In this document: in pieces, positions 1-42,553 of the stretch
Layout: each line of letters begins with the position of its first letter
How positions within the stretch are numbered: the stretch's first letter is position 1
Virus record (IMG/VR): IMGVR_UViG_3300027881_000029
Location: 1-42,553 of that record
Length of the DNA stretch: 42,553 nt
Source: a virus
Reading direction: 5' to 3' (one strand)
Translations under genes and position numbers: made by a program
The notes under the pieces: generated by a model
Database searches by the model: none
Seen by the model: the letters and a program-made list of their open reading frames with translations, nothing else
What the model was told of the DNA's origin: nothing

Positions 1-471
1 GCCATTCTCACGGTACATGGCAACGCACTCGGGCGTGTCTTCCAGGACCAAGAAGGGCTTGTAGGTCTCTCGCGCCTTCATCAGCATGTCCTGTTTCACC
101 AGGTGGGCCTTCCGATAGTCACCCGTTTGGCGCATCCAGCACGAGTCCCAGTTCAACTTCTTGGGGCCGACGTTGTGACTCAACCAATGCTCCGTAGTTT
201 CACGGTATTCCTCACTGCGCCCGGTGAACATGAGCACATTGGCCTTGAGCGACATGACCTTCAGCATCTCAATGACCTCCGGGATGGGAGGGTCATCGGG
301 TATACCCGCATAGAAGGCATCCCAGTCGCGGGAGCCGTCCTTGATATGCTTCAGCCGGTGTACGGGGTCTGCCACCACCCCGTCTATGTCGCAGAGTATG
401 ACCCGCGGCTTGGCCTTGGCGAGCTTGCTCCCGTACAAGCCCTCCGTGATCTTCTCATCCGCCGTCTTCAT
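1..471 (-). CDS. HAD-superfamily phosphatase, 3' part cut by window edge
   Basis: The 157 codons present form an open frame running off the left edge. Residues 24-35 read VILCDIDGVVAD, the DxD nucleophile motif (D28, D30) of HAD hydrolases. A second motif, MFTGRSEEYR, and a later VLEDTPECVAMY acidic motif follow in the right order. This layout resembles the 3'-phosphatase domain of T4-type polynucleotide kinase, which removes terminal phosphates from nucleic acid ends; other HAD nucleotidases are equally possible because the C-terminus is missing. The start ATG overlaps the stop of the preceding gene (ATGA), so translation is probably coupled. Recognition as HAD is firm; the substrate is inferred. 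Confidence 0.8.
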   Translation of the reverse strand, partial: MKTADEKITEGLYGSKLAKAKPRVILCDIDGVVADPVHRLKHIKDGSRDWDAFYAGIPDDPPIPEVIEMLKVMSLKANVLMFTGRSEEYRETTEHWLSHNVGPKKLNWDSCWMRQTGDYRKAHLVKQDMLMKARETYKPFLVLEDTPECVAMYRENG

Positions 472-698
472 CGGTTTTTCGCCTTCTGCTTGGCATAGTA
501 TTTTGTCTTCATCTGATCGACAAAAAGGTCGACGTCGCAACTGACCTGGGCGTATGTCTTGCCGAAGATGTCCGCCACCATGTCGTATGGTGCGCCATAG
601 CCGGGCTGATTGGACCCGCCCATGTACTCGCTGAACTCTTCCCTCGCCATCTTGAGGATCGCCTCACGATAGGTGATCTTTTCTACTGGCTTGGGCAT
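468..698 (-). CDS. small protein of unknown function, 76 aa
   Basis: This is a charged soluble protein beginning MPKPVEKITYREAILKMARE, with lysine-rich ends and no recognised domain. Its ATG has a GGAG ribosome site seven bases upstream, and it overlaps the HAD gene by four bases (ATGA). It lies between two phosphohydrolases in the leftward accessory operon, which is the only clue to its role. Confidence 0.7.
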   Translation of the reverse strand: MPKPVEKITYREAILKMAREEFSEYMGGSNQPGYGAPYDMVADIFGKTYAQVSCDVDLFVDQMKTKYYAKQKAKNR

Positions 699-702
699 TC
701 TG

Positions 703-1191
703 CTACTCCTGTCCCTTGATTTCTTCGATTGTCATTGGCCGGTGGAGCGAATCCCATCCGACGTCGTACCGATTCTTCGGCTGGCGTCCACGAGGTATCG
801 TTCCGTGGCAGTGACCATGGAGGTGAATCGTCTTTTGGCTGTCCATATTGTTCCACTGTTCGATTGGGAAATGAAACATTACGTTCCGTCCAATCCGCAG
901 ATAGGTATGGACTTCGGCCCAGTGCTCGCTCTCCCGCACTTTTTTCGGGTCGTGGTTGCCAGATACGAGGATCTTGCACCCGTTCAACCGGCGCAGTATC
1001 TCCAAGGCGTTGTCGAGATCTCCCAGCGCGAAATCCCCGAGGTGGTACACGGTATCCGTGGGAGAGACTGTTTCGTTCCATATCCGCTCCATCTCCAAGT
1101 TCATTTCCCGCACATTGGCGTACGGGCGGTTGCAGTACTCGATGATATTGTGATGCCCGAAGTGGGTGTCACTTGTGTAGTATGTTGCCAT
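703..1191 (-). CDS. calcineurin-like metallophosphoesterase
   Basis: The 162-aa product begins MATYYTSDTHFGHHN, the first metal-binding motif (D8, H10). It continues with HLGDFALGD, then VSGNHD and LHGHCHG. These are the four conserved blocks of the phage and bacterial metallophosphoesterase family, which uses two metal ions to hydrolyse phosphoesters. The ATG at 1191 was chosen over an upstream start because it lies just after the stop of the Fic gene and begins directly at the conserved strand. The substrate (nucleotide, RNA end or protein phosphate) cannot be told. Neighbours are a HAD phosphatase and a Fic protein, suggesting a group acting on nucleotidyl or phosphoryl groups. Confidence 0.9.
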   Translation of the reverse strand: MATYYTSDTHFGHHNIIEYCNRPYANVREMNLEMERIWNETVSPTDTVYHLGDFALGDLDNALEILRRLNGCKILVSGNHDPKKVRESEHWAEVHTYLRIGRNVMFHFPIEQWNNMDSQKTIHLHGHCHGTIPRGRQPKNRYDVGWDSLHRPMTIEEIKGQE

Positions 1192-1193
1192 CG

Positions 1194-1676
1194 TCAGCCC
1201 TGGTTGGCAATGAGGGATTGATAATACCACTCATGGAGGAAGCCTCGACGTAGATCGTACCCGGTCCGCACCATCTGCCATGCCCATACGGCGCGACCCG
1301 TTCGGCCATTTCCGTCCATGAACGGGTGGAGCTTCTCGAAGGCTTGGTGCACCGAGTACGCGGGGTCATGTTGGGTTGCCCGCCAGCATATGTTTTCGAG
1401 GTTGGCTTTGATAAACGGGCTGCCCAAGGGGGCGACATAACCTCCCACCCGTACGTTCTGACCAGGGTTGAGCCGGAGGGGCTTGCCTGGTTGGATGACC
1501 TTTTGGAAGTCAATGACATCTTCAATCTCCAGTTTGTGTTTGTCGAAACGCCCGGTGTTGTTCAGCAGCGTATCATATGCGTCAATCTCTACACGCAAGG
1601 CGGCATCACCGAGGTCTATGCTCTCAATTCGGTTAGACTCTTTGATAAATCCCTCCAGCATCGCCATCTTGTACAT
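1194..1676 (-). CDS. Fic/DOC-family protein
   Basis: The 160-aa product carries the Fic signature LHPFMDGNGRTGR at residues 116-128, with catalytic H117 and the anion-binding GNGR loop. Fic enzymes usually transfer AMP from ATP to a hydroxyl side chain of a target protein; some transfer other phosphate-linked groups. Near the N-terminus, SNRIES (residues 14-19) resembles the inhibitory (S/T)xxxE(G/N) helix of class II Fic proteins, with the last position degenerate. This would make the enzyme self-restrained. The ATG shares its A with the stop of the upstream gene (TAATG). An early-phage role in modifying a host protein is inference. Confidence 0.9.
   Translation of the reverse strand: MYKMAMLEGFIKESNRIESIDLGDAALRVEIDAYDTLLNNTGRFDKHKLEIEDVIDFQKVIQPGKPLRLNPGQNVRVGGYVAPLGSPFIKANLENICWRATQHDPAYSVHQAFEKLHPFMDGNGRTGRAVWAWQMVRTGYDLRRGFLHEWYYQSLIANQG
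1646..1656 (+). repeat. CAAATCCCTCC repeat, variant copy (TAAATCCCTCC)
   Basis: This copy is inside the Fic gene, differing only at the first base; it encodes part of LEGF on the minus strand. Confidence 0.85.
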
Positions 1677-2107
1677 TATAGCAGCTTCCAATCTTCGTCC
1701 GGGTCGTAGAACTTCTCCGCCGGGAACTGTTCGGCAAGGGTTCGTCGCGGCTGTTTCAGGTCAACAACCTTGCCATCGATGTCGTAGTTATCCTCGGGAT
1801 GGATACGCCTAAAGATGCGCCCCACCTTGGGGTCCCTGAAAACCGCCTCGGCATTCGCCCGCCGCTTTGCCTTAGCAGCCTGCTTCTTGGCCTGTTTGCC
1901 TGCCTCGGCGAGAATAAACTTGAAACCATCCACGTAACCACGGCTCCAAATCTCCTTGTCAGTGCCGACGAGGGCGCAACTATACCGCTTCTTCGCTGCT
2001 TGACGTTTCTCCTCGCTCACGTCGATCAGCAATTCTTGGGAATCCTCTTGCCCCGCCTCGTAACCGCCCCAATACGCGTCGTTGTTCCACATATCCATCA
2101 AAGTCAT
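1676..2107 (-). CDS. protein of unknown function, 143 aa
   Basis: No family is recognised. The N-terminus is rich in aromatic and acidic residues (MWNNDAYWGGYEAGQED). A central basic stretch (GKQAKKQAAKAKRRANAEA) may bind nucleic acid, and the C-terminus is acidic. The start overlaps the previous stop (ATGA) and its stop overlaps the Fic start, so it is a regular operon member. Coding is supported by overlap and codon pattern, not by homology. Confidence 0.75.
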   Translation of the reverse strand: MTLMDMWNNDAYWGGYEAGQEDSQELLIDVSEEKRQAAKKRYSCALVGTDKEIWSRGYVDGFKFILAEAGKQAKKQAAKAKRRANAEAVFRDPKVGRIFRRIHPEDNYDIDGKVVDLKQPRRTLAEQFPAEKFYDPDEDWKLL

Positions 2108-2502
2108 GCGCTCGCCCTCCTGTTGGCTCTGCTTTCCGCACCTCTAAGAAGTCTGCCAGTAAGGCCGCTTTCCGGGCGGTCGATTGTCGTAACTTGCGTA
2201 ATAGGAACTGATCCGGCTTTAACGCGGATACGGGGTTTGACACTATCACTGGAAGGTGCCGGGGTTCGTAGGGTTTTTCGGTCATTCGCATCTTCCCTCG
2301 GTTTAAAAGCCTTGTTCGAACGTGTGATGCATCTGATGTTCCGACACTCGACCATGTCTGCCGAGATGTCGATCGGACGTCCGCACTGGATACAATCGAA
2401 GATCGGGTCCTCCGCACCATCCGTCAGGAGATAAGTCTCCATCATAAGTTCGTGCAGGCTCTGTTCATCGTGTTTCTTGTCGCCTATCATTGTATCATCC
2501 AC
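2104..2502 (-). CDS. putative zinc-ribbon protein, 132 aa
   Basis: Residues about 37-58 contain CIQCG followed by CRNIRC, two Cys pairs spaced like a small zinc ribbon. The rest is basic and probably disordered, which would suit DNA or RNA contact. The start at 2502 lies three bases after a GGGAG; an alternative ATG at 2490 has a longer spacing from the same site. It sits immediately downstream of the nuclease gene and is probably co-transcribed with it. Confidence 0.65.
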   Translation of the reverse strand: MDDTMIGDKKHDEQSLHELMMETYLLTDGAEDPIFDCIQCGRPIDISADMVECRNIRCITRSNKAFKPREDANDRKTLRTPAPSSDSVKPRIRVKAGSVPITQVTTIDRPESGLTGRLLRGAESRANRRASA

Positions 2503-2505
2503 TCC

Positions 2506-3393
2506 CTATTTCGGAGGCTCGTACGGGACCATGTGGAATTTATCGTCCAGGTATCGATGCCGATTGTTTTCAGACGCGAGGCATATGTCGCGTAGTTCAC
2601 ATCCTCCGTACATCTGGCAGGAGCCACGGTTGCGCGGCCAGTGCTCTGTTCGATGGCATATATCAACATCGTTGACGAGTCGTACCATGTCACGTTCGAA
2701 CTCGTTGATATGATCCTCTTTGACATCAATGCGCTGCCTAGCCCAACGAGTACCGTTGACCATCGTTTGGCAAGCCTCGACCAGTACTCCTTTGACAGGT
2801 AGCCCCAAAGCCCGACACGCCCAACGGTAGGCGGTGAACTGCGTGGATGGATTCCATGAGTTCCAATATGAATAATTAAGTACTCGTCCCGTTGTCTTGA
2901 TGTCAACAATGAACAGGTCACCCTGCCATTCCGCCAGCCGATCGATCCGCCCCGACAACCGCCATGGAGTGCCCGGTATAGCCAGCTCGAACCGTAGTTC
3001 CACCGCGGGTGCATCATTGAACTTTACTGTCTTGAAAGGGTCGTCCGCACCCCATGTTTCGCCATACCACGACACAGCGCGGCAAAGCGTGTTCGGGGTC
3101 CGGCTATTGTCTGGGCTGCCGGAGAGGCTGGGAGCCAGTTCCAGTGCTTTAGACACAGCAGCGAATTGAGCCTCCACGTGGCTCTCCGTAAGTAGTTTCG
3201 TCTCATGATATGCCTCGATTCCCGAGTGAACCTGCGTTCCAAAGTGGGCGTTCCACAGCGTGCCACGCGGCCGCCAACGCTCCAAGTCTTTGATCTTGTA
3301 GTAGTACTTGCACTTATCCGCGTCGCCAAGGGAAGAGGGGTCAAATACCTCCTGCTTCCCATCGACAAACTTCTCGAACAGTATCTCACCCAT
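2506..3393 (-). CDS. PD-(D/E)XK nuclease with Cys cluster (RecB/Cas4-like)
   Basis: The 295-aa product has the RecB-type nuclease core. H56 lies in FGTQVHSGIE, D151 in GRIDRL, D164 and K166 in FIVDIKTT, and Q185 in STQFTAYRW. One Cys near the N-terminus (C28) and three near the C-terminus (C259, C265, C271, in CQMYGGCELRDIC) match the split four-Cys iron-sulfur cluster of Cas4, AddB and related phage exonucleases. Such proteins usually act as exonucleases in recombination, end processing or host-DNA degradation. Its start overlaps the end of a small membrane-protein gene by eight bases. Family assignment is firm; which DNA it attacks is unknown. Confidence 0.85.
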   Translation of the reverse strand: MGEILFEKFVDGKQEVFDPSSLGDADKCKYYYKIKDLERWRPRGTLWNAHFGTQVHSGIEAYHETKLLTESHVEAQFAAVSKALELAPSLSGSPDNSRTPNTLCRAVSWYGETWGADDPFKTVKFNDAPAVELRFELAIPGTPWRLSGRIDRLAEWQGDLFIVDIKTTGRVLNYSYWNSWNPSTQFTAYRWACRALGLPVKGVLVEACQTMVNGTRWARQRIDVKEDHINEFERDMVRLVNDVDICHRTEHWPRNRGSCQMYGGCELRDICLASENNRHRYLDDKFHMVPYEPPK

Positions 3394-3526
3394 GGACGCA
3401 TATCTGCGCTAGGGTGTAGCCCACCAGCAACGCCACCGCAGCGGCGCAGCCAATTATATAGAACCAGGGTTTGGCGAGCCACCACCAATCGTCCAAATCC
3501 CTCCAGAACGTCTTCCATTTAGTCAT
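3386..3526 (-). CDS. small single-span membrane protein, 46 aa
   Basis: The frame reads MTKWKTFWRDLDDWWWLAKP, then a hydrophobic span of about 22 residues (WFYIIGCAAAVALLVGYTLA) and a short tail. One transmembrane helix with a Trp-rich charged N-terminus is expected. The ATG overlaps the stop of the preceding small gene, and the end overlaps the nuclease start. A copy of the CAAATCCCTCC repeat lies inside it, encoding part of WRDL. Confidence 0.7.
   Translation of the reverse strand: MTKWKTFWRDLDDWWWLAKPWFYIIGCAAAVALLVGYTLAQICVHG
3494..3504 (+). repeat. CAAATCCCTCC repeat
   Basis: Exact copy inside the 46-aa membrane-protein gene. Confidence 0.9.
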
Positions 3527-3659
3527 AGCCGTGGTCCCTTAAGATATCCTCCCAGCGGGCCAGGAGGGCCTCCATCTCGTCCTCATTCTCGTGGTAGAAG
3601 TCGAAGGCACCCTTGTGAGTGGTATCGAGCAGCTCCATTAAGCATTCTTCCGAGATCAT
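3519..3659 (-). CDS. small acidic protein, 46 aa
   Basis: The frame MISEECLMELLDTTHKGAFD...ILRDHGYD is strongly acidic and predicted helical. It begins in an ATGA overlap with the previous gene and ends eight bases into the next one. Nothing in it is recognised; the gene call rests on the unbroken chain of overlapping starts and stops. It is one of three consecutive genes of exactly 46 codons plus stop. Confidence 0.65.
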   Translation of the reverse strand: MISEECLMELLDTTHKGAFDFYHENEDEMEALLARWEDILRDHGYD

Positions 3660-3796
3660 TCTACGTTCTCCACTTCCTGAATTGCACTAATGATGTTGGC
3701 TCGTAGCTCCTGCGACCATCGTGCGTGGCTGTCAAGATCATCGATTGCCTCGTACAGCATGTCGACGACTCGGTTCTTAACGTCTTCGTTGCTCAT
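3656..3796 (-). CDS. small protein of unknown function, 46 aa
   Basis: The product begins MSNEDVKNRVVDMLYEAIDD and is mainly helical and acidic. The start overlaps the upstream stop (ATGA at 3793-3796) and the stop overlaps the next start. No family is recognised. It belongs to the unit driven by the promoter at 4,034-4,062. Confidence 0.65.
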   Translation of the reverse strand: MSNEDVKNRVVDMLYEAIDDLDSHARWSQELRANIISAIQEVENVE

Positions 3797-4014
3797 CCGA
3801 GCACCTTTGCGTTCAGCAATTCGGCGTCGGTCATCTCCGGCTCTGCGGCTTTCTTACTTGCCATCTTGCGGGCGTCTCCCTTGGCGTCGAGCTTCTCAAA
3901 CTTGGCCCGGAGGGCACGGTAGTGGACCACAAGGGCGCGGCGTTCGTCGTCGGTGATTGTCTCAGCGTCTTTCTCCATCAGAGCGTCTACATCGAATTCA
4001 AGTGGATCGTTCAT
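3793..4014 (-). CDS. small charged protein, first gene after the leftward promoter, 73 aa
   Basis: The product starts MNDPLEFDVDALMEKDAETI and is a highly charged helical protein with a Lys/Ala-rich middle; no family is recognised. The ATG at 4014 was chosen because AAGGAG lies six bases upstream. An in-frame ATG at 4029 falls almost on the expected transcription start and could give a leaderless version five residues longer. It is the first gene of the short leftward operon 4,014 to the window start. Confidence 0.7.
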   Translation of the reverse strand: MNDPLEFDVDALMEKDAETITDDERRALVVHYRALRAKFEKLDAKGDARKMASKKAAEPEMTDAELLNAKVLG

Positions 4015-4033
4015 TTCATTCTCCTTCATTCTC

Positions 4034-4062
4034 ATTATACGCCCATTTTCCGGCGAATGCAA
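4034..4062 (-). promoter_or_regulatory. sigma70-type promoter, leftward (TTGCAT-17-TATAAT)
   Basis: On the minus strand TTGCAT lies at 4062-4057 and a perfect TATAAT at 4039-4034, 17 bases apart. The transcript should start near 4027, directly before the gene at 4014. Its sequence and upstream context match the rightward promoter at 17,486-17,515, both being the outer edge of the duplicated palindromic module. Confidence 0.85.
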
Positions 4063-4078
4063 GCATTATTTTCATTTT

Positions 4079-4250
4079 CTGGTCCTCTGTGATCTTCTGC
4101 GATCCTCTTATAAAATCGCATTTGGGGGTGGCGCGGGTGTATAGTTAGTAATTATATAATATGAGTTTTACTTCTTACGTATACTAACATCCTGCGGCAC
4201 CCCCAGAATCATTTCCTAAGATGTCCCCAGAAGACCTCAGAGGACCAGGA
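4079..4250. repeat. palindromic regulatory module, left copy
   Basis: Two imperfect inverted arms (about 4079-4145 and 4184-4250) flank an AT-rich core. The core, 4146-4183, is exactly repeated in inverted orientation at 17359-17396 (38 of 38 bases). Arms carry AGAGG/AGAAG blocks spaced 10 bp, then a G/C-rich block (GGGGGTGGCGCGGG and its mirror). The right arm lies inside the 3' end of the gene at 4184-4465. With the promoter at 4034-4062 the whole stretch aligns with the right copy over roughly 240 bp. Confidence 0.85.
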
Positions 4251-4465
4251 TTCGAAATCCGATCGATGACCCTGCGCAAAATCATATTGGCCGTTGTCTG
4301 CCGCTTTTGGGCAGCAACCAGGTCGTGGTGGCGATCTTGCACCTTTTGATTTGCGCATATGCGGTCAGCTTTGGCCCTCTGCAACCGACCGCCCATATCA
4401 GATACTCCCAACTTGGCCATCTTCAGGTTGCTGATGGCTGCGGCCAGTTCCTTTTCATCATTCAT
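4184..4465 (-). CDS. small coiled-coil protein, 93 aa, last gene of the amidoligase operon
   Basis: The product begins MNDEKELAAAISNLKMAKLG and has a long Ala/Gln/Arg-rich heptad-like helix, likely a coiled coil. The start at 4465 overlaps the ATP-grasp stop (ATGA). The last 25 or so residues (NPGPLRSSGDILGNDSGGAA) are encoded by the right arm of the palindromic module, so this tail was probably acquired when the module inserted, or the arm serves as a terminator overlapping the gene. No function is recognised. Confidence 0.6.
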   Translation of the reverse strand: MNDEKELAAAISNLKMAKLGVSDMGGRLQRAKADRICANQKVQDRHHDLVAAQKRQTTANMILRRVIDRISNPGPLRSSGDILGNDSGGAAGC

Positions 4466-5205
4466 CGTACCATCTCCTTGAGCATTGTGACATAGTTGTC
4501 GAGAGTCGTCCCTTCGAGGCCGGGGGCGGTGTTGACTTCGATAGCATAGCACCGATCCTCTTTACCGTTCCAAATGATGTCGACCGCACCGAAGTCGAGG
4601 GAGAGAGCTGACATGGTATCAACGGCACATTGTTCCAACCCCTCCGGCGGGTCGAGGTCGTTGCGTTGGAAGATAAAGCCCGCGGCATGATTTCGTACCC
4701 TCCAGTCTTCAATTTCGGCATCTGCCCGACGTACCTTACGCTGCACATCGAAGCTCTTTCCGCCCCCCACATGGACGCGGTACTCCTCCTTCTTCTTGAT
4801 GTACAACACGTAGAGCGGAGCGTTCACCACTTGATCCGCCACCTCCGCAATCACAATTCCAGCACCGGAATGCCCAGCGAGCACTTTCCGGCACACTACA
4901 ATCTTCCCGTCGTTCGTCCACTCCTTCGCCACCTCCTTGTCCGTGGTAAACGATGGCGTCAGATCGGTGTCCACCAGCTTCTGGAAGAAGGTTCGCTTGT
5001 TGGATGCCTCGATAATGCACTCGGGGCGGTTGAACACTTGACATTTGTCGATCTCCGCGGTTGTTTCGATGGCTCCCCAGTTGATGACCTTCTTCCGGGG
5101 GCGGCCAATAAAGGTCTTGCTGTCGTGTTTGATCCGCCGAGCAGGGATGGCAAAGCGTAACGCCTTGGCACCCTTGCTTGCGAACTTATAGCTGTAGATT
5201 AGCAT
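4462..5205 (-). CDS. ATP-grasp ligase of the amidoligase cluster
   Basis: The 247-aa product shows ATP-grasp features. YVLYIKKKEEYRVHV lies in the middle and DFGAVDIIWN plus CYAIEVNTAPGLEG near the C-terminus, the last supplying the acidic and Asn metal ligands. ATP-grasp enzymes activate a carboxylate as an acyl phosphate and join it to an amine. Iyer and colleagues described phage gene neighbourhoods in which such enzymes accompany COOH-NH2 ligases and glutamine amidotransferases, and this operon fits that description. Its start shares a base with the upstream stop (TAATG). The substrate is unknown. Confidence 0.85.
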   Translation of the reverse strand: MLIYSYKFASKGAKALRFAIPARRIKHDSKTFIGRPRKKVINWGAIETTAEIDKCQVFNRPECIIEASNKRTFFQKLVDTDLTPSFTTDKEVAKEWTNDGKIVVCRKVLAGHSGAGIVIAEVADQVVNAPLYVLYIKKKEEYRVHVGGGKSFDVQRKVRRADAEIEDWRVRNHAAGFIFQRNDLDPPEGLEQCAVDTMSALSLDFGAVDIIWNGKEDRCYAIEVNTAPGLEGTTLDNYVTMLKEMVR

Positions 5206-6182
5206 TATTCCTCGCCACGTGCGAAGGGGTTAGGTTCCTGCATGCGCTGGGCACGGTGCTGTTGGCCTGCGATGACCTGTCGCAGCGCGGCCTCACGCTG
5301 TTCTCTATAACCATTACCGCGCTTGGGTGGACGCTCGCGGACACGGGGGTCGTCCAATACCTTCTCCATCTTACGCATGTAGTTATCGTGGCTGTGCTCG
5401 TCGAAGGCATACACAGCAGGCTGGATGCGACGAATACACTGTACCACCATTTGATGCATGTCCCGACACTCGACGAGTTCCTCGTATGGACCGAGGGCAT
5501 CAGTGATGAATTGGCCTGGGCCGATCGACACCGCTTCGACGATCTGCTGGGGTTTCTCGTACTGGAGGGATTTGTCCTTGAGGCGCAGCAGGATGTCCAC
5601 CCAGGTCTTGATGACGTTGAGATCCTCCGGTGTGCGCATGCCGCGGAACTCCATGCTACCATACTTCTCCAGCGCACCCAGGTTGATCGAGGCATAGCGG
5701 AACTGGTCGCCCGACATCCAGTGTACGGTATGCTCCTTGATGCACCTGGCGAAAGTAGGAATGAAGTGGGATGCGTCCCCGGTCCGCAAGCAGAACAGGT
5801 TACCCTCTCGGTCTTCACCACACCAGCGCATGAGCACGTCCTCGAACGCCAGGTAGAGCACGGCGAAGTTGAACGTCTGTCGCAGCGTGAGTTCCTGGCA
5901 GTTGACGTGGATATGGACGCCACAGCGTTCGCTCGGTTCCACCAGATACAAATCAGAAGCATGACGTCGCATAAGCAGGTCTATGACCTCCTTCACTTCG
6001 TCACGTGGCACCGGGTCTCGGAGCACGTACTCGGCACTGTTGCCGCGAAGGGAACCATCCCCCGTGACTGTCCAGTATTTGTCGTCATTCATGTCGAGAC
6101 GCGGCCCTTCAACCTCGACCTCGATGCCCACTTCGCCCGTTTGTTCCCTGACGCCGCGAAGGATTTTAAGCATCTTTATCAT
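5205..6182 (-). CDS. amidoligase (COOH-NH2 ligase, Amidoligase_2-like)
   Basis: The 325-aa product has the signature of the glutamine-synthetase-fold amidoligases. It shows VGIEVEVEGP near the N-terminus, TGDGSLRGNSAEYVL, CGVHIHVNCQ around residue 110, and YASINLGALEKYGSMEFRG. The acidic strands and the HIHVN block bind metal and ATP in this fold. The enzyme should form an amide or peptide bond between a carboxylate and an amine at the cost of ATP. The start overlaps the neighbour's stop (ATGA). A repeat copy lies at 5564, encoding KSLQ. Family is confident; substrate is unknown. Confidence 0.85.
   Translation of the reverse strand: MIKMLKILRGVREQTGEVGIEVEVEGPRLDMNDDKYWTVTGDGSLRGNSAEYVLRDPVPRDEVKEVIDLLMRRHASDLYLVEPSERCGVHIHVNCQELTLRQTFNFAVLYLAFEDVLMRWCGEDREGNLFCLRTGDASHFIPTFARCIKEHTVHWMSGDQFRYASINLGALEKYGSMEFRGMRTPEDLNVIKTWVDILLRLKDKSLQYEKPQQIVEAVSIGPGQFITDALGPYEELVECRDMHQMVVQCIRRIQPAVYAFDEHSHDNYMRKMEKVLDDPRVRERPPKRGNGYREQREAALRQVIAGQQHRAQRMQEPNPFARGEE
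5564..5574 (-). repeat. CAAATCCCTCC repeat
   Basis: Exact copy on the minus strand inside the Amidoligase_2-like gene (KSLQ codons). Confidence 0.9.
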
Positions 6183-6754
6183 TGCACTGTCTCCAGTAGT
6201 TCTTGTAGATAGAAGTGTTTGTCGAACAGCTCGTACTTGTCGTCCAGGCCCTTGCGACCCACCTTGCCAATGTGGCGGTGGATCAAATAGCCGTCTAAGC
6301 GAACGGCGAAGTCGCGGCTGACTGCCACCGTGCTCTTGTTGTTGAACAGCTCGTGCACACTCTCGAACTTCGGAAAGTCGTTGTACACTGTCTTGCCGAA
6401 TGCTCGGGAGTCGAGAAGCGCCCCGATCTCGGGCGTCCGCTTACCGTCAAACGCCGTGACCTTACAGTTACCGCGGCAGATGCCAATCTTCCACTGGCGG
6501 TTGGGGTATCGATCCACCAGGACTATGGATCGCTGCATATTGACGAAGCCCGTGGGGACCGGCACATAGTCGATACTCTTATGTCCCCAGTGGATAACGT
6601 GATGCTTTGCCACCCCAACTTGGTGGTATGCCAGACGAAAGCGTCCTGCGTCCACTTGTTCAACGTGGTCGATAAACACCGGGTCGCCCCCAATTCGAAT
6701 GACCGAGTGTTGGAGACGCATGTTGGCATTGCGCTCATCGTATAGATCAATCAT
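6179..6754 (-). CDS. unknown protein within the amidoligase cluster, 191 aa
   Basis: No family is recognised. The sequence alternates beta-prone stretches (RLQHSVIRIGGDPVFIDHVE, RSIVLVDRYPNRQWKIGIC) with helices and looks globular and soluble. It is locked between the two amidoligases by ATGA overlaps at both ends, so it is probably a stoichiometric partner or a third enzyme of the pathway. It may be an adaptor that presents the substrate, but this is only inference from position. Confidence 0.75.
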   Translation of the reverse strand: MIDLYDERNANMRLQHSVIRIGGDPVFIDHVEQVDAGRFRLAYHQVGVAKHHVIHWGHKSIDYVPVPTGFVNMQRSIVLVDRYPNRQWKIGICRGNCKVTAFDGKRTPEIGALLDSRAFGKTVYNDFPKFESVHELFNNKSTVAVSRDFAVRLDGYLIHRHIGKVGRKGLDDKYELFDKHFYLQELLETVQ

Positions 6755-7767
6755 TCGATTTCACCAATTACCACATCTTCCTGAGCATAGTCGTGCAACC
6801 TCCAGTTGTAATCCCTATCCTGTGGCGCACCCAGCTCGGCGACCTCGGCATCCTCCATACGAACGTCCTCGTCGTTACGTTCCAACTCAAAAGCCCCTGG
6901 AGCAACATTGTCAAGCGCACGTGCAAAGTCAATCAATCCATTCCGGGGGCGGGGCTGACGCATGGGATGCGCATGCTGCCACACTTCAATGCCGTATGGA
7001 GCGACTTGCTCCAACAAACCTGCACTGTTGGCAAAGCTGCCTTCGTTGATCGCCTCCTCTGGGCATTCGAACTTGTTGGCAAGTACGTGGCCCTGTTCCA
7101 GGTAGTACATGGCACTGGTAACAGCACGAAACACCCGACGGGACAGTTCGTTGGACTGGAGCCAGAAGTTGGACAGGACGCGGTACTCGACGCCGTAAGG
7201 CTTGGGCCGGAACGCACCCGCCTTGCCATAGAGAGCACGCCGCTCGGCGCTTTCGAGCTTGATCGCCGGGAGCGCTAGGAAATAATCGAGCTGCTTGACA
7301 ATGGCAGCACAGTCCTGCATGTGTTCTTCGGTGTACGGATCGTCGACATCTGCGAAGCCGATGTGGACATGCCCAGCAGCGGTACGCATGTTCGGGTTCT
7401 CAAGATCCGGTACCATGTTTTGCTGCATGGTATATGCGTTGTAGTCGGGGTCACACCCAAGGACAAGGGCTTCGGGAGGTTGTGCATTGATGTGTTCCTC
7501 CGTGAAGTACGCACATGGCTCGATGGCAAAGTGCAGGTTATCCGGCACCATCTTACGCATCTCAGACATGACGACATTGAGGTTGTTGCACCAGTCGTTC
7601 TCGTTCTCCGCCGGTTCGATGTTGAACTCAAGCGCCAGGCCATCGACCTGCACGGCTCCGTTCGCCACCGCATGCGGCTCTTCCTTCGTGCCAGGTATCA
7701 CACCGTGAGCGCTGTGGTATTGCTCTCCGTTGAGGAGAAACAGCTCTGGGTCTGCTCCTACTTTCAT
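6751..7767 (-). CDS. COOH-NH2 ligase-type amidoligase (second family)
   Basis: The 338-aa product begins MKVGADPELFLL, then GVIPGTKEEP, VQVDGLALEFNIEPA, GCDPDYNAY, AAGHVHIGF and GVEYRVLSNFW. This series of motifs is typical of phage COOH-NH2 ligase proteins of the glutamine-synthetase fold. It differs clearly from the neighbouring Amidoligase_2-like enzyme, so the phage has two distinct ligases. The start at 7767 was chosen for the ATGA overlap with the class II amidotransferase gene and because it begins right at the conserved GADPE block. The acidic C-terminal tail (about 60 residues) is probably disordered. Confidence 0.88.
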   Translation of the reverse strand: MKVGADPELFLLNGEQYHSAHGVIPGTKEEPHAVANGAVQVDGLALEFNIEPAENENDWCNNLNVVMSEMRKMVPDNLHFAIEPCAYFTEEHINAQPPEALVLGCDPDYNAYTMQQNMVPDLENPNMRTAAGHVHIGFADVDDPYTEEHMQDCAAIVKQLDYFLALPAIKLESAERRALYGKAGAFRPKPYGVEYRVLSNFWLQSNELSRRVFRAVTSAMYYLEQGHVLANKFECPEEAINEGSFANSAGLLEQVAPYGIEVWQHAHPMRQPRPRNGLIDFARALDNVAPGAFELERNDEDVRMEDAEVAELGAPQDRDYNWRLHDYAQEDVVIGEIE

Positions 7768-8993
7768 TTCTGATCTCCAAACATCATGTTTCGGGCTGCT
7801 GTCGCGCACTCACCACACATGGCAGTATCGGCCGAGAGAAACTCGATCTCGGCGTCAGTGAATTGTAGGTTTGTCCCGCAATCCAAACATTCTTTGTAGT
7901 GCCTCTGCCAGCTCACCGCGGTTAGTTCCAGATTCGTCCAGCAACGCCGCTTCCCCGAATCCACCTGCCCCTGAGCTTTGTGGACTTTCAGCGCCACCTT
8001 CTTGCGGAGGCGTTCGCGCTGGATAGGGTCTTTTGTAGCGTGCATGAACGGAATAACCTTGGCTACCTTTGCCGCCGGGCGTTCTTCCGTTTTAGGCGCT
8101 TTGCTGTCTGTTTCGCCTTTCGTTTCTGTTTTTTGCTGAGTGCTCGGGACTTGTTGGTTGGCCCGTGCGGCTGCTGCCGTGGCTCTTGCTCGCTCTTGGG
8201 CTTGGACTTGCGCTGTCCCCCGCCCGTAGCTGACGTAGGACGTGTGAACGACGTGCGAAAATGGGGTGAGCTGCTTTGACACGTGGCTCACCTCCTTCTT
8301 TACGTTGTCCCACTTGAACTTGAAGTGGAAGTTGGGCGACGGCGAACGAATCTCGTCCAGCTTGATGTTGTGGCGTAGCTCGATAACTTCTAGCATCCAC
8401 GACTCGGAGGCATAGAACACGGCGTCCCTGTTCTTGGTGTAAGCAAAGTGCAGCGTACGCTCCTTGTTGCGCAGCATGTTCATCACACCCTCATCCAGAT
8501 TCCACCAGATGAGTGCCGCGGCTCCGTCCAGCTTCGCCCAGGTCTTCTCAGGCCCGTGCTGGTTGATGGAGTTCAGGATGGTTTCGCTGTCTGTGTCCCA
8601 GTTACCCTCAATACCGAGATCGGTTATCCGCTTGAGCGCGTAGTCGTGCACGGTCCCGTTGTGCATACCGATGCAACGCCCGGCGATGAAGGGATGAGCA
8701 TTCGCGGTGGTCACTTCCCCCTTGGTAGCCCATCGGTTGTGTCCAAGGAAAGCCTTCCGCTTCAGGTTCTCCAGCTCCTGATAGCCCTTGGAATAGATGA
8801 GGTCCTGGGGCAGACACGCATCCTTGTACGTCATACATGTGTGTTTCTTTGCCCCTTTGATTAGTGGTTCCTCCGCAATGAAGGCAACCCCGGTGGAATG
8901 CGGTCCACGAACCACATCGAAGATGAGGAGGTCACGAAACCCCTTCTTGTAATCGGCCTTGTCGTCGCCGATCAAACCAACCAACCCACACAT
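7764..8993 (-). CDS. class II glutamine amidotransferase fused to a zinc-ribbon tail
   Basis: The 409-aa product starts MCGLVGLIG; removal of Met exposes the catalytic Cys of class II amidotransferases. GHNRWATKG and NAHPF...MHNGTVHDY complete the glutaminase site within the first 130 residues. After about residue 245 comes a low-complexity Ala/Gln/Lys/Thr linker, then a C-terminal four-Cys ribbon (CLDCGTNL ... CGECA). No synthetase domain is attached. The domain could supply ammonia from glutamine, or hydrolyse gamma-glutamyl-type amides made by the ligases. The ribbon may hold DNA, RNA or a partner. Overlaps with both neighbours (ATGA, TAATG). Confidence 0.88.
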   Translation of the reverse strand: MCGLVGLIGDDKADYKKGFRDLLIFDVVRGPHSTGVAFIAEEPLIKGAKKHTCMTYKDACLPQDLIYSKGYQELENLKRKAFLGHNRWATKGEVTTANAHPFIAGRCIGMHNGTVHDYALKRITDLGIEGNWDTDSETILNSINQHGPEKTWAKLDGAAALIWWNLDEGVMNMLRNKERTLHFAYTKNRDAVFYASESWMLEVIELRHNIKLDEIRSPSPNFHFKFKWDNVKKEVSHVSKQLTPFSHVVHTSYVSYGRGTAQVQAQERARATAAAARANQQVPSTQQKTETKGETDSKAPKTEERPAAKVAKVIPFMHATKDPIQRERLRKKVALKVHKAQGQVDSGKRRCWTNLELTAVSWQRHYKECLDCGTNLQFTDAEIEFLSADTAMCGECATAARNMMFGDQK

Positions 8994-9640
8994 TAGACTG
9001 ACACCCCGCAGTTTTCCTTGACATAGGCGAAGTAGCGATTGGCCAGATCGTCATGTCCTGGGAACTCAGGGTGGGGCTGGAAGCAGAGGGCGTTGAACTC
9101 CTCGTAGTAGCAGATCTCGACGTCCCGCCCCCTGCCGAAGACACGCTGCTCCTTCAGGTCCTTGGGGTTGATCGAGATCTTCTCCGTCGACTCAGATGCG
9201 ACACCGATGACCTCGGCATCCCGCGTTGGGATGATCATCTGGTGATGTGTTGAGGTGACATTGAACACCTCGCCCGTATTCTCATCGCGTGTCTCATGCA
9301 CGCCCGGAATACCGTGATTGTTGACGTCTTGGTACATCCGGCCTCCGCACATGACGTTGAGGAACTGGCCGCCGCGGCATATGCCAGCAACTGGGACACC
9401 GTTACGTCGGGCCGACAGAAAGATCTGCTGCTCGGCGAGATCCCGTATTGGATTGCAGTGGGTCGATCTATGCTTCGGCTCGCCGTAATACGTGGGGTCA
9501 ACGTCGCTTCCTCCGGTGAATTGGACGAGATCAGCCTCACGTATGTTGGTAACGATGCGCCAGCCTGCGCTCTTGAACATTTCGGTGTAGCCATGTGCGT
9601 AGTCCACGATGAGCACCGAGGGTGGTGTTTTACTTGCCAT
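8993..9640 (-). CDS. class I glutamine amidotransferase / gamma-glutamyl hydrolase-like protein
   Basis: The 215-aa product contains FTGGSDVDPTYYGE, the nucleophile elbow AGICRGGQFLNV and the His/Glu pair in FQPHPEF. This is the Cys-His-Glu triad of class I amidotransferases of the peptidase C26 branch, which includes PuuD and gamma-glutamyl hydrolases. Such enzymes cut gamma-glutamyl amide bonds. In this cluster it could release or trim the product of the ligases. The start at 9640 shares a base with the upstream stop (TAATG); a longer in-frame start at 9661 would overlap that gene more. Confidence 0.88.
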   Translation of the reverse strand: MASKTPPSVLIVDYAHGYTEMFKSAGWRIVTNIREADLVQFTGGSDVDPTYYGEPKHRSTHCNPIRDLAEQQIFLSARRNGVPVAGICRGGQFLNVMCGGRMYQDVNNHGIPGVHETRDENTGEVFNVTSTHHQMIIPTRDAEVIGVASESTEKISINPKDLKEQRVFGRGRDVEICYYEEFNALCFQPHPEFPGHDDLANRYFAYVKENCGVSV

Positions 9641-10572
9641 TAGACGTACTCCTTTTCCCATTTCTTGACTTGAGCTATTAGCTGGTCGCCAGATACTGTT
9701 TTGTAGTCATGCCCACCGTAACGACCGTCGATGTGAACGACCTTTTGTTTTACGGGACGCTCAAATTTGACTTCCTCGCCCTCCCCTGATGGATGGTCGT
9801 TGAAGAACATCGCCACGCCGTCATACTCACGGTCTTCGTGTATGGGTTCGAAGTCCCGCGTCGTTACGCTATTGTGCGTGGGCATCTCATGTGCGACAAA
9901 GTTCTGCACGCCTTCGACGCTCGTCTCACCACCCCAGCCGTTGAAGTCGAACGGCTTGTGAGCACCGCCCCCTTCAGAGTTAATGATCCAATGGTCTTTG
10001 TATTCGTCGCCATCCAGCGTTTTGATGAAATGTGTCGCGATGAGTGCAAAGTCCTTGTTGATGCCTCCCTTGGCCAACAAACCCCACGCAGCCACCATGC
10101 CGCGGTATTCTAACTGGAGGCGCTGCGACATTCCGGCCCCTATGATGTAAGGTGCTGGATATTCGACGTCGTACTCAACGCCGAACTTGTGGGCTTCCTT
10201 GGCGTCTTTGGTGACCATACAGGCCGCGTAGCCGCTTTCATTCGCAAGCCATGTATAATACTCTCGGCTTTCTTTCGGCGTTGGACTGTACCACTTGCTT
10301 TTGTCGTAGTCATAGTCGCCGCGCTCACGCTTGGTATCTGCGGCCCACTCGGCCTCGGCTCTTGCCGTACGGACTGAACGATAGCCAATGTAGTCATGAA
10401 AACCAGTGATTTTACTGGCGGGGAGATCACAATAGGATACTGCCGCGTAACAGGGTACCCCGATCTTATTTGAGAAGCTACCATCCTCGTGAGTAAAGCC
10501 CCAGTTGAAGATTTGGGACCGCCTTCTGACGCGCTTTCGGATGTGAGCGAGGGCTTCATTATGCTCACTCAT
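9640..10572 (-). CDS. unknown protein upstream of the amidoligase cluster, 310 aa
   Basis: No known family is recognised. It begins MSEHNEALAHIRKRVRRRSQ, a basic helix, followed by mixed alpha/beta sequence rich in aromatic and acidic residues (GDYDYDKSKWYS, YYTWLANESGYAACM). There is no signal peptide or membrane span. Stop and start overlap both neighbours, so it belongs to the same transcript and may be the target, a carrier or a further enzyme of the amidoligase system. Confidence 0.75.
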   Translation of the reverse strand: MSEHNEALAHIRKRVRRRSQIFNWGFTHEDGSFSNKIGVPCYAAVSYCDLPASKITGFHDYIGYRSVRTARAEAEWAADTKRERGDYDYDKSKWYSPTPKESREYYTWLANESGYAACMVTKDAKEAHKFGVEYDVEYPAPYIIGAGMSQRLQLEYRGMVAAWGLLAKGGINKDFALIATHFIKTLDGDEYKDHWIINSEGGGAHKPFDFNGWGGETSVEGVQNFVAHEMPTHNSVTTRDFEPIHEDREYDGVAMFFNDHPSGEGEEVKFERPVKQKVVHIDGRYGGHDYKTVSGDQLIAQVKKWEKEYV

Positions 10573-10742
10573 ACCACAACAGGCCGATTGAAGTCCGTCG
10601 GGTGAAGGTGTCCAGCCTTCATGGCGGCGATAGCACGTGCATACACGAAGGGATCACCGAGGTCACGCTTGGCGGCGTTGCGCGCCGCGGCCTTGATGAC
10701 GGCGTCGGAAGGATTGTTGAACGAATATGGTCCCGTTCTCAT
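10569..10742 (-). CDS. small basic protein, 57 aa
   Basis: The product MRTGPYSFNNPSDAVIKAAA...NRPVVV is Ala/Arg-rich with one central helix. It starts in an ATGA overlap with the upstream gene and ends overlapping the 310-aa gene in the same way. Nothing else is recognised. Confidence 0.7.
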   Translation of the reverse strand: MRTGPYSFNNPSDAVIKAAARNAAKRDLGDPFVYARAIAAMKAGHLHPTDFNRPVVV

Positions 10743-10873
10743 GACTTGTCGTCCTCCTGTACCTTGTATTCCCCTTTGGGGATGTAGACCGCACCCGTCG
10801 TCTTGACCAGATGTGCGGCCTCCTTGTCGGTGACGCGCCAGATGCGTCCGTCTTTGCGCTTGATCGTTTTCAT
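10739..10873 (-). CDS. small basic protein, 44 aa
   Basis: The product MKTIKRKDGRIWRVTDKEAA...VQEDDKS has a short beta-strand pattern followed by a helix and could be a small nucleic-acid-binding fold. ATGA overlaps on both sides support translation. Function unknown. Confidence 0.65.
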   Translation of the reverse strand: MKTIKRKDGRIWRVTDKEAAHLVKTTGAVYIPKGEYKVQEDDKS

Positions 10874-11034
10874 TTGCATTCCTCCAATCCTTCGGCCATA
10901 CGGCGCATGACGTCTCTACTGTACTCGTTCTTCAAAGCGAGGATGAGGTCCTCATACTGTTCCGGTGTGAACTGCACTGTGTACCCTATGACGTTGACGT
11001 GACGGTCAACCTTGTAATGTTCCTGTTCGCTCAT
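10870..11034 (-). CDS. small protein of a three-member paralogous set, 54 aa
   Basis: The product has one beta strand (VIGYTVQFTPEQYEDLILAL) leading into a helix. The same strand-turn-helix pattern occurs in the products at 11031-11207 and 11551-11715. It ends in a ...EECK tail with one Cys. ATGA overlaps join it to both neighbours. No function is known. Confidence 0.7.
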   Translation of the reverse strand: MSEQEHYKVDRHVNVIGYTVQFTPEQYEDLILALKNEYSRDVMRRMAEGLEECK

Positions 11035-11207
11035 TTGACCCTCTCTGATACGAGATACGCGGAGAATTGCTCCATCTCCTTACGTACCGCTGGTGGCGGC
11101 GCACGTAGGCCCTCGATGCTGAGGCTAGCACGCATACCGTTGAGAAGCCAGGAATACTGCTTGGCACTCACCGTGATGGTGTAGGTGGTTTCGCTCTCGA
11201 CCTTCAT
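11031..11207 (-). CDS. small protein of a three-member paralogous set, 58 aa
   Basis: The pattern ETTYTITVSAKQYSWLLNGM matches the strand-turn-helix core of the neighbouring small proteins. A second amphipathic helix follows (RKEMEQFSAYLVSERVK). It is linked by ATGA overlaps to the membrane-protein gene upstream and the next paralogue downstream. Confidence 0.7.
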   Translation of the reverse strand: MKVESETTYTITVSAKQYSWLLNGMRASLSIEGLRAPPPAVRKEMEQFSAYLVSERVK

Positions 11208-11554
11208 GATTCGTCATCCGACTGCAAATAGCTTGAGAGGAGCTTATTGAGGCCCTTGACAGCCTTGGGTGCGAGTTCACCCAGCTCGTCGACGTTGGAG
11301 ACATAGTGGACACCGACGATCACCATCGCTGTACGGGTACTTGGTACGAATACCAGCGGGACGAGAGCTATTGGTATCACGATAATGGCGCGACGAAGCC
11401 ACTTTTGGTAGCGTGTCTTATCCAGGTCGTTGTAGCAATCGTCGAGCAGCAACCCGCAAACAATTATCCCAATTATAGAGGCAAAGAGGGTGGCGGCGGC
11501 GAAGATGTTGACGGCGTCGAGAATGGTGAGTAGATAGAGAAACCAGGCGCTCAT
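11204..11554 (-). CDS. membrane protein, 116 aa, two predicted spans
   Basis: Residues about 5-37 (LYLLTILDAVNIFAAATLFA, IIGIIVCGLLL) and 54-78 (AIIVIPIALVPLVFV...) are hydrophobic and predict two transmembrane helices separated by a charged loop (DDCYNDLDKTRYQKWLRR). The C-terminal 35 residues are soluble and acidic. No holin family is recognised with certainty, though size and topology would permit a holin-like or superinfection role. It is embedded in the operon of small proteins. Confidence 0.75.
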   Translation of the reverse strand: MSAWFLYLLTILDAVNIFAAATLFASIIGIIVCGLLLDDCYNDLDKTRYQKWLRRAIIVIPIALVPLVFVPSTRTAMVIVGVHYVSNVDELGELAPKAVKGLNKLLSSYLQSDDES

Positions 11555-11715
11555 GTGAGTATCTCCAAAAGGTCTCTTCCAAACTTGGCATACTCGGTGT
11601 TAAGACAGTCCGATCCTGGGTCGAGTGCGTAAGTGAGGATATTGGCAAGATGCTGCAACTCATCCTCGTTGAGAGTGAGTCTGTACTCCAGGACTTTGAT
11701 GCTGGATAGGTTCAT
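11551..11715 (-). CDS. small protein of a three-member paralogous set, 54 aa
   Basis: VLEYRLTLNEDELQHLANIL repeats the strand-turn-helix core of the products at 10870-11034 and 11031-11207. It overlaps the membrane-protein gene by ATGA. The ATG follows three bases after the stop of a possible overlapping frame at 11719-11895. Confidence 0.65.
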   Translation of the reverse strand: MNLSSIKVLEYRLTLNEDELQHLANILTYALDPGSDCLNTEYAKFGRDLLEILT

Positions 11716-11718
11716 AAT

Positions 11719-11895
11719 TTAATCTTCCCTTCGTGAGGTGCGGAGACAGGTGTGGTCCATGACCGAGCCGGGCGAGCCATCATTGAGGCCCTTCCAGATG
11801 ATTCCGCCACACCGACAGGTAGCTCTTGCGCGACTCGGGTAGCGGTGCGGCTTCTTCTTTAACCGAGCATAGGGTGATTTGCTCTTCTTGTGCAA
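11719..11895 (-). CDS. possible small Cys-containing ORF overlapping the HNH gene, TTG start
   Basis: A second minus-strand frame, shifted from the HNH gene, stays open for 58 codons. It contains ATCRCGGIIWKGLNDG and a later HTC, a possible small zinc site. A TTG at 11895 is preceded by AAGGGA at suitable distance. Its TAA lies three bases before the next gene, filling what would otherwise be a 64-base gap in a tightly packed operon. No homology is known, and the overlap with the HNH C-terminus makes it uncertain. Confidence 0.3.
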   Translation of the reverse strand: MHKKSKSPYARLKKKPHRYPSRARATCRCGGIIWKGLNDGSPGSVMDHTCLRTSRRED

Positions 11896-12154
11896 GTTTA
11901 TGTCCCTTCAGTTGGTTGCAGCGGAGGTGAGTTACCTGTAAGTTGCGCTTAGCAGATGACCCACCATGTTTACGTGGTAGTATGTGGTCTAGGCTGTTAG
12001 ACCATGCTTGGAGGGATTTGGGCATCACATCAGTGAGTGTTGGGAGCGGTGTCCCACACAAGGCGCACAGGCCATGCTGCTGATGCCACAAATCTCTCTT
12101 CCACAGGGGGAGCATCCTCCGGCGTTTCTTGTTGAGTGAAGAGAATGCTCCCAT
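11780..12154 (-). CDS. HNH endonuclease
   Basis: The 124-aa product shows the HNH fold. CALCG at about residue 30, LDHILPRKHGG, NLQVTHLRCNQLKG supply the His-Asn-His residues and a structural CxxC...C zinc site. Phage HNH enzymes act as homing nucleases, or nick DNA for packaging or replication. It is a free-standing early gene at the head of the leftward operon, not next to the terminase. The ATG lies four bases after the stop of the upstream frame (12159-12422), suggesting coupled translation. A repeat copy at 12010 encodes KSLQ. Confidence 0.85.
   Translation of the reverse strand: MGAFSSLNKKRRRMLPLWKRDLWHQQHGLCALCGTPLPTLTDVMPKSLQAWSNSLDHILPRKHGGSSAKRNLQVTHLRCNQLKGHKLAQEEQITLCSVKEEAAPLPESRKSYLSVWRNHLEGPQ
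12010..12020 (-). repeat. CAAATCCCTCC repeat
   Basis: Exact minus-strand copy inside the HNH gene (KSLQ codons). Confidence 0.9.
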
Positions 12155-12158
12155 CAGC

Positions 12159-12422
12159 TCAGTCTTTGGCGAGGCGTTTTAGCATGTATCGTGTCTCCTG
12201 GTGGTGAGAGGGAGGACAGGATTGCCCTCCCCCTAGTCTATCCGGTACTTCTACAACCCCGGCACGGTTGCGGCTGGACCTTTTGAGATACCCTCTCCCC
12301 TTGCACGGCTTGAGGTCACTCTCACGAATCACTTCCCGGCACCCAGCGGTGCGCTCCCAAATCCCTCCGAATGAGGAGGAACCTACCAGCCTTGCGATCT
12401 CTTTGGTCGTGGTGTCTAGCAG
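12159..12422 (-). CDS. probable first leftward early gene with non-standard CTG start, 87 aa
   Basis: The minus strand has a 105-codon stretch without stop ending at 12159. No in-frame ATG, GTG or TTG lies near its beginning. A CTG at 12422 follows GGGAG by seven bases, and a promoter (-10 at 12464-12459) predicts a transcript starting near 12452, just upstream. The frame reads LLDTTTKEIARLVGSSSFGG, resembling a helix-turn-helix. The last eight codons (MLKRLAKD) also have their own AGGAG-preceded ATG at 12185, so an 8-residue leader peptide is the alternative. The product is not recognised. Confidence 0.4.
   Translation of the reverse strand: MLDTTTKEIARLVGSSSFGGIWERTAGCREVIRESDLKPCKGRGYLKRSSRNRAGVVEVPDRLGGGQSCPPSHHQETRYMLKRLAKD
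12358..12368 (+). repeat. CAAATCCCTCC repeat
   Basis: Exact copy in the leader/CTG-start ORF region upstream of the HNH gene, 348 bases from the previous copy. Confidence 0.9.
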
Positions 12423-12458
12423 CTCGCGTCTCCCATAGAAATCGCCGATCGAATTGAC

Positions 12459-12486
12459 ATCATACCTGAAAAAATTTCAAAGTCAA
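12459..12486 (-). promoter_or_regulatory. sigma70-type early promoter, leftward (TTGACT-16-TATGAT)
   Basis: TTGACT at 12486-12481 and TATGAT at 12464-12459 are separated by 16 bases on the minus strand. Transcription would start near 12452 and read the HNH gene and the whole amidoligase operon. Confidence 0.65.
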
Positions 12487-12560
12487 CAAATCGGTAAAAT
12501 CGTTTAAAATCAATGACTTAGCGGACAGTTTTGAATTATTCTAAAAGTTCACCTGTACCG
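12465..12560. other. AT-rich divergent intergenic region
   Basis: The roughly 330 bases between the leftward (12422) and rightward (12753) first genes hold no convincing gene. About 12465-12550 is strongly AT-rich (AAAAAATTTC, AAAATCGTTTAAAATC). It lies at the hinge between the two early operons, with promoters on both sides. It is a reasonable place for a replication origin or repressor sites, but nothing proves either. Confidence 0.4.
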
Positions 12561-12579
12561 AGGTCGCGTGCGTGATCAG

Positions 12580-12595
12580 CCACCTGTGCTCCTTA
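12580..12595 (+). repeat. 16-bp early-promoter repeat, copy 1
   Basis: CCACCTGTGCTCCTTA occurs here and, identically, at 14829-14844 and 16440-16455. This copy lies 75 bases upstream of the -35 box at 12671. A partial second copy (TCACCTGTGC) follows at 12601. Confidence 0.85.
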
Positions 12596-12670
12596 CGGAC
12601 TCACCTGTGCGCCGAGATGTGTAGTCGGCTGGCGTAGGGGGCGGGCAGCATGGGGACCTGAAGAAATCGC

Positions 12671-12699
12671 TTGACCGAAATTTGAGTTTATGGTAATCT
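12671..12699 (+). promoter_or_regulatory. sigma70-type early promoter, rightward (TTGACC-17-TAATCT)
   Basis: TTGACC at 12671-12676 and TAATCT at 12694-12699 are 17 bases apart, with TGG before the -10 box (extended -10). It is placed to transcribe the rightward early genes from 12753. Confidence 0.6.
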
Positions 12700-12752
12700 A
12701 ATTTTGATGGAAAAAATTTTTCACACTCCCCCACACAAGGAGAAGAACACCC

Positions 12753-12935
12753 ATGCATATCCCCTCCGAAGCTCTGGGGTTTGGCGTCCTCATACTCGCG
12801 CTGACCGTTCCCGGTGTGCTGTTTGCATGTCTCCACAGATATCTCTCGCACCGAGCAATCATGAAGCACGGCTATCCACCATCTGCGGTAGTCGAGGAGA
12901 TCAAGTGTTCAGCCTGCAACAACGGAGAACGCTGA
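12753..12935 (+). CDS. small membrane protein with C-terminal Cys pair, 60 aa
   Basis: Residues about 8-27 (LGFGVLILALTVPGVLFACL) form one transmembrane span. A basic stretch (HRYLSHRAIMKHG) and a CSAC pair near the C-terminus follow. AAGGAG lies ten bases upstream of the ATG. First gene of the rightward early operon. Function unknown. Confidence 0.75.
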   Translation: MHIPSEALGFGVLILALTVPGVLFACLHRYLSHRAIMKHGYPPSAVVEEIKCSACNNGER

Positions 12936-13132
12936 TGAGTCAGCAGTACCCACTAACCAACCTCATGGACCTAGCGTTCAAGTTGTTGGATGAAGACGAG
13001 GGACTGGGCCTCTGCTTCAAGTGCAGACATACACAGCCCAGTGACTACGAGGCAATCAAGGAGAAGTGTGAAGAGTGCGGCGACAACACTGTCTACTCCC
13101 CCCATGAGTTTATCCAAAGGGTTATACTATAA
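12935..13132 (+). CDS. small zinc-ribbon protein, 65 aa
   Basis: The product has CFKC (residues about 27-30) and CEEC about 17 residues later, a treble-clef or ribbon-like zinc site, in an otherwise acidic sequence (LLDEDEGLG). The ATG overlaps the previous stop (TGATG). Small phage zinc proteins often bind a host polymerase or nuclease, but no target can be named. Confidence 0.75.
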   Translation: MSQQYPLTNLMDLAFKLLDEDEGLGLCFKCRHTQPSDYEAIKEKCEECGDNTVYSPHEFIQRVIL

Positions 13133-13133
13133 C

Positions 13134-13352
13134 ATGACACAGCTTGAGAACATCACCACACTCCGCCATTGTGACTCCATCGAGGAAGCCAAGCGTCGCC
13201 GCCAGGCGGCGTACAAGCTGATGCACGAGGACGGCAAGGTCGTCACGCGCACGGTGATCACCGATCCGTTGAAGAGGTCAGTCGGCTACGCCATCGACGT
13301 CGTCACTCAGCGCACCGTGTTCTGGGTGGGCAACGGGGTTGACGGCAAATGA
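13134..13352 (+). CDS. small protein of unknown function, 72 aa
   Basis: The product begins MTQLENITTLRHCDSIEEAK, with an N-terminal helix and a C-terminal beta-rich part (GYAIDVVTQRTVFWVGN). It starts one base after the previous stop and ends overlapping the next ATG. No family is recognised. Confidence 0.7.
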   Translation: MTQLENITTLRHCDSIEEAKRRRQAAYKLMHEDGKVVTRTVITDPLKRSVGYAIDVVTQRTVFWVGNGVDGK

Positions 13353-13486
13353 GTGGTTCAATCATGGTTCAACGCCCCAACGGCACGTATGCCTGGATCA
13401 AGGCGCACCCATTCGTGCGTGTCTACCCTGTCTCCGCGCCGAAGCCCGCCCCCGTTCAACTCAACAAGGAAGCCCACAAGTCATGA
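13349..13486 (+). CDS. small protein of unknown function, 45 aa
   Basis: The frame MSGSIMVQRPNGTYAWIKAH...KEAHKS starts in an ATGA overlap with the previous gene and ends in an ATGA overlap with the next. It has a short beta segment and a Pro-rich tail. It is too short for family recognition. Confidence 0.6.
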   Translation: MSGSIMVQRPNGTYAWIKAHPFVRVYPVSAPKPAPVQLNKEAHKS

Positions 13487-13683
13487 AAATCAAATCCAAG
13501 CGTGTTACGACGTTCATCGGTGGCCGTGAGTACCGCGGTGACTTCATACCACAATACTTCGTGGTCGACGAGAATGTCGACAGAATCATCGGTATGTTCC
13601 AGGAGGAACGGTATGCGGTCGAGATGGCCGAGTGCGAGGTGAACTGCACGATGTGGCCCATCACCGGCATTGAAGAGGGTTGA
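13483..13683 (+). CDS. small beta-rich protein, 66 aa
   Basis: The product begins MKIKSKRVTTFIGGREYRGD and appears mostly beta-stranded, with an acidic middle and one late Cys. The start at 13483 is preceded by AAGGA about 15 bases upstream and by an ATGA overlap. A longer frame opens upstream but would cover the small gene before it. Confidence 0.7.
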   Translation: MKIKSKRVTTFIGGREYRGDFIPQYFVVDENVDRIIGMFQEERYAVEMAECEVNCTMWPITGIEEG

Positions 13684-13685
13684 GC

Positions 13686-14105
13686 ATGGCGAGGAAGGAC
13701 AAGCGTTACAAGCGCAAGTTAACCGATGAACAGCGGACTGAGCTGTTGAGGTTGTATGGTGGCACGGGCATGTCGGCAAGAGAGATTGGGTACATGTTCC
13801 ACATCACCAAGTCCGCGGTCAACGCCATTGCTTATCGGGAGGGCGTGGTCAAGTGGGACCCAAGCAGTCCTCCGGGTGTGGTCGTACGCAAGTTCCTTCC
13901 TTACCGCCATGTGCCGGAGGTTAACCTGGATACTGTTGCACGTGACAAGGATGTGCGGCCGACTGACTTCTGTCGTTGTGCTGTGATCTGCGACTGGTGC
14001 TGCGGTATCGACGCTGCGGAGCCGACTGATTGGCGCATCGCGTCGCTGAAAGGACGAACCTTGAAGGATCTAGTTTTAAGTAATCACACCATGAGGATCA
14101 AGTAA
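13686..14105 (+). CDS. putative helix-turn-helix regulator with Cys cluster, 139 aa
   Basis: Residues about 15-50 (LTDEQRTELLRLYGGTGMSA, REIGYMFHITKSAVNAIAYR) form a helix-turn-helix like that of resolvase or sigma-type regulators. A C-terminal cluster CRCAVICDWCC probably binds zinc. The N-terminus is strongly basic. GAGGG stands just upstream of the ATG at 13686. It is a good candidate for a protein that reads one of the repeated DNA motifs in this window, though no evidence links it to a particular one. Confidence 0.75.
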   Translation: MARKDKRYKRKLTDEQRTELLRLYGGTGMSAREIGYMFHITKSAVNAIAYREGVVKWDPSSPPGVVVRKFLPYRHVPEVNLDTVARDKDVRPTDFCRCAVICDWCCGIDAAEPTDWRIASLKGRTLKDLVLSNHTMRIK

Positions 14106-14431
14106 TGCACAAGATACTGCAAGTAATCATACTGCTGCACTTAGTATTCGCCATCGGTGCTGCGCCAGCCCGTGCGGTCGAGGCCGCGGACTATGCGGAA
14201 GGGTTCGACGCCTGCATGAGCAAGGTGGGCAAGCTGCGGAGGGATTTGGCACAAGAATACTGTGCGTGCGCCATCAACCGCATCGGCGTAATGATCGACG
14301 AGGGTCACGAGGGCTTGCGGTGGTCCTACGACAACCGTGACACCCGCGAGGGGGCGGCAGTGGGCAAGCGCATCATCACGGATGTGTCCCGAGCTTGCAT
14401 CAAAGAGATGCTGGGGAAGCCGCGAACATGA
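14105..14431 (+). CDS. putative secreted/periplasmic small protein, 108 aa
   Basis: A signal peptide is clear: MHKILQVIILLHLVFAIGAA followed by PARA, with likely cleavage after ARA. The mature part has four Cys residues (C37, C53, C55 and one late), suggesting disulfides in the periplasm. Mature helices are charged. No lipobox is present. Function unknown; envelope or superinfection roles are possible. Confidence 0.75.
   Translation: MHKILQVIILLHLVFAIGAAPARAVEAADYAEGFDACMSKVGKLRRDLAQEYCACAINRIGVMIDEGHEGLRWSYDNRDTREGAAVGKRIITDVSRACIKEMLGKPRT
14238..14248 (-). repeat. CAAATCCCTCC repeat
   Basis: Exact minus-strand copy inside the exported-protein gene (RRDL codons on the plus strand). Confidence 0.9.
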
Positions 14432-14634
14432 TGTTTCGTGCCGTTGACTGCTCGGCCATCTTACCCAGGAAGGATGGCTACATCACCGCCACTATTTGTG
14501 GCATCAACTACAAGTTCCAGTACGACAACGATGCGTCGCGAGATGCCGCGCTCCTGGCGGCTTACGAGTCGTGGAACCAAGCGGAGATGGCGGAGGGATT
14601 TGAGTGGGTCACCGTCCAGGGGTACAACACATGA
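14428..14634 (+). CDS. small protein of unknown function, 68 aa
   Basis: The product MMFRAVDCSAILPRKDGYIT has beta strands followed by a helix containing AALLAAYESWNQAEMAEGF. ATGA overlaps on both sides. A repeat copy at 14592 encodes AEGF. Confidence 0.65.
   Translation: MMFRAVDCSAILPRKDGYITATICGINYKFQYDNDASRDAALLAAYESWNQAEMAEGFEWVTVQGYNT
14592..14602 (-). repeat. CAAATCCCTCC repeat
   Basis: Exact minus-strand copy inside the 68-aa gene (AEGF codons), 354 bases from the previous copy. Confidence 0.9.
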
Positions 14635-14825
14635 TAGCACCACCACTCAGGGTGAAGATGGAAGATGAGCGATACGAGTACCTTGAGTTCTGCGTCGAGT
14701 TCCGCTCCATCATCTCGGCGCTCAACCGGCGTGGTTTGCTTGGTTGGCGTGTTGTGAAGGCAGATGAGTTCCGGGACAAAGCAGGCACGCTGTTTGTCAA
14801 TGTGCTGATGGAACGCAAATGGTGA
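14631..14825 (+). CDS. DUF4177-like small protein, 64 aa
   Basis: The order of a beta strand (YEYLEFCVEF), a helix ending in LNRRGLLGWRVV, and a final strand (TLFVNVLMERKW) resembles the small DUF4177-type fold found in many phages and bacteria. The resemblance is by pattern only. Its start overlaps the previous stop, and it closes this sub-operon four bases before the second copy of the 16-bp repeat. Confidence 0.65.
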   Translation: MIAPPLRVKMEDERYEYLEFCVEFRSIISALNRRGLLGWRVVKADEFRDKAGTLFVNVLMERKW

Positions 14826-14828
14826 CGC

Positions 14829-14844
14829 CCACCTGTGCTCCTTA
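14829..14844 (+). repeat. 16-bp early-promoter repeat, copy 2
   Basis: An identical CCACCTGTGCTCCTTA begins four bases after the stop of the preceding gene and 87 bases upstream of the -35 box at 14932. As at copy 1, ATGTGTAGT follows within about 35 bases. Confidence 0.85.
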
Positions 14845-14931
14845 TCCAGTTGCATGCATGTGTAGTGTGGACAGGATAATGGGTGAGGAGTGCAGGATAC
14901 TGGCTGCCCGGAGTGCTGAGAAATTTTTTTC

Positions 14932-14960
14932 TTGACACGCCAAGCGATCCGTGGCATGAT
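14932..14960 (+). promoter_or_regulatory. sigma70-type early promoter, rightward (TTGACA-17-CATGAT)
   Basis: A perfect TTGACA at 14932-14937 and a weaker CATGAT at 14955-14960 are 17 bases apart. It serves the gene group from 15007. The weak -10 box leaves room for activation. Confidence 0.75.
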
Positions 14961-15006
14961 CTGATCCTCGCAAACGCAACCACCACGGCCCAGGAGGCCA
15001 ACACAC

Positions 15007-15189
15007 ATGAGACAACGACCGATGATCAACCTGCTAAAGTCCGGCTCCGTGAGTAACGGCTGGACCTACGAACTCACGGTGAATTGGGATTACCGAAACG
15101 TCGCCGAGTTCAAGATTAAGCGTGACGCCATAGTCCAGGCCCGCGCACTTCACGCCGCCCGCGGCGGCACTCTCAACATCGCAGTCTAG
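15007..15189 (+). CDS. small beta-rich protein, 60 aa
   Basis: The product MRQRPMINLLKSGSVSNGWT... is beta-rich and ends with an Ala/Arg helix. The ribosome site AGGAGG with spacer CCAACACAC is nearly identical to that of the next gene. First gene after the promoter at 14932. Function unknown. Confidence 0.7.
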   Translation: MRQRPMINLLKSGSVSNGWTYELTVNWDYRNVAEFKIKRDAIVQARALHAARGGTLNIAV

Positions 15190-15200
15190 GAGGCCAACAC

Positions 15201-15485
15201 ATGACACCCACATCTCACACACTCTCGACCCGGCGGCGCGCCGCCAAGCTGTTGTCGGTCCTCGACGTCCACGTGACCCAGACCGACAGGATGAACCAGG
15301 TCGATGTGTATCGGCTGGCGATGCAGCTCGCACATCTGGTGGCTCCCGATGCGGACGCCAACGAGTTGACCGACCACGAGGCACATCGGGGCGTTGACGG
15401 TCGCCCGGCGCTGGACGGTCCCAACATCAAGTATGGCGACGATGTGTGGACGCTGATGTGTCCGATGTGCGACATCGATGACTGA
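15201..15485 (+). CDS. small protein with C-terminal CxxC, 94 aa
   Basis: An N-terminal helical part rich in Arg and Leu is followed by acidic sequence and a final CPMCDIDD. The ribosome site AGGAGGCCAACACATG copies the one upstream of 15007, suggesting local duplication of leader sequence. No family is recognised. Confidence 0.7.
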   Translation: MTPTSHTLSTRRRAAKLLSVLDVHVTQTDRMNQVDVYRLAMQLAHLVAPDADANELTDHEAHRGVDGRPALDGPNIKYGDDVWTLMCPMCDIDD

Positions 15486-15537
15486 GCATTGGGGGCGGTC
15501 GTGTGGCCGCCCCAACAACCCTGAGAGGTACGACACG

Positions 15538-15696
15538 ATGACAACACGATCCAGGACATTCAAGGCTGCACACGTTGACTGGACATACTACCGTGATTGG
15601 CTTGAGAGGCTTGAGGCCGAAGTCCACAACGGCGAGCGTGAACACTGGGCGCGGCTACACGCCGATGTGGCCTGCAATCTTAACGAGGAGGACTGA
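15538..15696 (+). CDS. small helical protein, 52 aa
   Basis: The product MTTRSRTFKAAHVDWTYYRD is followed by an acidic amphipathic helix. The start at 15538 was chosen because GAGAGG lies upstream; an in-frame ATG at 15478 lacks a ribosome site and overlaps the previous gene. Function unknown. Confidence 0.65.
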   Translation: MTTRSRTFKAAHVDWTYYRDWLERLEAEVHNGEREHWARLHADVACNLNEED

Positions 15697-15699
15697 GAC

Positions 15700-15924
15700 A
15701 TGGCGAGATACATACCGGCGATTGTGCATACGTGGTTCCCAGGCCAGACCGACCACGAGTATGCCGTGATGACCGATGTGGCGATCAGTGTGCTGGACGC
15801 CGCCAAGGCGCGGGGCAAGGGCATACCATGCGATGTGGCGATACGCTGGACGCATGACGGTCAGCCCGTGGTGACGATGACGCAAGTGGATGTGGGCGCA
15901 CCGATCAAAGGAGAGACAGCATGA
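15700..15924 (+). CDS. small protein of unknown function, 74 aa
   Basis: The product MARYIPAIVHTWFPGQTDHE has alternating beta and helix segments and is soluble. GAGG lies upstream of the ATG, and the stop overlaps the next start. No family is recognised. Confidence 0.7.
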   Translation: MARYIPAIVHTWFPGQTDHEYAVMTDVAISVLDAAKARGKGIPCDVAIRWTHDGQPVVTMTQVDVGAPIKGETA

Positions 15925-16121
15925 GACGTCACATACAGGCCGATGGGTGCAAGATTGAGCGTCGTTGGCGCGACAACATGACGGCGCTAGCCCGACAAGA
16001 GCTGGCTGATGAGTACTGGGACGCTAGGCGCTCAGGGGCGGTGACGGTTGGGTTTGACATGTGGCTGAAGATGCGTGGTCGCGAAGCGTACCGGCTGGTA
16101 AGGCTGGGAGGCACGGTATGA
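15921..16121 (+). CDS. small basic protein, 66 aa
   Basis: The product MRRHIQADGCKIERRWRDNM is rich in Arg and aromatic residues and predicted helical, consistent with binding nucleic acid or an acidic partner. ATGA overlaps at both ends. Confidence 0.65.
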   Translation: MRRHIQADGCKIERRWRDNMTALARQELADEYWDARRSGAVTVGFDMWLKMRGREAYRLVRLGGTV

Positions 16122-16171
16122 GCTGGCTTGAGTTGTTCATAGCGTGGATCGTAGGAGAGTTGCTGTCATGA
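16118..16171 (+). CDS. possible 17-residue hydrophobic peptide
   Basis: MSWLELFIAWIVGELLS sits exactly between two genes with ATGA overlaps at both ends (16118-16121 and 16168-16171). It is a short amphipathic membrane helix. Its position argues for translation; it is otherwise too short to judge. Confidence 0.45.
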   Translation: MSWLELFIAWIVGELLS

Positions 16172-16371
16172 GCTTAGACCCGCAGACTGTGGCTGGTGAG
16201 ACTAACATCTGGATCATAGCCAACCTGTTGTGGATCATACCTGCCGTATTCCTGTTCTGGTGGACCGAGTTACGACCCAAGCCTGATTGGCAGTCCAAGT
16301 ACCGGCTGGTGCCGTTGACTGATGATGAGGCCAAGGCACGTACCAGTGACCAGCGCACGGATGGTGTGTGA
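16168..16371 (+). CDS. small membrane protein, 67 aa
   Basis: Residues about 13-34 (NIWIIANLLWIIPAVFLFWW) form one transmembrane helix. The rest is a charged soluble tail (RPKPDWQSKYRLVPLTDDEA). The start overlaps the peptide gene at 16118. Size and topology allow a small holin or envelope factor, without firm support. Confidence 0.7.
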   Translation: MSLDPQTVAGETNIWIIANLLWIIPAVFLFWWTELRPKPDWQSKYRLVPLTDDEAKARTSDQRTDGV

Positions 16372-16372
16372 T

Positions 16373-16552
16373 ATGCCTGCTACCAACTACATGTTGTGGC
16401 TGGTAGTGGGGATGCCATGTGCGTCCACGTTGGGAAAGGCCACCTGTGCTCCTTATCGTGTCGGGTGTGCGCGGTCCTTTGTTGGAACGCGAGCGCTTGA
16501 CAAATTGGGCAAAGGCTGTCATTCTCTCAATCAGCGGCAAACATCCCGTTAG
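16373..16552 (+). CDS. doubtful ORF spanning regulatory repeats, 59 aa
   Basis: A frame MPATNYMLWLVVGMPCASTL starts two bases after the previous gene and has six Cys. It runs across the third copy of the 16-bp repeat and the promoter at 16497, so the sequence is better explained as regulatory. No ribosome site is visible beyond the preceding gene's end. Confidence 0.25.
   Translation: MPATNYMLWLVVGMPCASTLGKATCAPYRVGCARSFVGTRALDKLGKGCHSLNQRQTSR
16440..16455 (+). repeat. 16-bp early-promoter repeat, copy 3
   Basis: An identical CCACCTGTGCTCCTTA ends 41 bases upstream of the -35 box at 16497. Confidence 0.85.
16497..16525 (+). promoter_or_regulatory. sigma70-type early promoter, rightward (TTGACA-17-CATTCT)
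   Basis: TTGACA at 16497-16502 and CATTCT at 16520-16525 are 17 bases apart. It precedes the gene at 16580. As at 14932, a perfect -35 is paired with a poor -10. Confidence 0.55.
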
Positions 16553-16579
16553 CCGCAAACGAAGGTAAACACCACCACC

Positions 16580-16891
16580 ATGACTATACAAGTCTATAGC
16601 TTCCCGCTCTTGATCCCGCTCTTGACTAGCGCCCAAGTCCACGCTCTGCCCACGACCAAGAAGGATGGTTCCGGTACACGGCACGTTCACGCCGATGCGT
16701 ACTGTCAGATTGACTACGTCGATCCGGAGAGTGGCGTACGGTACACTGGTAACGCCAACATACAGTGCATGAGCCGTGAAGAACAGGCGGCTGCTAAGAC
16801 CATGCCCAAGGATCCCAAGACTGGGAAGAAGCAAACGTTCGTGGCTCGGGACTTCGTCGCCAGCTTAGCCAAGGCCGAAGCCGCCGAGTAG
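16580..16891 (+). CDS. putative exported small protein, 103 aa
   Basis: The N-terminus MTIQVYSFPLLIPLLTSAQVHA looks like a short signal peptide, though it lacks a basic N-region. The mature part has two Cys (AYCQIDYVDPE, NIQCMS) in beta-like context and a charged C-terminal helix. The ribosome site is weak (GAAGG, 14 bases away). It is the last gene before the long non-coding region. Confidence 0.55.
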   Translation: MTIQVYSFPLLIPLLTSAQVHALPTTKKDGSGTRHVHADAYCQIDYVDPESGVRYTGNANIQCMSREEQAAAKTMPKDPKTGKKQTFVARDFVASLAKAEAAE

Positions 16892-17280
16892 CCGCCCACC
16901 GATAGCCTAGGCTGTCAAGCCCCGGCTTCCCACACGGGAGGCCGGGGCAAAAAATCGTAGGGGCCGCGTTTCGGTCAGAAGGAAATTGGCAGGATTGCGC
17001 CATTTTTTGACATTGGTCTGGCCTCCAAAGCATCCCGGTGCCCCTCACCTACGCGCGATACCCACCCCGCACCTGGTCTAGCCCGTGCCCGATTTCGTCG
17101 CGAACACATAGTATCCCGCGCTCCTTTCAGTCGCGGTTGGTCTGGCCGGTGAGCGCCTAGAGGGGGCGGATTTACCTGCGTTCCCCAGTACTCTCACACA
17201 CCCGCCCCCGCCATGCGCCCTGCACTTTCCACCAAAATTTTTCAAAAATTCCCAACCTCTGCGGCCAGACCATTAAAAAA
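16892..17280. other. non-coding region with hairpin and GGTCTGGCC repeats
   Basis: No gene is supported here. GGTCTGGCC occurs near 17017 and 17139 and inverted (GGCCAGACC) near 17263, with a variant GGTCTAGCC near 17077. AT-rich runs (AAAATTTTTCAAAAATT) lie around 17233-17250. The combination of short repeats, AT-rich DNA and lack of genes would suit a replication origin, which is inference. Confidence 0.5.
16919..16948 (+). terminator. strong GC hairpin after the early operon, possible terminator
   Basis: GCCCCGGCTTCCC and GGGAGGCCGGGGC pair over 13 positions (one G-T) around a four-base loop, 27 bases after the last early gene. An A-run follows in place of T, so it is not a standard intrinsic terminator on the plus strand. 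It may act with another factor or as an mRNA 3'-end protector. Confidence 0.45.
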
Positions 17281-17475
17281 TCCTGGGCCTCTGTGCGCTT
17301 CTGTGCCCTTCTTAGGAAACGGCCCTGACCCCCCTTGCGGGAGTATACTATCGCGCTCTATACGTAAGAAGTAAAACTCATATTATATAATTACTATATA
17401 TCCTAACCTACACTCCCGCGGCACCCCCAAATCGATTTTCTAAGAAGCCCACAGAAACCCACAGAAGCCCAGAAA
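17281..17475. repeat. palindromic regulatory module, right copy
   Basis: This is the inverted counterpart of 4079-4250. Its core, 17359-17396, is the exact reverse complement of 4146-4183. Left arm blocks CCTCTGTG/CTTCTGTG/CTTCTTAG and right arm blocks AGAAG/AGAAA/AGAAG/AGAAA are spaced 10 bp. C/G-rich blocks (CCCCCCTTGCGGG; CCCGCGGCACCCCC) lie inside them. The module runs into the promoter at 17486. Confidence 0.85.
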
Positions 17476-17485
17476 AAAATAATCC

Positions 17486-17515
17486 TTGCATTCAACCATC
17501 CGGCCGTGCTATAAT
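17486..17515 (+). promoter_or_regulatory. sigma70-type promoter, rightward (TTGCAT-18-TATAAT)
   Basis: TTGCAT at 17486-17491 and a perfect TATAAT at 17510-17515 are 18 bases apart. Transcription should begin at about 17522, essentially on the ATG at 17521. It mirrors the leftward promoter at 4034-4062. Confidence 0.85.
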
Positions 17516-17520
17516 AAGAT

Positions 17521-17553
17521 ATGAAAAATTGGAAAGGACGACGATACACATGA
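17521..17553 (+). CDS. possible leaderless 10-residue leader peptide
   Basis: ATG at 17521 lies six bases beyond the -10 box and encodes MKNWKGRRYT. Its TGA overlaps the ATG of the next gene (ATGA at 17550-17553), and the next gene's AAAGGA ribosome site is inside it. It could be translated from the mRNA 5' end and couple or regulate translation of the following gene, or it may be coincidental. Confidence 0.4.
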   Translation: MKNWKGRRYT

Positions 17554-17933
17554 CTGGAACAGTTGCCAACTACGATCTAGCAGCCAATCTCTACATCGGT
17601 CAGATGTGGGTGGACCTCCACACGGGGTTCCAAGAGGCTATCAACAACAAGGCCTATGTCAAGCACACAACAAGGAAGGTACTCCCAAGCCCGGAAGTCA
17701 CCATCCCGTGTGACACCAAAAAGGGGGCGGTCACCTTGCGCAACGACCTCAACATGTACCGAGCAGCCCATCGACACCACTTGGGCAAGGACAATCACCC
17801 AGACGCCCAAATGTTCGAGTACCTGATTGTCCGCAACCGCCAACTGGAGAACGGCTCCTGGGTGGTTCACATTGAAGAGCGGGACCGTCGGTTCCGAGAC
17901 GAGGAGCACAAGATCCAATGGCACTTAACATGA
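17550..17933 (+). CDS. protein of unknown function, 127 aa
   Basis: The product starts MTGTVANYDLAANLYIGQMW and is a mixed alpha/beta soluble protein with a His-rich middle (AAHRHHLGKDNH). The ATG at 17550 was preferred to an upstream TTG at 17529. No family is recognised. First gene of a three-gene unit between the module and the terminase. Confidence 0.7.
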   Translation: MTGTVANYDLAANLYIGQMWVDLHTGFQEAINNKAYVKHTTRKVLPSPEVTIPCDTKKGAVTLRNDLNMYRAAHRHHLGKDNHPDAQMFEYLIVRNRQLENGSWVVHIEERDRRFRDEEHKIQWHLT

Positions 17934-18124
17934 GCATAACCTCCAAGTTCTACAAGCGACGTCAGAAGTTGTACAAGCGCCCTGCCCACATCGACATGCC
18001 GCGCGTCATCAAGGAGGGCAAGCACTACTGGTTCAGCATCGGGGCGGGCCACGAACGCGGGCCATACAAGACCTGGGGCGATGCCGAGGTCGCCCGCCAG
18101 GCATACTGGGAGCGCCAAGCGTAA
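17930..18124 (+). CDS. small basic protein, 64 aa
   Basis: The N-terminus MSITSKFYKRRQKLYKRP is very basic. The C-terminal half (GPYKTWGDAEVARQAYWERQ) resembles small AP2-like or Arc-like DNA-contact domains only by general pattern. The start at 17930 overlaps the previous stop (ATGA); an in-frame ATG at 17918 is possible. Function unknown. Confidence 0.7.
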   Translation: MSITSKFYKRRQKLYKRPAHIDMPRVIKEGKHYWFSIGAGHERGPYKTWGDAEVARQAYWERQA

Positions 18125-18357
18125 TGTGGCCATTCGCAAAGCGGTGGAAGGAACACGAGGACCATACCCTGGACTGGCAGCGTATGACCCCAGCCCCCAT
18201 GCACGACAGCGCGGGGCGCAACACGGGAATGATGCACACCATGGCGCAGGGCACCTGCACTAAATGCGGGCACAGGCGAACCCTGCACCAGACGGGGCGC
18301 TATGGCGGCGTGTATGCGACGGTGGAAGTGGAAGGCGACAAATGGTGCCGCAAATGA
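18124..18357 (+). CDS. small zinc-binding protein, 77 aa
   Basis: CTKCGH near residue 45, His-rich flanks and a late Cys (DKWC) form a possible C-C-H-C zinc site. The start shares a base with the previous stop (TAATG). Function unknown. Confidence 0.7.
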   Translation: MWPFAKRWKEHEDHTLDWQRMTPAPMHDSAGRNTGMMHTMAQGTCTKCGHRRTLHQTGRYGGVYATVEVEGDKWCRK

Positions 18358-18390
18358 TGTATTGTGTTTGGAAGGTAGTCTGGAAAGGGT

Positions 18391-18440
18391 GGTGTCGTCG
18401 AAGGCCAAATCCCTCCAAGAACGAGCCTAACGACGACACC
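18391..18440. ncRNA. inverted repeat that may fold a small RNA
   Basis: GGTGTCGTCG (18391-18400) and CGACGACACC (18431-18440) are perfect 10-bp inverted arms around a 30-base loop. The loop contains a copy of CAAATCCCTCC. A leftward promoter at 18462-18491 would transcribe it from about 18455, giving a short structured RNA. No terminator T-run follows on that strand, so the RNA's extent is unknown. It may instead be a DNA signal near the terminase genes. Confidence 0.4.
18406..18416 (+). repeat. CAAATCCCTCC repeat
   Basis: Exact copy in the loop of the non-coding inverted repeat upstream of the terminase. Confidence 0.9.
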
Positions 18441-18461
18441 TAAGTCTGGAGACCATGCTCT

Positions 18462-18491
18462 ATTATAACACACTCGGACCCCTGCATGCAA
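18462..18491 (-). promoter_or_regulatory. sigma70-type promoter, leftward (TTGCAT-18-TATAAT)
   Basis: On the minus strand TTGCAT at 18491-18486 and TATAAT at 18467-18462 are 18 bases apart, preceded by GAGTGTGT. It mirrors the rightward promoter at 18516-18545, sharing GTGTGTTATAATAG. No leftward gene follows; only the inverted repeat does. Confidence 0.65.
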
Positions 18492-18515
18492 CAAAAAAGG
18501 GGTCCTAAATAATCC

Positions 18516-18545
18516 TTGCATCCCCACGAGGAGGTGTGTTATAAT
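18516..18545 (+). promoter_or_regulatory. sigma70-type promoter for the terminase genes (TTGCAT-18-TATAAT)
   Basis: TTGCAT at 18516-18521 and TATAAT at 18540-18545 are 18 bases apart with TGTGT before the -10. The terminase small-subunit ATG follows five bases after the -10 box, so the mRNA would be leaderless. Confidence 0.85.
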
Positions 18546-18550
18546 AGGGT

Positions 18551-18967
18551 ATGTCAAATGATACAATCACCGCCAAGCAGGAGCGATTCTGCATCGAGTA
18601 CATGAAGGACCTCAACAAGGAGAAAGCGTACGTCCGCGCTGGCTATAGTGGCCACGTGGCGGGCAACGTCTCCAGGCTCTTCAACAAACCCGTGGTCGCC
18701 AAGCGCATCGCGGAACTTCAAGCGTTAAAGTTTGCAGAGGCCAAGCTCACCGTGAGCAAGGTGGAGGCGTCCCTTGTCCGTATCGCGGAAGACGCAGAGA
18801 CTGAGGGGCGTTACTCTGCAGCCATTCGAGCCTGGGAACTCCTGGGCAAATACCTCGGCATGTTTGACCAGCGCGTCGAGGTCACCGTGCACAGCGACAA
18901 GACAGAAGAAGAGCTGGACGCCGAGATCAATCGGCTTACCGGCATGCTCGGAAAGGAGCTGCACTAA
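18551..18967 (+). CDS. terS: terminase small subunit
   Basis: The 138-aa product opens with LTAKQERFCIEYMKDLN-like sequence (ITAKQERFCIEYMKDLNKEK) and AYVRAGYSGHVAGNVSRLFN, the DNA-binding helix-turn-helix start typical of Terminase_2 small subunits. A long helical oligomerisation region and a C-terminal tail for the large subunit follow. It recognises phage DNA and presents it to the large subunit for packaging. No ribosome site precedes the ATG, in keeping with the leaderless promoter arrangement. Followed by a small gene and the large subunit. Confidence 0.9.
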   Translation: MSNDTITAKQERFCIEYMKDLNKEKAYVRAGYSGHVAGNVSRLFNKPVVAKRIAELQALKFAEAKLTVSKVEASLVRIAEDAETEGRYSAAIRAWELLGKYLGMFDQRVEVTVHSDKTEEELDAEINRLTGMLGKELH

Positions 18968-19119
18968 TGACCATGAACATACCCATTCCTGGGATTCCCA
19001 AAGACGAGTTCATCGAACAATACGGCGAGGCTGCTTTCAAGGCTGTCGACCATCGCTATATCATATCCTGGAACCACGAGGCGTACATTCTAGATGGTTG
19101 GTCAGAACCTGCAGAGTAA
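18967..19119 (+). CDS. small protein between terminase subunits, 50 aa
   Basis: The frame MTMNIPIPGIPKDEFIEQYG...DGWSEPAE starts in a TAATG overlap with terS and overlaps the large subunit start by 26 bases. It is acidic and contains DHRYIISWNHEAYILDGW, beta-like. Function unknown; it may be a packaging accessory. Confidence 0.65.
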   Translation: MTMNIPIPGIPKDEFIEQYGEAAFKAVDHRYIISWNHEAYILDGWSEPAE

Positions 19120-20653
19120 GCTGGAGCTAATTCAGGCACTAGAGCTGCGGACGCAGAAAGCTGCCCAGGACAACTTCCTTACCTTTATCCAAACAATGAA
19201 TCCTCTCTTCGTGGTTTCCCGACACCATGAAGTGATTGCCGAGAAGCTCGAGGCGGTAGAACGCGGCGATACTCGGCGGCTTATCGTCACGATGCCGCCT
19301 CGCTCCGGCAAGTCGCTCATGGTTTCCGAGTACTTCCCTACTTGGTACCTTGGGCGACACCCCACACATCAAGCACTAGCCGTATCATACACAGGCGACT
19401 TCGCCAAACAATGGGGGAAAAAAGTCCGTGACTACATCGAAACCGACGAATACCGAACCATCTTTCCCAACACTCAAATCAGCCGTAACACACGTGCTGC
19501 AGCTACCTGGACCACAACGGCGGGCGGCATTTATAACAGTGCGGGTATTACCTCAGGAATCGCCGGTAAAGGCGCTCATATCGGTCTCATAGATGACCCA
19601 CTCAATGAACAGGATGCCTACTCCAAAGCCGCCCGCGAGCACGTCATCCGCTGGTGGCCCGCTGGTTTTCTCTCCCGTCTCATGCCCAACGGCCGGATTG
19701 TCGTTCTTTCCACACGGTGGAACGAGGAAGATCTCATTGGCTATGTCCTTCAGGAAGCCAAGGAAAACCCTGAGCAGGCTCAGTGGGAAATTCTTAGCAT
19801 CCCCGCCATACTTGACAAGCCCACTGCAACGCTACTCGGTCCTCCTTGTGTCGAAGGCGAAACCTTTTGGCCTGTCAACGAGGCAATGGTTGACAAGGCT
19901 CAGCTTGCTGGATGGCCTACTCAGGAACTCCTTGAGAAGAAGGCGTCCCTTCCTGACTACCAGTGGCAGGCACTATATATGCAGCGCCCGAGCGCAGTGG
20001 AGGGTGCTATCATCAAGAGAGATGACTGGCAGCTCTGGCAGGGCCTGGAACCCCCGGAATGTGAATATACGCTCTTATCGTGTGACACCGCGTTCGAGAC
20101 GACTAACATCTCTGACTTCTCCGCACTCTGCCTATGGGGCGTCTTTGCCGATCCTAACAAAGAAAAGATGGACCTGGAACCGGGAGACTATCACTTCATA
20201 TGTCTGTCATCTGAAAAGGGGCGTTGGGAGTATCCAGAACTCCGGCAGAAAGTCCGGGACACCTACGCCGAGCACAGGCCCGACGTCATACTCATCGAGA
20301 AGAAAGCGTCTGGACAGTCTCTTATCCAAGAACTCCAGCGCTCTCTACTCCCGGTGGCTGCATATCAACCAGACAAGGACAAGGTCGCGCGGGCGCACGC
20401 CTGTTCACCAGCATTCCATCAGGGACGCGTATGGATACCCGATCCTCTTAAGTACACATGGGCTGAGCAGCTTATGGATGAGTGCGCCCGATTCAGCGCA
20501 ACAGGAAGCGCCAAGGACGATTTGGTGGACGCTACCACCCAAGCCGTACTTTGGGTTCGTGACAATTTCCTCCTCAATCTGTCCATAGACAAATGGAACG
20601 ACGACTGGAACGACTGGGAAGAGCCAGCTTTCGCACGGCGGCGTGGCTACTAA
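19094..20653 (+). CDS. terL: terminase large subunit
   Basis: The 519-aa product has both packaging-motor and nuclease domains. Walker A is MPPRSGKS (K73), Walker B is HIGLIDDP (D167, D168), and a coupling motif VVLSTRWN follows. The RNase H-fold nuclease shows SCDTAFE (D331), VILIEKKASG (E402) and SAKDDLVDA (D475-D479). It pumps DNA into the prohead using ATP and cuts the concatemer. Full length and all active residues are present. The ATG at 19094 overlaps the preceding small gene. Confidence 0.95.
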   Translation: MVGQNLQSKLELIQALELRTQKAAQDNFLTFIQTMNPLFVVSRHHEVIAEKLEAVERGDTRRLIVTMPPRSGKSLMVSEYFPTWYLGRHPTHQALAVSYTGDFAKQWGKKVRDYIETDEYRTIFPNTQISRNTRAAATWTTTAGGIYNSAGITSGIAGKGAHIGLIDDPLNEQDAYSKAAREHVIRWWPAGFLSRLMPNGRIVVLSTRWNEEDLIGYVLQEAKENPEQAQWEILSIPAILDKPTATLLGPPCVEGETFWPVNEAMVDKAQLAGWPTQELLEKKASLPDYQWQALYMQRPSAVEGAIIKRDDWQLWQGLEPPECEYTLLSCDTAFETTNISDFSALCLWGVFADPNKEKMDLEPGDYHFICLSSEKGRWEYPELRQKVRDTYAEHRPDVILIEKKASGQSLIQELQRSLLPVAAYQPDKDKVARAHACSPAFHQGRVWIPDPLKYTWAEQLMDECARFSATGSAKDDLVDATTQAVLWVRDNFLLNLSIDKWNDDWNDWEEPAFARRRGY

Positions 20654-20658
20654 TTTGC

Positions 20659-20688
20659 TTGACAGCAACCCTAGGACTGTGGTATAAT
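20659..20688 (+). promoter_or_regulatory. sigma70 promoter (TTGACA-18-TATAAT), leaderless for lysozyme
   Basis: Perfect TTGACA at 20659-20664 and TATAAT at 20683-20688 with TGTGG before the -10. The ATG at 20695 is exactly at the expected transcription start. Confidence 0.9.
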
Positions 20689-20694
20689 AGTAAC

Positions 20695-21399
20695 ATGGCG
20701 GGACTTTCAGATTACGTATCGGAACACGGCGAGTTCATGGTGGACCTCGTGCCCGAACATGTACCTGCCACCAAGAATGCGAAGAAGCCCGTAGCTCACG
20801 ACGAACCCACATACAAGCGACCGGAGGCCGAGTCCGTAAGGGCCACACCTTCGCCAGCTACGGTGGAGGAGGACGTGAACTACGACTTCGTTCGCCAGGC
20901 CGAGAACAGCATCAAGAAGGGCTACGTCTCTGCCAGCGGCAAGTGGTATCCCTACGAAGGGGGCCTCGGTTATGGCGAATACGACATAGGCTATAGCCAC
21001 AAAATAGTAGATGGCAAGGTAAAGATCGGCGGGAAGCAGTATGACGCGGCACAAGGATTCACCCAGTCCCAGATCAACCAACTCTTCCGAGAAGACATGG
21101 CTGGGGCGGACCGCGAAGCTCGCAAGTATAAGCGCCTCAATCGAAACCAACAGCAGGCGCTCGCTTCCATCTTTTACCAGTCCGGCACAAACATGGCATC
21201 CTATGGACCAAAAGCCCTCGCGGCCCTCAAAGCGTATGAGAAAAAGGGCATGCAGGACGACCTCGACACGTTTATCTACGAAGCCTTCGACCCCAACCAA
21301 GGAATCGCGGTTAAGGTTAAGAAGGGCGACAAACCCCTCAAATCCCTCCAGAAGCGGGTAGCCAAGCGCCGCGCACGTTTTATGGGACTGCCCAAATGA
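20695..21399 (+). CDS. phage lysozyme (GH24-like muramidase), probably virion-associated
   Basis: The 234-aa product has an N-terminal disordered stretch of about 60 residues, then a lysozyme domain. E70 in VRQAENSIKKG is the candidate catalytic acid. YDIGYSHKI replaces the usual TIGYGH, and FREDMAGADREARKY and NQQQALASIFYQSG match the rest of the GH24 family. It should cleave peptidoglycan glycan strands. Its place between terminase and portal, and the long N-terminal extension with PTYKRP also present in the next protein, suggest it is carried in the particle for DNA entry and not only used for lysis. A repeat copy at 21339 encodes KSLQ. Confidence 0.8.
   Translation: MAGLSDYVSEHGEFMVDLVPEHVPATKNAKKPVAHDEPTYKRPEAESVRATPSPATVEEDVNYDFVRQAENSIKKGYVSASGKWYPYEGGLGYGEYDIGYSHKIVDGKVKIGGKQYDAAQGFTQSQINQLFREDMAGADREARKYKRLNRNQQQALASIFYQSGTNMASYGPKALAALKAYEKKGMQDDLDTFIYEAFDPNQGIAVKVKKGDKPLKSLQKRVAKRRARFMGLPK
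21339..21349 (+). repeat. CAAATCCCTCC repeat
   Basis: Exact copy near the 3' end of the lysozyme gene (KSLQ codons). Confidence 0.9.
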
Positions 21400-22280
21400 G
21401 CTGGTGGGACGACATAGTCGACTCAATGATTATAACCACGCCGACCCAGGAGACATCCTCGGTCACGTCGTCGCATAGCGCCACGCCAGCTCCACCACCG
21501 CCAGCTCCGCCACCGCCACCTAAGCAGGTGGAGTTGATGCCGACATACAAGCGGCCGAACGTCTTTCAGGAGACCCTATCGCCGCTCGAGTTCGCCAACC
21601 CGACGTCGGAGGCACCGCCAGACGAGGTAGAGGCACCAGCGCCGCGGAATAAGCCTCCGGTGCCAGAAGCGCGTAACATGACGCCCGAGAAGGTGGTGGA
21701 GGAATGGCACGCAGAGGGCAGATCACAGGGCTTCATCGATCTGAACTTGCTGCGGATGGACTACGGACGAGATAAAAAGGGCAACCCTGATCGCGCTGTG
21801 GCAATCACCGAGGAAGACCTTACGCCTGGCATGACGTCTTACATCAAACATCTGGCCAAGGCTACACGGCCGAGCGAGGATGCGACTGAATGGGAGATTA
21901 CCAGGGACTATACGATCCCCAATCAGCCAAAGCAAGACACGCCTGAGAACGAATTTTGGAATACCTACATGCGGGCATTCGGTTCGATGCGCATTAAGAT
22001 AGATAAAGACGGCAATCTTATTGCCACGGACATCTACGACTTCAATGAAAATCGAGTTGTCACGATGAAAGATCGTGAGATGTACCGCAAGAATCCAGAC
22101 AAGCTTGATGCAAAGCTTGAGAAAATAGTAGACAAGATCATGGCTGACAAGAAAATTCCATGGTTTGAACGTGTCAAGAAAGCCGCGTACGAGCGCATCA
22201 AGTTTGAACGCTACGTCAACGGAGCACAAGAAGGTGATGAAACAGGCAGCCGCTCACGCCTGAATCTAGGAAAGATATAA
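21396..22280 (+). CDS. probable virion protein with Pro-rich N-terminus, 294 aa
   Basis: After MSWWDDIVDSM comes a Pro-rich segment (PAPPPPAPPPPP), then MPTYKRPNVFQE, a motif shared with the lysozyme N-terminus. The C-terminal 190 residues are globular and charged (FGSMRIKIDKDGNLIATDIY). It overlaps both the lysozyme stop and the portal start. It is likely an internal or ejection protein, by position only. Confidence 0.7.
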   Translation: MSWWDDIVDSMIITTPTQETSSVTSSHSATPAPPPPAPPPPPKQVELMPTYKRPNVFQETLSPLEFANPTSEAPPDEVEAPAPRNKPPVPEARNMTPEKVVEEWHAEGRSQGFIDLNLLRMDYGRDKKGNPDRAVAITEEDLTPGMTSYIKHLAKATRPSEDATEWEITRDYTIPNQPKQDTPENEFWNTYMRAFGSMRIKIDKDGNLIATDIYDFNENRVVTMKDREMYRKNPDKLDAKLEKIVDKIMADKKIPWFERVKKAAYERIKFERYVNGAQEGDETGSRSRLNLGKI

Positions 22281-24649
22281 TGGCTATTGAGAAATCATAC
22301 CCCGGTGAACTGCCTGTCAGTGGGCTTGAGCCTTCTGCAGAAGACGCTGAGATGGAGGCTATGCTTGACATCCAGTTGCCCGACGAAGAGGGCGACATGG
22401 GAGAGGACATGCCCAACCAAGAGGCCCCTCCCGTTGATCACTATGAGAACCTGGCTGAGCGTATGGACACAAGAGAGCTGCGCATGATTGGCAAGGACCT
22501 CGTTGCTGACGTCGAGGCTGACTTTGAAAGCATGAGTGAGTGGGAGCAGATCCTTACGGACGGCCTGAAACTACTAGGATTCAAGTTAGATGACCGAGAA
22601 GCCGAAGTGTTCCCAGACAGTTGCACAGTTGCGCATCCGCTTCTGGCGGAGTCTATCGTCAAGTACCAGGCAAAAGCTCGTTCGCAAATTCTTCGGCCCG
22701 AAGGCACTGCCCGCACGAAGATCCTTGGGCGAGCTGATCCTGTTCGAAAAGCACAAGCCGAACGAATAAAGGAGTTTACGAACTACCAAATTCAGGAACT
22801 TATGCCAGAGTATGGACCCGAACATGACCGCATGCTTTTTCATCAGGCCTTCGCCGGATCGGCGTACACCAAACTCTTTTATGACACCGCGCTGGGAAGA
22901 CCTGTTTCTCGTTTCGTTGCCCCGCTTAAATTCATTATCGACTACAATGCTACAAATTTGGAGTCAGCCTACCGATACGCCGAAGTCCTCGACCTCCATG
23001 CAAACGACCTTCGACGCTATCAACTCGATGGATTTTACACCCGAGTAGCGCTCACCGAGCAGGGCGATGAGTCCGACGGTGCGCTCGCAGAAGAGATCGA
23101 CAGCATAGCAGGGAGGGTTGCGTCCGATGCCGACGACACCACGTACCAGCTCTACGAAGTCCACACCTACCTCGCGCTCGAGGGAGAGGTCGATGATCGA
23201 ACACAGGAAGAGGCCGAAATCGGACTTGAACTTCCGTATATCATCACGGTTGACTCCAACAGCGGCAACATTCTCGCGATCCGTCGGAACTGGAAAGAAG
23301 GAGATCAGCGCTATGCCAAGCGGCTCTGGTACACGCATTGGCCGTTTATACCAGGTTTGGGCTTTCAGGGCTATGGCTATGTACATCTTATTGGTGGGCT
23401 ATCTCGCACTGCTTCTTCATCGTTGCGGCAGCTTATTGATGCAGGCAGCTTTGCTACTCTGCAAGGAGGCTTTAAGGCGCATGGAATGCGAGTCATCGGT
23501 AACAATGAACCGATCCAACCGGGTGAATGGCGTGATGTTCAGGCTCCTGGAATGGATCTTTCAAAGGCTCTCCAGCCGCTCCCGTATAAGGAGCCGTCGC
23601 CGACCCTAATGAATTTGCTGGTCTTCATCACGGAGGCAGCCCAGAAGTTCGCGGATAGCACCGAGCAGGTTGTATCTGAGTCCACCAACTACGGACCCGT
23701 AGGGACTACTATGGCGCTGCTGGAAGCCAGTGGCCGACTTTTCTCGGGCATCCACGAACGTCTATTCGAGTCGCAGAAGCGCGAACTCATGATTCTCATG
23801 GAGATAAACAGTGAAACCCTCCCGGACAAATACCCCTTCCCCATGGCAGGGGGCGAGCAAGTCATCGCCTCAGCCGACTTTGACGCGCGGCTGGACGTCA
23901 TTCCCGTTACTGACCCCCGTGAACCCACCGCGGCCCACAGGGTTGCGCGTGCGAACGCGACGCTCTCGGTTGCTGGGCAGTTCCCAAAGGAACACAATCT
24001 GCCAGCGGTCCTCGAGGATCTTCACTCGGCCCTGGGTTCGGAAGACCCCGCGCGGTACCTGACGTCTGTCAAGCCACCGCCCCCAATGGACCCGGTGACA
24101 GAGAACGCGAACCTGATCAAGGGTACCCCGGCCAAAGCCTATCTCGAAGAGAACCACATGGCGCACATCAAGGTGCACATGATGATCATCGACAACCCGA
24201 TGTACAGCCAGAACCCGCAGTCGATCCAGGCGGTGATGGCGCACGTCCAGGATCATCTAGCCATGCAGTACACGGTCGAGATGATGCAGCAAGGAGTGGA
24301 ACTGCCTAAGCCGCAGAACGACCAAATCCCTCCAGAACAAGCTGAGCAGATGAAGCAAAAGCACGACGCCAATAACGCTATTGCGGTGCAGGCGGCTGAG
24401 GCGGCTGACAAGATTGTGCCACAACCAGCCGAGGAAGACCTGGAACTCCAGGTTAAACTGGGTGAGTTGGAAGTCAAGAACCGGGCGCAGGATCTCAAGG
24501 AAGCCGAGGCCATGGCCAAGGAAGAGCTTGAGAAGAAGACGCTGGCTCAGGAAGACAGCCACCATAAGGACGATATCCGGGTCGATCTCCTAGAGATGGA
24601 CAAGGACCGTGACATTGCGAAATTGACCAAGAACAGGAAGGAGACTTAA
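22280..24649 (+). CDS. portal protein
   Basis: The 789-aa product is of the long portal type found in short-tailed phages. Recognisable stretches include VEADFESMSEWEQILTDGLK, a core region with FQGYGYVHLIGGLSRTASS, LRQLIDAGSFATLQGGF, and a long C-terminal coiled coil (about 680-789) rich in Glu, Lys and Gln that would form the barrel inside the head. Twelve copies form the ring at one capsid vertex through which DNA passes. It follows TerL at the expected distance and precedes scaffold and capsid. A repeat copy at 24323 encodes QIPPE. Confidence 0.92.
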   Translation: MAIEKSYPGELPVSGLEPSAEDAEMEAMLDIQLPDEEGDMGEDMPNQEAPPVDHYENLAERMDTRELRMIGKDLVADVEADFESMSEWEQILTDGLKLLGFKLDDREAEVFPDSCTVAHPLLAESIVKYQAKARSQILRPEGTARTKILGRADPVRKAQAERIKEFTNYQIQELMPEYGPEHDRMLFHQAFAGSAYTKLFYDTALGRPVSRFVAPLKFIIDYNATNLESAYRYAEVLDLHANDLRRYQLDGFYTRVALTEQGDESDGALAEEIDSIAGRVASDADDTTYQLYEVHTYLALEGEVDDRTQEEAEIGLELPYIITVDSNSGNILAIRRNWKEGDQRYAKRLWYTHWPFIPGLGFQGYGYVHLIGGLSRTASSSLRQLIDAGSFATLQGGFKAHGMRVIGNNEPIQPGEWRDVQAPGMDLSKALQPLPYKEPSPTLMNLLVFITEAAQKFADSTEQVVSESTNYGPVGTTMALLEASGRLFSGIHERLFESQKRELMILMEINSETLPDKYPFPMAGGEQVIASADFDARLDVIPVTDPREPTAAHRVARANATLSVAGQFPKEHNLPAVLEDLHSALGSEDPARYLTSVKPPPPMDPVTENANLIKGTPAKAYLEENHMAHIKVHMMIIDNPMYSQNPQSIQAVMAHVQDHLAMQYTVEMMQQGVELPKPQNDQIPPEQAEQMKQKHDANNAIAVQAAEAADKIVPQPAEEDLELQVKLGELEVKNRAQDLKEAEAMAKEELEKKTLAQEDSHHKDDIRVDLLEMDKDRDIAKLTKNRKET
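24323..24333 (+). repeat. CAAATCCCTCC repeat
   Basis: Exact copy inside the portal gene (QIPPE codons). Confidence 0.9.
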
Positions 24650-24861
24650 TGGACATCAGAACAATTGACCAACTTGTGGCCAAGGTTATAAACCACCTCA
24701 AGGAGGACACAGAGGTTACGAGAGTGCACATTGTAGAGGGAGATCTTGACATTGAGCAGTATCGTAAGGAAACGGGGGTGCTGCTGGGCGTTGAACTCGC
24801 CATGCAGGTCCTCATAGACGAGGCGGAAAAGCTTCGCAAATCGGAGATAGACGATGAGTAA
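24649..24861 (+). CDS. small helical protein after portal, 70 aa
   Basis: The product MDIRTIDQLVAKVINHLKED is acidic and helical. AAGGAG lies just upstream, and it shares TAATG with the portal stop and overlaps the co-chaperonin start. It may help portal or head assembly. No family is recognised. Confidence 0.7.
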   Translation: MDIRTIDQLVAKVINHLKEDTEVTRVHIVEGDLDIEQYRKETGVLLGVELAMQVLIDEAEKLRKSEIDDE

Positions 24862-25234
24862 TATGGTAGCCGGAATGGCTACAGATGAAATGATTGATTG
24901 GTCGTCCGCGCCCGTGGACAGCCTAACCGTTGAAGTTCCAGATGTGACAGGGTGGCGTATCCTGGTCATGCCTTTGGAAGTGATCCAAAAAACAAGTGGG
25001 GGGGTGATCCTATCGGACGATACCAAACAAAAAGAACAGCTCGTGGTTACGGTAGGGCGCGTTCTGCAGGTAGGCTCGATGGCCTATACCCGACCAGACA
25101 TGGGCGAAATACCGTGGTGCAAGGAGGGTGACCTCGTTGGATACGGCAAATACGCTGGGCGGAAGATGCACTACAAGGGCATTCCGCTGGTCGTCTTGAA
25201 CGACGACGAAGTGATCATGACGTTCCCCGAGTAA
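24854..25234 (+). CDS. GroES-like co-chaperonin
   Basis: The 126-aa product has the Cpn10 pattern: GWRILVMPLEVIQKTSGGVIL with a mobile-loop segment (SDDTKQKEQ), then TVGRVLQVG, CKEGDLVGYGKYAG, and a final strand LVVLNDDEVIMTF. It carries an N-terminal extension of about 28 residues. By analogy with T4 gp31, it should pair with host GroEL and help fold the capsid protein. Its position just before scaffold and capsid genes supports this. The partner specificity is inferred. Confidence 0.85.
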   Translation: MSNMVAGMATDEMIDWSSAPVDSLTVEVPDVTGWRILVMPLEVIQKTSGGVILSDDTKQKEQLVVTVGRVLQVGSMAYTRPDMGEIPWCKEGDLVGYGKYAGRKMHYKGIPLVVLNDDEVIMTFPE

Positions 25235-25250
25235 TCGGGGGACCCCTTTT
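25224..25250 (+). terminator. weak intrinsic terminator candidate after co-chaperonin
   Basis: CCCCGA-GTAA-TCGGGG forms a six-pair hairpin overlapping the stop codon; a TTTT run follows about seven bases later. The distance makes it a poor terminator, but a new promoter begins immediately after. Confidence 0.4.
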
Positions 25251-25254
25251 CTAC

Positions 25255-25284
25255 TTGACATGGCACACAGCAGTGTGCTATAAT
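25255..25284 (+). promoter_or_regulatory. sigma70 promoter for scaffold/capsid genes with internal inverted repeat
   Basis: TTGACA at 25255-25260 and TATAAT at 25279-25284 are 18 bases apart. The spacer contains GCACAC-AGCA-GTGTGC, a perfect 6-bp inverted repeat that could be an operator. A leader with GGAGG precedes the ATG at 25318. Confidence 0.88.
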
Positions 25285-25317
25285 ATAACTATAGCGTAAA
25301 CGTGGAGGATCGCTACC

Positions 25318-26283
25318 ATGGCCGAAGAAGGCAAACCAGAAACTCTCGCTCCCGAGGCCGAAACTGCCCCGCAGGAGTCTTTTGTCGTAGAGATGAGTGA
25401 CGACAATATCCCCCAAACAATCGAAGCTGATACTGATCCTGTCGCTCCCAACACGGATAATTCCGGGGAGGATGGCGAAGATCTAGGTAAGCGTGCACAG
25501 AAACGTATCCGCGGGCTTGTATCAAAGTCCAAGGAACAGGAAGGCACACTGGCTAGTCAGCAGGCTGAGCTGGATAAGCTCCGGGCTGAGAATAAAACCC
25601 TCAAGGCCGGTAAGCAAACTAGTGAGGTGCAGAACGTCGACTCGCACATCAAGCGCGTGGAGGCGGAACGCCTAGCTGCTGAGAAGGACTATCGTGACGC
25701 TACGGCGGTTGAGGACACGGACAAGCAATTAACAGCTATGCGGCGGTTGCAGCAGGCTGAGACGCAGACCATGGCCCTTAACGCGCGTAAGCATCAGATG
25801 GAACATGAGGCCGCTAACGAGCCTGATGAACCTGAGGCTGAGGTACCTGCCACCACGAGTCCTGCTGTACAGGATGAGCGGACGGAAGACTGGGTGGAAA
25901 AAAATCCCTGGATCAAATCCTTACAAGACCCGGCCGGATCGGCCGAGGATCAGGAGATGGCCAGATTCGCAGGACGGTTGCATAATTATGCGACGGAAGT
26001 GCGCCAGCTCGATCCGGTGACGGATGCTGACGAGTACTGGAAACAGATAGACGACGGTCTAAAATCCGAGTTCCCGGAGCGCTTCAACCCAGATCAGGGC
26101 GGAGCGGAAGAGAGCAAACCCGCGGCGACGCGCCAAGTAAGCGCCAACCCCCGCAGGCCCAGTAGGGCAAAGCGTAAAGTAAAGCTCACAACCGAGCAGA
26201 TGGCATTTGCCAAACGCTACAAAATCTCTACCGAAGAGATGGCGAAGCAACAGGCGGCGCTTGACGCCCGCAAAGGAGAATAA
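25318..26283 (+). CDS. scaffolding protein
   Basis: The 321-aa product is highly acidic at the N-terminus, has long coiled-coil helices (residues about 70-170), a disordered acidic middle, and a basic C-terminal helix (RPSRAKRKVKL then a helical end). This is the usual plan of scaffolding proteins, whose basic C-terminus binds the capsid protein. It lies between portal and capsid genes. Assignment is from composition and place, not from a conserved motif. Confidence 0.8.
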   Translation: MAEEGKPETLAPEAETAPQESFVVEMSDDNIPQTIEADTDPVAPNTDNSGEDGEDLGKRAQKRIRGLVSKSKEQEGTLASQQAELDKLRAENKTLKAGKQTSEVQNVDSHIKRVEAERLAAEKDYRDATAVEDTDKQLTAMRRLQQAETQTMALNARKHQMEHEAANEPDEPEAEVPATTSPAVQDERTEDWVEKNPWIKSLQDPAGSAEDQEMARFAGRLHNYATEVRQLDPVTDADEYWKQIDDGLKSEFPERFNPDQGGAEESKPAATRQVSANPRRPSRAKRKVKLTTEQMAFAKRYKISTEEMAKQQAALDARKGE

Positions 26284-26286
26284 GAT

Positions 26287-26757
26287 ATGTCTGAAAAGTC
26301 ACGTCCCGTATCGCGTGAAGCAGATTCTCGAGAGAGTTCAGAAAAGCCAAAAGTCTGGCAGCCGCCCAAAAGGCTGCCTCAGTTTGCTGATCTTGACCCT
26401 GACAGACACTTCCGCTGGGTACGTTACCAGACCCTAGGGGAGCCTGACAACGCCAATGTGCTGATGCGCATGCGAGAGGGTTACGAGCCAGTGCGGCCTG
26501 AGGAGGTCGGACTTTTCAACCACCCAACGGTGGAAGATGGCAAGTTCGAAGGAGCGGTTGTATCAGGTGATCTCATGCTTATGTCGATTCACCAGGATAT
26601 CGTCGACCAGCGTAATGCTTACTTCGCTGAACAATCAAAGAGTCTACAACGTAACGTGGACCAGGAGCTTGCGAAAGAGGACGATGAGTTGACTCCGATT
26701 TCAAAGAGCGTCAAATCTGGACACACAACTGGAAAGCCCCACTTCCGCGAGGACTAA
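26287..26757 (+). CDS. head-cluster protein of unknown function, 156 aa
   Basis: A basic, disordered N-terminus leads into a globular part (RHFRWVRYQTLGEPDNANVL, LFNHPTVEDGKFEGAVVSGD) and a helical C-terminus. It begins three bases after the scaffold gene. Similar small proteins lie next to capsid genes in several podovirus groups, but the family is not certain. Confidence 0.7.
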   Translation: MSEKSRPVSREADSRESSEKPKVWQPPKRLPQFADLDPDRHFRWVRYQTLGEPDNANVLMRMREGYEPVRPEEVGLFNHPTVEDGKFEGAVVSGDLMLMSIHQDIVDQRNAYFAEQSKSLQRNVDQELAKEDDELTPISKSVKSGHTTGKPHFRED

Positions 26758-26793
26758 TCGTTGGAACGAGGGCCTAACTAAAGGAACTAAACA

Positions 26794-27393
26794 ATGGCTA
26801 ATAGGGATGCCCCTATGGGGCTTCGGCCCTCGTACCATCTTACTGGTGGCGTAATTCGTCCCAATAAGAACTACACTATTGCCAGTGCTTATAATACCGC
26901 TATCGGCTACGGCGACCCCGTCGTTGCTCTTTCGACCGGCTCCGTCGGTCCGAATATCGCGGTTGGTACCGCGGCTACTGCCCCCTTCGTAGGGGTGTTT
27001 GCTGGCTGTACGTATCAGAACACGGCAGGCGACATGATCTATAGTCGTCAGTGGGTTGCCTCCACTGCCACTCTCGGCAGCGTTGACGCCCGCGCACTGG
27101 TCTATGATGACCCCATGATTGTTTACGAAATCCAGGCTGACACCGGCACGACCGTTGCTGTTACGGATATCTGGAATCACGCTGACATTACCGATACTGG
27201 CCCTAACACTTCGATTGGCATGTCCCGTCGGGAGCTGGATGGTTCGGACATTGGCACCGGCGTGAATCTCCACATCATGGGCATGGTTGACTCCCCGGAA
27301 AACGCTATCGGCGAGCACGTGAATCTTTACGTTCTCATCAATGAGCATGCCCTCCGTAATGGCGGTGCTGTCTCAGCCGTTAACTTGGCCTAA
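26794..27393 (+). CDS. putative head decoration/structural protein, 199 aa
   Basis: The product MANRDAPMGLRPSYHLTGGV is followed by small beta-rich sequence with frequent Gly, Thr and Ala. This opening and composition are common in capsid-associated proteins encoded directly before a major capsid gene. AAGGA lies eight bases upstream of the ATG. It may stabilise the capsid surface. Confidence 0.7.
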   Translation: MANRDAPMGLRPSYHLTGGVIRPNKNYTIASAYNTAIGYGDPVVALSTGSVGPNIAVGTAATAPFVGVFAGCTYQNTAGDMIYSRQWVASTATLGSVDARALVYDDPMIVYEIQADTGTTVAVTDIWNHADITDTGPNTSIGMSRRELDGSDIGTGVNLHIMGMVDSPENAIGEHVNLYVLINEHALRNGGAVSAVNLA

Positions 27394-27404
27394 GGAGTAG
27401 TATC

Positions 27405-28316
27405 ATGGCTGTTATTAATAGAACTAATGAGCTTAAGCAGCTTGAGCCTGGACTGAATGCTATCTTCGGCATGACGTACGACGGCTACGAGAACGAGGCT
27501 GCTGAACTGTTCGACCACGAGACGTCGGATCGAGCGTACGAGGAAGAGGTCCTGATGACCGGCTTCGCGGGCGCTGCGGACAAGACGGAAGGCTCGGCGG
27601 TCACGTACGATAGTGCGACTGAGTCGTGGGTGTCTCGTTACAACCACACCACGGTTGCCCTCGCGTTCGCGATCACCGAAGAGGCTATGGAAGACAATCT
27701 CTACGAGCGTCTTACCGTTCGCCTCACTAAGGCCCTCGCCAAGTCGATGGCTCACACTAAGCAGGTTAAGGGCGCGAACGTCTTTAACAACGCGTTCAGC
27801 ACGTCCTACCTGGGCGGCGATGGCGTCGAACTCTGTGACTCCGCTCACCCGTTGGTGGACGGCGGAACTATCGGCAACGTCGTGTCGGTCGATCTCTCTG
27901 AGACGGCCCTCGAAGACGCGTTCATCAGCATTGCTGGCTGGACTGACGATAGGGGTATCCCAATCGCTCTCCAGGCGCGTAAGCTGGCCATCCCACGCAA
28001 CTTGGTCTTCGTGGCCGAGAGGCTCCTGGGCGGACCTAGCGACATGCGGTTCGGCACTGCTAATCGTGAAATCAACGCGATTGTCTCTAAGGGTATGCTC
28101 CCCGGTGGGTACACCATCAACCATCGGTTTACCGATACTGATGCGTGGTTCTTGCTGACGGATGCGGACGACGGACTCAAGCAGTTCGAGCGTGTCGCTA
28201 AGCAGACCAAGTTCGAAGGTGACTTCGAGACGGGCAATATGCGGTACAAGTGTCGTGAGCGTTACAGCTTCGGTTGGAGCGACTGGCGGCGAGTGTATGG
28301 TTCTCAGGGTGCCTAG
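27405..28316 (+). CDS. major capsid protein (HK97 fold)
   Basis: The 303-aa product has an E-loop region (YDSATESWVSRYNHTTVALA), a long spine helix (FAITEEAMEDNLYERLTVRL TKAL region, residues about 85-105), a P-domain, and a final conserved region FEGDFETGNMRYKCRERYSFGW. There is no long N-terminal delta domain, consistent with a separate scaffold gene. It forms the hexamers and pentamers of the shell. GGAG at seven bases gives good translation, and a strong terminator follows, so it ends a transcript. Confidence 0.9.
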   Translation: MAVINRTNELKQLEPGLNAIFGMTYDGYENEAAELFDHETSDRAYEEEVLMTGFAGAADKTEGSAVTYDSATESWVSRYNHTTVALAFAITEEAMEDNLYERLTVRLTKALAKSMAHTKQVKGANVFNNAFSTSYLGGDGVELCDSAHPLVDGGTIGNVVSVDLSETALEDAFISIAGWTDDRGIPIALQARKLAIPRNLVFVAERLLGGPSDMRFGTANREINAIVSKGMLPGGYTINHRFTDTDAWFLLTDADDGLKQFERVAKQTKFEGDFETGNMRYKCRERYSFGWSDWRRVYGSQGA

Positions 28317-28339
28317 TGTACACATCCTGATCTGAGATA

Positions 28340-28373
28340 AAGGGCGGGGCTAAACACCTCGCCCTTTTCTTTT
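28340..28373 (+). terminator. intrinsic terminator after major capsid gene
   Basis: AAGGGCGGGG and CCTCGCCCTT pair around a seven-base loop, followed directly by TTTTCTTTT. It lies 24 bases after the capsid stop. Confidence 0.9.
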
Positions 28374-28376
28374 GCC

Positions 28377-28387
28377 CAAATCCCTCC
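28377..28387 (+). repeat. CAAATCCCTCC repeat
   Basis: Exact copy in the intergenic space between the capsid terminator and the promoter at 28403. Confidence 0.9.
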
Positions 28388-28402
28388 ATGACCCCCAATC
28401 AC

Positions 28403-28432
28403 TTGACTCCGCCCCCCTGAGTGTGGTATAAT
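28403..28432 (+). promoter_or_regulatory. sigma70 promoter (TTGACT-18-TATAAT)
   Basis: TTGACT at 28403-28408 and TATAAT at 28427-28432 with GTGTGG before the -10. It restarts transcription for the beta-helix genes; the leader is about 55 bases with GGAGG before the ATG at 28494. Confidence 0.85.
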
Positions 28433-28493
28433 AGAGTATCAACTCCGGTCAGACTAGACTGGCTTGGGTGTAGAAACCTAACTGGAGGACACA

Positions 28494-29444
28494 ATGTCCA
28501 TTTCAAAATACCCTGACGGGTTTAGCGACGGTGTAGCCATTCTCGGCATGCCAGTCCTAAATCTGTACGGTGGCGACGTCTACTGGGTCTCAAGCGACTC
28601 GGGTAGCGCTGATTCCACCGGGCAGAAGGGCGACTTCGATATGCCTTTTGCCACCATCGATTACGCTATTGGGCGCTGTAAGGCGAACAACGGCGATCAG
28701 ATCTTCGTCAAACCCCGGCACTCTGAGACAGTAACGGGCGTCGCAGGCATCGCACTTGATGTTGCGGGCGTCACGATTACCGGCTTTGGCAGGGGCGCTT
28801 CCAAGCCTACTATCCTCATGGATGGTGCGGCGACGGTTACGGCCGCGGTCACGGCTGCGAACGTAGTTGTCAAAGGCCTTCGATTCTCGGCTGGTCATGC
28901 GGATGTTGCTTCGTGCTTTGTTGTGACGGCGGCTGACTTCATGCTAGAGGACGTCGACTTCATCGACAATGCTGCTAACGAGAACTGGCTCTCGCCCGTC
29001 GACACGACTGGTGCGGCTGCAGAAGCGGCCTCGGGTCTCTCGATCACAGATTGCACGTGGACTTCGGTTGACGCCGGATGCCTTGGTTTCGTCAAGATCG
29101 TCGAAGACATCTCTCGAATTACCGTAGAGCGTTGTGTTCTGAATGTCGATCTCGCGACTAACGTGCGCATTCTCTTGGTCACAGCGGCCAAGGATCAGCG
29201 CGGTCAGCTTCTGATTGACAACTTCATCTCATCGGCTAATGGCAATGGCGTTACCTCGATTTCAGACAATGCGACGACCACGGCCAACAGCGGTTTTGTT
29301 GTGCGAAACAGGTGTAAGCATCTGGATACCACGACCACCCATCTGCTCTTTCCGGCAGGCGGCATTGGTGCTTGCACCCATGACAATCAATCGACCTCGG
29401 TCGTCACGCTGCAGGGCTTCCTTCTGCCGGTTGTGGATAGCTAG
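28494..29444 (+). CDS. parallel beta-helix virion protein, paralogue 1
   Basis: The 316-aa product opens with a variable region, then DMPFATIDYAIGRCKANNGD, a start typical of right-handed beta-helix (pectate-lyase-like) phage proteins. Repeated short strands follow, such as VAGVTITGFGRGASKPTILM and NVVVKGLRF. It shares plan and several motifs with the next gene, pointing to tandem duplication. No catalytic residues of a lyase are clearly visible. Place after the capsid gene suggests a surface decoration or receptor-binding component. Confidence 0.75.
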   Translation: MSISKYPDGFSDGVAILGMPVLNLYGGDVYWVSSDSGSADSTGQKGDFDMPFATIDYAIGRCKANNGDQIFVKPRHSETVTGVAGIALDVAGVTITGFGRGASKPTILMDGAATVTAAVTAANVVVKGLRFSAGHADVASCFVVTAADFMLEDVDFIDNAANENWLSPVDTTGAAAEAASGLSITDCTWTSVDAGCLGFVKIVEDISRITVERCVLNVDLATNVRILLVTAAKDQRGQLLIDNFISSANGNGVTSISDNATTTANSGFVVRNRCKHLDTTTTHLLFPAGGIGACTHDNQSTSVVTLQGFLLPVVDS

Positions 29445-29450
29445 GAGTAA

Positions 29451-30356
29451 ATGGAAATGTTTCTACCTTATGCAGGCAAAAATCAGTTCTGGGTTCACTC
29501 GAACCCGACTGCTAACACCATCTCAAAGGGCAGCGATGCTTACCCAGGCACACGACAGCGGCCATTTGCTACACTGGCATATGCTCTTACCAAGTGTACT
29601 ACCGCGCAGGATGATGTCATTATCCTCATGGAAAACCACTCGGAAGAGTTTACTGCAGCCTCGGCCATCACCGTCTCTAAGTCCAACATTCACATTGTAG
29701 GTTTGGGCAATGGCGGACAGCGTCCTAAGCTCAAGTTTGGTGCTGATGTCTCGGCGGTCCTAATCTCGGGTTCCGAGAACACCATGCGGAATATCAACTT
29801 TGTTGCAGCCTTCGCGGACGTGGCAAAAGGTATTACGATCACGGGTGCGGACAACGTCATCGACAACTGTGAATTCAGTGATGACGCAACGGCTGAGAAC
29901 TTCCTCACACCGATCTACGTGAACGGCGCGACGGACAATGCTGCTGACGGTACCCAGATTACTAACAATCGGTGGTACTCGGTGGACGCGGCTTGTCTCG
30001 AGTTCGTACAGTGCGACACGGATGTGGCCCGCATGAAGTACAATGGCAACCGGGTGGATACTTGGGGCGTCGGCGTAAATGCCGGACTCCTGGTTACGGC
30101 CGGTAAGTCGATGCAAGCCATCGAGGTTATTGGCAACATGCACAGCACACAGGCTACGGCGTCTGTTACGGGCACCACGGTTTGGGGCAATCAGGCAGAC
30201 AACGATGGTGTTGTGGCCGAGAACCTTTCGTTCTGTCTCGACGTGGCTGGCGAAGTCCATGTCCTCTTGTCAGGGGCGGCGCTCTTCGAAAACTACGGTA
30301 ATTCGATTGGCACGGTCTCGGCATACATTCTACCAGCACGTGACACCAACGCCTAG
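29451..30356 (+). CDS. parallel beta-helix virion protein, paralogue 2
   Basis: The 301-aa product shows RPFATLAYALTKCTTAQDDV, NIHIVGLGNGGQRPKLKFGA, then NTMRNINFVAAFADVAKGI and YSVDAACLEFVQ, each matching a block of paralogue 1 in the same order. Beta-helix coils dominate. Two ATG codons (29451, 29457) are possible; the second has better spacing from GGAG. A terminator follows. Probably a virion surface protein. Confidence 0.75.
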   Translation: MEMFLPYAGKNQFWVHSNPTANTISKGSDAYPGTRQRPFATLAYALTKCTTAQDDVIILMENHSEEFTAASAITVSKSNIHIVGLGNGGQRPKLKFGADVSAVLISGSENTMRNINFVAAFADVAKGITITGADNVIDNCEFSDDATAENFLTPIYVNGATDNAADGTQITNNRWYSVDAACLEFVQCDTDVARMKYNGNRVDTWGVGVNAGLLVTAGKSMQAIEVIGNMHSTQATASVTGTTVWGNQADNDGVVAENLSFCLDVAGEVHVLLSGAALFENYGNSIGTVSAYILPARDTNA

Positions 30357-30379
30357 CGCGTAGGCTAACGTCAAATGAG

Positions 30380-30413
30380 AGGGGCTGGGATCTCACGCCT
30401 GGCCCCTTTTTTA
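30380..30413 (+). terminator. intrinsic terminator after beta-helix genes
   Basis: AGGGGCTGGG... pairs with ...CCTGGCCCCT and is followed by TTTTTTAT, 24 bases after the stop at 30356. Confidence 0.85.
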
Positions 30414-30425
30414 TAGGAGCGAAAT

Positions 30426-30866
30426 ATGGCAGATACTGTTACAACTATAGTCCTTCGGGATGACAATTCACACTATGTGATTCATTGCACCAATGTTAGC
30501 GATGGGACGGGTGAGTCTGCGGTCATTAAGGCCAATATCTCCACTCTGACTATGGCAGATAACGGGCACAATCAAGGCACCAAAGTTCCAGTTTCATTCC
30601 AAGTAGAAAAAGTCTGCGGGAATGTTATGGGCACGGCTGCTACTACACTTGAACCAGTTGGCTTAAAGTTTGCCTTTGATGCTGCTACGGATGATACATT
30701 TCTGTATGTGGGGGGCGGAGAATTTTCGTACGACTGGCGAGCGGAGGGCGGACTAACCGATCCCCGTTCAACTACATTTACCGGAGACATCGTAGTTACC
30801 TTTGACGCCAAAGCAGTTGCTGGTGATGGGTATAGCTTTACGTTGTGGCTCCGTAAGAAGGCTTAA
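30426..30866 (+). CDS. small beta-rich virion protein, 146 aa
   Basis: The product MADTVTTIVLRDDNSHYVIH is almost all beta-stranded (VPVSFQVEKVCGNVMG, FTGDIVVTFDAKAVAGDGYS). Such proteins often decorate capsids or tails. No own promoter is visible after the terminator, so it may depend on read-through. GGAG lies six bases upstream of the ATG. Confidence 0.7.
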   Translation: MADTVTTIVLRDDNSHYVIHCTNVSDGTGESAVIKANISTLTMADNGHNQGTKVPVSFQVEKVCGNVMGTAATTLEPVGLKFAFDAATDDTFLYVGGGEFSYDWRAEGGLTDPRSTTFTGDIVVTFDAKAVAGDGYSFTLWLRKKA

Positions 30867-31844
30867 ATGCGGGTTGCTCACGTAGCGAAGGTCACACCAC
30901 AGGCGTGTGGCCTCTACGAAAGTACCCGTGAACTCGTTGTCGCGTTGCGTCGACAGGGAGTGGACTCTCGGATTGTAGATCCTTCACTGGATAGTAACAC
31001 ACTTCACCCAGGTGGAGATAGTGACCGAGGTGCGCCACTCGATACTGAAGAGTACGTACAGACGTGCGACATCGTAGTTAACCACAGCGGACTGGGCACC
31101 TGGGAGAAGTATCGTAAACCCCAGGTGTTGGTGGCACACGGCCGCCCCCGGTCGTCGTTCCTGTCGGAGCGGGATGGAGGGACAGCGATCTACTCCTACC
31201 ACTACGACAAGAATCAGCGCGACACCTTTAAGGGTGTCGTGACAAACTGGCCGGAACACATCCCGTACCACGAGGTGATGTTCCCGGACAAGCCGGTGTG
31301 GTATGTGCGGCCCTCATGCGACCTTGAGTACTGGTCACCCGGGCCAACAAACTATGACTGGGGAGGAAATGGTGGAACAAGAAACTTCGTTAGTGTGGAT
31401 GCGTGGCGAGATGACATCGACCCCTTCGCCGCAATTAACGCCTTTATCTTGTATGCTCGCGCGAATCCAGGTTCTAAGTTACACCTGTTCGCGGCAGGAG
31501 GCGCTAACAAGCCTGGATGGAGCGCGCTCGTTAAGCGGCTCAAAGAGGACGGAAACCTCGGACAGGTCTACGGGTGGGTAAAAGGACTACGGCAGGTACT
31601 GCGCGCGGCAGACGGAATGATTACATCACAGGATATCAACACTCGATCTATTCGCGAGACAGCAGCTACTGGGACCCCGATAATCCGTATACCGCACGGC
31701 GGCGATCTGCGAAACTGGCCCAGCGCCTTCGCGCAAGGCTTGACCGAAGGGTCACAACGCGAGTGGGCTAAGCGCGAATTTAACCCTGCCAACACGGCAG
31801 ACGACATGGTAAAGGTACTAAGGGAGGCACTCAATGTGGATTAA
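30867..31844 (+). CDS. GT-B glycosyltransferase (GT4-like)
   Basis: The 325-aa product begins MRVAHVAKVTPQACGLYEST, with the N-terminal Rossmann strand and Gly-rich acceptor loop of GT-B enzymes. The C-terminal donor domain shows GQVYGWVKGLRQVLRAADGM and SIRETAATGTPIIRI, where the Glu of the E-x7-E-like region contacts the sugar nucleotide. It transfers a sugar from an NDP donor. Located inside the structural operon, it may glycosylate a virion protein or the host surface. It starts directly at the stop of the previous gene. Confidence 0.82.
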   Translation: MRVAHVAKVTPQACGLYESTRELVVALRRQGVDSRIVDPSLDSNTLHPGGDSDRGAPLDTEEYVQTCDIVVNHSGLGTWEKYRKPQVLVAHGRPRSSFLSERDGGTAIYSYHYDKNQRDTFKGVVTNWPEHIPYHEVMFPDKPVWYVRPSCDLEYWSPGPTNYDWGGNGGTRNFVSVDAWRDDIDPFAAINAFILYARANPGSKLHLFAAGGANKPGWSALVKRLKEDGNLGQVYGWVKGLRQVLRAADGMITSQDINTRSIRETAATGTPIIRIPHGGDLRNWPSAFAQGLTEGSQREWAKREFNPANTADDMVKVLREALNVD

Positions 31845-32427
31845 AATGACAAATCCCTCCACGCCAGAGGAGACAGGTGGTCAACCGCGCATCATTGCAC
31901 ACGCGGACAAGGTTACTGTAGGTGCTACCACGCTCGACCAGCTCACTGCAGAGCAGGGGGCGGCGGCTGGATGGTTCACATTTACGCAGGTTGTGCCCAA
32001 CGAGAATTTCTACGAGCTTGGTGACGCAACATACATCACCGCAGGCACTGGCGTGCACCGCGTATACAACACCCCGGTATTCAAGAACATTGAGCAGATT
32101 CGTAGGTGGAAGCTGGGCAAGTTGCGCGGGCAGATGAAGTTTCGTCGGCGCTGGATGACGCACGGGGCGAAGCAATATGATGCTGCCCCTGAGCGCGCTG
32201 GATACATTGCCCTCCTGTTGCAGGTTCCGCGGAAGACGGGCTACCGCGTTGAGGCGCGCGATGGCACCTTCGTGACCATGAATACCACCGAATTCCAGAA
32301 CTACGCGCGGCGTATGGCCACGCACATCGAGGCGATCGATACGCGGAACCTGGCCTTGCGCGACCTAATCGACACTGAAGTGGATGAAGCTACACTCATC
32401 AACGTGGATGAAACGAGTGGTTGGTAA
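31834..32427 (+). CDS. tail-associated protein, DUF4376-like C-terminus, 197 aa
   Basis: The N-terminal half is varied; the C-terminal FQNYARRMATHIEAIDTRNL ending in ALRDLIDT resembles the DUF4376 helix pair of phage tail proteins. GGGAGG lies six bases before the ATG, which overlaps the glycosyltransferase end. A repeat copy at 31850 encodes TNPS. Probably a fibre-assembly or baseplate-associated protein. Confidence 0.6.
   Translation: MWIKMTNPSTPEETGGQPRIIAHADKVTVGATTLDQLTAEQGAAAGWFTFTQVVPNENFYELGDATYITAGTGVHRVYNTPVFKNIEQIRRWKLGKLRGQMKFRRRWMTHGAKQYDAAPERAGYIALLLQVPRKTGYRVEARDGTFVTMNTTEFQNYARRMATHIEAIDTRNLALRDLIDTEVDEATLINVDETSGW
31850..31860 (+). repeat. CAAATCCCTCC repeat
   Basis: Exact copy at the 5' end of the DUF4376-like gene (TNPS codons). 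Confidence 0.9.
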
Positions 32428-33668
32428 TGCCTAACGTACTCGCCAATCTCACCCCCTCTCCCACGTACGCCGGTATCAGCAGTTGGCAGGACATCACGGA
32501 CTACACAGCCACAGTCACGGTGACCGCGGGCAGCACTGTGCTGCTACTTGCGTCTGTGCATATGGCCATGGATGATTCGGATAGTACGGGTGATCTGCGT
32601 TTCTACAGAGGTGCGGCGCTTGGCGGGCATCAGCATGCCATCTACGAGGATAGTTCACAAGGCTTCGGTAACTCTGCCATGATCTATTACGCCGAGGATG
32701 GTGTCTCTGGCGAAGTCACATACAAGGTGCAGATGAACGAGACACAGGCTAACGTCAATGTTGACACTGGTGAGGTCGGACAATTTCTAATCATTGAGTT
32801 CCTGGCGGCTGAGGCGACGCTGTACGAGACGGCGGGCTTGACCTCGTCGGCAACATCGTCGGGGACATCTGCGGACATCACGGGCCATAGCGTCACGCTC
32901 ACCCCGGCTGGCTCAGACAGCATTCTATTGTGCATGTCTATGGTGCCACCACTGGCAGCGGCCGATGCTGGAGCAGTGTGCGAGTTCTCTGTCGGTGGCA
33001 CGAACGTAGGGTTCGGCGCGACCCACATGTACTGCGATTCCTCGACCGCCGAGGAGGTTGGATGCGCATCCTCAATACTGGCACTAGAGGGTCGCGGGAC
33101 GTCAGAGATTACCGTATCCCACGAGTGGATCACATCGGGAGCTGACATCTCAGTAGACACAGCAGTCACACGTAGGATGCAAGTCATCGATATCAAAGGG
33201 AGCGTGATGCATCACGATGCCAATGGTACGGGTCTCGATACTGCCACCACGGGCTACACGGAACAGGCGGGTATGACCACTACAAAGACAATTGCCGCTA
33301 CCTCCAGTGTCGTGCTGTTCAATGGCACAGATGGAATGGGCTACGAAGAAGGGGCGTCGGACACACTCATGCGCTTTAGGTTTGCTCAAGGCGGCACGGC
33401 AGAGGGCGGCGCGCAACAGAGTGCCTTCAACGATAACAACTTCGAGCTTTCATCCGGCGGTGCCATGTGGGGCAAGACCTCCATCTCAGGGGAGTTGACA
33501 TTCTCGCGCCTGTGGAAACGAGTTGGTGCCGACATTGCAGATTCACAAACAGCTCCCGGCTACCCCCGCTTCCAGGTTATCGAATGCAAGGTCGCCCCAG
33601 CCGGTGGTACACCACGGGGGCGCGTACTATATGGACCGTTTGGCGGGCCGCTTACAGGAATACTATAG
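32427..33668 (+). CDS. large beta-rich virion protein, 413 aa
   Basis: The product is Thr/Ser/Gly/Ala-rich and beta-stranded throughout, with two similar halves (TPSPTYAGISSWQDIT and TGYTEQAGMTTTKTIA followed in each by a long beta region). It starts in a TAATG overlap and ends at the fibre start. It is likely a tail or fibre structural component; no specific family is recognised. Confidence 0.7.
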   Translation: MPNVLANLTPSPTYAGISSWQDITDYTATVTVTAGSTVLLLASVHMAMDDSDSTGDLRFYRGAALGGHQHAIYEDSSQGFGNSAMIYYAEDGVSGEVTYKVQMNETQANVNVDTGEVGQFLIIEFLAAEATLYETAGLTSSATSSGTSADITGHSVTLTPAGSDSILLCMSMVPPLAAADAGAVCEFSVGGTNVGFGATHMYCDSSTAEEVGCASSILALEGRGTSEITVSHEWITSGADISVDTAVTRRMQVIDIKGSVMHHDANGTGLDTATTGYTEQAGMTTTKTIAATSSVVLFNGTDGMGYEEGASDTLMRFRFAQGGTAEGGAQQSAFNDNNFELSSGGAMWGKTSISGELTFSRLWKRVGADIADSQTAPGYPRFQVIECKVAPAGGTPRGRVLYGPFGGPLTGIL

Positions 33669-36600
33669 ATGATACCTTATCTCGGTGACTTTCTAGAAGA
33701 TGATACAGTCTACATTGGGTTCAACACCTTCTCCAGTGACGATCCCTCTGCGTCTGTAACCATCACCAACCTTGCTGACGCCGATCTCAAGGTACACAAG
33801 GACGGTGCGATCGCACAGCTCGTCACAGATGGGGCCACCATTGCCATCGATTATGACGGCATCACAGGTAACCATCTGGCCACCATCGACACCAGCGCCC
33901 ATGCCGACTACGCGGTTGGCTCTGATTACCACGTGCGTATGGAAGGCACGACCGTCGACGGGGCCACGATCAATGCCTGGATTGGCTGCTTCTCCATCGA
34001 GAACAGGTCGGTCACGCGCGCCGCCGTATCCGACATCAAGTCGGCCCTGGTGGTCACGGATGCAGTGGTTGACACCATTTATTCAGACACCACGCACCTT
34101 CACTCGGACAGCATCAAAGTAGAGTCCAGCATCGATGTGGTTGAGTCACGTGCCAGCCAAATCATCAGCGATACGACGCATATCCACTCGGATACCATAG
34201 TCATTGAGGCCTTTGGAACGCCCCCAACTGTCGCGGCAATCGCTGACGGAGTGTGGGACGAGCTGACCACCGATCACATTGCAGTCAACACCTTTGGACA
34301 GCGCCTCTCGGTCTCGGAAACGGGCACCGCGGCGGCTGCTACCAGCACCACCCTCACCCTGGATGCTGGGTCCTCGGAGCTGGCTGACTTCTACAACGGC
34401 TGTATCCTCGTCATCACGGCCGGTACGGGGGCGGGACAGTCGCGCATCATCGAAGATTACGCGGTGACCACCAACGTAGCCACTGTCGCCACATGGGTCA
34501 CAACCCCATCCACGGACAGCGTGTACTACATTGTGCCATTCGGGACCATCCCAGGTACCTCCGCCCCCACTGCCGCTCAAGTGGCCGATGCTGTGTGGAA
34601 TGAGCTAATCACAGGCCACGATAGTGCAGGCATGGCGGGTAGCCAACTGTGGACAAATATCAATGCCATCGCCTCTGATAGTATCAAAGTGGAGTCTAGC
34701 ATCGATGTTATCGAATCGCGTGCTAGTCAGATTATCAGCGATACCACAGAGATCTTTAGCGATACCACTGCTATTGAAGCATTCGGTACGCCACCCACGG
34801 TAGCGGCCATTGCAGATGGCGTTTGGGATGAACTCATCACAGGACATAATAGTGCGGGTAAAGCTGGCTCGCAATTGTGGACCAACATCGATGCCATCCT
34901 TACAGATACTGCAAATATTGATGCAAATGTTACTATATCTCAATCGGAGATTAGTCAGATTCTTAGCGATACCACAGTTATTGAAGCCTTTGGGGCACCG
35001 CCCACGGCGGCAGTAAATGCTGATGCAGTTTGGAATGAGGCAATGGCCGATCATGTCGCTCTGGGTAGTTTTGGCGAGGGTATTTCAGATATAGAATCCA
35101 ATCTTGTTATCATTGATACTGTCGTTGATGCTATTCTAGTAGACACTGGCACTACACTTGACAACGCTATAAGTGATGTTAAGAGTGCTCTAGTTGTAGT
35201 GGACACAGTTGTCGATACTATTGCCAGCGATCTTATTTTGGCGCAAACGGATCTCGATACTCTAACATCAGATATAGTGCTCATTGATCAAGACACTAGT
35301 GATATTAAAGCCACGCTTGTCACAGTAGCGTCAGATGCTGCGGCAATCGAAGTAGATACTGGCACCACTTTATCAGCCCAAATCACAACTATTGCCAGTG
35401 ATATCGTCCTCTTAGATACGGCGGTTGTAGTTGCAAGAGGAGCGGCTGAAGGCGTACCCACCAGCACCGTTATTCAAACAGATTTACCTGAAGCGACAGA
35501 TGATCACTATAACAACATGGTCTTTGCTATGACCAGCGGTAATGAGGCTGGAGAGGTAAGGCGCATCAGTGATTATACGGGTGTTACAGGTACCATAACT
35601 CTGGCGACGGCGCTCTCGGGCGCTCCTACGGCCACTGAGACCTTCGTTATTATGGGGACAGCAGTAGCTGCAGCAGCAGGTTCACTTACAGCAGAAGCGG
35701 TAGCGGATGCAGTTTGGGATGAGCTTATCACGGGCCATAATAGCGCCGGTAAAGCCGGTAGCCAGCTCTGGACGAACATCAATTCCATCGCCTCTGACAG
35801 TATCAAGGTCGAATCCAGCATCGATGTCATCGAATCTAAGGTCTCTCAGATCTATAGTGACACCACGCACATCCACAGCGACACCATCGTCATCGAAGGC
35901 GCTACTGCTCCGACAGCAGCGGCAATCGCTGATGCAGTGTGGGATGAACTCATCACAGGACATAACACTGCGGGTAAAGCTGGCTCGCAACTCTGGACTA
36001 ACATCAATTCTATTGCCTCTGACAGCATAAAGGTGGAGTCGAGCATCGACGTCATCGAGTCAAAAGTCTCGGCGATCTACAGCGATACCACGCACATCCA
36101 TTCTGATACCACTGCTATTGAAGCATTTGGTACACCCCCAACTGTCGCGGCAATCGCTGACGGAGTGTGGGATGAAGCTATGGCAGGGCATGTTGCACTT
36201 GGTTCTTTCGGTGAAGGTATTTCCGATATCGAATCCAATCTTGTAATTATAGATACTGTAGTTGATACAATATTAGTTGACACAGGCACCACCCTTGACA
36301 ATGCCGTTAGTGACGTTAAGAGTGCTTTGGTTGTAGTGGATGGTATTGTTGATGCCATCCTAGTAGACACAGGAACTACTCTTTCAGCGCAAGTCACGAC
36401 AATAGCTTCTGACCTTGTTTTAGCACAGACAGATCTTGATACACTGACATCAGATACAGCAGCAATCGAAGTTGATACAGGAACTACCCTATCGGCGCAA
36501 ATAACTACTATTGCCTCAGATATAAAGTTGGTTGAATCATCCGTTAGTCAAATTCTCAGCGACACAACTGTTATAGAAGCAGCGGGCGGCGCGAGTGCTG

Positions 36601-38996
36601 CAGATATTGCTGACGCTGTTTGGAATGAGACTGCTACAGGACATGTGGGGGCGGGTGCTGCAGGATCACAATTGTGGACTGATATAGATGCTATTTTAAC
36701 AGACACAGGAACTACTCTTTCAGCTCAGGTAACTACGATTGCTTCCGATCTTGTATTAGCTCAAGCAGATCTTGATACTATCTACTCGGATACCACCAAG
36801 ATCCATTCGGATACTACGGTTCTCGAAGCTGCCACCGCCCCCACAGCAGCCGCCATTGCAGACGCGGTATGGGATGAGGTGGTCACCGGGCACAACACGG
36901 CAGGCAAGGCAGGCAGTCAGCTCTGGACTAATATCGATTCGATCCACAGCGACACCACCAAGATCCACTCGGACACCACAGTCATTGAGTCTCAGACTAC
37001 AGTCATTGAGTCCAAGGCTATCGAGATTGAGTCTGACACGACTTCAATCCATAGCCAAACCACGGTCATCGAGAGCGACAGCATCAAGGTGGAGTCCAGT
37101 GTGGACGTCATTGAGTCGCAGGTTAGCAAGATTTACAGCGATACTACGGCGATCAACGCCGCGGTAGGCACGCTCTTCGACGGTACGGCCGACAGCGGAT
37201 CGACCACAACCCTGGTTGACACGGAGCTGACGCAGGCTACCGACGATCACTGGGTGGGTAATTTGATCAAGTTCACCAGCACCACGCTGGATGGACAGAC
37301 GGCGCGCATCACGGGTTTCGTGGCTGCCACCGACACGCTCACCTTTGAGCCTGCCCTCACAGTGTCAGTGGCCACGCACACATACTCGATCATCCCCTGG
37401 CAGGACGGTCTGCTGGTTGCTGAGAAGTCGGCTCTGACCAAGATCCTCTCAGAAGTGGACGTCATCCAGTCCGACATCGCCCTTGTCGACAGTCAGGTCA
37501 CAGCCACAGACGCTGTGGTGGACACGATCTACTCTGACACAACCCATATCCACAGCGATACCACCATTGCAACCTCGGCACTCAGCGACATCGAGTCCTT
37601 CCTGTTGCTCATCGACAGTGCCGTCACGGTCATCGACGATCTGCTCGACACCGAAATCCCGGCGCTCACGTCCAATATGGTACATGTTAAGAGCGACACG
37701 GCAGCTATCGAGGCTGATACCAACCAGATCATCAGTGATACCTCGCTCATCAAGAGCGACCTCGTGGTGCTCACAACCAACGTGGCTGCGGTAGACTCAC
37801 AAGTTACGGCTACCGACAGTCAGCTCACAGTCACTGACGCTGTTGTAGATACTATCTACAGCGACACCACCATCGTGGTGCAGGTCACCAGCGACATCGA
37901 GTCCAACCTCGTCACGGTCAAGAGCGATGTTCTCACGGTGGATAGCCAGCTTACAGTCACCGATACCGCGGTGGACGCCATCCAAACAGCGGTGGACAGC
38001 CAGTCCACGAAGATCTACTCCGATACCACGGTCATTGAGGCTACGGGTGCATCGCTCACGGTGGCTCAGGACAGCAAGCTGACCGAGGTGCACGGCGACG
38101 TCAACACCATCGACGCGGCTACAACCCCCGGCATCAGCGATATCAAGTCGGCCCTGGTGGTCACGGATGCGGTTGTCGATACCATCTACAGCGACACGAC
38201 GATCATCGCCTCTGACCTCAAGCTGGTCGAATCCAGCGTCAGCAAGATCCTGTCTGACACCACGGCCATCGAGTCCGACCTCGAGATTGCTAACTCGGAG
38301 CAGAGCCAGATCCTCAGCGACACCGCGGCGATCCACTCGCAGACTACGGTCATCGAGTCTAAGGTCGTCGAGATCGAGTCTGACACCACAGCCATACACA
38401 GCAAGGTGGTCGAAATTGAAAGCGACACTACAGCGATCCACACGCAAACCACCACCATTGCCTCTGACCTGGTGCTGGCGCAGGCGGATCTGGACACGGT
38501 CACCAGTGATCTCGTGGTCATCGACGCCCTCCTGTCACCGGAAATCAGCGACATCCTCTCGAAGGTCCTGATCATCCAGAGCGACACGAGCGACATCAAG
38601 TCCAAGCTGGTGGTCATCGACTCCGATCTGAGCAAGCTGGCCAGCGACTTGGTCATCGTGGACAGCGGCGTCAACGTCATCCAGAGCGATGTGGTCAAGA
38701 TCTCCAGCGATATCAGTGCGGTGCCGTTCCAGAAGAACGCGGCCCTGCTCAACTTCCAGTTCGAGATGGTGGACGCCACGGACTTCCAGACCCCGGAAAC
38801 GGGCATCAGCGTTACGGCCACCCGCAGCATCGATAACGCAGCCTTCGCAGCGTGTGCTAACAGCGCCGCCGAGTTGAGCAATGGCATCTACGCCATCAAC
38901 TTGGACGCCACGGACATGAATGGTGACGTCATCACCTTCCGGTTCACGGGCACGGGTTGCGCCGACCGCTTCATCACGATCCATACGAGCGCGTAA
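33669..38996 (+). CDS. giant repetitive tail fibre protein, 1,775 aa
   Basis: A beta-sandwich-like N-terminal domain (about 1-118) is followed by long helical repeats of the type DTVVDTIYSDTTHIHSD, interrupted six times by ADAVWDELITGHNSAGKAGS-type units ending SQLW. Three small beta domains are inserted at about 227-293, 599-665 and 1177-1247; the last two share QATDDHW/EATDDHY openings. The C-terminal domain (about 1692-1775) resembles the N-terminal one. The heptad-like pattern of hydrophobic residues predicts a very long trimeric coiled fibre. Virion attachment and receptor binding are likely. It is the largest gene here. Confidence 0.85.
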   Translation: MIPYLGDFLEDDTVYIGFNTFSSDDPSASVTITNLADADLKVHKDGAIAQLVTDGATIAIDYDGITGNHLATIDTSAHADYAVGSDYHVRMEGTTVDGATINAWIGCFSIENRSVTRAAVSDIKSALVVTDAVVDTIYSDTTHLHSDSIKVESSIDVVESRASQIISDTTHIHSDTIVIEAFGTPPTVAAIADGVWDELTTDHIAVNTFGQRLSVSETGTAAAATSTTLTLDAGSSELADFYNGCILVITAGTGAGQSRIIEDYAVTTNVATVATWVTTPSTDSVYYIVPFGTIPGTSAPTAAQVADAVWNELITGHDSAGMAGSQLWTNINAIASDSIKVESSIDVIESRASQIISDTTEIFSDTTAIEAFGTPPTVAAIADGVWDELITGHNSAGKAGSQLWTNIDAILTDTANIDANVTISQSEISQILSDTTVIEAFGAPPTAAVNADAVWNEAMADHVALGSFGEGISDIESNLVIIDTVVDAILVDTGTTLDNAISDVKSALVVVDTVVDTIASDLILAQTDLDTLTSDIVLIDQDTSDIKATLVTVASDAAAIEVDTGTTLSAQITTIASDIVLLDTAVVVARGAAEGVPTSTVIQTDLPEATDDHYNNMVFAMTSGNEAGEVRRISDYTGVTGTITLATALSGAPTATETFVIMGTAVAAAAGSLTAEAVADAVWDELITGHNSAGKAGSQLWTNINSIASDSIKVESSIDVIESKVSQIYSDTTHIHSDTIVIEGATAPTAAAIADAVWDELITGHNTAGKAGSQLWTNINSIASDSIKVESSIDVIESKVSAIYSDTTHIHSDTTAIEAFGTPPTVAAIADGVWDEAMAGHVALGSFGEGISDIESNLVIIDTVVDTILVDTGTTLDNAVSDVKSALVVVDGIVDAILVDTGTTLSAQVTTIASDLVLAQTDLDTLTSDTAAIEVDTGTTLSAQITTIASDIKLVESSVSQILSDTTVIEAAGGASAADIADAVWNETATGHVGAGAAGSQLWTDIDAILTDTGTTLSAQVTTIASDLVLAQADLDTIYSDTTKIHSDTTVLEAATAPTAAAIADAVWDEVVTGHNTAGKAGSQLWTNIDSIHSDTTKIHSDTTVIESQTTVIESKAIEIESDTTSIHSQTTVIESDSIKVESSVDVIESQVSKIYSDTTAINAAVGTLFDGTADSGSTTTLVDTELTQATDDHWVGNLIKFTSTTLDGQTARITGFVAATDTLTFEPALTVSVATHTYSIIPWQDGLLVAEKSALTKILSEVDVIQSDIALVDSQVTATDAVVDTIYSDTTHIHSDTTIATSALSDIESFLLLIDSAVTVIDDLLDTEIPALTSNMVHVKSDTAAIEADTNQIISDTSLIKSDLVVLTTNVAAVDSQVTATDSQLTVTDAVVDTIYSDTTIVVQVTSDIESNLVTVKSDVLTVDSQLTVTDTAVDAIQTAVDSQSTKIYSDTTVIEATGASLTVAQDSKLTEVHGDVNTIDAATTPGISDIKSALVVTDAVVDTIYSDTTIIASDLKLVESSVSKILSDTTAIESDLEIANSEQSQILSDTAAIHSQTTVIESKVVEIESDTTAIHSKVVEIESDTTAIHTQTTTIASDLVLAQADLDTVTSDLVVIDALLSPEISDILSKVLIIQSDTSDIKSKLVVIDSDLSKLASDLVIVDSGVNVIQSDVVKISSDISAVPFQKNAALLNFQFEMVDATDFQTPETGISVTATRSIDNAAFAACANSAAELSNGIYAINLDATDMNGDVITFRFTGTGCADRFITIHTSA

Positions 38997-39190
38997 TGAT
39001 CATACGATGGGGCACCGGCCGACTCATGAACCTACAGGGACTACGCACGTGGACGATATCCTCGGCGTGGAACTGCATCGGCACAGGCGATAGCGACGTA
39101 TACACGGAGATAACGACAGGCGACAGCGACTCTTGGGTGGAGGTAGATACCGTGGATAGCGACTCCTGGACCGAGATCACCACTGGTTAA
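38996..39190 (+). CDS. small protein with DSDxWxE repeats, 64 aa
   Basis: After MIIRWGTGRLMNLQGLRTWT come three near-repeats GDSDVYTEI, GDSDSWVEV and DSDSWTEI. The same plan (a W..CI segment, then acidic W-E repeats) occurs at 40584-40736. It starts in TAATG overlap with the fibre. Possibly a fibre-associated peptide. Confidence 0.7.
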   Translation: MIIRWGTGRLMNLQGLRTWTISSAWNCIGTGDSDVYTEITTGDSDSWVEVDTVDSDSWTEITTG

Positions 39191-39191
39191 C

Positions 39192-39220
39192 TTGACAAAT
39201 CCCTCCAAGCATGGTATAAT
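39192..39220 (+). promoter_or_regulatory. consensus sigma70 promoter (TTGACA-17-TGG-TATAAT)
   Basis: Perfect TTGACA at 39192-39197 and TATAAT at 39215-39220, 17 bases apart with extended -10 TGG. A CAAATCCCTCC copy overlaps the -35 box and spacer. The ATG at 39227 falls on the expected start of transcription. Confidence 0.9.
39196..39206 (+). repeat. CAAATCCCTCC repeat
   Basis: Exact copy overlapping the -35 box and spacer of the promoter at 39192. Confidence 0.9.
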
Positions 39221-39226
39221 AGTAGC

Positions 39227-39556
39227 ATGGCAGAAGAACTGACAGAAGGTACCATTGGTGTACAGGAGAACACAGCCTCCTCAGCTAAGAAGCTGGACAC
39301 CACAGTGGTTGAACAGGACGACTCGGGCACCGATGTGCACCGGGAATCGGTCGGTATATCTGACCCCACCGAGGCACTGAACCGGGCCGGAGTTGATGAG
39401 GACGACCAAGTTAAGGAAGAGTACGCTCTTCGCACTACCGATGTTTTGATGACGCAGTTGCTTGATGCCATCGAACTACAGACTATTATACTCAAGCGAA
39501 TCGAATGGCACCTGGCCCTAGCGTCAGGTGAGGAACTTGAAAAGGACGTACTATGA
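39227..39556 (+). CDS. small acidic virion protein, 109 aa, leaderless
   Basis: The N-terminal 70 residues are acidic and disordered (MAEELTEGTIGVQENTASS). A C-terminal helix (TTDVLMTQLLDAIELQTIIL) follows. No ribosome site precedes the ATG; its mRNA should be leaderless. The stop overlaps the next ATG. Function unknown, structural by context. Confidence 0.7.
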   Translation: MAEELTEGTIGVQENTASSAKKLDTTVVEQDDSGTDVHRESVGISDPTEALNRAGVDEDDQVKEEYALRTTDVLMTQLLDAIELQTIILKRIEWHLALASGEELEKDVL

Positions 39557-40098
39557 TTCTAAATGATCCACTGACAGGTAATGCTGTTAGGGTGACCAAA
39601 GACGGCGAGCAGCTTTCTTTGGCAGTCTCTGAGGCAGAGATTGAATTTGTCAGCCATGAGAAGGGGCTGGCTTTCATCGCTACCTCAACCTACTCCGCCA
39701 CGGGCGGGGAGGAAATCCTCTCAATCAGGAATGATAATGCCGATCTCGACATGATCGTTCAGAACATCACCGTCTCCACGTCGGCGTCGGGTGTCTTCAC
39801 ATTGTTTGAGATGACTACGGGCCAAACGCCAGCGGGCACCACGGTTACGCCGGTCAACCTGAACCTCGGTTCGGCGGTTGTAGCACAGGCCACCTGCTTC
39901 GGCAACGCCTCGGTAACAGGCTCACTATCTGGAACTACTCTGACGGCCCATGATGTTGGCACCTCGACTCCCTATACGTTTGATCTGCACACGGCGCTGA
40001 TCATCCCCAAGGACTCGACCATTGTGCTTCAGGCCGCAACGACTGGCGTCGTATACGCAGACATCGTGTTCTACTACGCGAGCAAGATTGCATTCTAG
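39553..40098 (+). CDS. beta-rich virion protein, 181 aa
   Basis: The product MILNDPLTGNAVRVTKDGEQ is beta-stranded with frequent Thr and Ser (NITVSTSASGVFTLFEMTTG). It ends one base before the next gene. It resembles minor virion proteins placed next to adaptors in podovirus genomes. No catalytic motif. Confidence 0.7.
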   Translation: MILNDPLTGNAVRVTKDGEQLSLAVSEAEIEFVSHEKGLAFIATSTYSATGGEEILSIRNDNADLDMIVQNITVSTSASGVFTLFEMTTGQTPAGTTVTPVNLNLGSAVVAQATCFGNASVTGSLSGTTLTAHDVGTSTPYTFDLHTALIIPKDSTIVLQAATTGVVYADIVFYYASKIAF

Positions 40099-40587
40099 AT
40101 GTGGCGCGTAGTACCATCTAATCCGGCTACAGGGTCGGCATGGCACTCCGAACATGTGCAGACGTACGTGCCCTTGGTGGGTACGGAGCGTACCGATAAC
40201 ATCACCTTGGTGACTATGGGTCCGCTCTTTGTGCATGGGGTGTTCAAGTCGGTCTCTATTACGTCGGCGACCACGACCACGGTGGCAGCTCCACACGGGG
40301 GCGGGTCACTGCTGATCACGGATATCGTCGTGTCGGCAAAGAAGGTGAATGGAACTACGCTCGATGTGGAGTTTGACGACGGTGTGAACACAGAGATTCT
40401 GCTCTCGCCGGACTCGATCAACCAGTCGGTCAACTTTGCATGGCAGCCAGTGGGGCGCATCCAGGGTTGGGAGGATGCAGCGCTCAAGATTGTCACCACA
40501 GGGGCCAACACCGTAGCCACCGTGACAGTCGGGTATGTGCAGAATCCGTCCTCGGTCCCGTACGCAGAATGGAACTCAGCGCGATGA
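40099..40587 (+). CDS. beta-rich virion protein, 162 aa
   Basis: The product MWRVVPSNPATGSAWHSEHV includes SLLITDIVVSAKKVNGTTLD and AWQPVGRIQGWEDAALKIVT, a beta-sandwich pattern. It forms a pair with the previous gene in size and style. Function structural by context. Confidence 0.7.
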   Translation: MWRVVPSNPATGSAWHSEHVQTYVPLVGTERTDNITLVTMGPLFVHGVFKSVSITSATTTTVAAPHGGGSLLITDIVVSAKKVNGTTLDVEFDDGVNTEILLSPDSINQSVNFAWQPVGRIQGWEDAALKIVTTGANTVATVTVGYVQNPSSVPYAEWNSAR

Positions 40588-40736
40588 TGGCAGCTATCCT
40601 GTGCAACCTCAAATTTTGGGATTGCATCGAAACAGAAGACGACGACACGTGGACTGAAAAGCCCACCACAGACACTGACACGTGGACAGAGATAACCACG
40701 AGCGATAGCGACACCTGGACGGAGATTAATGTGTGA
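40584..40736 (+). CDS. small protein with DSDTWTE repeats, 50 aa
   Basis: After MMAAILCNLKFWDCIET come EDDDTWTEK, DTDTWTEI and SDSDTWTEI, repeats of the type seen in 38996-39190. It overlaps the previous stop by ATGA and its own stop overlaps the next ATG. Probably a paralogue of the earlier small protein. Confidence 0.7.
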   Translation: MMAAILCNLKFWDCIETEDDDTWTEKPTTDTDTWTEITTSDSDTWTEINV

Positions 40737-41452
40737 TGGCTACTTCCGGTACATTTACCTACGCGGCGTCAAACGTCGACATTATCGAGGAAGCCTATGA
40801 GCTTGCGGGCTACGAGGGGCGGTCTTCCTACGACAGTGAAACTGCGCGCCGCAGCATGAACCTGATCTTCTCGGACTGGGCCAACTACGGTGTCAATCTC
40901 TGGACCCTCGGGATGGTGACCACCGACATGGTGGCATCAACTGCCAGCTATACCCTGAGCGCCCAGTACTTCGACATCATCGAGGCGGTGATGGAGGACA
41001 ACACTACGGCCGTCCCACTCGACATCCCAATGGAGCGAATCAGTTATGAAGAGTACCTCAACCTCCCCGACAAGACCACCACAGGTCGACCAAACCTGTA
41101 TGCCGTGCAGCGCGGCCGGACACAGCTTACCGTGTACATGTACCCTACCCCAGACGTCAGTACTCTGGATTTCCGTGCCTGGACTGTCAGGTACATGGAA
41201 GACGTGGGAACCATGTCCCAGAACCCCGACATCCCTCGTCGATTTGAAGCAGCCCTCGTATACCGACTGGCCTACGAGCTAGCACTAAAGAAGAAGTACA
41301 ACCAAGTGAGTCCCGAGCATGCCATGGCTGACGCGCAGAACAGTCGCGCGAGGCGGCAGGAGCTGGGACAGAGGGCAGGTGCTCTGTTTGATAGAGCGCG
41401 CGAAGAGGACAGCGATGCAGCTTCTCTCTTCATCCGCCCCAAGGTGCGATAA
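40736..41452 (+). CDS. head-tail adaptor (tail-tubular/neck-like) protein 1
   Basis: The 238-aa product contains GTFTYAASNVDIIEEAYELA, then DWANYGVNLWTLG, PNLYAVQRGRTQLTVYMYPT and PRRFEAALVYRLAYELALK. This is the pattern of phage adaptor proteins that bind under the portal ring (P22 gp4 or tail-tube A functional class). The ATG at 40736 shares a base with the previous stop. Assignment is by pattern and position. Confidence 0.7.
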   Translation: MATSGTFTYAASNVDIIEEAYELAGYEGRSSYDSETARRSMNLIFSDWANYGVNLWTLGMVTTDMVASTASYTLSAQYFDIIEAVMEDNTTAVPLDIPMERISYEEYLNLPDKTTTGRPNLYAVQRGRTQLTVYMYPTPDVSTLDFRAWTVRYMEDVGTMSQNPDIPRRFEAALVYRLAYELALKKKYNQVSPEHAMADAQNSRARRQELGQRAGALFDRAREEDSDAASLFIRPKVR

Positions 41453-41739
41453 TGGTATTTGCAGTAGGAGCCAAGGCGTGGGGGCATTGCGACCGTTGCG
41501 GGTTCCGCTATCTACTCAAGAGGCTACGACGTGAGCAACATACCAAGGTCAAGGTCTGTCCCACCTGCTATGACCCGGTGCCAGATCAAAGTTGGCCACC
41601 CCATCCATCTCCTCGGGATGCAGTGGCTCTGCAAGATCCTCGGCCGGATCGTGATGCTGCGACTACTCTTTACGATGATGATGGGGATGGTAACACGCTC
41701 TTGAAGGACGTCATTGATATGACGCACGGTGACACCTAA
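41452..41739 (+). CDS. zinc-ribbon virion-cluster protein, 95 aa
   Basis: CDRCGFRY and CPTCYDPV supply a four-Cys zinc ribbon within the first 45 residues; the rest is acidic and Pro-rich. It overlaps the adaptor stop. Small zinc-ribbon proteins of this type commonly lie next to adaptor genes in environmental podoviruses. Function unknown. Confidence 0.75.
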   Translation: MVFAVGAKAWGHCDRCGFRYLLKRLRREQHTKVKVCPTCYDPVPDQSWPPHPSPRDAVALQDPRPDRDAATTLYDDDGDGNTLLKDVIDMTHGDT

Positions 41740-42401
41740 TGGCTATTTTCTCATACACCTACGCCACTCTTGAGACGGCTGTCAAGAACTGGACGGAGGA
41801 TGACTCAACCGAATTCGATGCGGTCCTTGATGATATCATGGGTCTCGCCGAACTCATGATCTACAGGGATGTGGACCTTGATTACACAAAGAAACATGCA
41901 ACTGTTACAGGATCAGCAAGCGATCAGTACCTTGCCAAGCCGACAGATTTTGTCGCAGACCGCAGCATGTACCTCACCAGCAGCGGAGTCATATATCCAC
42001 TCACAGCAAAGTCTGCAAACTGGATACGTGACTACTGGGAAACTCCCGCATCTGAGGAGCGGCCGAAGTACTACGCAGACTGGGACGACGACACATTCCT
42101 CATCGCCCCCACTCCAGACGCCTCCTACGTCTATACCTTGGAATATACCCATCGCCCTGCGCGGCTTGCGAGTGATAACACAACGACCTGGCTGTCAACC
42201 AACGCGCCTGATGTACTGCTATTCGCTTGTCTTGTACAGTCTGCAGCGTTTCTTCAAGAACTTAACCGCGGCGAAGAGCCGGGCATGCTGCCAGTGTGGG
42301 AGAAGGCATACTTAGAAGGTATTAAGAGATTGAGAGACGAAGAGATGCGCAAACAGCGTCGGACCGAGGCGCGCTTTGGTGAGAGTCATGGCGAAATCTA
42401 A
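41739..42401 (+). CDS. head-tail adaptor protein 2, 220 aa
   Basis: The product MAIFSYTYATLETAVKNWTE continues with ELMIYRDVDLDY, YLAKPTDFVADRSMYLTSSG and LYTLEYTHRPARLASDNTTT-like sequence, typical of phage adaptor proteins that connect portal and tail. It shares a base with the previous stop (TAATG) and overlaps the next gene. By pattern related to, but distinct from, the adaptor at 40736. Confidence 0.72.
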   Translation: MAIFSYTYATLETAVKNWTEDDSTEFDAVLDDIMGLAELMIYRDVDLDYTKKHATVTGSASDQYLAKPTDFVADRSMYLTSSGVIYPLTAKSANWIRDYWETPASEERPKYYADWDDDTFLIAPTPDASYVYTLEYTHRPARLASDNTTTWLSTNAPDVLLFACLVQSAAFLQELNRGEEPGMLPVWEKAYLEGIKRLRDEEMRKQRRTEARFGESHGEI

Positions 42402-42553
42402 GTACTGGATCAGCGACATAGACGACGAAGGCTACATCTGGATTGAGTTCGACGGCGAGGGTGGCACGCGTTACCAGGTGCCGCTCAACGAAGACGGCTC
42501 CATCCTCTCCAACGCCGACTTCAAGCAGTGGATTAAGAACACGGCGGAGGGAT
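42388..42553 (+). CDS. protein of unknown function, 5' part only
   Basis: The frame MAKSKYWISDIDDEGYIWIE runs through the right window edge (55 codons seen). It is acidic and beta-rich. It overlaps the previous gene by 14 bases. The last eight bases, GGAGGGAT, may begin another copy of the genome-wide repeat. Confidence 0.65.
   Translation, partial: MAKSKYWISDIDDEGYIWIEFDGEGGTRYQVPLNEDGSILSNADFKQWIKNTAEG

Follow-up and report, generated by a model that had tools for sequence, protein, structure and literature searches.

A strict, asymmetric 11-base word dispersed through the genome of a tailed phage

The stretch of DNA analyzed here (the window) is the 42,553-base virus record IMGVR_UViG_3300027881_000029, a little over half of a genome of approximately 78 kb. 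It derives from an uncultured tailed phage and encodes a large terminase, portal, capsid, GroES-like protein, and SU10-type adaptor, together with an amidoligase/glutamine-amidotransferase cassette and a RecB-like PD-(D/E)XK nuclease (gene 2506-3393); no tRNA genes were found in the window. Genes were called with a simple codon-model caller made for this analysis, and single boundaries may be off. The nearest named relatives (phage DSL-LC04, Pelagibacter phages HTVC023P and HTVC027P, Roseobacter phage CRP-901, and Caulobacter phages) are all distant, with approximately 30-38% identity in terminase and portal and, for the first four, 55-58% in the capsid. A search for close relatives returned a closest capsid match of 65% identity and no close relative carrying the word described below. 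At the DNA level no homology to known phages was found, the phage collection containing no relative of the right half of the window.

A second contig, IMGVR_UViG_3300027881_000043 (36,274 bases), turned up when viral contigs were scanned for the 11-mer extended to 14 bases, and a search with the DNA polymerase led to this contig alone. Its first 467 bases correspond to window positions 42087-42553 (98.5% identity) and its last 275 bases to positions 1-275 (97.8% identity), and through these overlaps at both ends of the window, at approximately 98% identity, the joined contigs close a circle of 78,085 bases. All 13 differences across the two overlaps are C/T or A/G exchanges, and we infer from the sequences that the contigs probably represent two strains of one phage species, whose site-by-site conservation is checkable within the overlaps only. 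The second contig adds a DNA polymerase, primase/helicase, ribonucleotide reductase, RNA ligase, polynucleotide kinase, and Sak4-like annealing protein.

The 11-mer CAAATCCCTCC occurs in 12 exact copies in the window, eight on the plus strand and four on the minus strand (Table 1), where dinucleotide shuffles predict 0.01 copies and a Markov-2 model 0.015. A first-pass annotation had reported these 12 copies and a single one-base variant; all 12 are present, as is the variant at 1646, and a second variant at 3342 had been missed. The truncated match that it placed at the end of the window is real, being completed in the overlapping contig, and the copies that it assigned to a promoter and to a hairpin are those at 39196 and 18406. 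The enrichment also continues in the rest of the phage, where that annotation had proposed to look: the second contig holds 14 more copies, among them the one truncated at the window end, giving 26 in the whole circle against 0.026 expected.

Table 1. Copies and variants of the 11-mer in the window, and the promoter that contains one of them
Feature	Position	Strand	Context
11-mer copy	3494..3504	+	Noncoding, between genes 2506-3393 and 3519-3659
11-mer copy	5564..5574	-	Within amidoligase-like gene 5205-6182; reads KSLQ
11-mer copy	12010..12020	-	Within HNH endonuclease gene 11780-12154; reads KSLQ
11-mer copy	12358..12368	+	Noncoding region between divergent arms
11-mer copy	14238..14248	-	Within gene 14105-14431, opposite to coding strand; gene reads RRDL
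11-mer copy	14592..14602	-	Within gene 14428-14634, opposite to coding strand; gene reads AEGF
11-mer copy	18406..18416	+	Noncoding, in predicted hairpin beside back-to-back promoters
11-mer copy	21339..21349	+	Close to 3' end of lysozyme-like gene 20695-21399; reads KSLQ
11-mer copy	24323..24333	+	Within portal gene 22280-24649; reads QIPPE
11-mer copy	28377..28387	+	Noncoding, between terminator-like hairpin 28339-28367 and sigma70-like promoter 28403
11-mer copy	31850..31860	+	16 bases into gene 31834-32427; reads TNPS
11-mer copy	39196..39206	+	In sigma70-like promoter; first CA is the end of the TTGACA box, remainder in spacer
Promoter TTGACA-17-TATAAT	39192..39220	+	Contains the 39196 copy
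Copy cut by window end, GGAGGGAT	42546..42553	-	Complete as GGAGGGATTTG in overlapping contig (G751:460-470)
One-mismatch variant TAAATCCCTCC	1646..1656	+	Approximately 20 bases from start of gene 1194-1676
One-mismatch variant CAAATACCTCC	3342..3352	+	May be chance

Codon-preserving shuffles of the window yield a mean of 0.09 coding copies and a maximum of 2 against the seven seen, with none of 2,000 reaching seven, and shuffles of the second contig likewise never came near its observed count. The dinucleotide, Markov, and codon-preserving controls thus rule out chance and codon use, which bears out the earlier view that protein or codon constraint does not explain the word and leaves a DNA-level signal as the natural reading. 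Tandem or mobile repeats were also ruled out, the flanks being unrelated and TRF giving nothing relevant; no known RNA family matched, and a literature search for the 11-base word returned nothing relevant.

Invariance at all 11 positions follows from the definition of an exact search. The near absence of one-mismatch variants, of which the circle holds only three (0.98 expected), shows that CAAATCCCTCC is not just the exact-match part of a looser motif. In the flanks, C precedes 18 of the 26 copies and A follows 21, and no other position stands out. The next base had been described as always a purine, which is correct for the window (9 A, 3 G) and fails once elsewhere in the genome (12 A, 1 G, 1 T).

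Nineteen of the 26 copies lie inside predicted genes, in both orientations and in five of the six reading frames, and eight of these 19 read KSLQ. The seven noncoding copies compare with 1.8 expected, noncoding DNA making up 6.9% of positions (P = 0.0015). By strand, the circle holds 16 plus and 10 minus copies; 18 run with transcription and eight against it (two-sided binomial, approximately 0.08), and no strong strand polarity of the KOPS type was found across the 26. Two copies (window 39196 and second contig 20044) are followed by a perfect TATAAT at a distance of 8 and 9 bases, a placement with a random rate of 0.0016 per site. A promoter element of the MotA-box type was considered and rejected, a good -10 box at 6-11 bases being present for only 2/26 copies.

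The average density is approximately one copy per 3 kb. Random placement would give less regular intervals than the 26 observed, which have a coefficient of variation of 0.58 (P = 0.002) and depart from an exponential in a Kolmogorov-Smirnov (KS) test (P = 0.0005). Merging copies less than 500 bases apart, a threshold picked after seeing the data, leaves 22 clusters with a minimum separation of 1,853 bases and a coefficient of variation of 0.40 (P = 0.00015, a value to be taken with caution). The copy-free stretches previously singled out at 5.6-12.0 and 31.9-39.2 kb are indeed the two longest intervals, but the spacing overall is more even, not patchier, than chance.

The comparison with related phages covered 3.31 Mb in 305 loci, taken from phages and phage-like contigs to which capsid, terminase, and portal-region proteins had led; there CAAATCCCTCC occurs twice, which is approximately the chance level. 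Nor is it enriched in approximately 1,020 bacterial genomes (nearly all from Acidobacteriota, Verrucomicrobiota, Actinomycetota, Alphaproteobacteria, and Gammaproteobacteria, with single others), none of which exceeds approximately 5 copies per Mb, compared with 333 per Mb in the phage. Among the matches listed in the scan for the 14-base extension, this phage alone has at least three copies. These results bear on a question posed by the first-pass annotation, whether a phage factor or the host accounts for the word, and a phage factor fits them better than a common host signal does. An unrelated contig (L385) carries two copies of the word, reading GGTTCAAATCCCTCC as in tRNA T-arms; this resemblance may explain the low-level bacterial matches. 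T-arm mimicry by the phage was rejected as coincidence, since the phage copies lack GTT before the word.

A second strict word, the 8-mer CCGCCCCC, has 39 copies in the circle against 1.96 expected; they occupy both coding and noncoding DNA, in either orientation, at intervals that do not differ from exponential (KS test). Read backwards, it occurs twice in the window and once in the second contig, and it has no marked enrichment in related phages. One CCGCCCCC copy falls in the -35/-10 spacer of the 28403 promoter, as the 11-mer does in the promoter at 39192. Other phage contigs with a related terminase or portal, several reached by searching with the terminase and one, a phage record, with the portal, carry dispersed strict words of their own: CTGACATTGTCAG in L168, TACTAGTCTGACTAGTA in L017, and GTACGKNCGTAC in L126. 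Each is, like CAAATCCCTCC, a phage-specific strict site repeated along one genome; unlike CAAATCCCTCC, they are palindromic, the form that a dimeric regulator would be expected to recognize. A repeated word in Caulobacter phage GB2A was discarded, being a tandem repeat within one gene. Genome-wide phage-specific sites thus seem to recur around this phage group.

Our best explanation, which we put at an even balance of probability, is that a sequence-specific DNA-binding factor made by this phage or its close lineage recognizes the 11-mer. Such a factor is favored because CAAATCCCTCC is absent from relatives, is not enriched in the sampled bacteria, is used at promoters, and has company in the dispersed words of neighboring contigs; its excess in noncoding DNA and its use of five coding frames also count in favor. 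Protein footprints often extend a core with a weaker flanking preference, and the C before and A after the 11-mer, which extend its core, are counted for a footprint. Sites would be maintained genome-wide, roughly one every 3 kb and in either orientation. At a few promoters RNA polymerase would be blocked by the protein bound in the -35/-10 spacer, and elsewhere the protein would coat or organize the phage DNA or hinder passing polymerases. The word itself, its copy number, strictness, spacing, and placement, and its absence from relatives are observations; we infer the other three elements of this account: the protein that reads CAAATCCCTCC, its phage origin, and the effect of its binding. 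Against a binder stand the weak match of the only helix-turn-helix candidate (described below), the invariance of all 11 positions and the near lack of near-matches, as transcription factor sites usually vary, and also the location of most copies inside genes and the even spacing, which a repressor does not need.

The only helix-turn-helix protein seen is a small one encoded at 13686..14105 (+), which matches D5-like regulators (phrog_323, E = 5e-4) and Sigma70_r4 weakly; its structure model, with a pLDDT of 34, is of no use. D5 of phage T5 is itself a helix-turn-helix protein (PMC13405049). We name the 13686-14105 protein, speculatively, as a candidate binder of the 11-mer. No integrase, known repressor, or ParB/parABS was found among the proteins scanned, which cover part of the small proteins, and a lysogeny repressor is therefore not indicated. 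For a dispersed site of comparable layout, the C1 operators of phage P1 are asymmetric, scattered in both orientations, and read by one phage protein; they are approximately 17 bp long, variable, and mostly at promoters, and P1, a prophage plasmid, has a known C1 repressor. The sites described here are likewise asymmetric and scattered in both orientations; they differ in being invariant and mostly within genes.

A moving enzyme, such as a recombination nuclease, DNA translocase, or packaging motor, could instead read the strict asymmetric word and alter its activity there, with even spacing spreading the effect; we consider this Chi-like or translocase-read signal unlikely. Chi sites, KOPS, and DNA uptake sequences are strict, asymmetric words, frequent in bacterial genomes, that are compatible with coding DNA and may be evenly distributed. 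The strictness and asymmetry of CAAATCCCTCC, its tolerance within genes, and its spacing are typical of such words; the phage also encodes the RecB-like nuclease and the Sak4-like protein noted above, and CCGCCCCC has the length of Chi. Unlike these words, however, CAAATCCCTCC has so far been found in this phage only and has no significant polarity on either the strand or the transcription count, its 11 bases exceed the length of the commonly described Chi and KOPS words, and the two perfect-promoter placements are unexpected.

We regard it as distinctly improbable that the phage has copied an uptake, segregation, or repair word of its bacterial host. Two unrelated strict words in one phage, neither enriched in related phages, could be two words of one unusual host. 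The low ceiling on copies in the bacterial sample and the confinement of the repeated 14-base extension, among the matches listed, to this phage both argue against such a signal. The host role suggested in the first-pass annotation is thus weakened rather than dismissed, by genomes drawn nearly all from five groups.

Cluster A mycobacteriophages such as L5 carry stoperators, 20-30 short asymmetric sites across the genome, some of them in promoters; they are 13-14 bp long, conform to a weight matrix, and point along the direction of transcription, and those outside promoters sit in short intergenic spaces (PMC6550527, PMC9283540). The 26 asymmetric sites over 78,085 bases, with some in promoters, match stoperators in number and asymmetry, and one copy lies in a strong promoter and another after a terminator-like hairpin. 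They differ in being 11 bp long, invariant, of mixed orientation, and mostly genic, and no repressor, integrase, or parABS was found among the proteins scanned. The 11-mer fits only part of the stoperator definition and may act similarly at promoters; because its copies are neither consistently oriented with transcription nor placed mainly in intergenic spaces, we do not file it as a stoperator system. That a repressor of a temperate phage uses these sites to stop prophage transcription as a form of immunity is, in our view, very unlikely. Least probable of all is an RNA-level signal, in which a small phage RNA from a leftward promoter near 18460 would show GGAGGGAUUUG in a hairpin and pair with CAAAUCCCUCC in mRNAs: the leftward promoter is strong, the hairpin around the 18406 copy is stable (z = -2.6), and the purines after most copies would pair with U there, but eight copies face against transcription, G-U-tolerable variants are nearly absent, and the 39196 copy overlaps a promoter.

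Taking up again the phage-encoded DNA-binding factor, we offer a tentative extension of it that we hold with rather low confidence. A phage without a recognized lysogeny module may mark its whole genome at near-regular intervals of approximately 3 kb with an invariant asymmetric word, and a phage protein reading this word might organize, protect, or orient the DNA during infection. The word would then be a viral counterpart of chromosome-organizing words, with sites that work inside genes. That it stands unchanged at 26 evenly spread places, mostly in genes with differing amino acids, implies a very specific reader; identifying that reader would reveal a new type of phage regulator or else a means by which a phage marks or protects its own DNA. 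As our survey suggests that phages around this group often have dispersed words of their own, the same question can be asked of many genomes.

The remaining half of the phage species is a separate public contig, IMGVR_UViG_3300027881_000043 (L383, L384), which overlaps the window at positions 1-275 and 42087-42553 and with it forms a circle of 78,085 bases. Within these overlaps strain differences amount to approximately 2%, every one of them a transition.

Besides the 11-mer, another strict word, CCGCCCCC, is scattered through the phage genome. It is found 39 times in the 78-kb circle, as against 1.96 copies expected and 3 of the reversed control; the window holds 23 copies, of which 18 are coding (1.66 in codon-preserving shuffles). 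Two other repeats were identified: CACCTGTGCTCC, with three copies in the early region, all of them noncoding, and an AT-rich block around AGTAATTATATAATATGAGTTTTACTTCTTACGTATA, present in two near-identical copies.

Promoters in the window fall into two classes, TTGCAT and TTGACA/TTGACT. All eight have TATAAT in common, often together with TATAATAG, and AATAATSC lies directly upstream in three of the four TTGCAT promoters. Those at 25255 and 28403 are each immediately preceded by a terminator-like hairpin. In the region spanning 18340-18553, promoters lie back-to-back with a hairpin-forming repeat in between, and the predicted RNA from the leftward promoter would form a stable hairpin displaying GGAGGGAUUUG.

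A gene cassette in the window encodes an amidoligase, an ATP-grasp/COOH.NH2 ligase, and a glutamine amidotransferase. There are also two giant genes, one of 2,855 codons in the second contig containing four copies of the 11-mer and one of 1,775 codons in the window containing none.

Coordinates of features in the window and in the second contig (L383)
Feature	Location	Positions
TTGCAT promoters	Window	17486, 18516, 18462 (-), 4034 (-)
TTGACA/TTGACT promoters	Window	20659, 25255, 28403, 39192
CCGCCCCC, copies 1-12	Window	4522, 4760, 5097, 6945, 9125, 9965, 12637, 13446, 14350, 15491, 17162, 17202
CCGCCCCC, copies 13-23	Window	17723, 24077, 28409, 30711, 31142, 31956, 34427, 34561, 36647, 36835, 40297
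CACCTGTGCTCC	Window	12581, 14830, 16441
AGTAATTATATAATATGAGTTTTACTTCTTACGTATA block	Window	near 4150, near 17385
Gene cassette	Window	4462-9661
Giant gene, 2,855 codons	L383	10238-18805
Giant gene, 1,775 codons	Window	33669-38996

Phage contigs with a related terminase or portal (L168, L121, L017, L126, L106, and L104) carry strict scattered palindromes of their own, for example TCTGACATTGTCAGA, with eight copies in 15.7 kb. The strict palindromes of these contigs are probably operator sites.

Follow-up and report, generated by a model that had tools for sequence, protein, structure and literature searches.

Inverted palindromic modules as possible origin-promoter elements in a podovirus genome fragment

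A palindromic module, present as two inverted copies that bracket the early region of a podovirus genome fragment, combines repeat arrays mirrored about an AT-rich core with a promoter sequence that points outward. The reading that we favor, at a probability of about 0.47, is that a replication origin and an operon promoter are fused in each module into a composite cis element. As envisaged from the sequence, the mirrored iteron triplets flanking the core would be the binding sites of a phage initiator, which would melt the core. The outward promoter (TTGCAT-TATAAT) would start the replication operon on the left and the terminase/structural operon on the right, and transcription leading away from the core could assist core opening. 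The two oppositely facing copies, 13 kb apart, would act as oriL and oriR do in phage SPP1. A broader scheme, in which one initiator-bound palindrome in two inverted copies governs both the initiation of replication and the activation of the replication and structural operons, is unlikely; in it, the opposed pair might determine the direction of forks or stall them, starting concatemer synthesis.

The window and its phage affiliation

The window, which is the whole record that was analyzed, comprises 42,553 bases without end repeats. Comparison of its TerL, portal, GroES-like, capsid, and adaptor proteins with those of relatives places the phage, as judged from sequence, among podoviruses of the kind of DSL-LC04 and the Pelagibacter phages HTVC023P/027P, which have genomes of 58-61 kb. 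The relatives have primase, helicase, and polymerase genes, and the window has no recognized ones; thus, it is an incomplete genome, from which replication genes are probably missing off the left end and tail genes off the right end. Polymerase A was tested and is absent from the window, and no initiator, helicase loader, primase, or polymerase gene was recognized in the 42.5-kb fragment. This lack speaks against an origin, although in an incomplete genome the absence of an initiator (or of a recombinase, see below) is weak evidence. Closer relatives were sought through TerL, portal, and capsid. One contig, L003, with 52% identity in TerL and 62% in the portal, is 8.4 kb long and ends short of any module; other relatives have about 40% identity in the portal and about 60% in the capsid.

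An inverted pair of palindromic modules

The 4.0-4.25 kb region and the reverse complement of 17.28-17.55 kb align end to end with a local alignment score of 214, compared to a maximum of 38 among 300 random pairs drawn from a dinucleotide model (Table 1). Thus, the end-to-end match of two inverted modules asserted in the preliminary description stands, as does the perfect AT-rich core that they have in common, TAGTAATTATATAATATGAGTTTTACTTCTTACGTATA, which is read on the plus strand in module A and on the minus strand in module B. Each module is also an imperfect palindrome, with self-complementary alignment scores of 128 and 84 (chance maxima, 62 and 44); as a correction to the preliminary description, the palindromic part covers about 170 bp in module A and 190 bp in module B. 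The modules do bracket the divergent early operons, as had been described, with the strand switch at 12.2-12.75 kb.

Table 1. Positions of the modules, their parts, and neighboring genes in the window, and of palindromes upstream of terL in related phages
Feature	Position	Strand	Remarks
PD-(D/E)XK nuclease gene	2506-3393		After 3793-4014 in leftward operon
First gene behind promoter A, small protein	3793-4014	-	Start codon inferred; followed by nuclease gene
Outward promoter A, TTGCAT-17-TATAAT	4034-4062	-	Preceded by AATAATGC
Module A (left copy)	4034-4252	-	From alignment with module B; reads with outward leftward transcription
Three tandem 10-bp iterons, promoter-side arm of A	4083-4112	+	YYTCTGNGNNYYTCTGNGNNYNTCTTA, no mismatch
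GC-rich box TGGGGGTGGCGCGGG	4123-4137	+	Pairs with 4191-4205; 87% complementary inverted repeat
Core of module A	4146-4183	.	38 bp; candidate DNA-unwinding element; reverse complement of 17359-17396
Three tandem 10-bp iterons, inner arm of A	4214-4244	-	Mirror image
Module B (right copy)	17279-17517	+	From alignment with module A; reads with outward rightward transcription
Three tandem 10-bp iterons, inner arm of B	17287-17317	+	YYTCTGNGNNYYTCTGNGNNYNTCTTA match
GC-rich box GCGGGAGTATA	17337-17347	+	Pairs with 17409-17419; 91% complementary inverted repeat
Core of module B	17359-17396	.	38 bp, AT-rich; candidate DNA-unwinding element
Three tandem 10-bp iterons, promoter-side arm of B	17437-17468	-	Mirror image
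Outward promoter B, TTGCAT-18-TATAAT	17486-17515	+	Preceded by AATAATCC
First ORF behind promoter B	17529-17933	+	Likely start is an internal ATG; leads to terminase genes
Fourth promoter of the class	18462-18491	-	Back to back with third; no palindrome
Third promoter of the class, AATAATCCTTGCAT...TATAAT	18516-18545	+	Before small-terminase gene; no palindrome
Terminase small subunit gene	18551-18967		Downstream of promoter B
Terminase large subunit gene	19094-20653		Downstream of promoter B
terL-upstream palindrome, DSL-LC04	20554-20773
terL-upstream palindrome, L158	6030-6310
terL-upstream palindrome, L190	2880-3062
terL-upstream palindrome, L195	1394-1570

No other copy of the module is present in the window. 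Searches with blastn against phages and plasmids gave chance-level matches only, and the core has no match in viral or genome collections; in the collections searched, the sequence is known from one record and in one orientation. Among relatives, neither this sequence nor an inverted pair was found. The parts of an inverted origin-like/promoter pair have precedents; the arrangement was found nowhere else.

Mirrored iterons and meltable cores

Each of the four arms contains three copies of a 10-bp unit, nYYTCTGnGn, mirrored about the core. The pattern YYTCTGNGNNYYTCTGNGNNYNTCTTA is exact in all four arms, and the best site outside the modules in a scan of the window has five mismatches; no match to the iteron pattern was found in viral contigs. 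Self-similarity at a lag of 10 over the four arms is 0.65, and 5000 column shuffles in which arm homology is preserved give a mean of 0.27 and a maximum of 0.54. Because the observed value exceeds all shuffles, the arms are repeat arrays of the protein-binding kind, mirrored about the core beyond what mere strand complementarity would give. In both modules GC-rich boxes sit between the iteron arrays and the core. The box pattern was also tried as a marker of the module, but its 19 viral matches are about the chance expectation and none is accompanied by a palindrome.

The cores rank first and second in the window for lowest duplex stability at 30, 40, 50, and 60 bp (z about -5); the least stable 40-bp stretch, 17365-17404, belongs to module B (z -4.9), and the second, 4139-4178, to module A (z -4.7). 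Two marks of an iteron-type origin are therefore found at each module, namely regularly spaced short direct repeats and an adjacent AT-rich, easily melted unwinding element. By analogy, this arrangement, with mirrored iterons flanking a meltable core, is how an initiator-opened origin is built. The restriction of the mirrored iterons to the modules, the coincidence of the cores with the top two melting spots, the GC-rich boxes bordering the cores, and the promoter of a window-specific class adjoining each module all favor this interpretation. Neither the mirrored iterons nor the meltability of the cores was part of the preliminary description, nor were the two promoters at 18.5 kb that lack a palindrome. 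Its suggestion of a pair of replication origins agrees with the anatomy but finds no echo in GC skew, which has no turn at the modules; since the skew is confounded by gene direction, which it tracks, it is uninformative on origins.

Outward promoters and transcriptional control

A sigma-70-type promoter sequence, with TATAAT, a -35 box, spacing within 16-18 bp, and a gene downstream, is located at the outer edge of both modules and points outward, as first described. The genes into which these promoters point start about 20-55 bp downstream. The promoter class has four sites in the window, compared to 0-1 across 20 random sequences, and a AATAATnCTTGCAT box is common to three of the four, the outward promoters of both modules included. 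Since the two class promoters at 18.46-18.55 kb have no palindrome, promoter and palindrome are separable parts. The closest annotated relative of the nuclease encoded to the left is found in Caulobacter phage Kuura, upstream of helicase and polymerase genes; by this analogy, module A probably stands at the head of the replication operon, which would link it to the replication genes missing from the window. Genes leading to terminase and structure stand behind module B. If the promoter sequences are active, each module would mark the start of the next transcription unit, in keeping with what had been proposed.

The most serious competitor is a purely transcriptional module, in which a phage activator or repressor occupies the mirrored iterons and may bend or loop the AT-rich core. 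By timing the outward promoters, this protein would make the start of the replication and structural operons follow that of the early ones. This account is credible, if somewhat doubtful. Iterons that adjoin a promoter suit transcriptional control equally well as an origin, and in both modules they stop 12-15 bp ahead of the -35 box. Furthermore, that box reads TTGCAT, whereas the internal late promoters have TTGACA/TTGACT; the modules are placed at both boundaries between early and next operons; and other repeated promoter cassettes occur near terL in relatives. However, iterons are missing from the other two promoters of this class, at 18.5 kb, and simple activation could do without the distal mirrored array. 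Nor would a spacer have to keep 38 bp perfectly, let alone 38 bp with the lowest duplex stability in the window. The product of 13680-14105, a weakly sigma-region-4-like helix-turn-helix protein, was considered as an iteron binder and rejected; it has no database match, and its structure model (pLDDT 34) is uninformative.

RNA structure, recombination, and mobility

Three further explanations are improbable even when taken together. In the first, which we consider very unlikely, the module acts as RNA: early transcripts would carry at their 3' end a hairpin of about 60 pairs that terminates or stabilizes the mRNA or is removed from it by processing. Single-strand folds of both modules are far better than those of shuffles (z = -7.0 each), and of 28 stem pairs common to both copies, 26 are unchanged, two are compensatory, and none is changed on one side only. 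However, of 86 testable pairs, 27 are disrupted in one of the copies, and both compensatory changes fall at iteron position 1, where mirrored DNA sites explain them; a conserved RNA stem is therefore unneeded, and the direct repeats inside an arm would be superfluous for one. The comparison of the two copies accordingly gave weak support for conserved RNA structure, and no Rfam family matches the modules. The GC-rich hairpin with U-run of an intrinsic terminator is absent, as in the outward direction, which is that of early transcription, the hairpin is followed by A-rich sequence rather than a U-run. Thus, no positive evidence emerged for the end of early transcription that had been placed here, although the modules may serve as a roadblock or in RNase III processing.

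A still less probable explanation is a site-specific recombination pair, consisting of a core plus arm-type sites, that flips the 13-kb middle section. The tandem 10-bp sites in the arms flanking the core resemble integrase arm sites, and the systems for comparison are the phage att site and the FRT pair of the 2-micron plasmid. As would be expected, an identical, asymmetric core lies within diverged arms, and the copies are inverted. However, neither a tyrosine (PF00589) nor a serine (PF00239) recombinase is present in the window, itself an incomplete genome, the identical tract is only 38 bp, and no relative displays both orientations. In addition, because both modules have the same orientation relative to outward transcription, a flip changes little, and equivalent promoters would still head both outward operons. 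The flipping raised in the preliminary description is therefore not supported.

Least probable of the three is a short mobile palindrome, similar to a MITE, that inserted twice upstream of two pre-existing promoters. Homology does end sharply on the inner side, at AATCCTGG, the promoter class also occurs without the palindrome, and an ORF ending at 4184 extends into module A. Against this, there are exactly two copies, both located 12-15 bp from a promoter of this one class and oriented alike relative to transcription, without a clear target duplication and without copies in the viral, phage, plasmid, and genome collections searched; moreover, tandem iterons are not a MITE trait. A telomere of the protelomerase type was set aside, as the center is asymmetric.

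Palindromes upstream of terL in related podoviruses

In favor of the origin reading, in relatives with a located terL, palindromes spanning at least 60 bp number 11 in 160 kb upstream of terL and 2 in 903 kb elsewhere (P about 5e-8, a value that ignores the noncoding bias upstream of terL and a count that includes the close kin L190 and L195). One of the two found elsewhere is the module of DSL-LC04, 6.3 kb upstream of terL. A surplus of palindromes is to be expected anyway in the AT-rich noncoding DNA that precedes terL, and this weighs against reading the cluster as origins. Several of the palindromes nevertheless hold the least stable DNA; the least stable 40 bp lie inside the palindrome in DSL-LC04 (complete genome) and in the available sequence of G029, L195, and L157. 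Across 21 genomes or large parts of genomes, about half have their least stable stretch no more than 6.5 kb upstream of terL, and about half have it elsewhere.

Like the modules, these palindromes occupy the site before the terminase operon, contain mirrored repeats, and are AT-rich; unlike them, they have other iteron and core sequences, and no inverted second copy was found in the relatives examined. The best likeness is L158, in which mirrored arrays of 11-bp CTGGGGGATAC units surround an AT-rich center; this palindrome lies 2.2 kb ahead of terL and separates short early genes from the late operon. In the record of L158, G023, the palindrome module ranks only third for instability. A likeness between the core of the window and that of L158 (P about 0.01) was discarded, since the reverse orientation is equally good.

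Comparison with known origins

To our knowledge, based on a search that was not exhaustive, there is no mapped origin in this podovirus family. The origins oriS and oriL of herpes simplex virus are imperfect palindromes in which both arms flanking an AT center carry initiator sites; they adjoin promoters and occur in more than one copy per genome. The likeness to the modules is in layout only, as the virus is unrelated and no homology is implied. The origin of phage lambda is unlike the modules in that its iterons are longer and one-sided and that it is single and lies inside a gene. Lambdoid origins are reported to consist of iterons plus an AT-rich region (PMC7466680), and to that extent resemble the modules, where short iterons also lie beside an AT-rich region. 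In the Vibrio satellite PLE, the origin is noncoding and contains repeated, partly palindromic iterons to which the RepA initiator binds, as demonstrated by deletion and binding assays (PMC7145576). This origin differs from the modules in being a single origin on a satellite with another iteron length, and the available part of that account describes no flanking promoter pair.

The closest precedent for two origins in one genome is SPP1, a 44-kb lytic Bacillus phage in which oriL and oriR are 12-13 kb apart (PMC6316719, PMC3485210). Each contains direct repeats bound by the initiator gp38 (G38P) and an AT-rich unwinding element, oriR lies within a segment bracketed by transcriptional signals, and the second origin is thought to stall forks, triggering concatemer synthesis (PMC6316719, PMC3485210). 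Compared by description rather than by sequence, the modules likewise form two origin-like elements of similar spacing with direct repeats and an AT-rich element. Unlike those of SPP1, they are inverted copies and long palindromes with mirrored 10-bp iterons, each joined to an outward promoter.

If the modules are origins, their inverted pairing with promoters would represent an unusual coupling of DNA replication to late gene expression, and the recurring terL-upstream palindrome would mark the place to seek origins across the family. In the broader and unlikely scheme, this large podovirus family would generally start replication at a palindromic unwinding element that recurs ahead of the terminase operon. 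The major capsid proteins of this family have at least about 600 matched stretches in public viral contigs.

Repeated motifs and genes of note

Repeated motifs and several genes of note in the window are collected in the table. The CACCTGTGCTCCTTA repeat may be an early operator. The CAAATCCCTCCAAG-type motif may be a site used by a regulator or for homing. The clustered ligase and amidotransferase genes suggest peptide or surface modification, and the 1775-aa protein probably has a structural role, as a tail fibre or the like.

Repeats and genes of note in the window
Feature	Position	Strand	Remarks
CACCTGTGCTCCTTA repeat (n=3)	12581, 14829, 16441		each ~40-100 bp upstream of an early rightward promoter-like site
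(C/T)TGGTCTRGCC, 4 copies	17013, 17073, 17137, 17263	17263 copy inverted	noncoding DNA adjoining the inner side of palindromic module B
CAAATCCCTCCAAG-type motif	39192, 31841, 18408, 12020	12020 minus	common to 4 sites
ATP-grasp, amidoligase, COOH.NH2 ligase and 2 glutamine amidotransferase genes	4462-9661	minus	clustered, between modules A and B
1775-aa protein	33669-38996		numerous degenerate repeats

Promoters and terminase genes

One copy of the CAAATCCCTCCAAG-type motif is present within a perfect TTGACA-TATAAT promoter, and another within an HNH endonuclease gene. Ahead of the small-terminase gene, two back-to-back TTGCAT-TATAAT promoters (18462-18545) are separated by an inverted repeat, GGACCCC...GGGGTCC.

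Repeats also lie upstream of terL, the terminase large subunit gene, in two related podovirus sequences. In L135, a promoter cassette occurs three times in direct orientation (13150-14330), each copy ending in the palindrome TTATCGGTACTGGCTAGCCAGTACCGATAA directly ahead of a start codon. In L158, 11-bp CTGGGGGATAC-type repeats form arrays that mirror each other on either side of an AT-rich centre (6030-6310), with terL 2.2 kb downstream.

Follow-up and report, generated by a model that had tools for sequence, protein, structure and literature searches.

A divergent member of the phage amidoligase cassette with seven coupled genes and its candidate substrates

Linked genes for ATP-grasp ligases, glutamine synthetase (GS)-like ligases and amidotransferases were described in phages by Iyer et al. 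(2009, Mol Biosyst 5:1636), who, as cited in PMC4431377 and PMC10580990, predicted peptide modifications as their product. A cluster of this kind is named "peptidoglycan modification cassette" in many podoviruses (PMC5498523, PMC11945000; both citing Hardies 2013), and according to these citations the description for RIO-1 and PSA-HP1 includes a gamma-glutamyl cyclotransferase (GGCT). The cassette is present in Zobellviridae (CW02, O4, RIO-1) and, in varied forms, in LUZ24-like and phiEco32-like phages. Hundreds of phage records hold relatives of cassette genes (221 for gene B and 317 for gene D of the locus presented here), among them LUZ24-like Pseudomonas phages, a type employed in therapy studies, and what the cassette produces has been a matter of prediction since 2009. 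The initial annotation of the DNA analysed here rightly pointed to the prediction by Iyer and colleagues, as far as the two citing papers render it. It missed that much the same gene order had been published as a peptidoglycan-modification cassette in many podoviruses.

The whole of virus record IMGVR_UViG_3300027881_000029 (42,553 nucleotides, referred to as the window) was analysed. An ORF check gave seven ORFs on the minus strand, running from 10572 to 4462 in the order G, F, E, D, C, B, A (Table 1). Judged by sequence, they form an intact, divergent member of the published phage amidoligase ('peptidoglycan-modification') cassette, and the locus is not new in kind. The defining parts, namely a PF14395 ligase, a PF12224 enzyme, an ATP-grasp ligase and a class II amidotransferase, are present in the window, as are the defining gene order and the shared uncharacterised gene (C) between the two GS-like ligases.

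Table 1 Predicted genes of the cassette and the ORF that follows it
Gene	Position	Strand	Length (aa)	Assignment
G	9640..10572	-	310	Cassette-specific family, function not assigned
F	8993..9640	-	215 (from ATG 9640)	Class I glutamine amidotransferase / Peptidase C26 (gamma-glutamyl hydrolase, PuuD-like)
E	7764..8993	-	409	Class II (Ntn) glutamine amidotransferase
D	6751..7767	-	338 (from ATG 7767)	phiEco32-type COOH-NH2 ligase (PF14395)
C	6179..6754	-	191	Uncharacterised, present in nearly every cassette
B	5205..6182	-	325	Amidoligase_2 (PF12224), second COOH-NH2 ligase
A	4462..5205	-	247	RimK-like ATP-grasp carboxylate-amine ligase
Eighth ORF	4184..4465	-	93	After A, ATGA overlap

All six junctions among the seven genes are stop/start overlaps of 1 nt or 4 nt, with TAATG at G/F, F/E and B/A and ATGA at E/D, D/C and C/B. 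Gene D starts at ATG 7767 and not at GTG 7809, because its homologues begin there and this ATG overlaps the stop of E as ATGA. The start of F is probably ATG 9640 rather than 9661, since homologues begin nearby, AAGGAG is found upstream and the ATG overlaps the stop of G as TAATG. With the corrected starts of D and F all seven genes are therefore coupled; the initial annotation had placed the ORFs correctly, but counted six coupled genes and a seventh upstream. The eighth ORF was considered as a core gene and rejected: no homologue was found in other cassette loci, and it is therefore probably not part of the core. Scans for promoters and terminators gave no more signals than in shuffles.

Conservation was followed in 107 non-redundant homologous loci, for the selection of which E and C were not used. 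The comparison of gene order across phages, which had been suggested at the outset, revealed that GFEDCBA is kept in 59 of these loci, which indicates a grouping far beyond chance. Gene E occurs in 107/107 loci, and the gene set is common to Zobellviridae, Bruynoghevirus, Grimontviridae and one Alcaligenes phage. Among about 85,000 genomes of bacteria and archaea only 13 matches were obtained, all titled metagenome-assembled genomes and several of them on contigs of phage-genome size. This points to a function that is largely restricted to phages; a cellular origin of the cassette was rejected on account of the same 13 matches.

Protein A matched phrog_2599, annotated as 'ribosomal protein S6 glutaminyl transferase' (2.9e-77), and its family profile matched RimK-type ligases in the PDB at 1e-9; with Pfam RimK alone the score of A was below the cut-off. 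B was assigned to Amidoligase_2 (PF12224) with 22.2 bits, barely above the Pfam cut-off of 22 bits, and to phrog_7469 (1.4e-62), D to COOH-NH2_lig (PF14395; 38.2 bits, Pfam cut-off 25 bits) and phrog_3815 (2e-79). By its family, D would have a glutamine-synthetase-like fold. By these assignments B and D are two genuinely different COOH-NH2 ligases, as had been proposed from the start, and together with A they represent three homologues of ATP-dependent carboxylate-amine ligases (A ATP-grasp, B and D glutamine-synthetase-like). Active-site residues, the loss of which the initial annotation had regarded as decisive, are present in all five enzymes (A, B, D, E, F) and conserved at the sequence level across about 107 homologues.

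E belongs to GATase_6 (65.9 bits, Pfam cut-off 27 bits), its nucleophile Cys2 being kept in 107/107 homologues. The C-terminus of E carries a four-cysteine zinc-ribbon-like motif (Cys369/372/393/396), and no recognised synthetase domain was found in the protein. F matched Peptidase_C26 (75 bits, Pfam cut-off 20.5 bits), and its catalytic triad Cys88, His190 and Glu192 (Cys95, His197 and Glu199 when numbered from 9661) is conserved at 0.99-1.00 in 93 homologues. The family matches of A, B, D, E and F thus sustain the earlier description of a complete amidoligase system with bond-forming and bond-cleaving enzymes. No GGCT was found in this virus record, and the presence of F without GGCT is shared with 63/107 loci. 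Because most cassettes are devoid of GGCT, this enzyme does not strictly define the cassette. At least one of F and GGCT, the two gamma-glutamyl-cleaving enzymes, was detected in 107/107 loci, and all 14 loci without F possess GGCT. The alternation of F and GGCT did not reach significance on the ATP-grasp tree, since the independent switches are too few (three well supported, nine on the best tree).

C matched the unnamed family phrog_11055 only (7.6e-21) and is present in 106/107 loci. Its AlphaFold model is confident (pLDDT 94), and the predicted fold has no significant match in the PDB. An EF-P/eIF5A-like nature of C was considered and rejected, as the top PDB matches had E values of 0.08-0.5 and TM scores of about 0.25. 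G gave weak matches to unnamed families only; no Pfam family was assigned to the window protein, and its fold had no PDB match at E ≤0.001. When 60 members of each of the C and G families were compared with Pfam, only stray weak matches came up, and PDB sequence searches with B, C, D and G gave no meaningful match. The residues Cys41, Arg151, Glu155 and His205 of G are near-invariant, which suggests that G may be a thiol enzyme. Since C occurs in nearly all loci and the G family is cassette-specific, both are regarded as parts of the system, in agreement with the initial view of two uncharacterised partners.

As best explanation we tentatively propose, with a confidence somewhat short of even, that this intact, divergent cassette acts in the cytoplasm on a precursor of the peptide of the host cell wall. 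E would hydrolyse glutamine to supply ammonia to a partner ligase, either B or D, on which it perhaps docks through its zinc-ribbon-like tail, and B, D and A would build one amide or peptide bond after another on a cytoplasmic carboxylate substrate. F would remove or recycle a gamma-glutamyl group, for which other phages may use GGCT instead or as well, while C and G, the latter perhaps a thiol enzyme, could assist substrate handling or assembly. If the substrate is a wall precursor, which is our best guess, the new wall of the infected cell would be altered, and this may hinder superinfection or prepare lysis, as proposed by earlier authors; peptidoglycan modification as such is a published proposal (PMC5498523, PMC11945000, PMC10580990). 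None of the seven proteins has a strongly hydrophobic segment, which fits action on a cytoplasmic precursor. The peptidoglycan precursor is the leading guess for the target, but the cassette proteins gave no match to a peptidoglycan-binding or Mur-type domain, and we found no experiment in the literature supporting peptidoglycan as target of any cassette. Furthermore, the peptidoglycan of Gram-negative bacteria lies beneath the outer membrane, which makes it harder to see how its alteration would exclude superinfecting phages. The missing PDB matches of C and G were also counted against peptidoglycan.

It is possible, though rather unlikely, that the product of the cassette is a soluble small molecule of peptide-like nature: a gamma-glutamyl handle would be attached, the other ligases would extend or amidate, and F or GGCT would remove the handle, by analogy to gamma-glutamylation and subsequent PuuD hydrolysis in putrescine degradation. 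Such a product could be a signal, an inhibitor or an anti-defence metabolite. The similarity of F to PuuD-type enzymes, the cytosolic appearance of all cassette proteins, the movement of the self-contained cassette between unrelated virion types and the occurrence of at least one gamma-glutamyl-cleaving enzyme in every well-covered locus, always GGCT where F is missing, are consistent with this, but a consistent linkage to a transporter, an oxidase or another tailoring enzyme was not seen in annotated relatives and the F/GGCT pattern is phylogenetically weak. Equally doubtful is a new amide- or peptide-type product of a gamma-glutamyl-protected route, in which C and G would be indispensable partners with new folds and G would represent a new thiol enzyme family. 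We consider it less probable still that the ligases add amino acids RimK-style to host proteins, e.g. a ribosomal protein or RNA polymerase, and thereby reprogram the host. Three ligases, an ammonia donor and a gamma-glutamyl hydrolase exceed the needs of a simple protein tag, even though the ribosomal S6 glutamate ligase RimK is closest to A among solved structures, phage ATP-grasp R2K ligases are predicted to modify host proteins (PMC4431377) and the cassette of the phiEco32-like phage SU10 sits in the early region (PMC4281155).

Virion proteins are a very unlikely target, because the cassette accompanies unrelated virion modules; no shared virion target is apparent, no Zobellviridae phage is named among the portal matches listed, and the coat of RIO-1 is P22-like while QDWS535 has a Mu gpT-like protein. 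Cassette proteins were indeed detected in particle preparations of SU10, but PEG concentration was the only purification of these, and the authors consider a carry-over of early proteins possible (PMC4281155). Hypermodification of phage DNA with amino acids or amides, a target named by the initial annotation, has a precedent in the CmoX/CmoY carboxymethylcytosine-glycine system, in which ATP-dependent amide ligation to phage DNA is described along with a related ligase cluster with a glutamine-hydrolysing domain (PMC12783734). However, this record, possibly a fragment, gave no match to a C5-cytosine methyltransferase (PF00145), and the retrieved parts of LUZ24, RIO-1 and CW02 carry no annotation of a base-modification pathway. 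Among cassette phages, DNA of phage tf is cut by RsaI, HpaI, EcoRV, SmaI and HaeIII (PMC3517423), and U17 DNA by 11 of 16 enzymes (PMC11945000). In the window 6-bp palindromes occur at 0.81 of expectation (0/5000 random sets of 64 non-palindromes were as low), as expected for DNA exposed to restriction. As cassette-phage DNA is largely restriction-cut and the window avoids such palindromes, DNA modification is disfavoured and appears highly improbable. That the cluster is central to infection, as additionally supposed, is a conjecture; lab-evolved FJK phages carried missense changes in amidoligase and amidotransferase genes (PMC11450229).

The comparison thus narrows the guesses, DNA and virion proteins being less likely targets. 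It adds a near-universal C with a confident predicted fold, the G family and the F-or-GGCT pattern, for which the tree supports few independent switches, places both uncharacterised proteins within the system and gives F and GGCT a concrete candidate role in its chemistry.

Among known systems, CmoA/CmoX/CmoY resembles the window cassette in phage-encoded ATP-dependent amide bond formation, predicted for the latter, but its ligase is asparagine-synthetase-like and acts on carboxymethylcytosine (PMC12783734), whereas the window gave no C5-methyltransferase match. The amidoligase systems of Iyer et al. (2009), as rendered in the citing papers, share linked ATP-grasp ligases, GS-like ligases and amidotransferases with the window and are a prediction. 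Bruynoghevirus (LUZ24, PhiCHU) and phiEco32-like phages (GAP52 and a phiEco32-sized record) have the core D-C-B-E-A plus GGCT, with E between B and A unlike in the window, and the stretches searched yielded no F. The cassette of RIO-1/PSA-HP1 shares the order E-D-C-B-A with the window and has a G homologue upstream; RIO-1 has GGCT and no F, whereas the window has F and no GGCT was found in the record. In the Zobellviridae cassettes of O4 (Pseudomonas), CW02 (Salinivibrio) and KZY1-k141_1938105, extra small genes are inserted in some cases, identity to the window is about 25-49% per enzyme gene, and the virion lineage of the window phage differs from that of the Zobellviridae cassette phages, but the same seven families, including F and G, occur in the same order.

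The window spans an entire IMG/VR viral record (42,553 bases). The cassette comprises seven minus-strand ORFs running from 10572 down to 4462 of the window and transcribed in the order G to A (see table). Judged by homologues, D begins at ATG 7767 and not at GTG 7809; the F start likewise lies close to ATG 9640 instead of 9661. With these revised starts the G/F, F/E and B/A junctions are TAATG overlaps, while E/D, D/C and C/B are ATGA overlaps. Thus, the coupling proposed in the initial annotation holds, but its count of six coupled genes with a seventh upstream does not, as stop and start overlap at every junction, G/F included. For the 93-aa ORF following A no homologue was found in other cassette loci.

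Features of the window (A–G, cassette genes with results of family searches)
Feature	Position	Strand	Assignment
G		−	no known function
F		−	Peptidase C26/class I amidotransferase
E		−	class II amidotransferase
D		−	phiEco32-type COOH-NH2 ligase
C		−	no known function
B		−	Amidoligase_2
A		−	RimK-like ATP-grasp
Eighth ORF	4184-4465		93 aa; downstream of A via ATGA overlap
Terminase large subunit and portal	19094-24649		Pelagibacter HTVC027P/Roseobacter CRP-902 lineage
Fic/DOC-family protein	1194-1691	−	Pfam Fic, 36.3 vs 24 bits; possibly AMPylator or toxin-like
Polynucleotide-kinase-like ORF	1-1230	−	cut by left end of record
1775-aa ORF	33669-38996	+	weak matches only, to unnamed phage families

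The record is probably incomplete, as an ORF is truncated at the left end. A calcineurin-like phosphoesterase adjoins this polynucleotide-kinase-like ORF, possibly forming a nucleic acid end repair pair. DNA polymerase and primase/helicase genes lie downstream of the cassette in several relatives; none were noticed in window 1-4462.

Active-site residues, whose loss the initial annotation had named as evidence against its reading, appear to be kept in A, B, D, E and F. The following residues, which we take from family knowledge to be catalytic, are conserved among about 107 non-redundant homologues and present in the window proteins: Lys157, Asp209, Glu223 and Asn225 (A); Glu21, Glu23, His90, His92, Glu178 and Arg180 (B); Asp6, Glu8, Asp42, Glu47, His133 and His135, further Arg176, Lys189, Glu194 and Arg196 (D); Cys2, Arg87, Asn112, Gly113 and Asp135 (E); Cys88, His190 and Glu192 (F). 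A C-terminal four-cysteine motif of E is invariant in a ten-sequence alignment.

The structure model of C is confident (pLDDT 94, pTM 0.88) and gave no significant match in the PDB. That of G (pLDDT 79) had no PDB match either. Against predicted viral proteins G gave 14 significant matches; those with a name include proteins of the cassette phages CW02, GAP52 and RIO-1, as well as of Proteus phage 3H10_20 and of CVT22, which also carries D and F. Among 78 homologues Cys41 and Arg151 of G are invariant and Glu155 and His205 are conserved at 0.97, a pattern suggesting that G may be a thiol enzyme. Two adjacent uncharacterized genes precede the COOH-NH2 ligase gene in LUZ24 (L009 3588-5525) and GAP52 (L010 4324-6152); GAP52 K4F9T7 matches the G model clearly and K4FBC0 weakly, possibly reflecting a duplication.

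Five scans of viral contigs yielded several hundred loci, of which 107 were kept after near-duplicates and loci with too little flanking DNA had been left out. The loci were selected for A, B and D, so all 107 have these; E and C, present in 107/107 and 106/107, were not selection criteria. G was detected in 78 loci, a figure that is too low wherever records are truncated, as in CW02, where G spans the record start. The order GFEDCBA is unbroken in 59 loci. Carriers include Zobellviridae (KZY1-k141_1938105, O4, CW02, T5S1, KpnP_VR7901, RIO-1), Bruynoghevirus (PhiCHU, LUZ24) and Grimontviridae (GAP52). A scan of some 85,000 genomes of bacteria and archaea gave 13 relatives of D, all in records titled MAGs.

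Of the 107 loci, 93 have F and 44 a gamma-glutamyl cyclotransferase (GGCT), the latter including all 14 without F, so that no locus lacks both. In the searched stretches of LUZ24, RIO-1, PhiCHU, GAP52 and a phiEco32-sized record GGCT was detected and F was not. Mapped on the tree of A, F is gained or lost nine times at best and three times on well-supported branches, which puts significance out of reach of a sign test. This distribution is suggestive of removal of a gamma-glutamyl group as a required step.

Terminase and portal match Pelagibacter phages HTVC027P/023P, DSL-LC04 and Roseobacter phages CRP-901/902, a lineage different from that of most cassette phages; no Zobellviridae phage is among the named portal matches listed. 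The cassette is absent from the searched stretches of DSL-LC04, HTVC027P, CRP-902 and MinM2. For the portal, Alcaligenes phage QDWS535 is a further match, and it has the cassette in common with the window as well. The cassette thus moves from one virion lineage to another, which speaks against a virion protein as its target. With regard to DNA as target, RsaI, HpaI, EcoRV, SmaI and HaeIII all cut phage tf DNA (PMC3517423), 11 of 16 enzymes cut U17 DNA (PMC11945000), and annotations of the retrieved parts of LUZ24, RIO-1 and CW02 include no base-modification genes. The CmoX/CmoY system leaves a DNA role conceivable (PMC12783734). In the window, 6-bp palindromes reach 0.81 of expectation, lower than all 5000 random sets of 64 non-palindromes. 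CTAG is at 0.61 of expectation, and both scarcities resemble those of genomes exposed to restriction.

In RIO-1-like podoviruses a seven-gene "peptidoglycan modification cassette", listed for RIO-1, phiEco32, 7-11, PA11, tf, MR299-2, LUZ24, PaP3 and CW02, was hypothesised to block superinfection (PMC5498523). The same was proposed elsewhere, with wall weakening ahead of lysis as the alternative (PMC11945000). No experiment on the cassette product was found. Laboratory-evolved FJK phages carry missense changes in amidoligase and amidotransferase genes (PMC11450229), so selection at least touches these genes, or they tolerate change. The enzymology of the cassette is well supported, unlike its proposed target. 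The window thus carries a real, intact and divergent member of the known cassette, with a predicted function. This kind of cassette was already known, but the comparison allows a guess that had long stood open to be put as specific tests.
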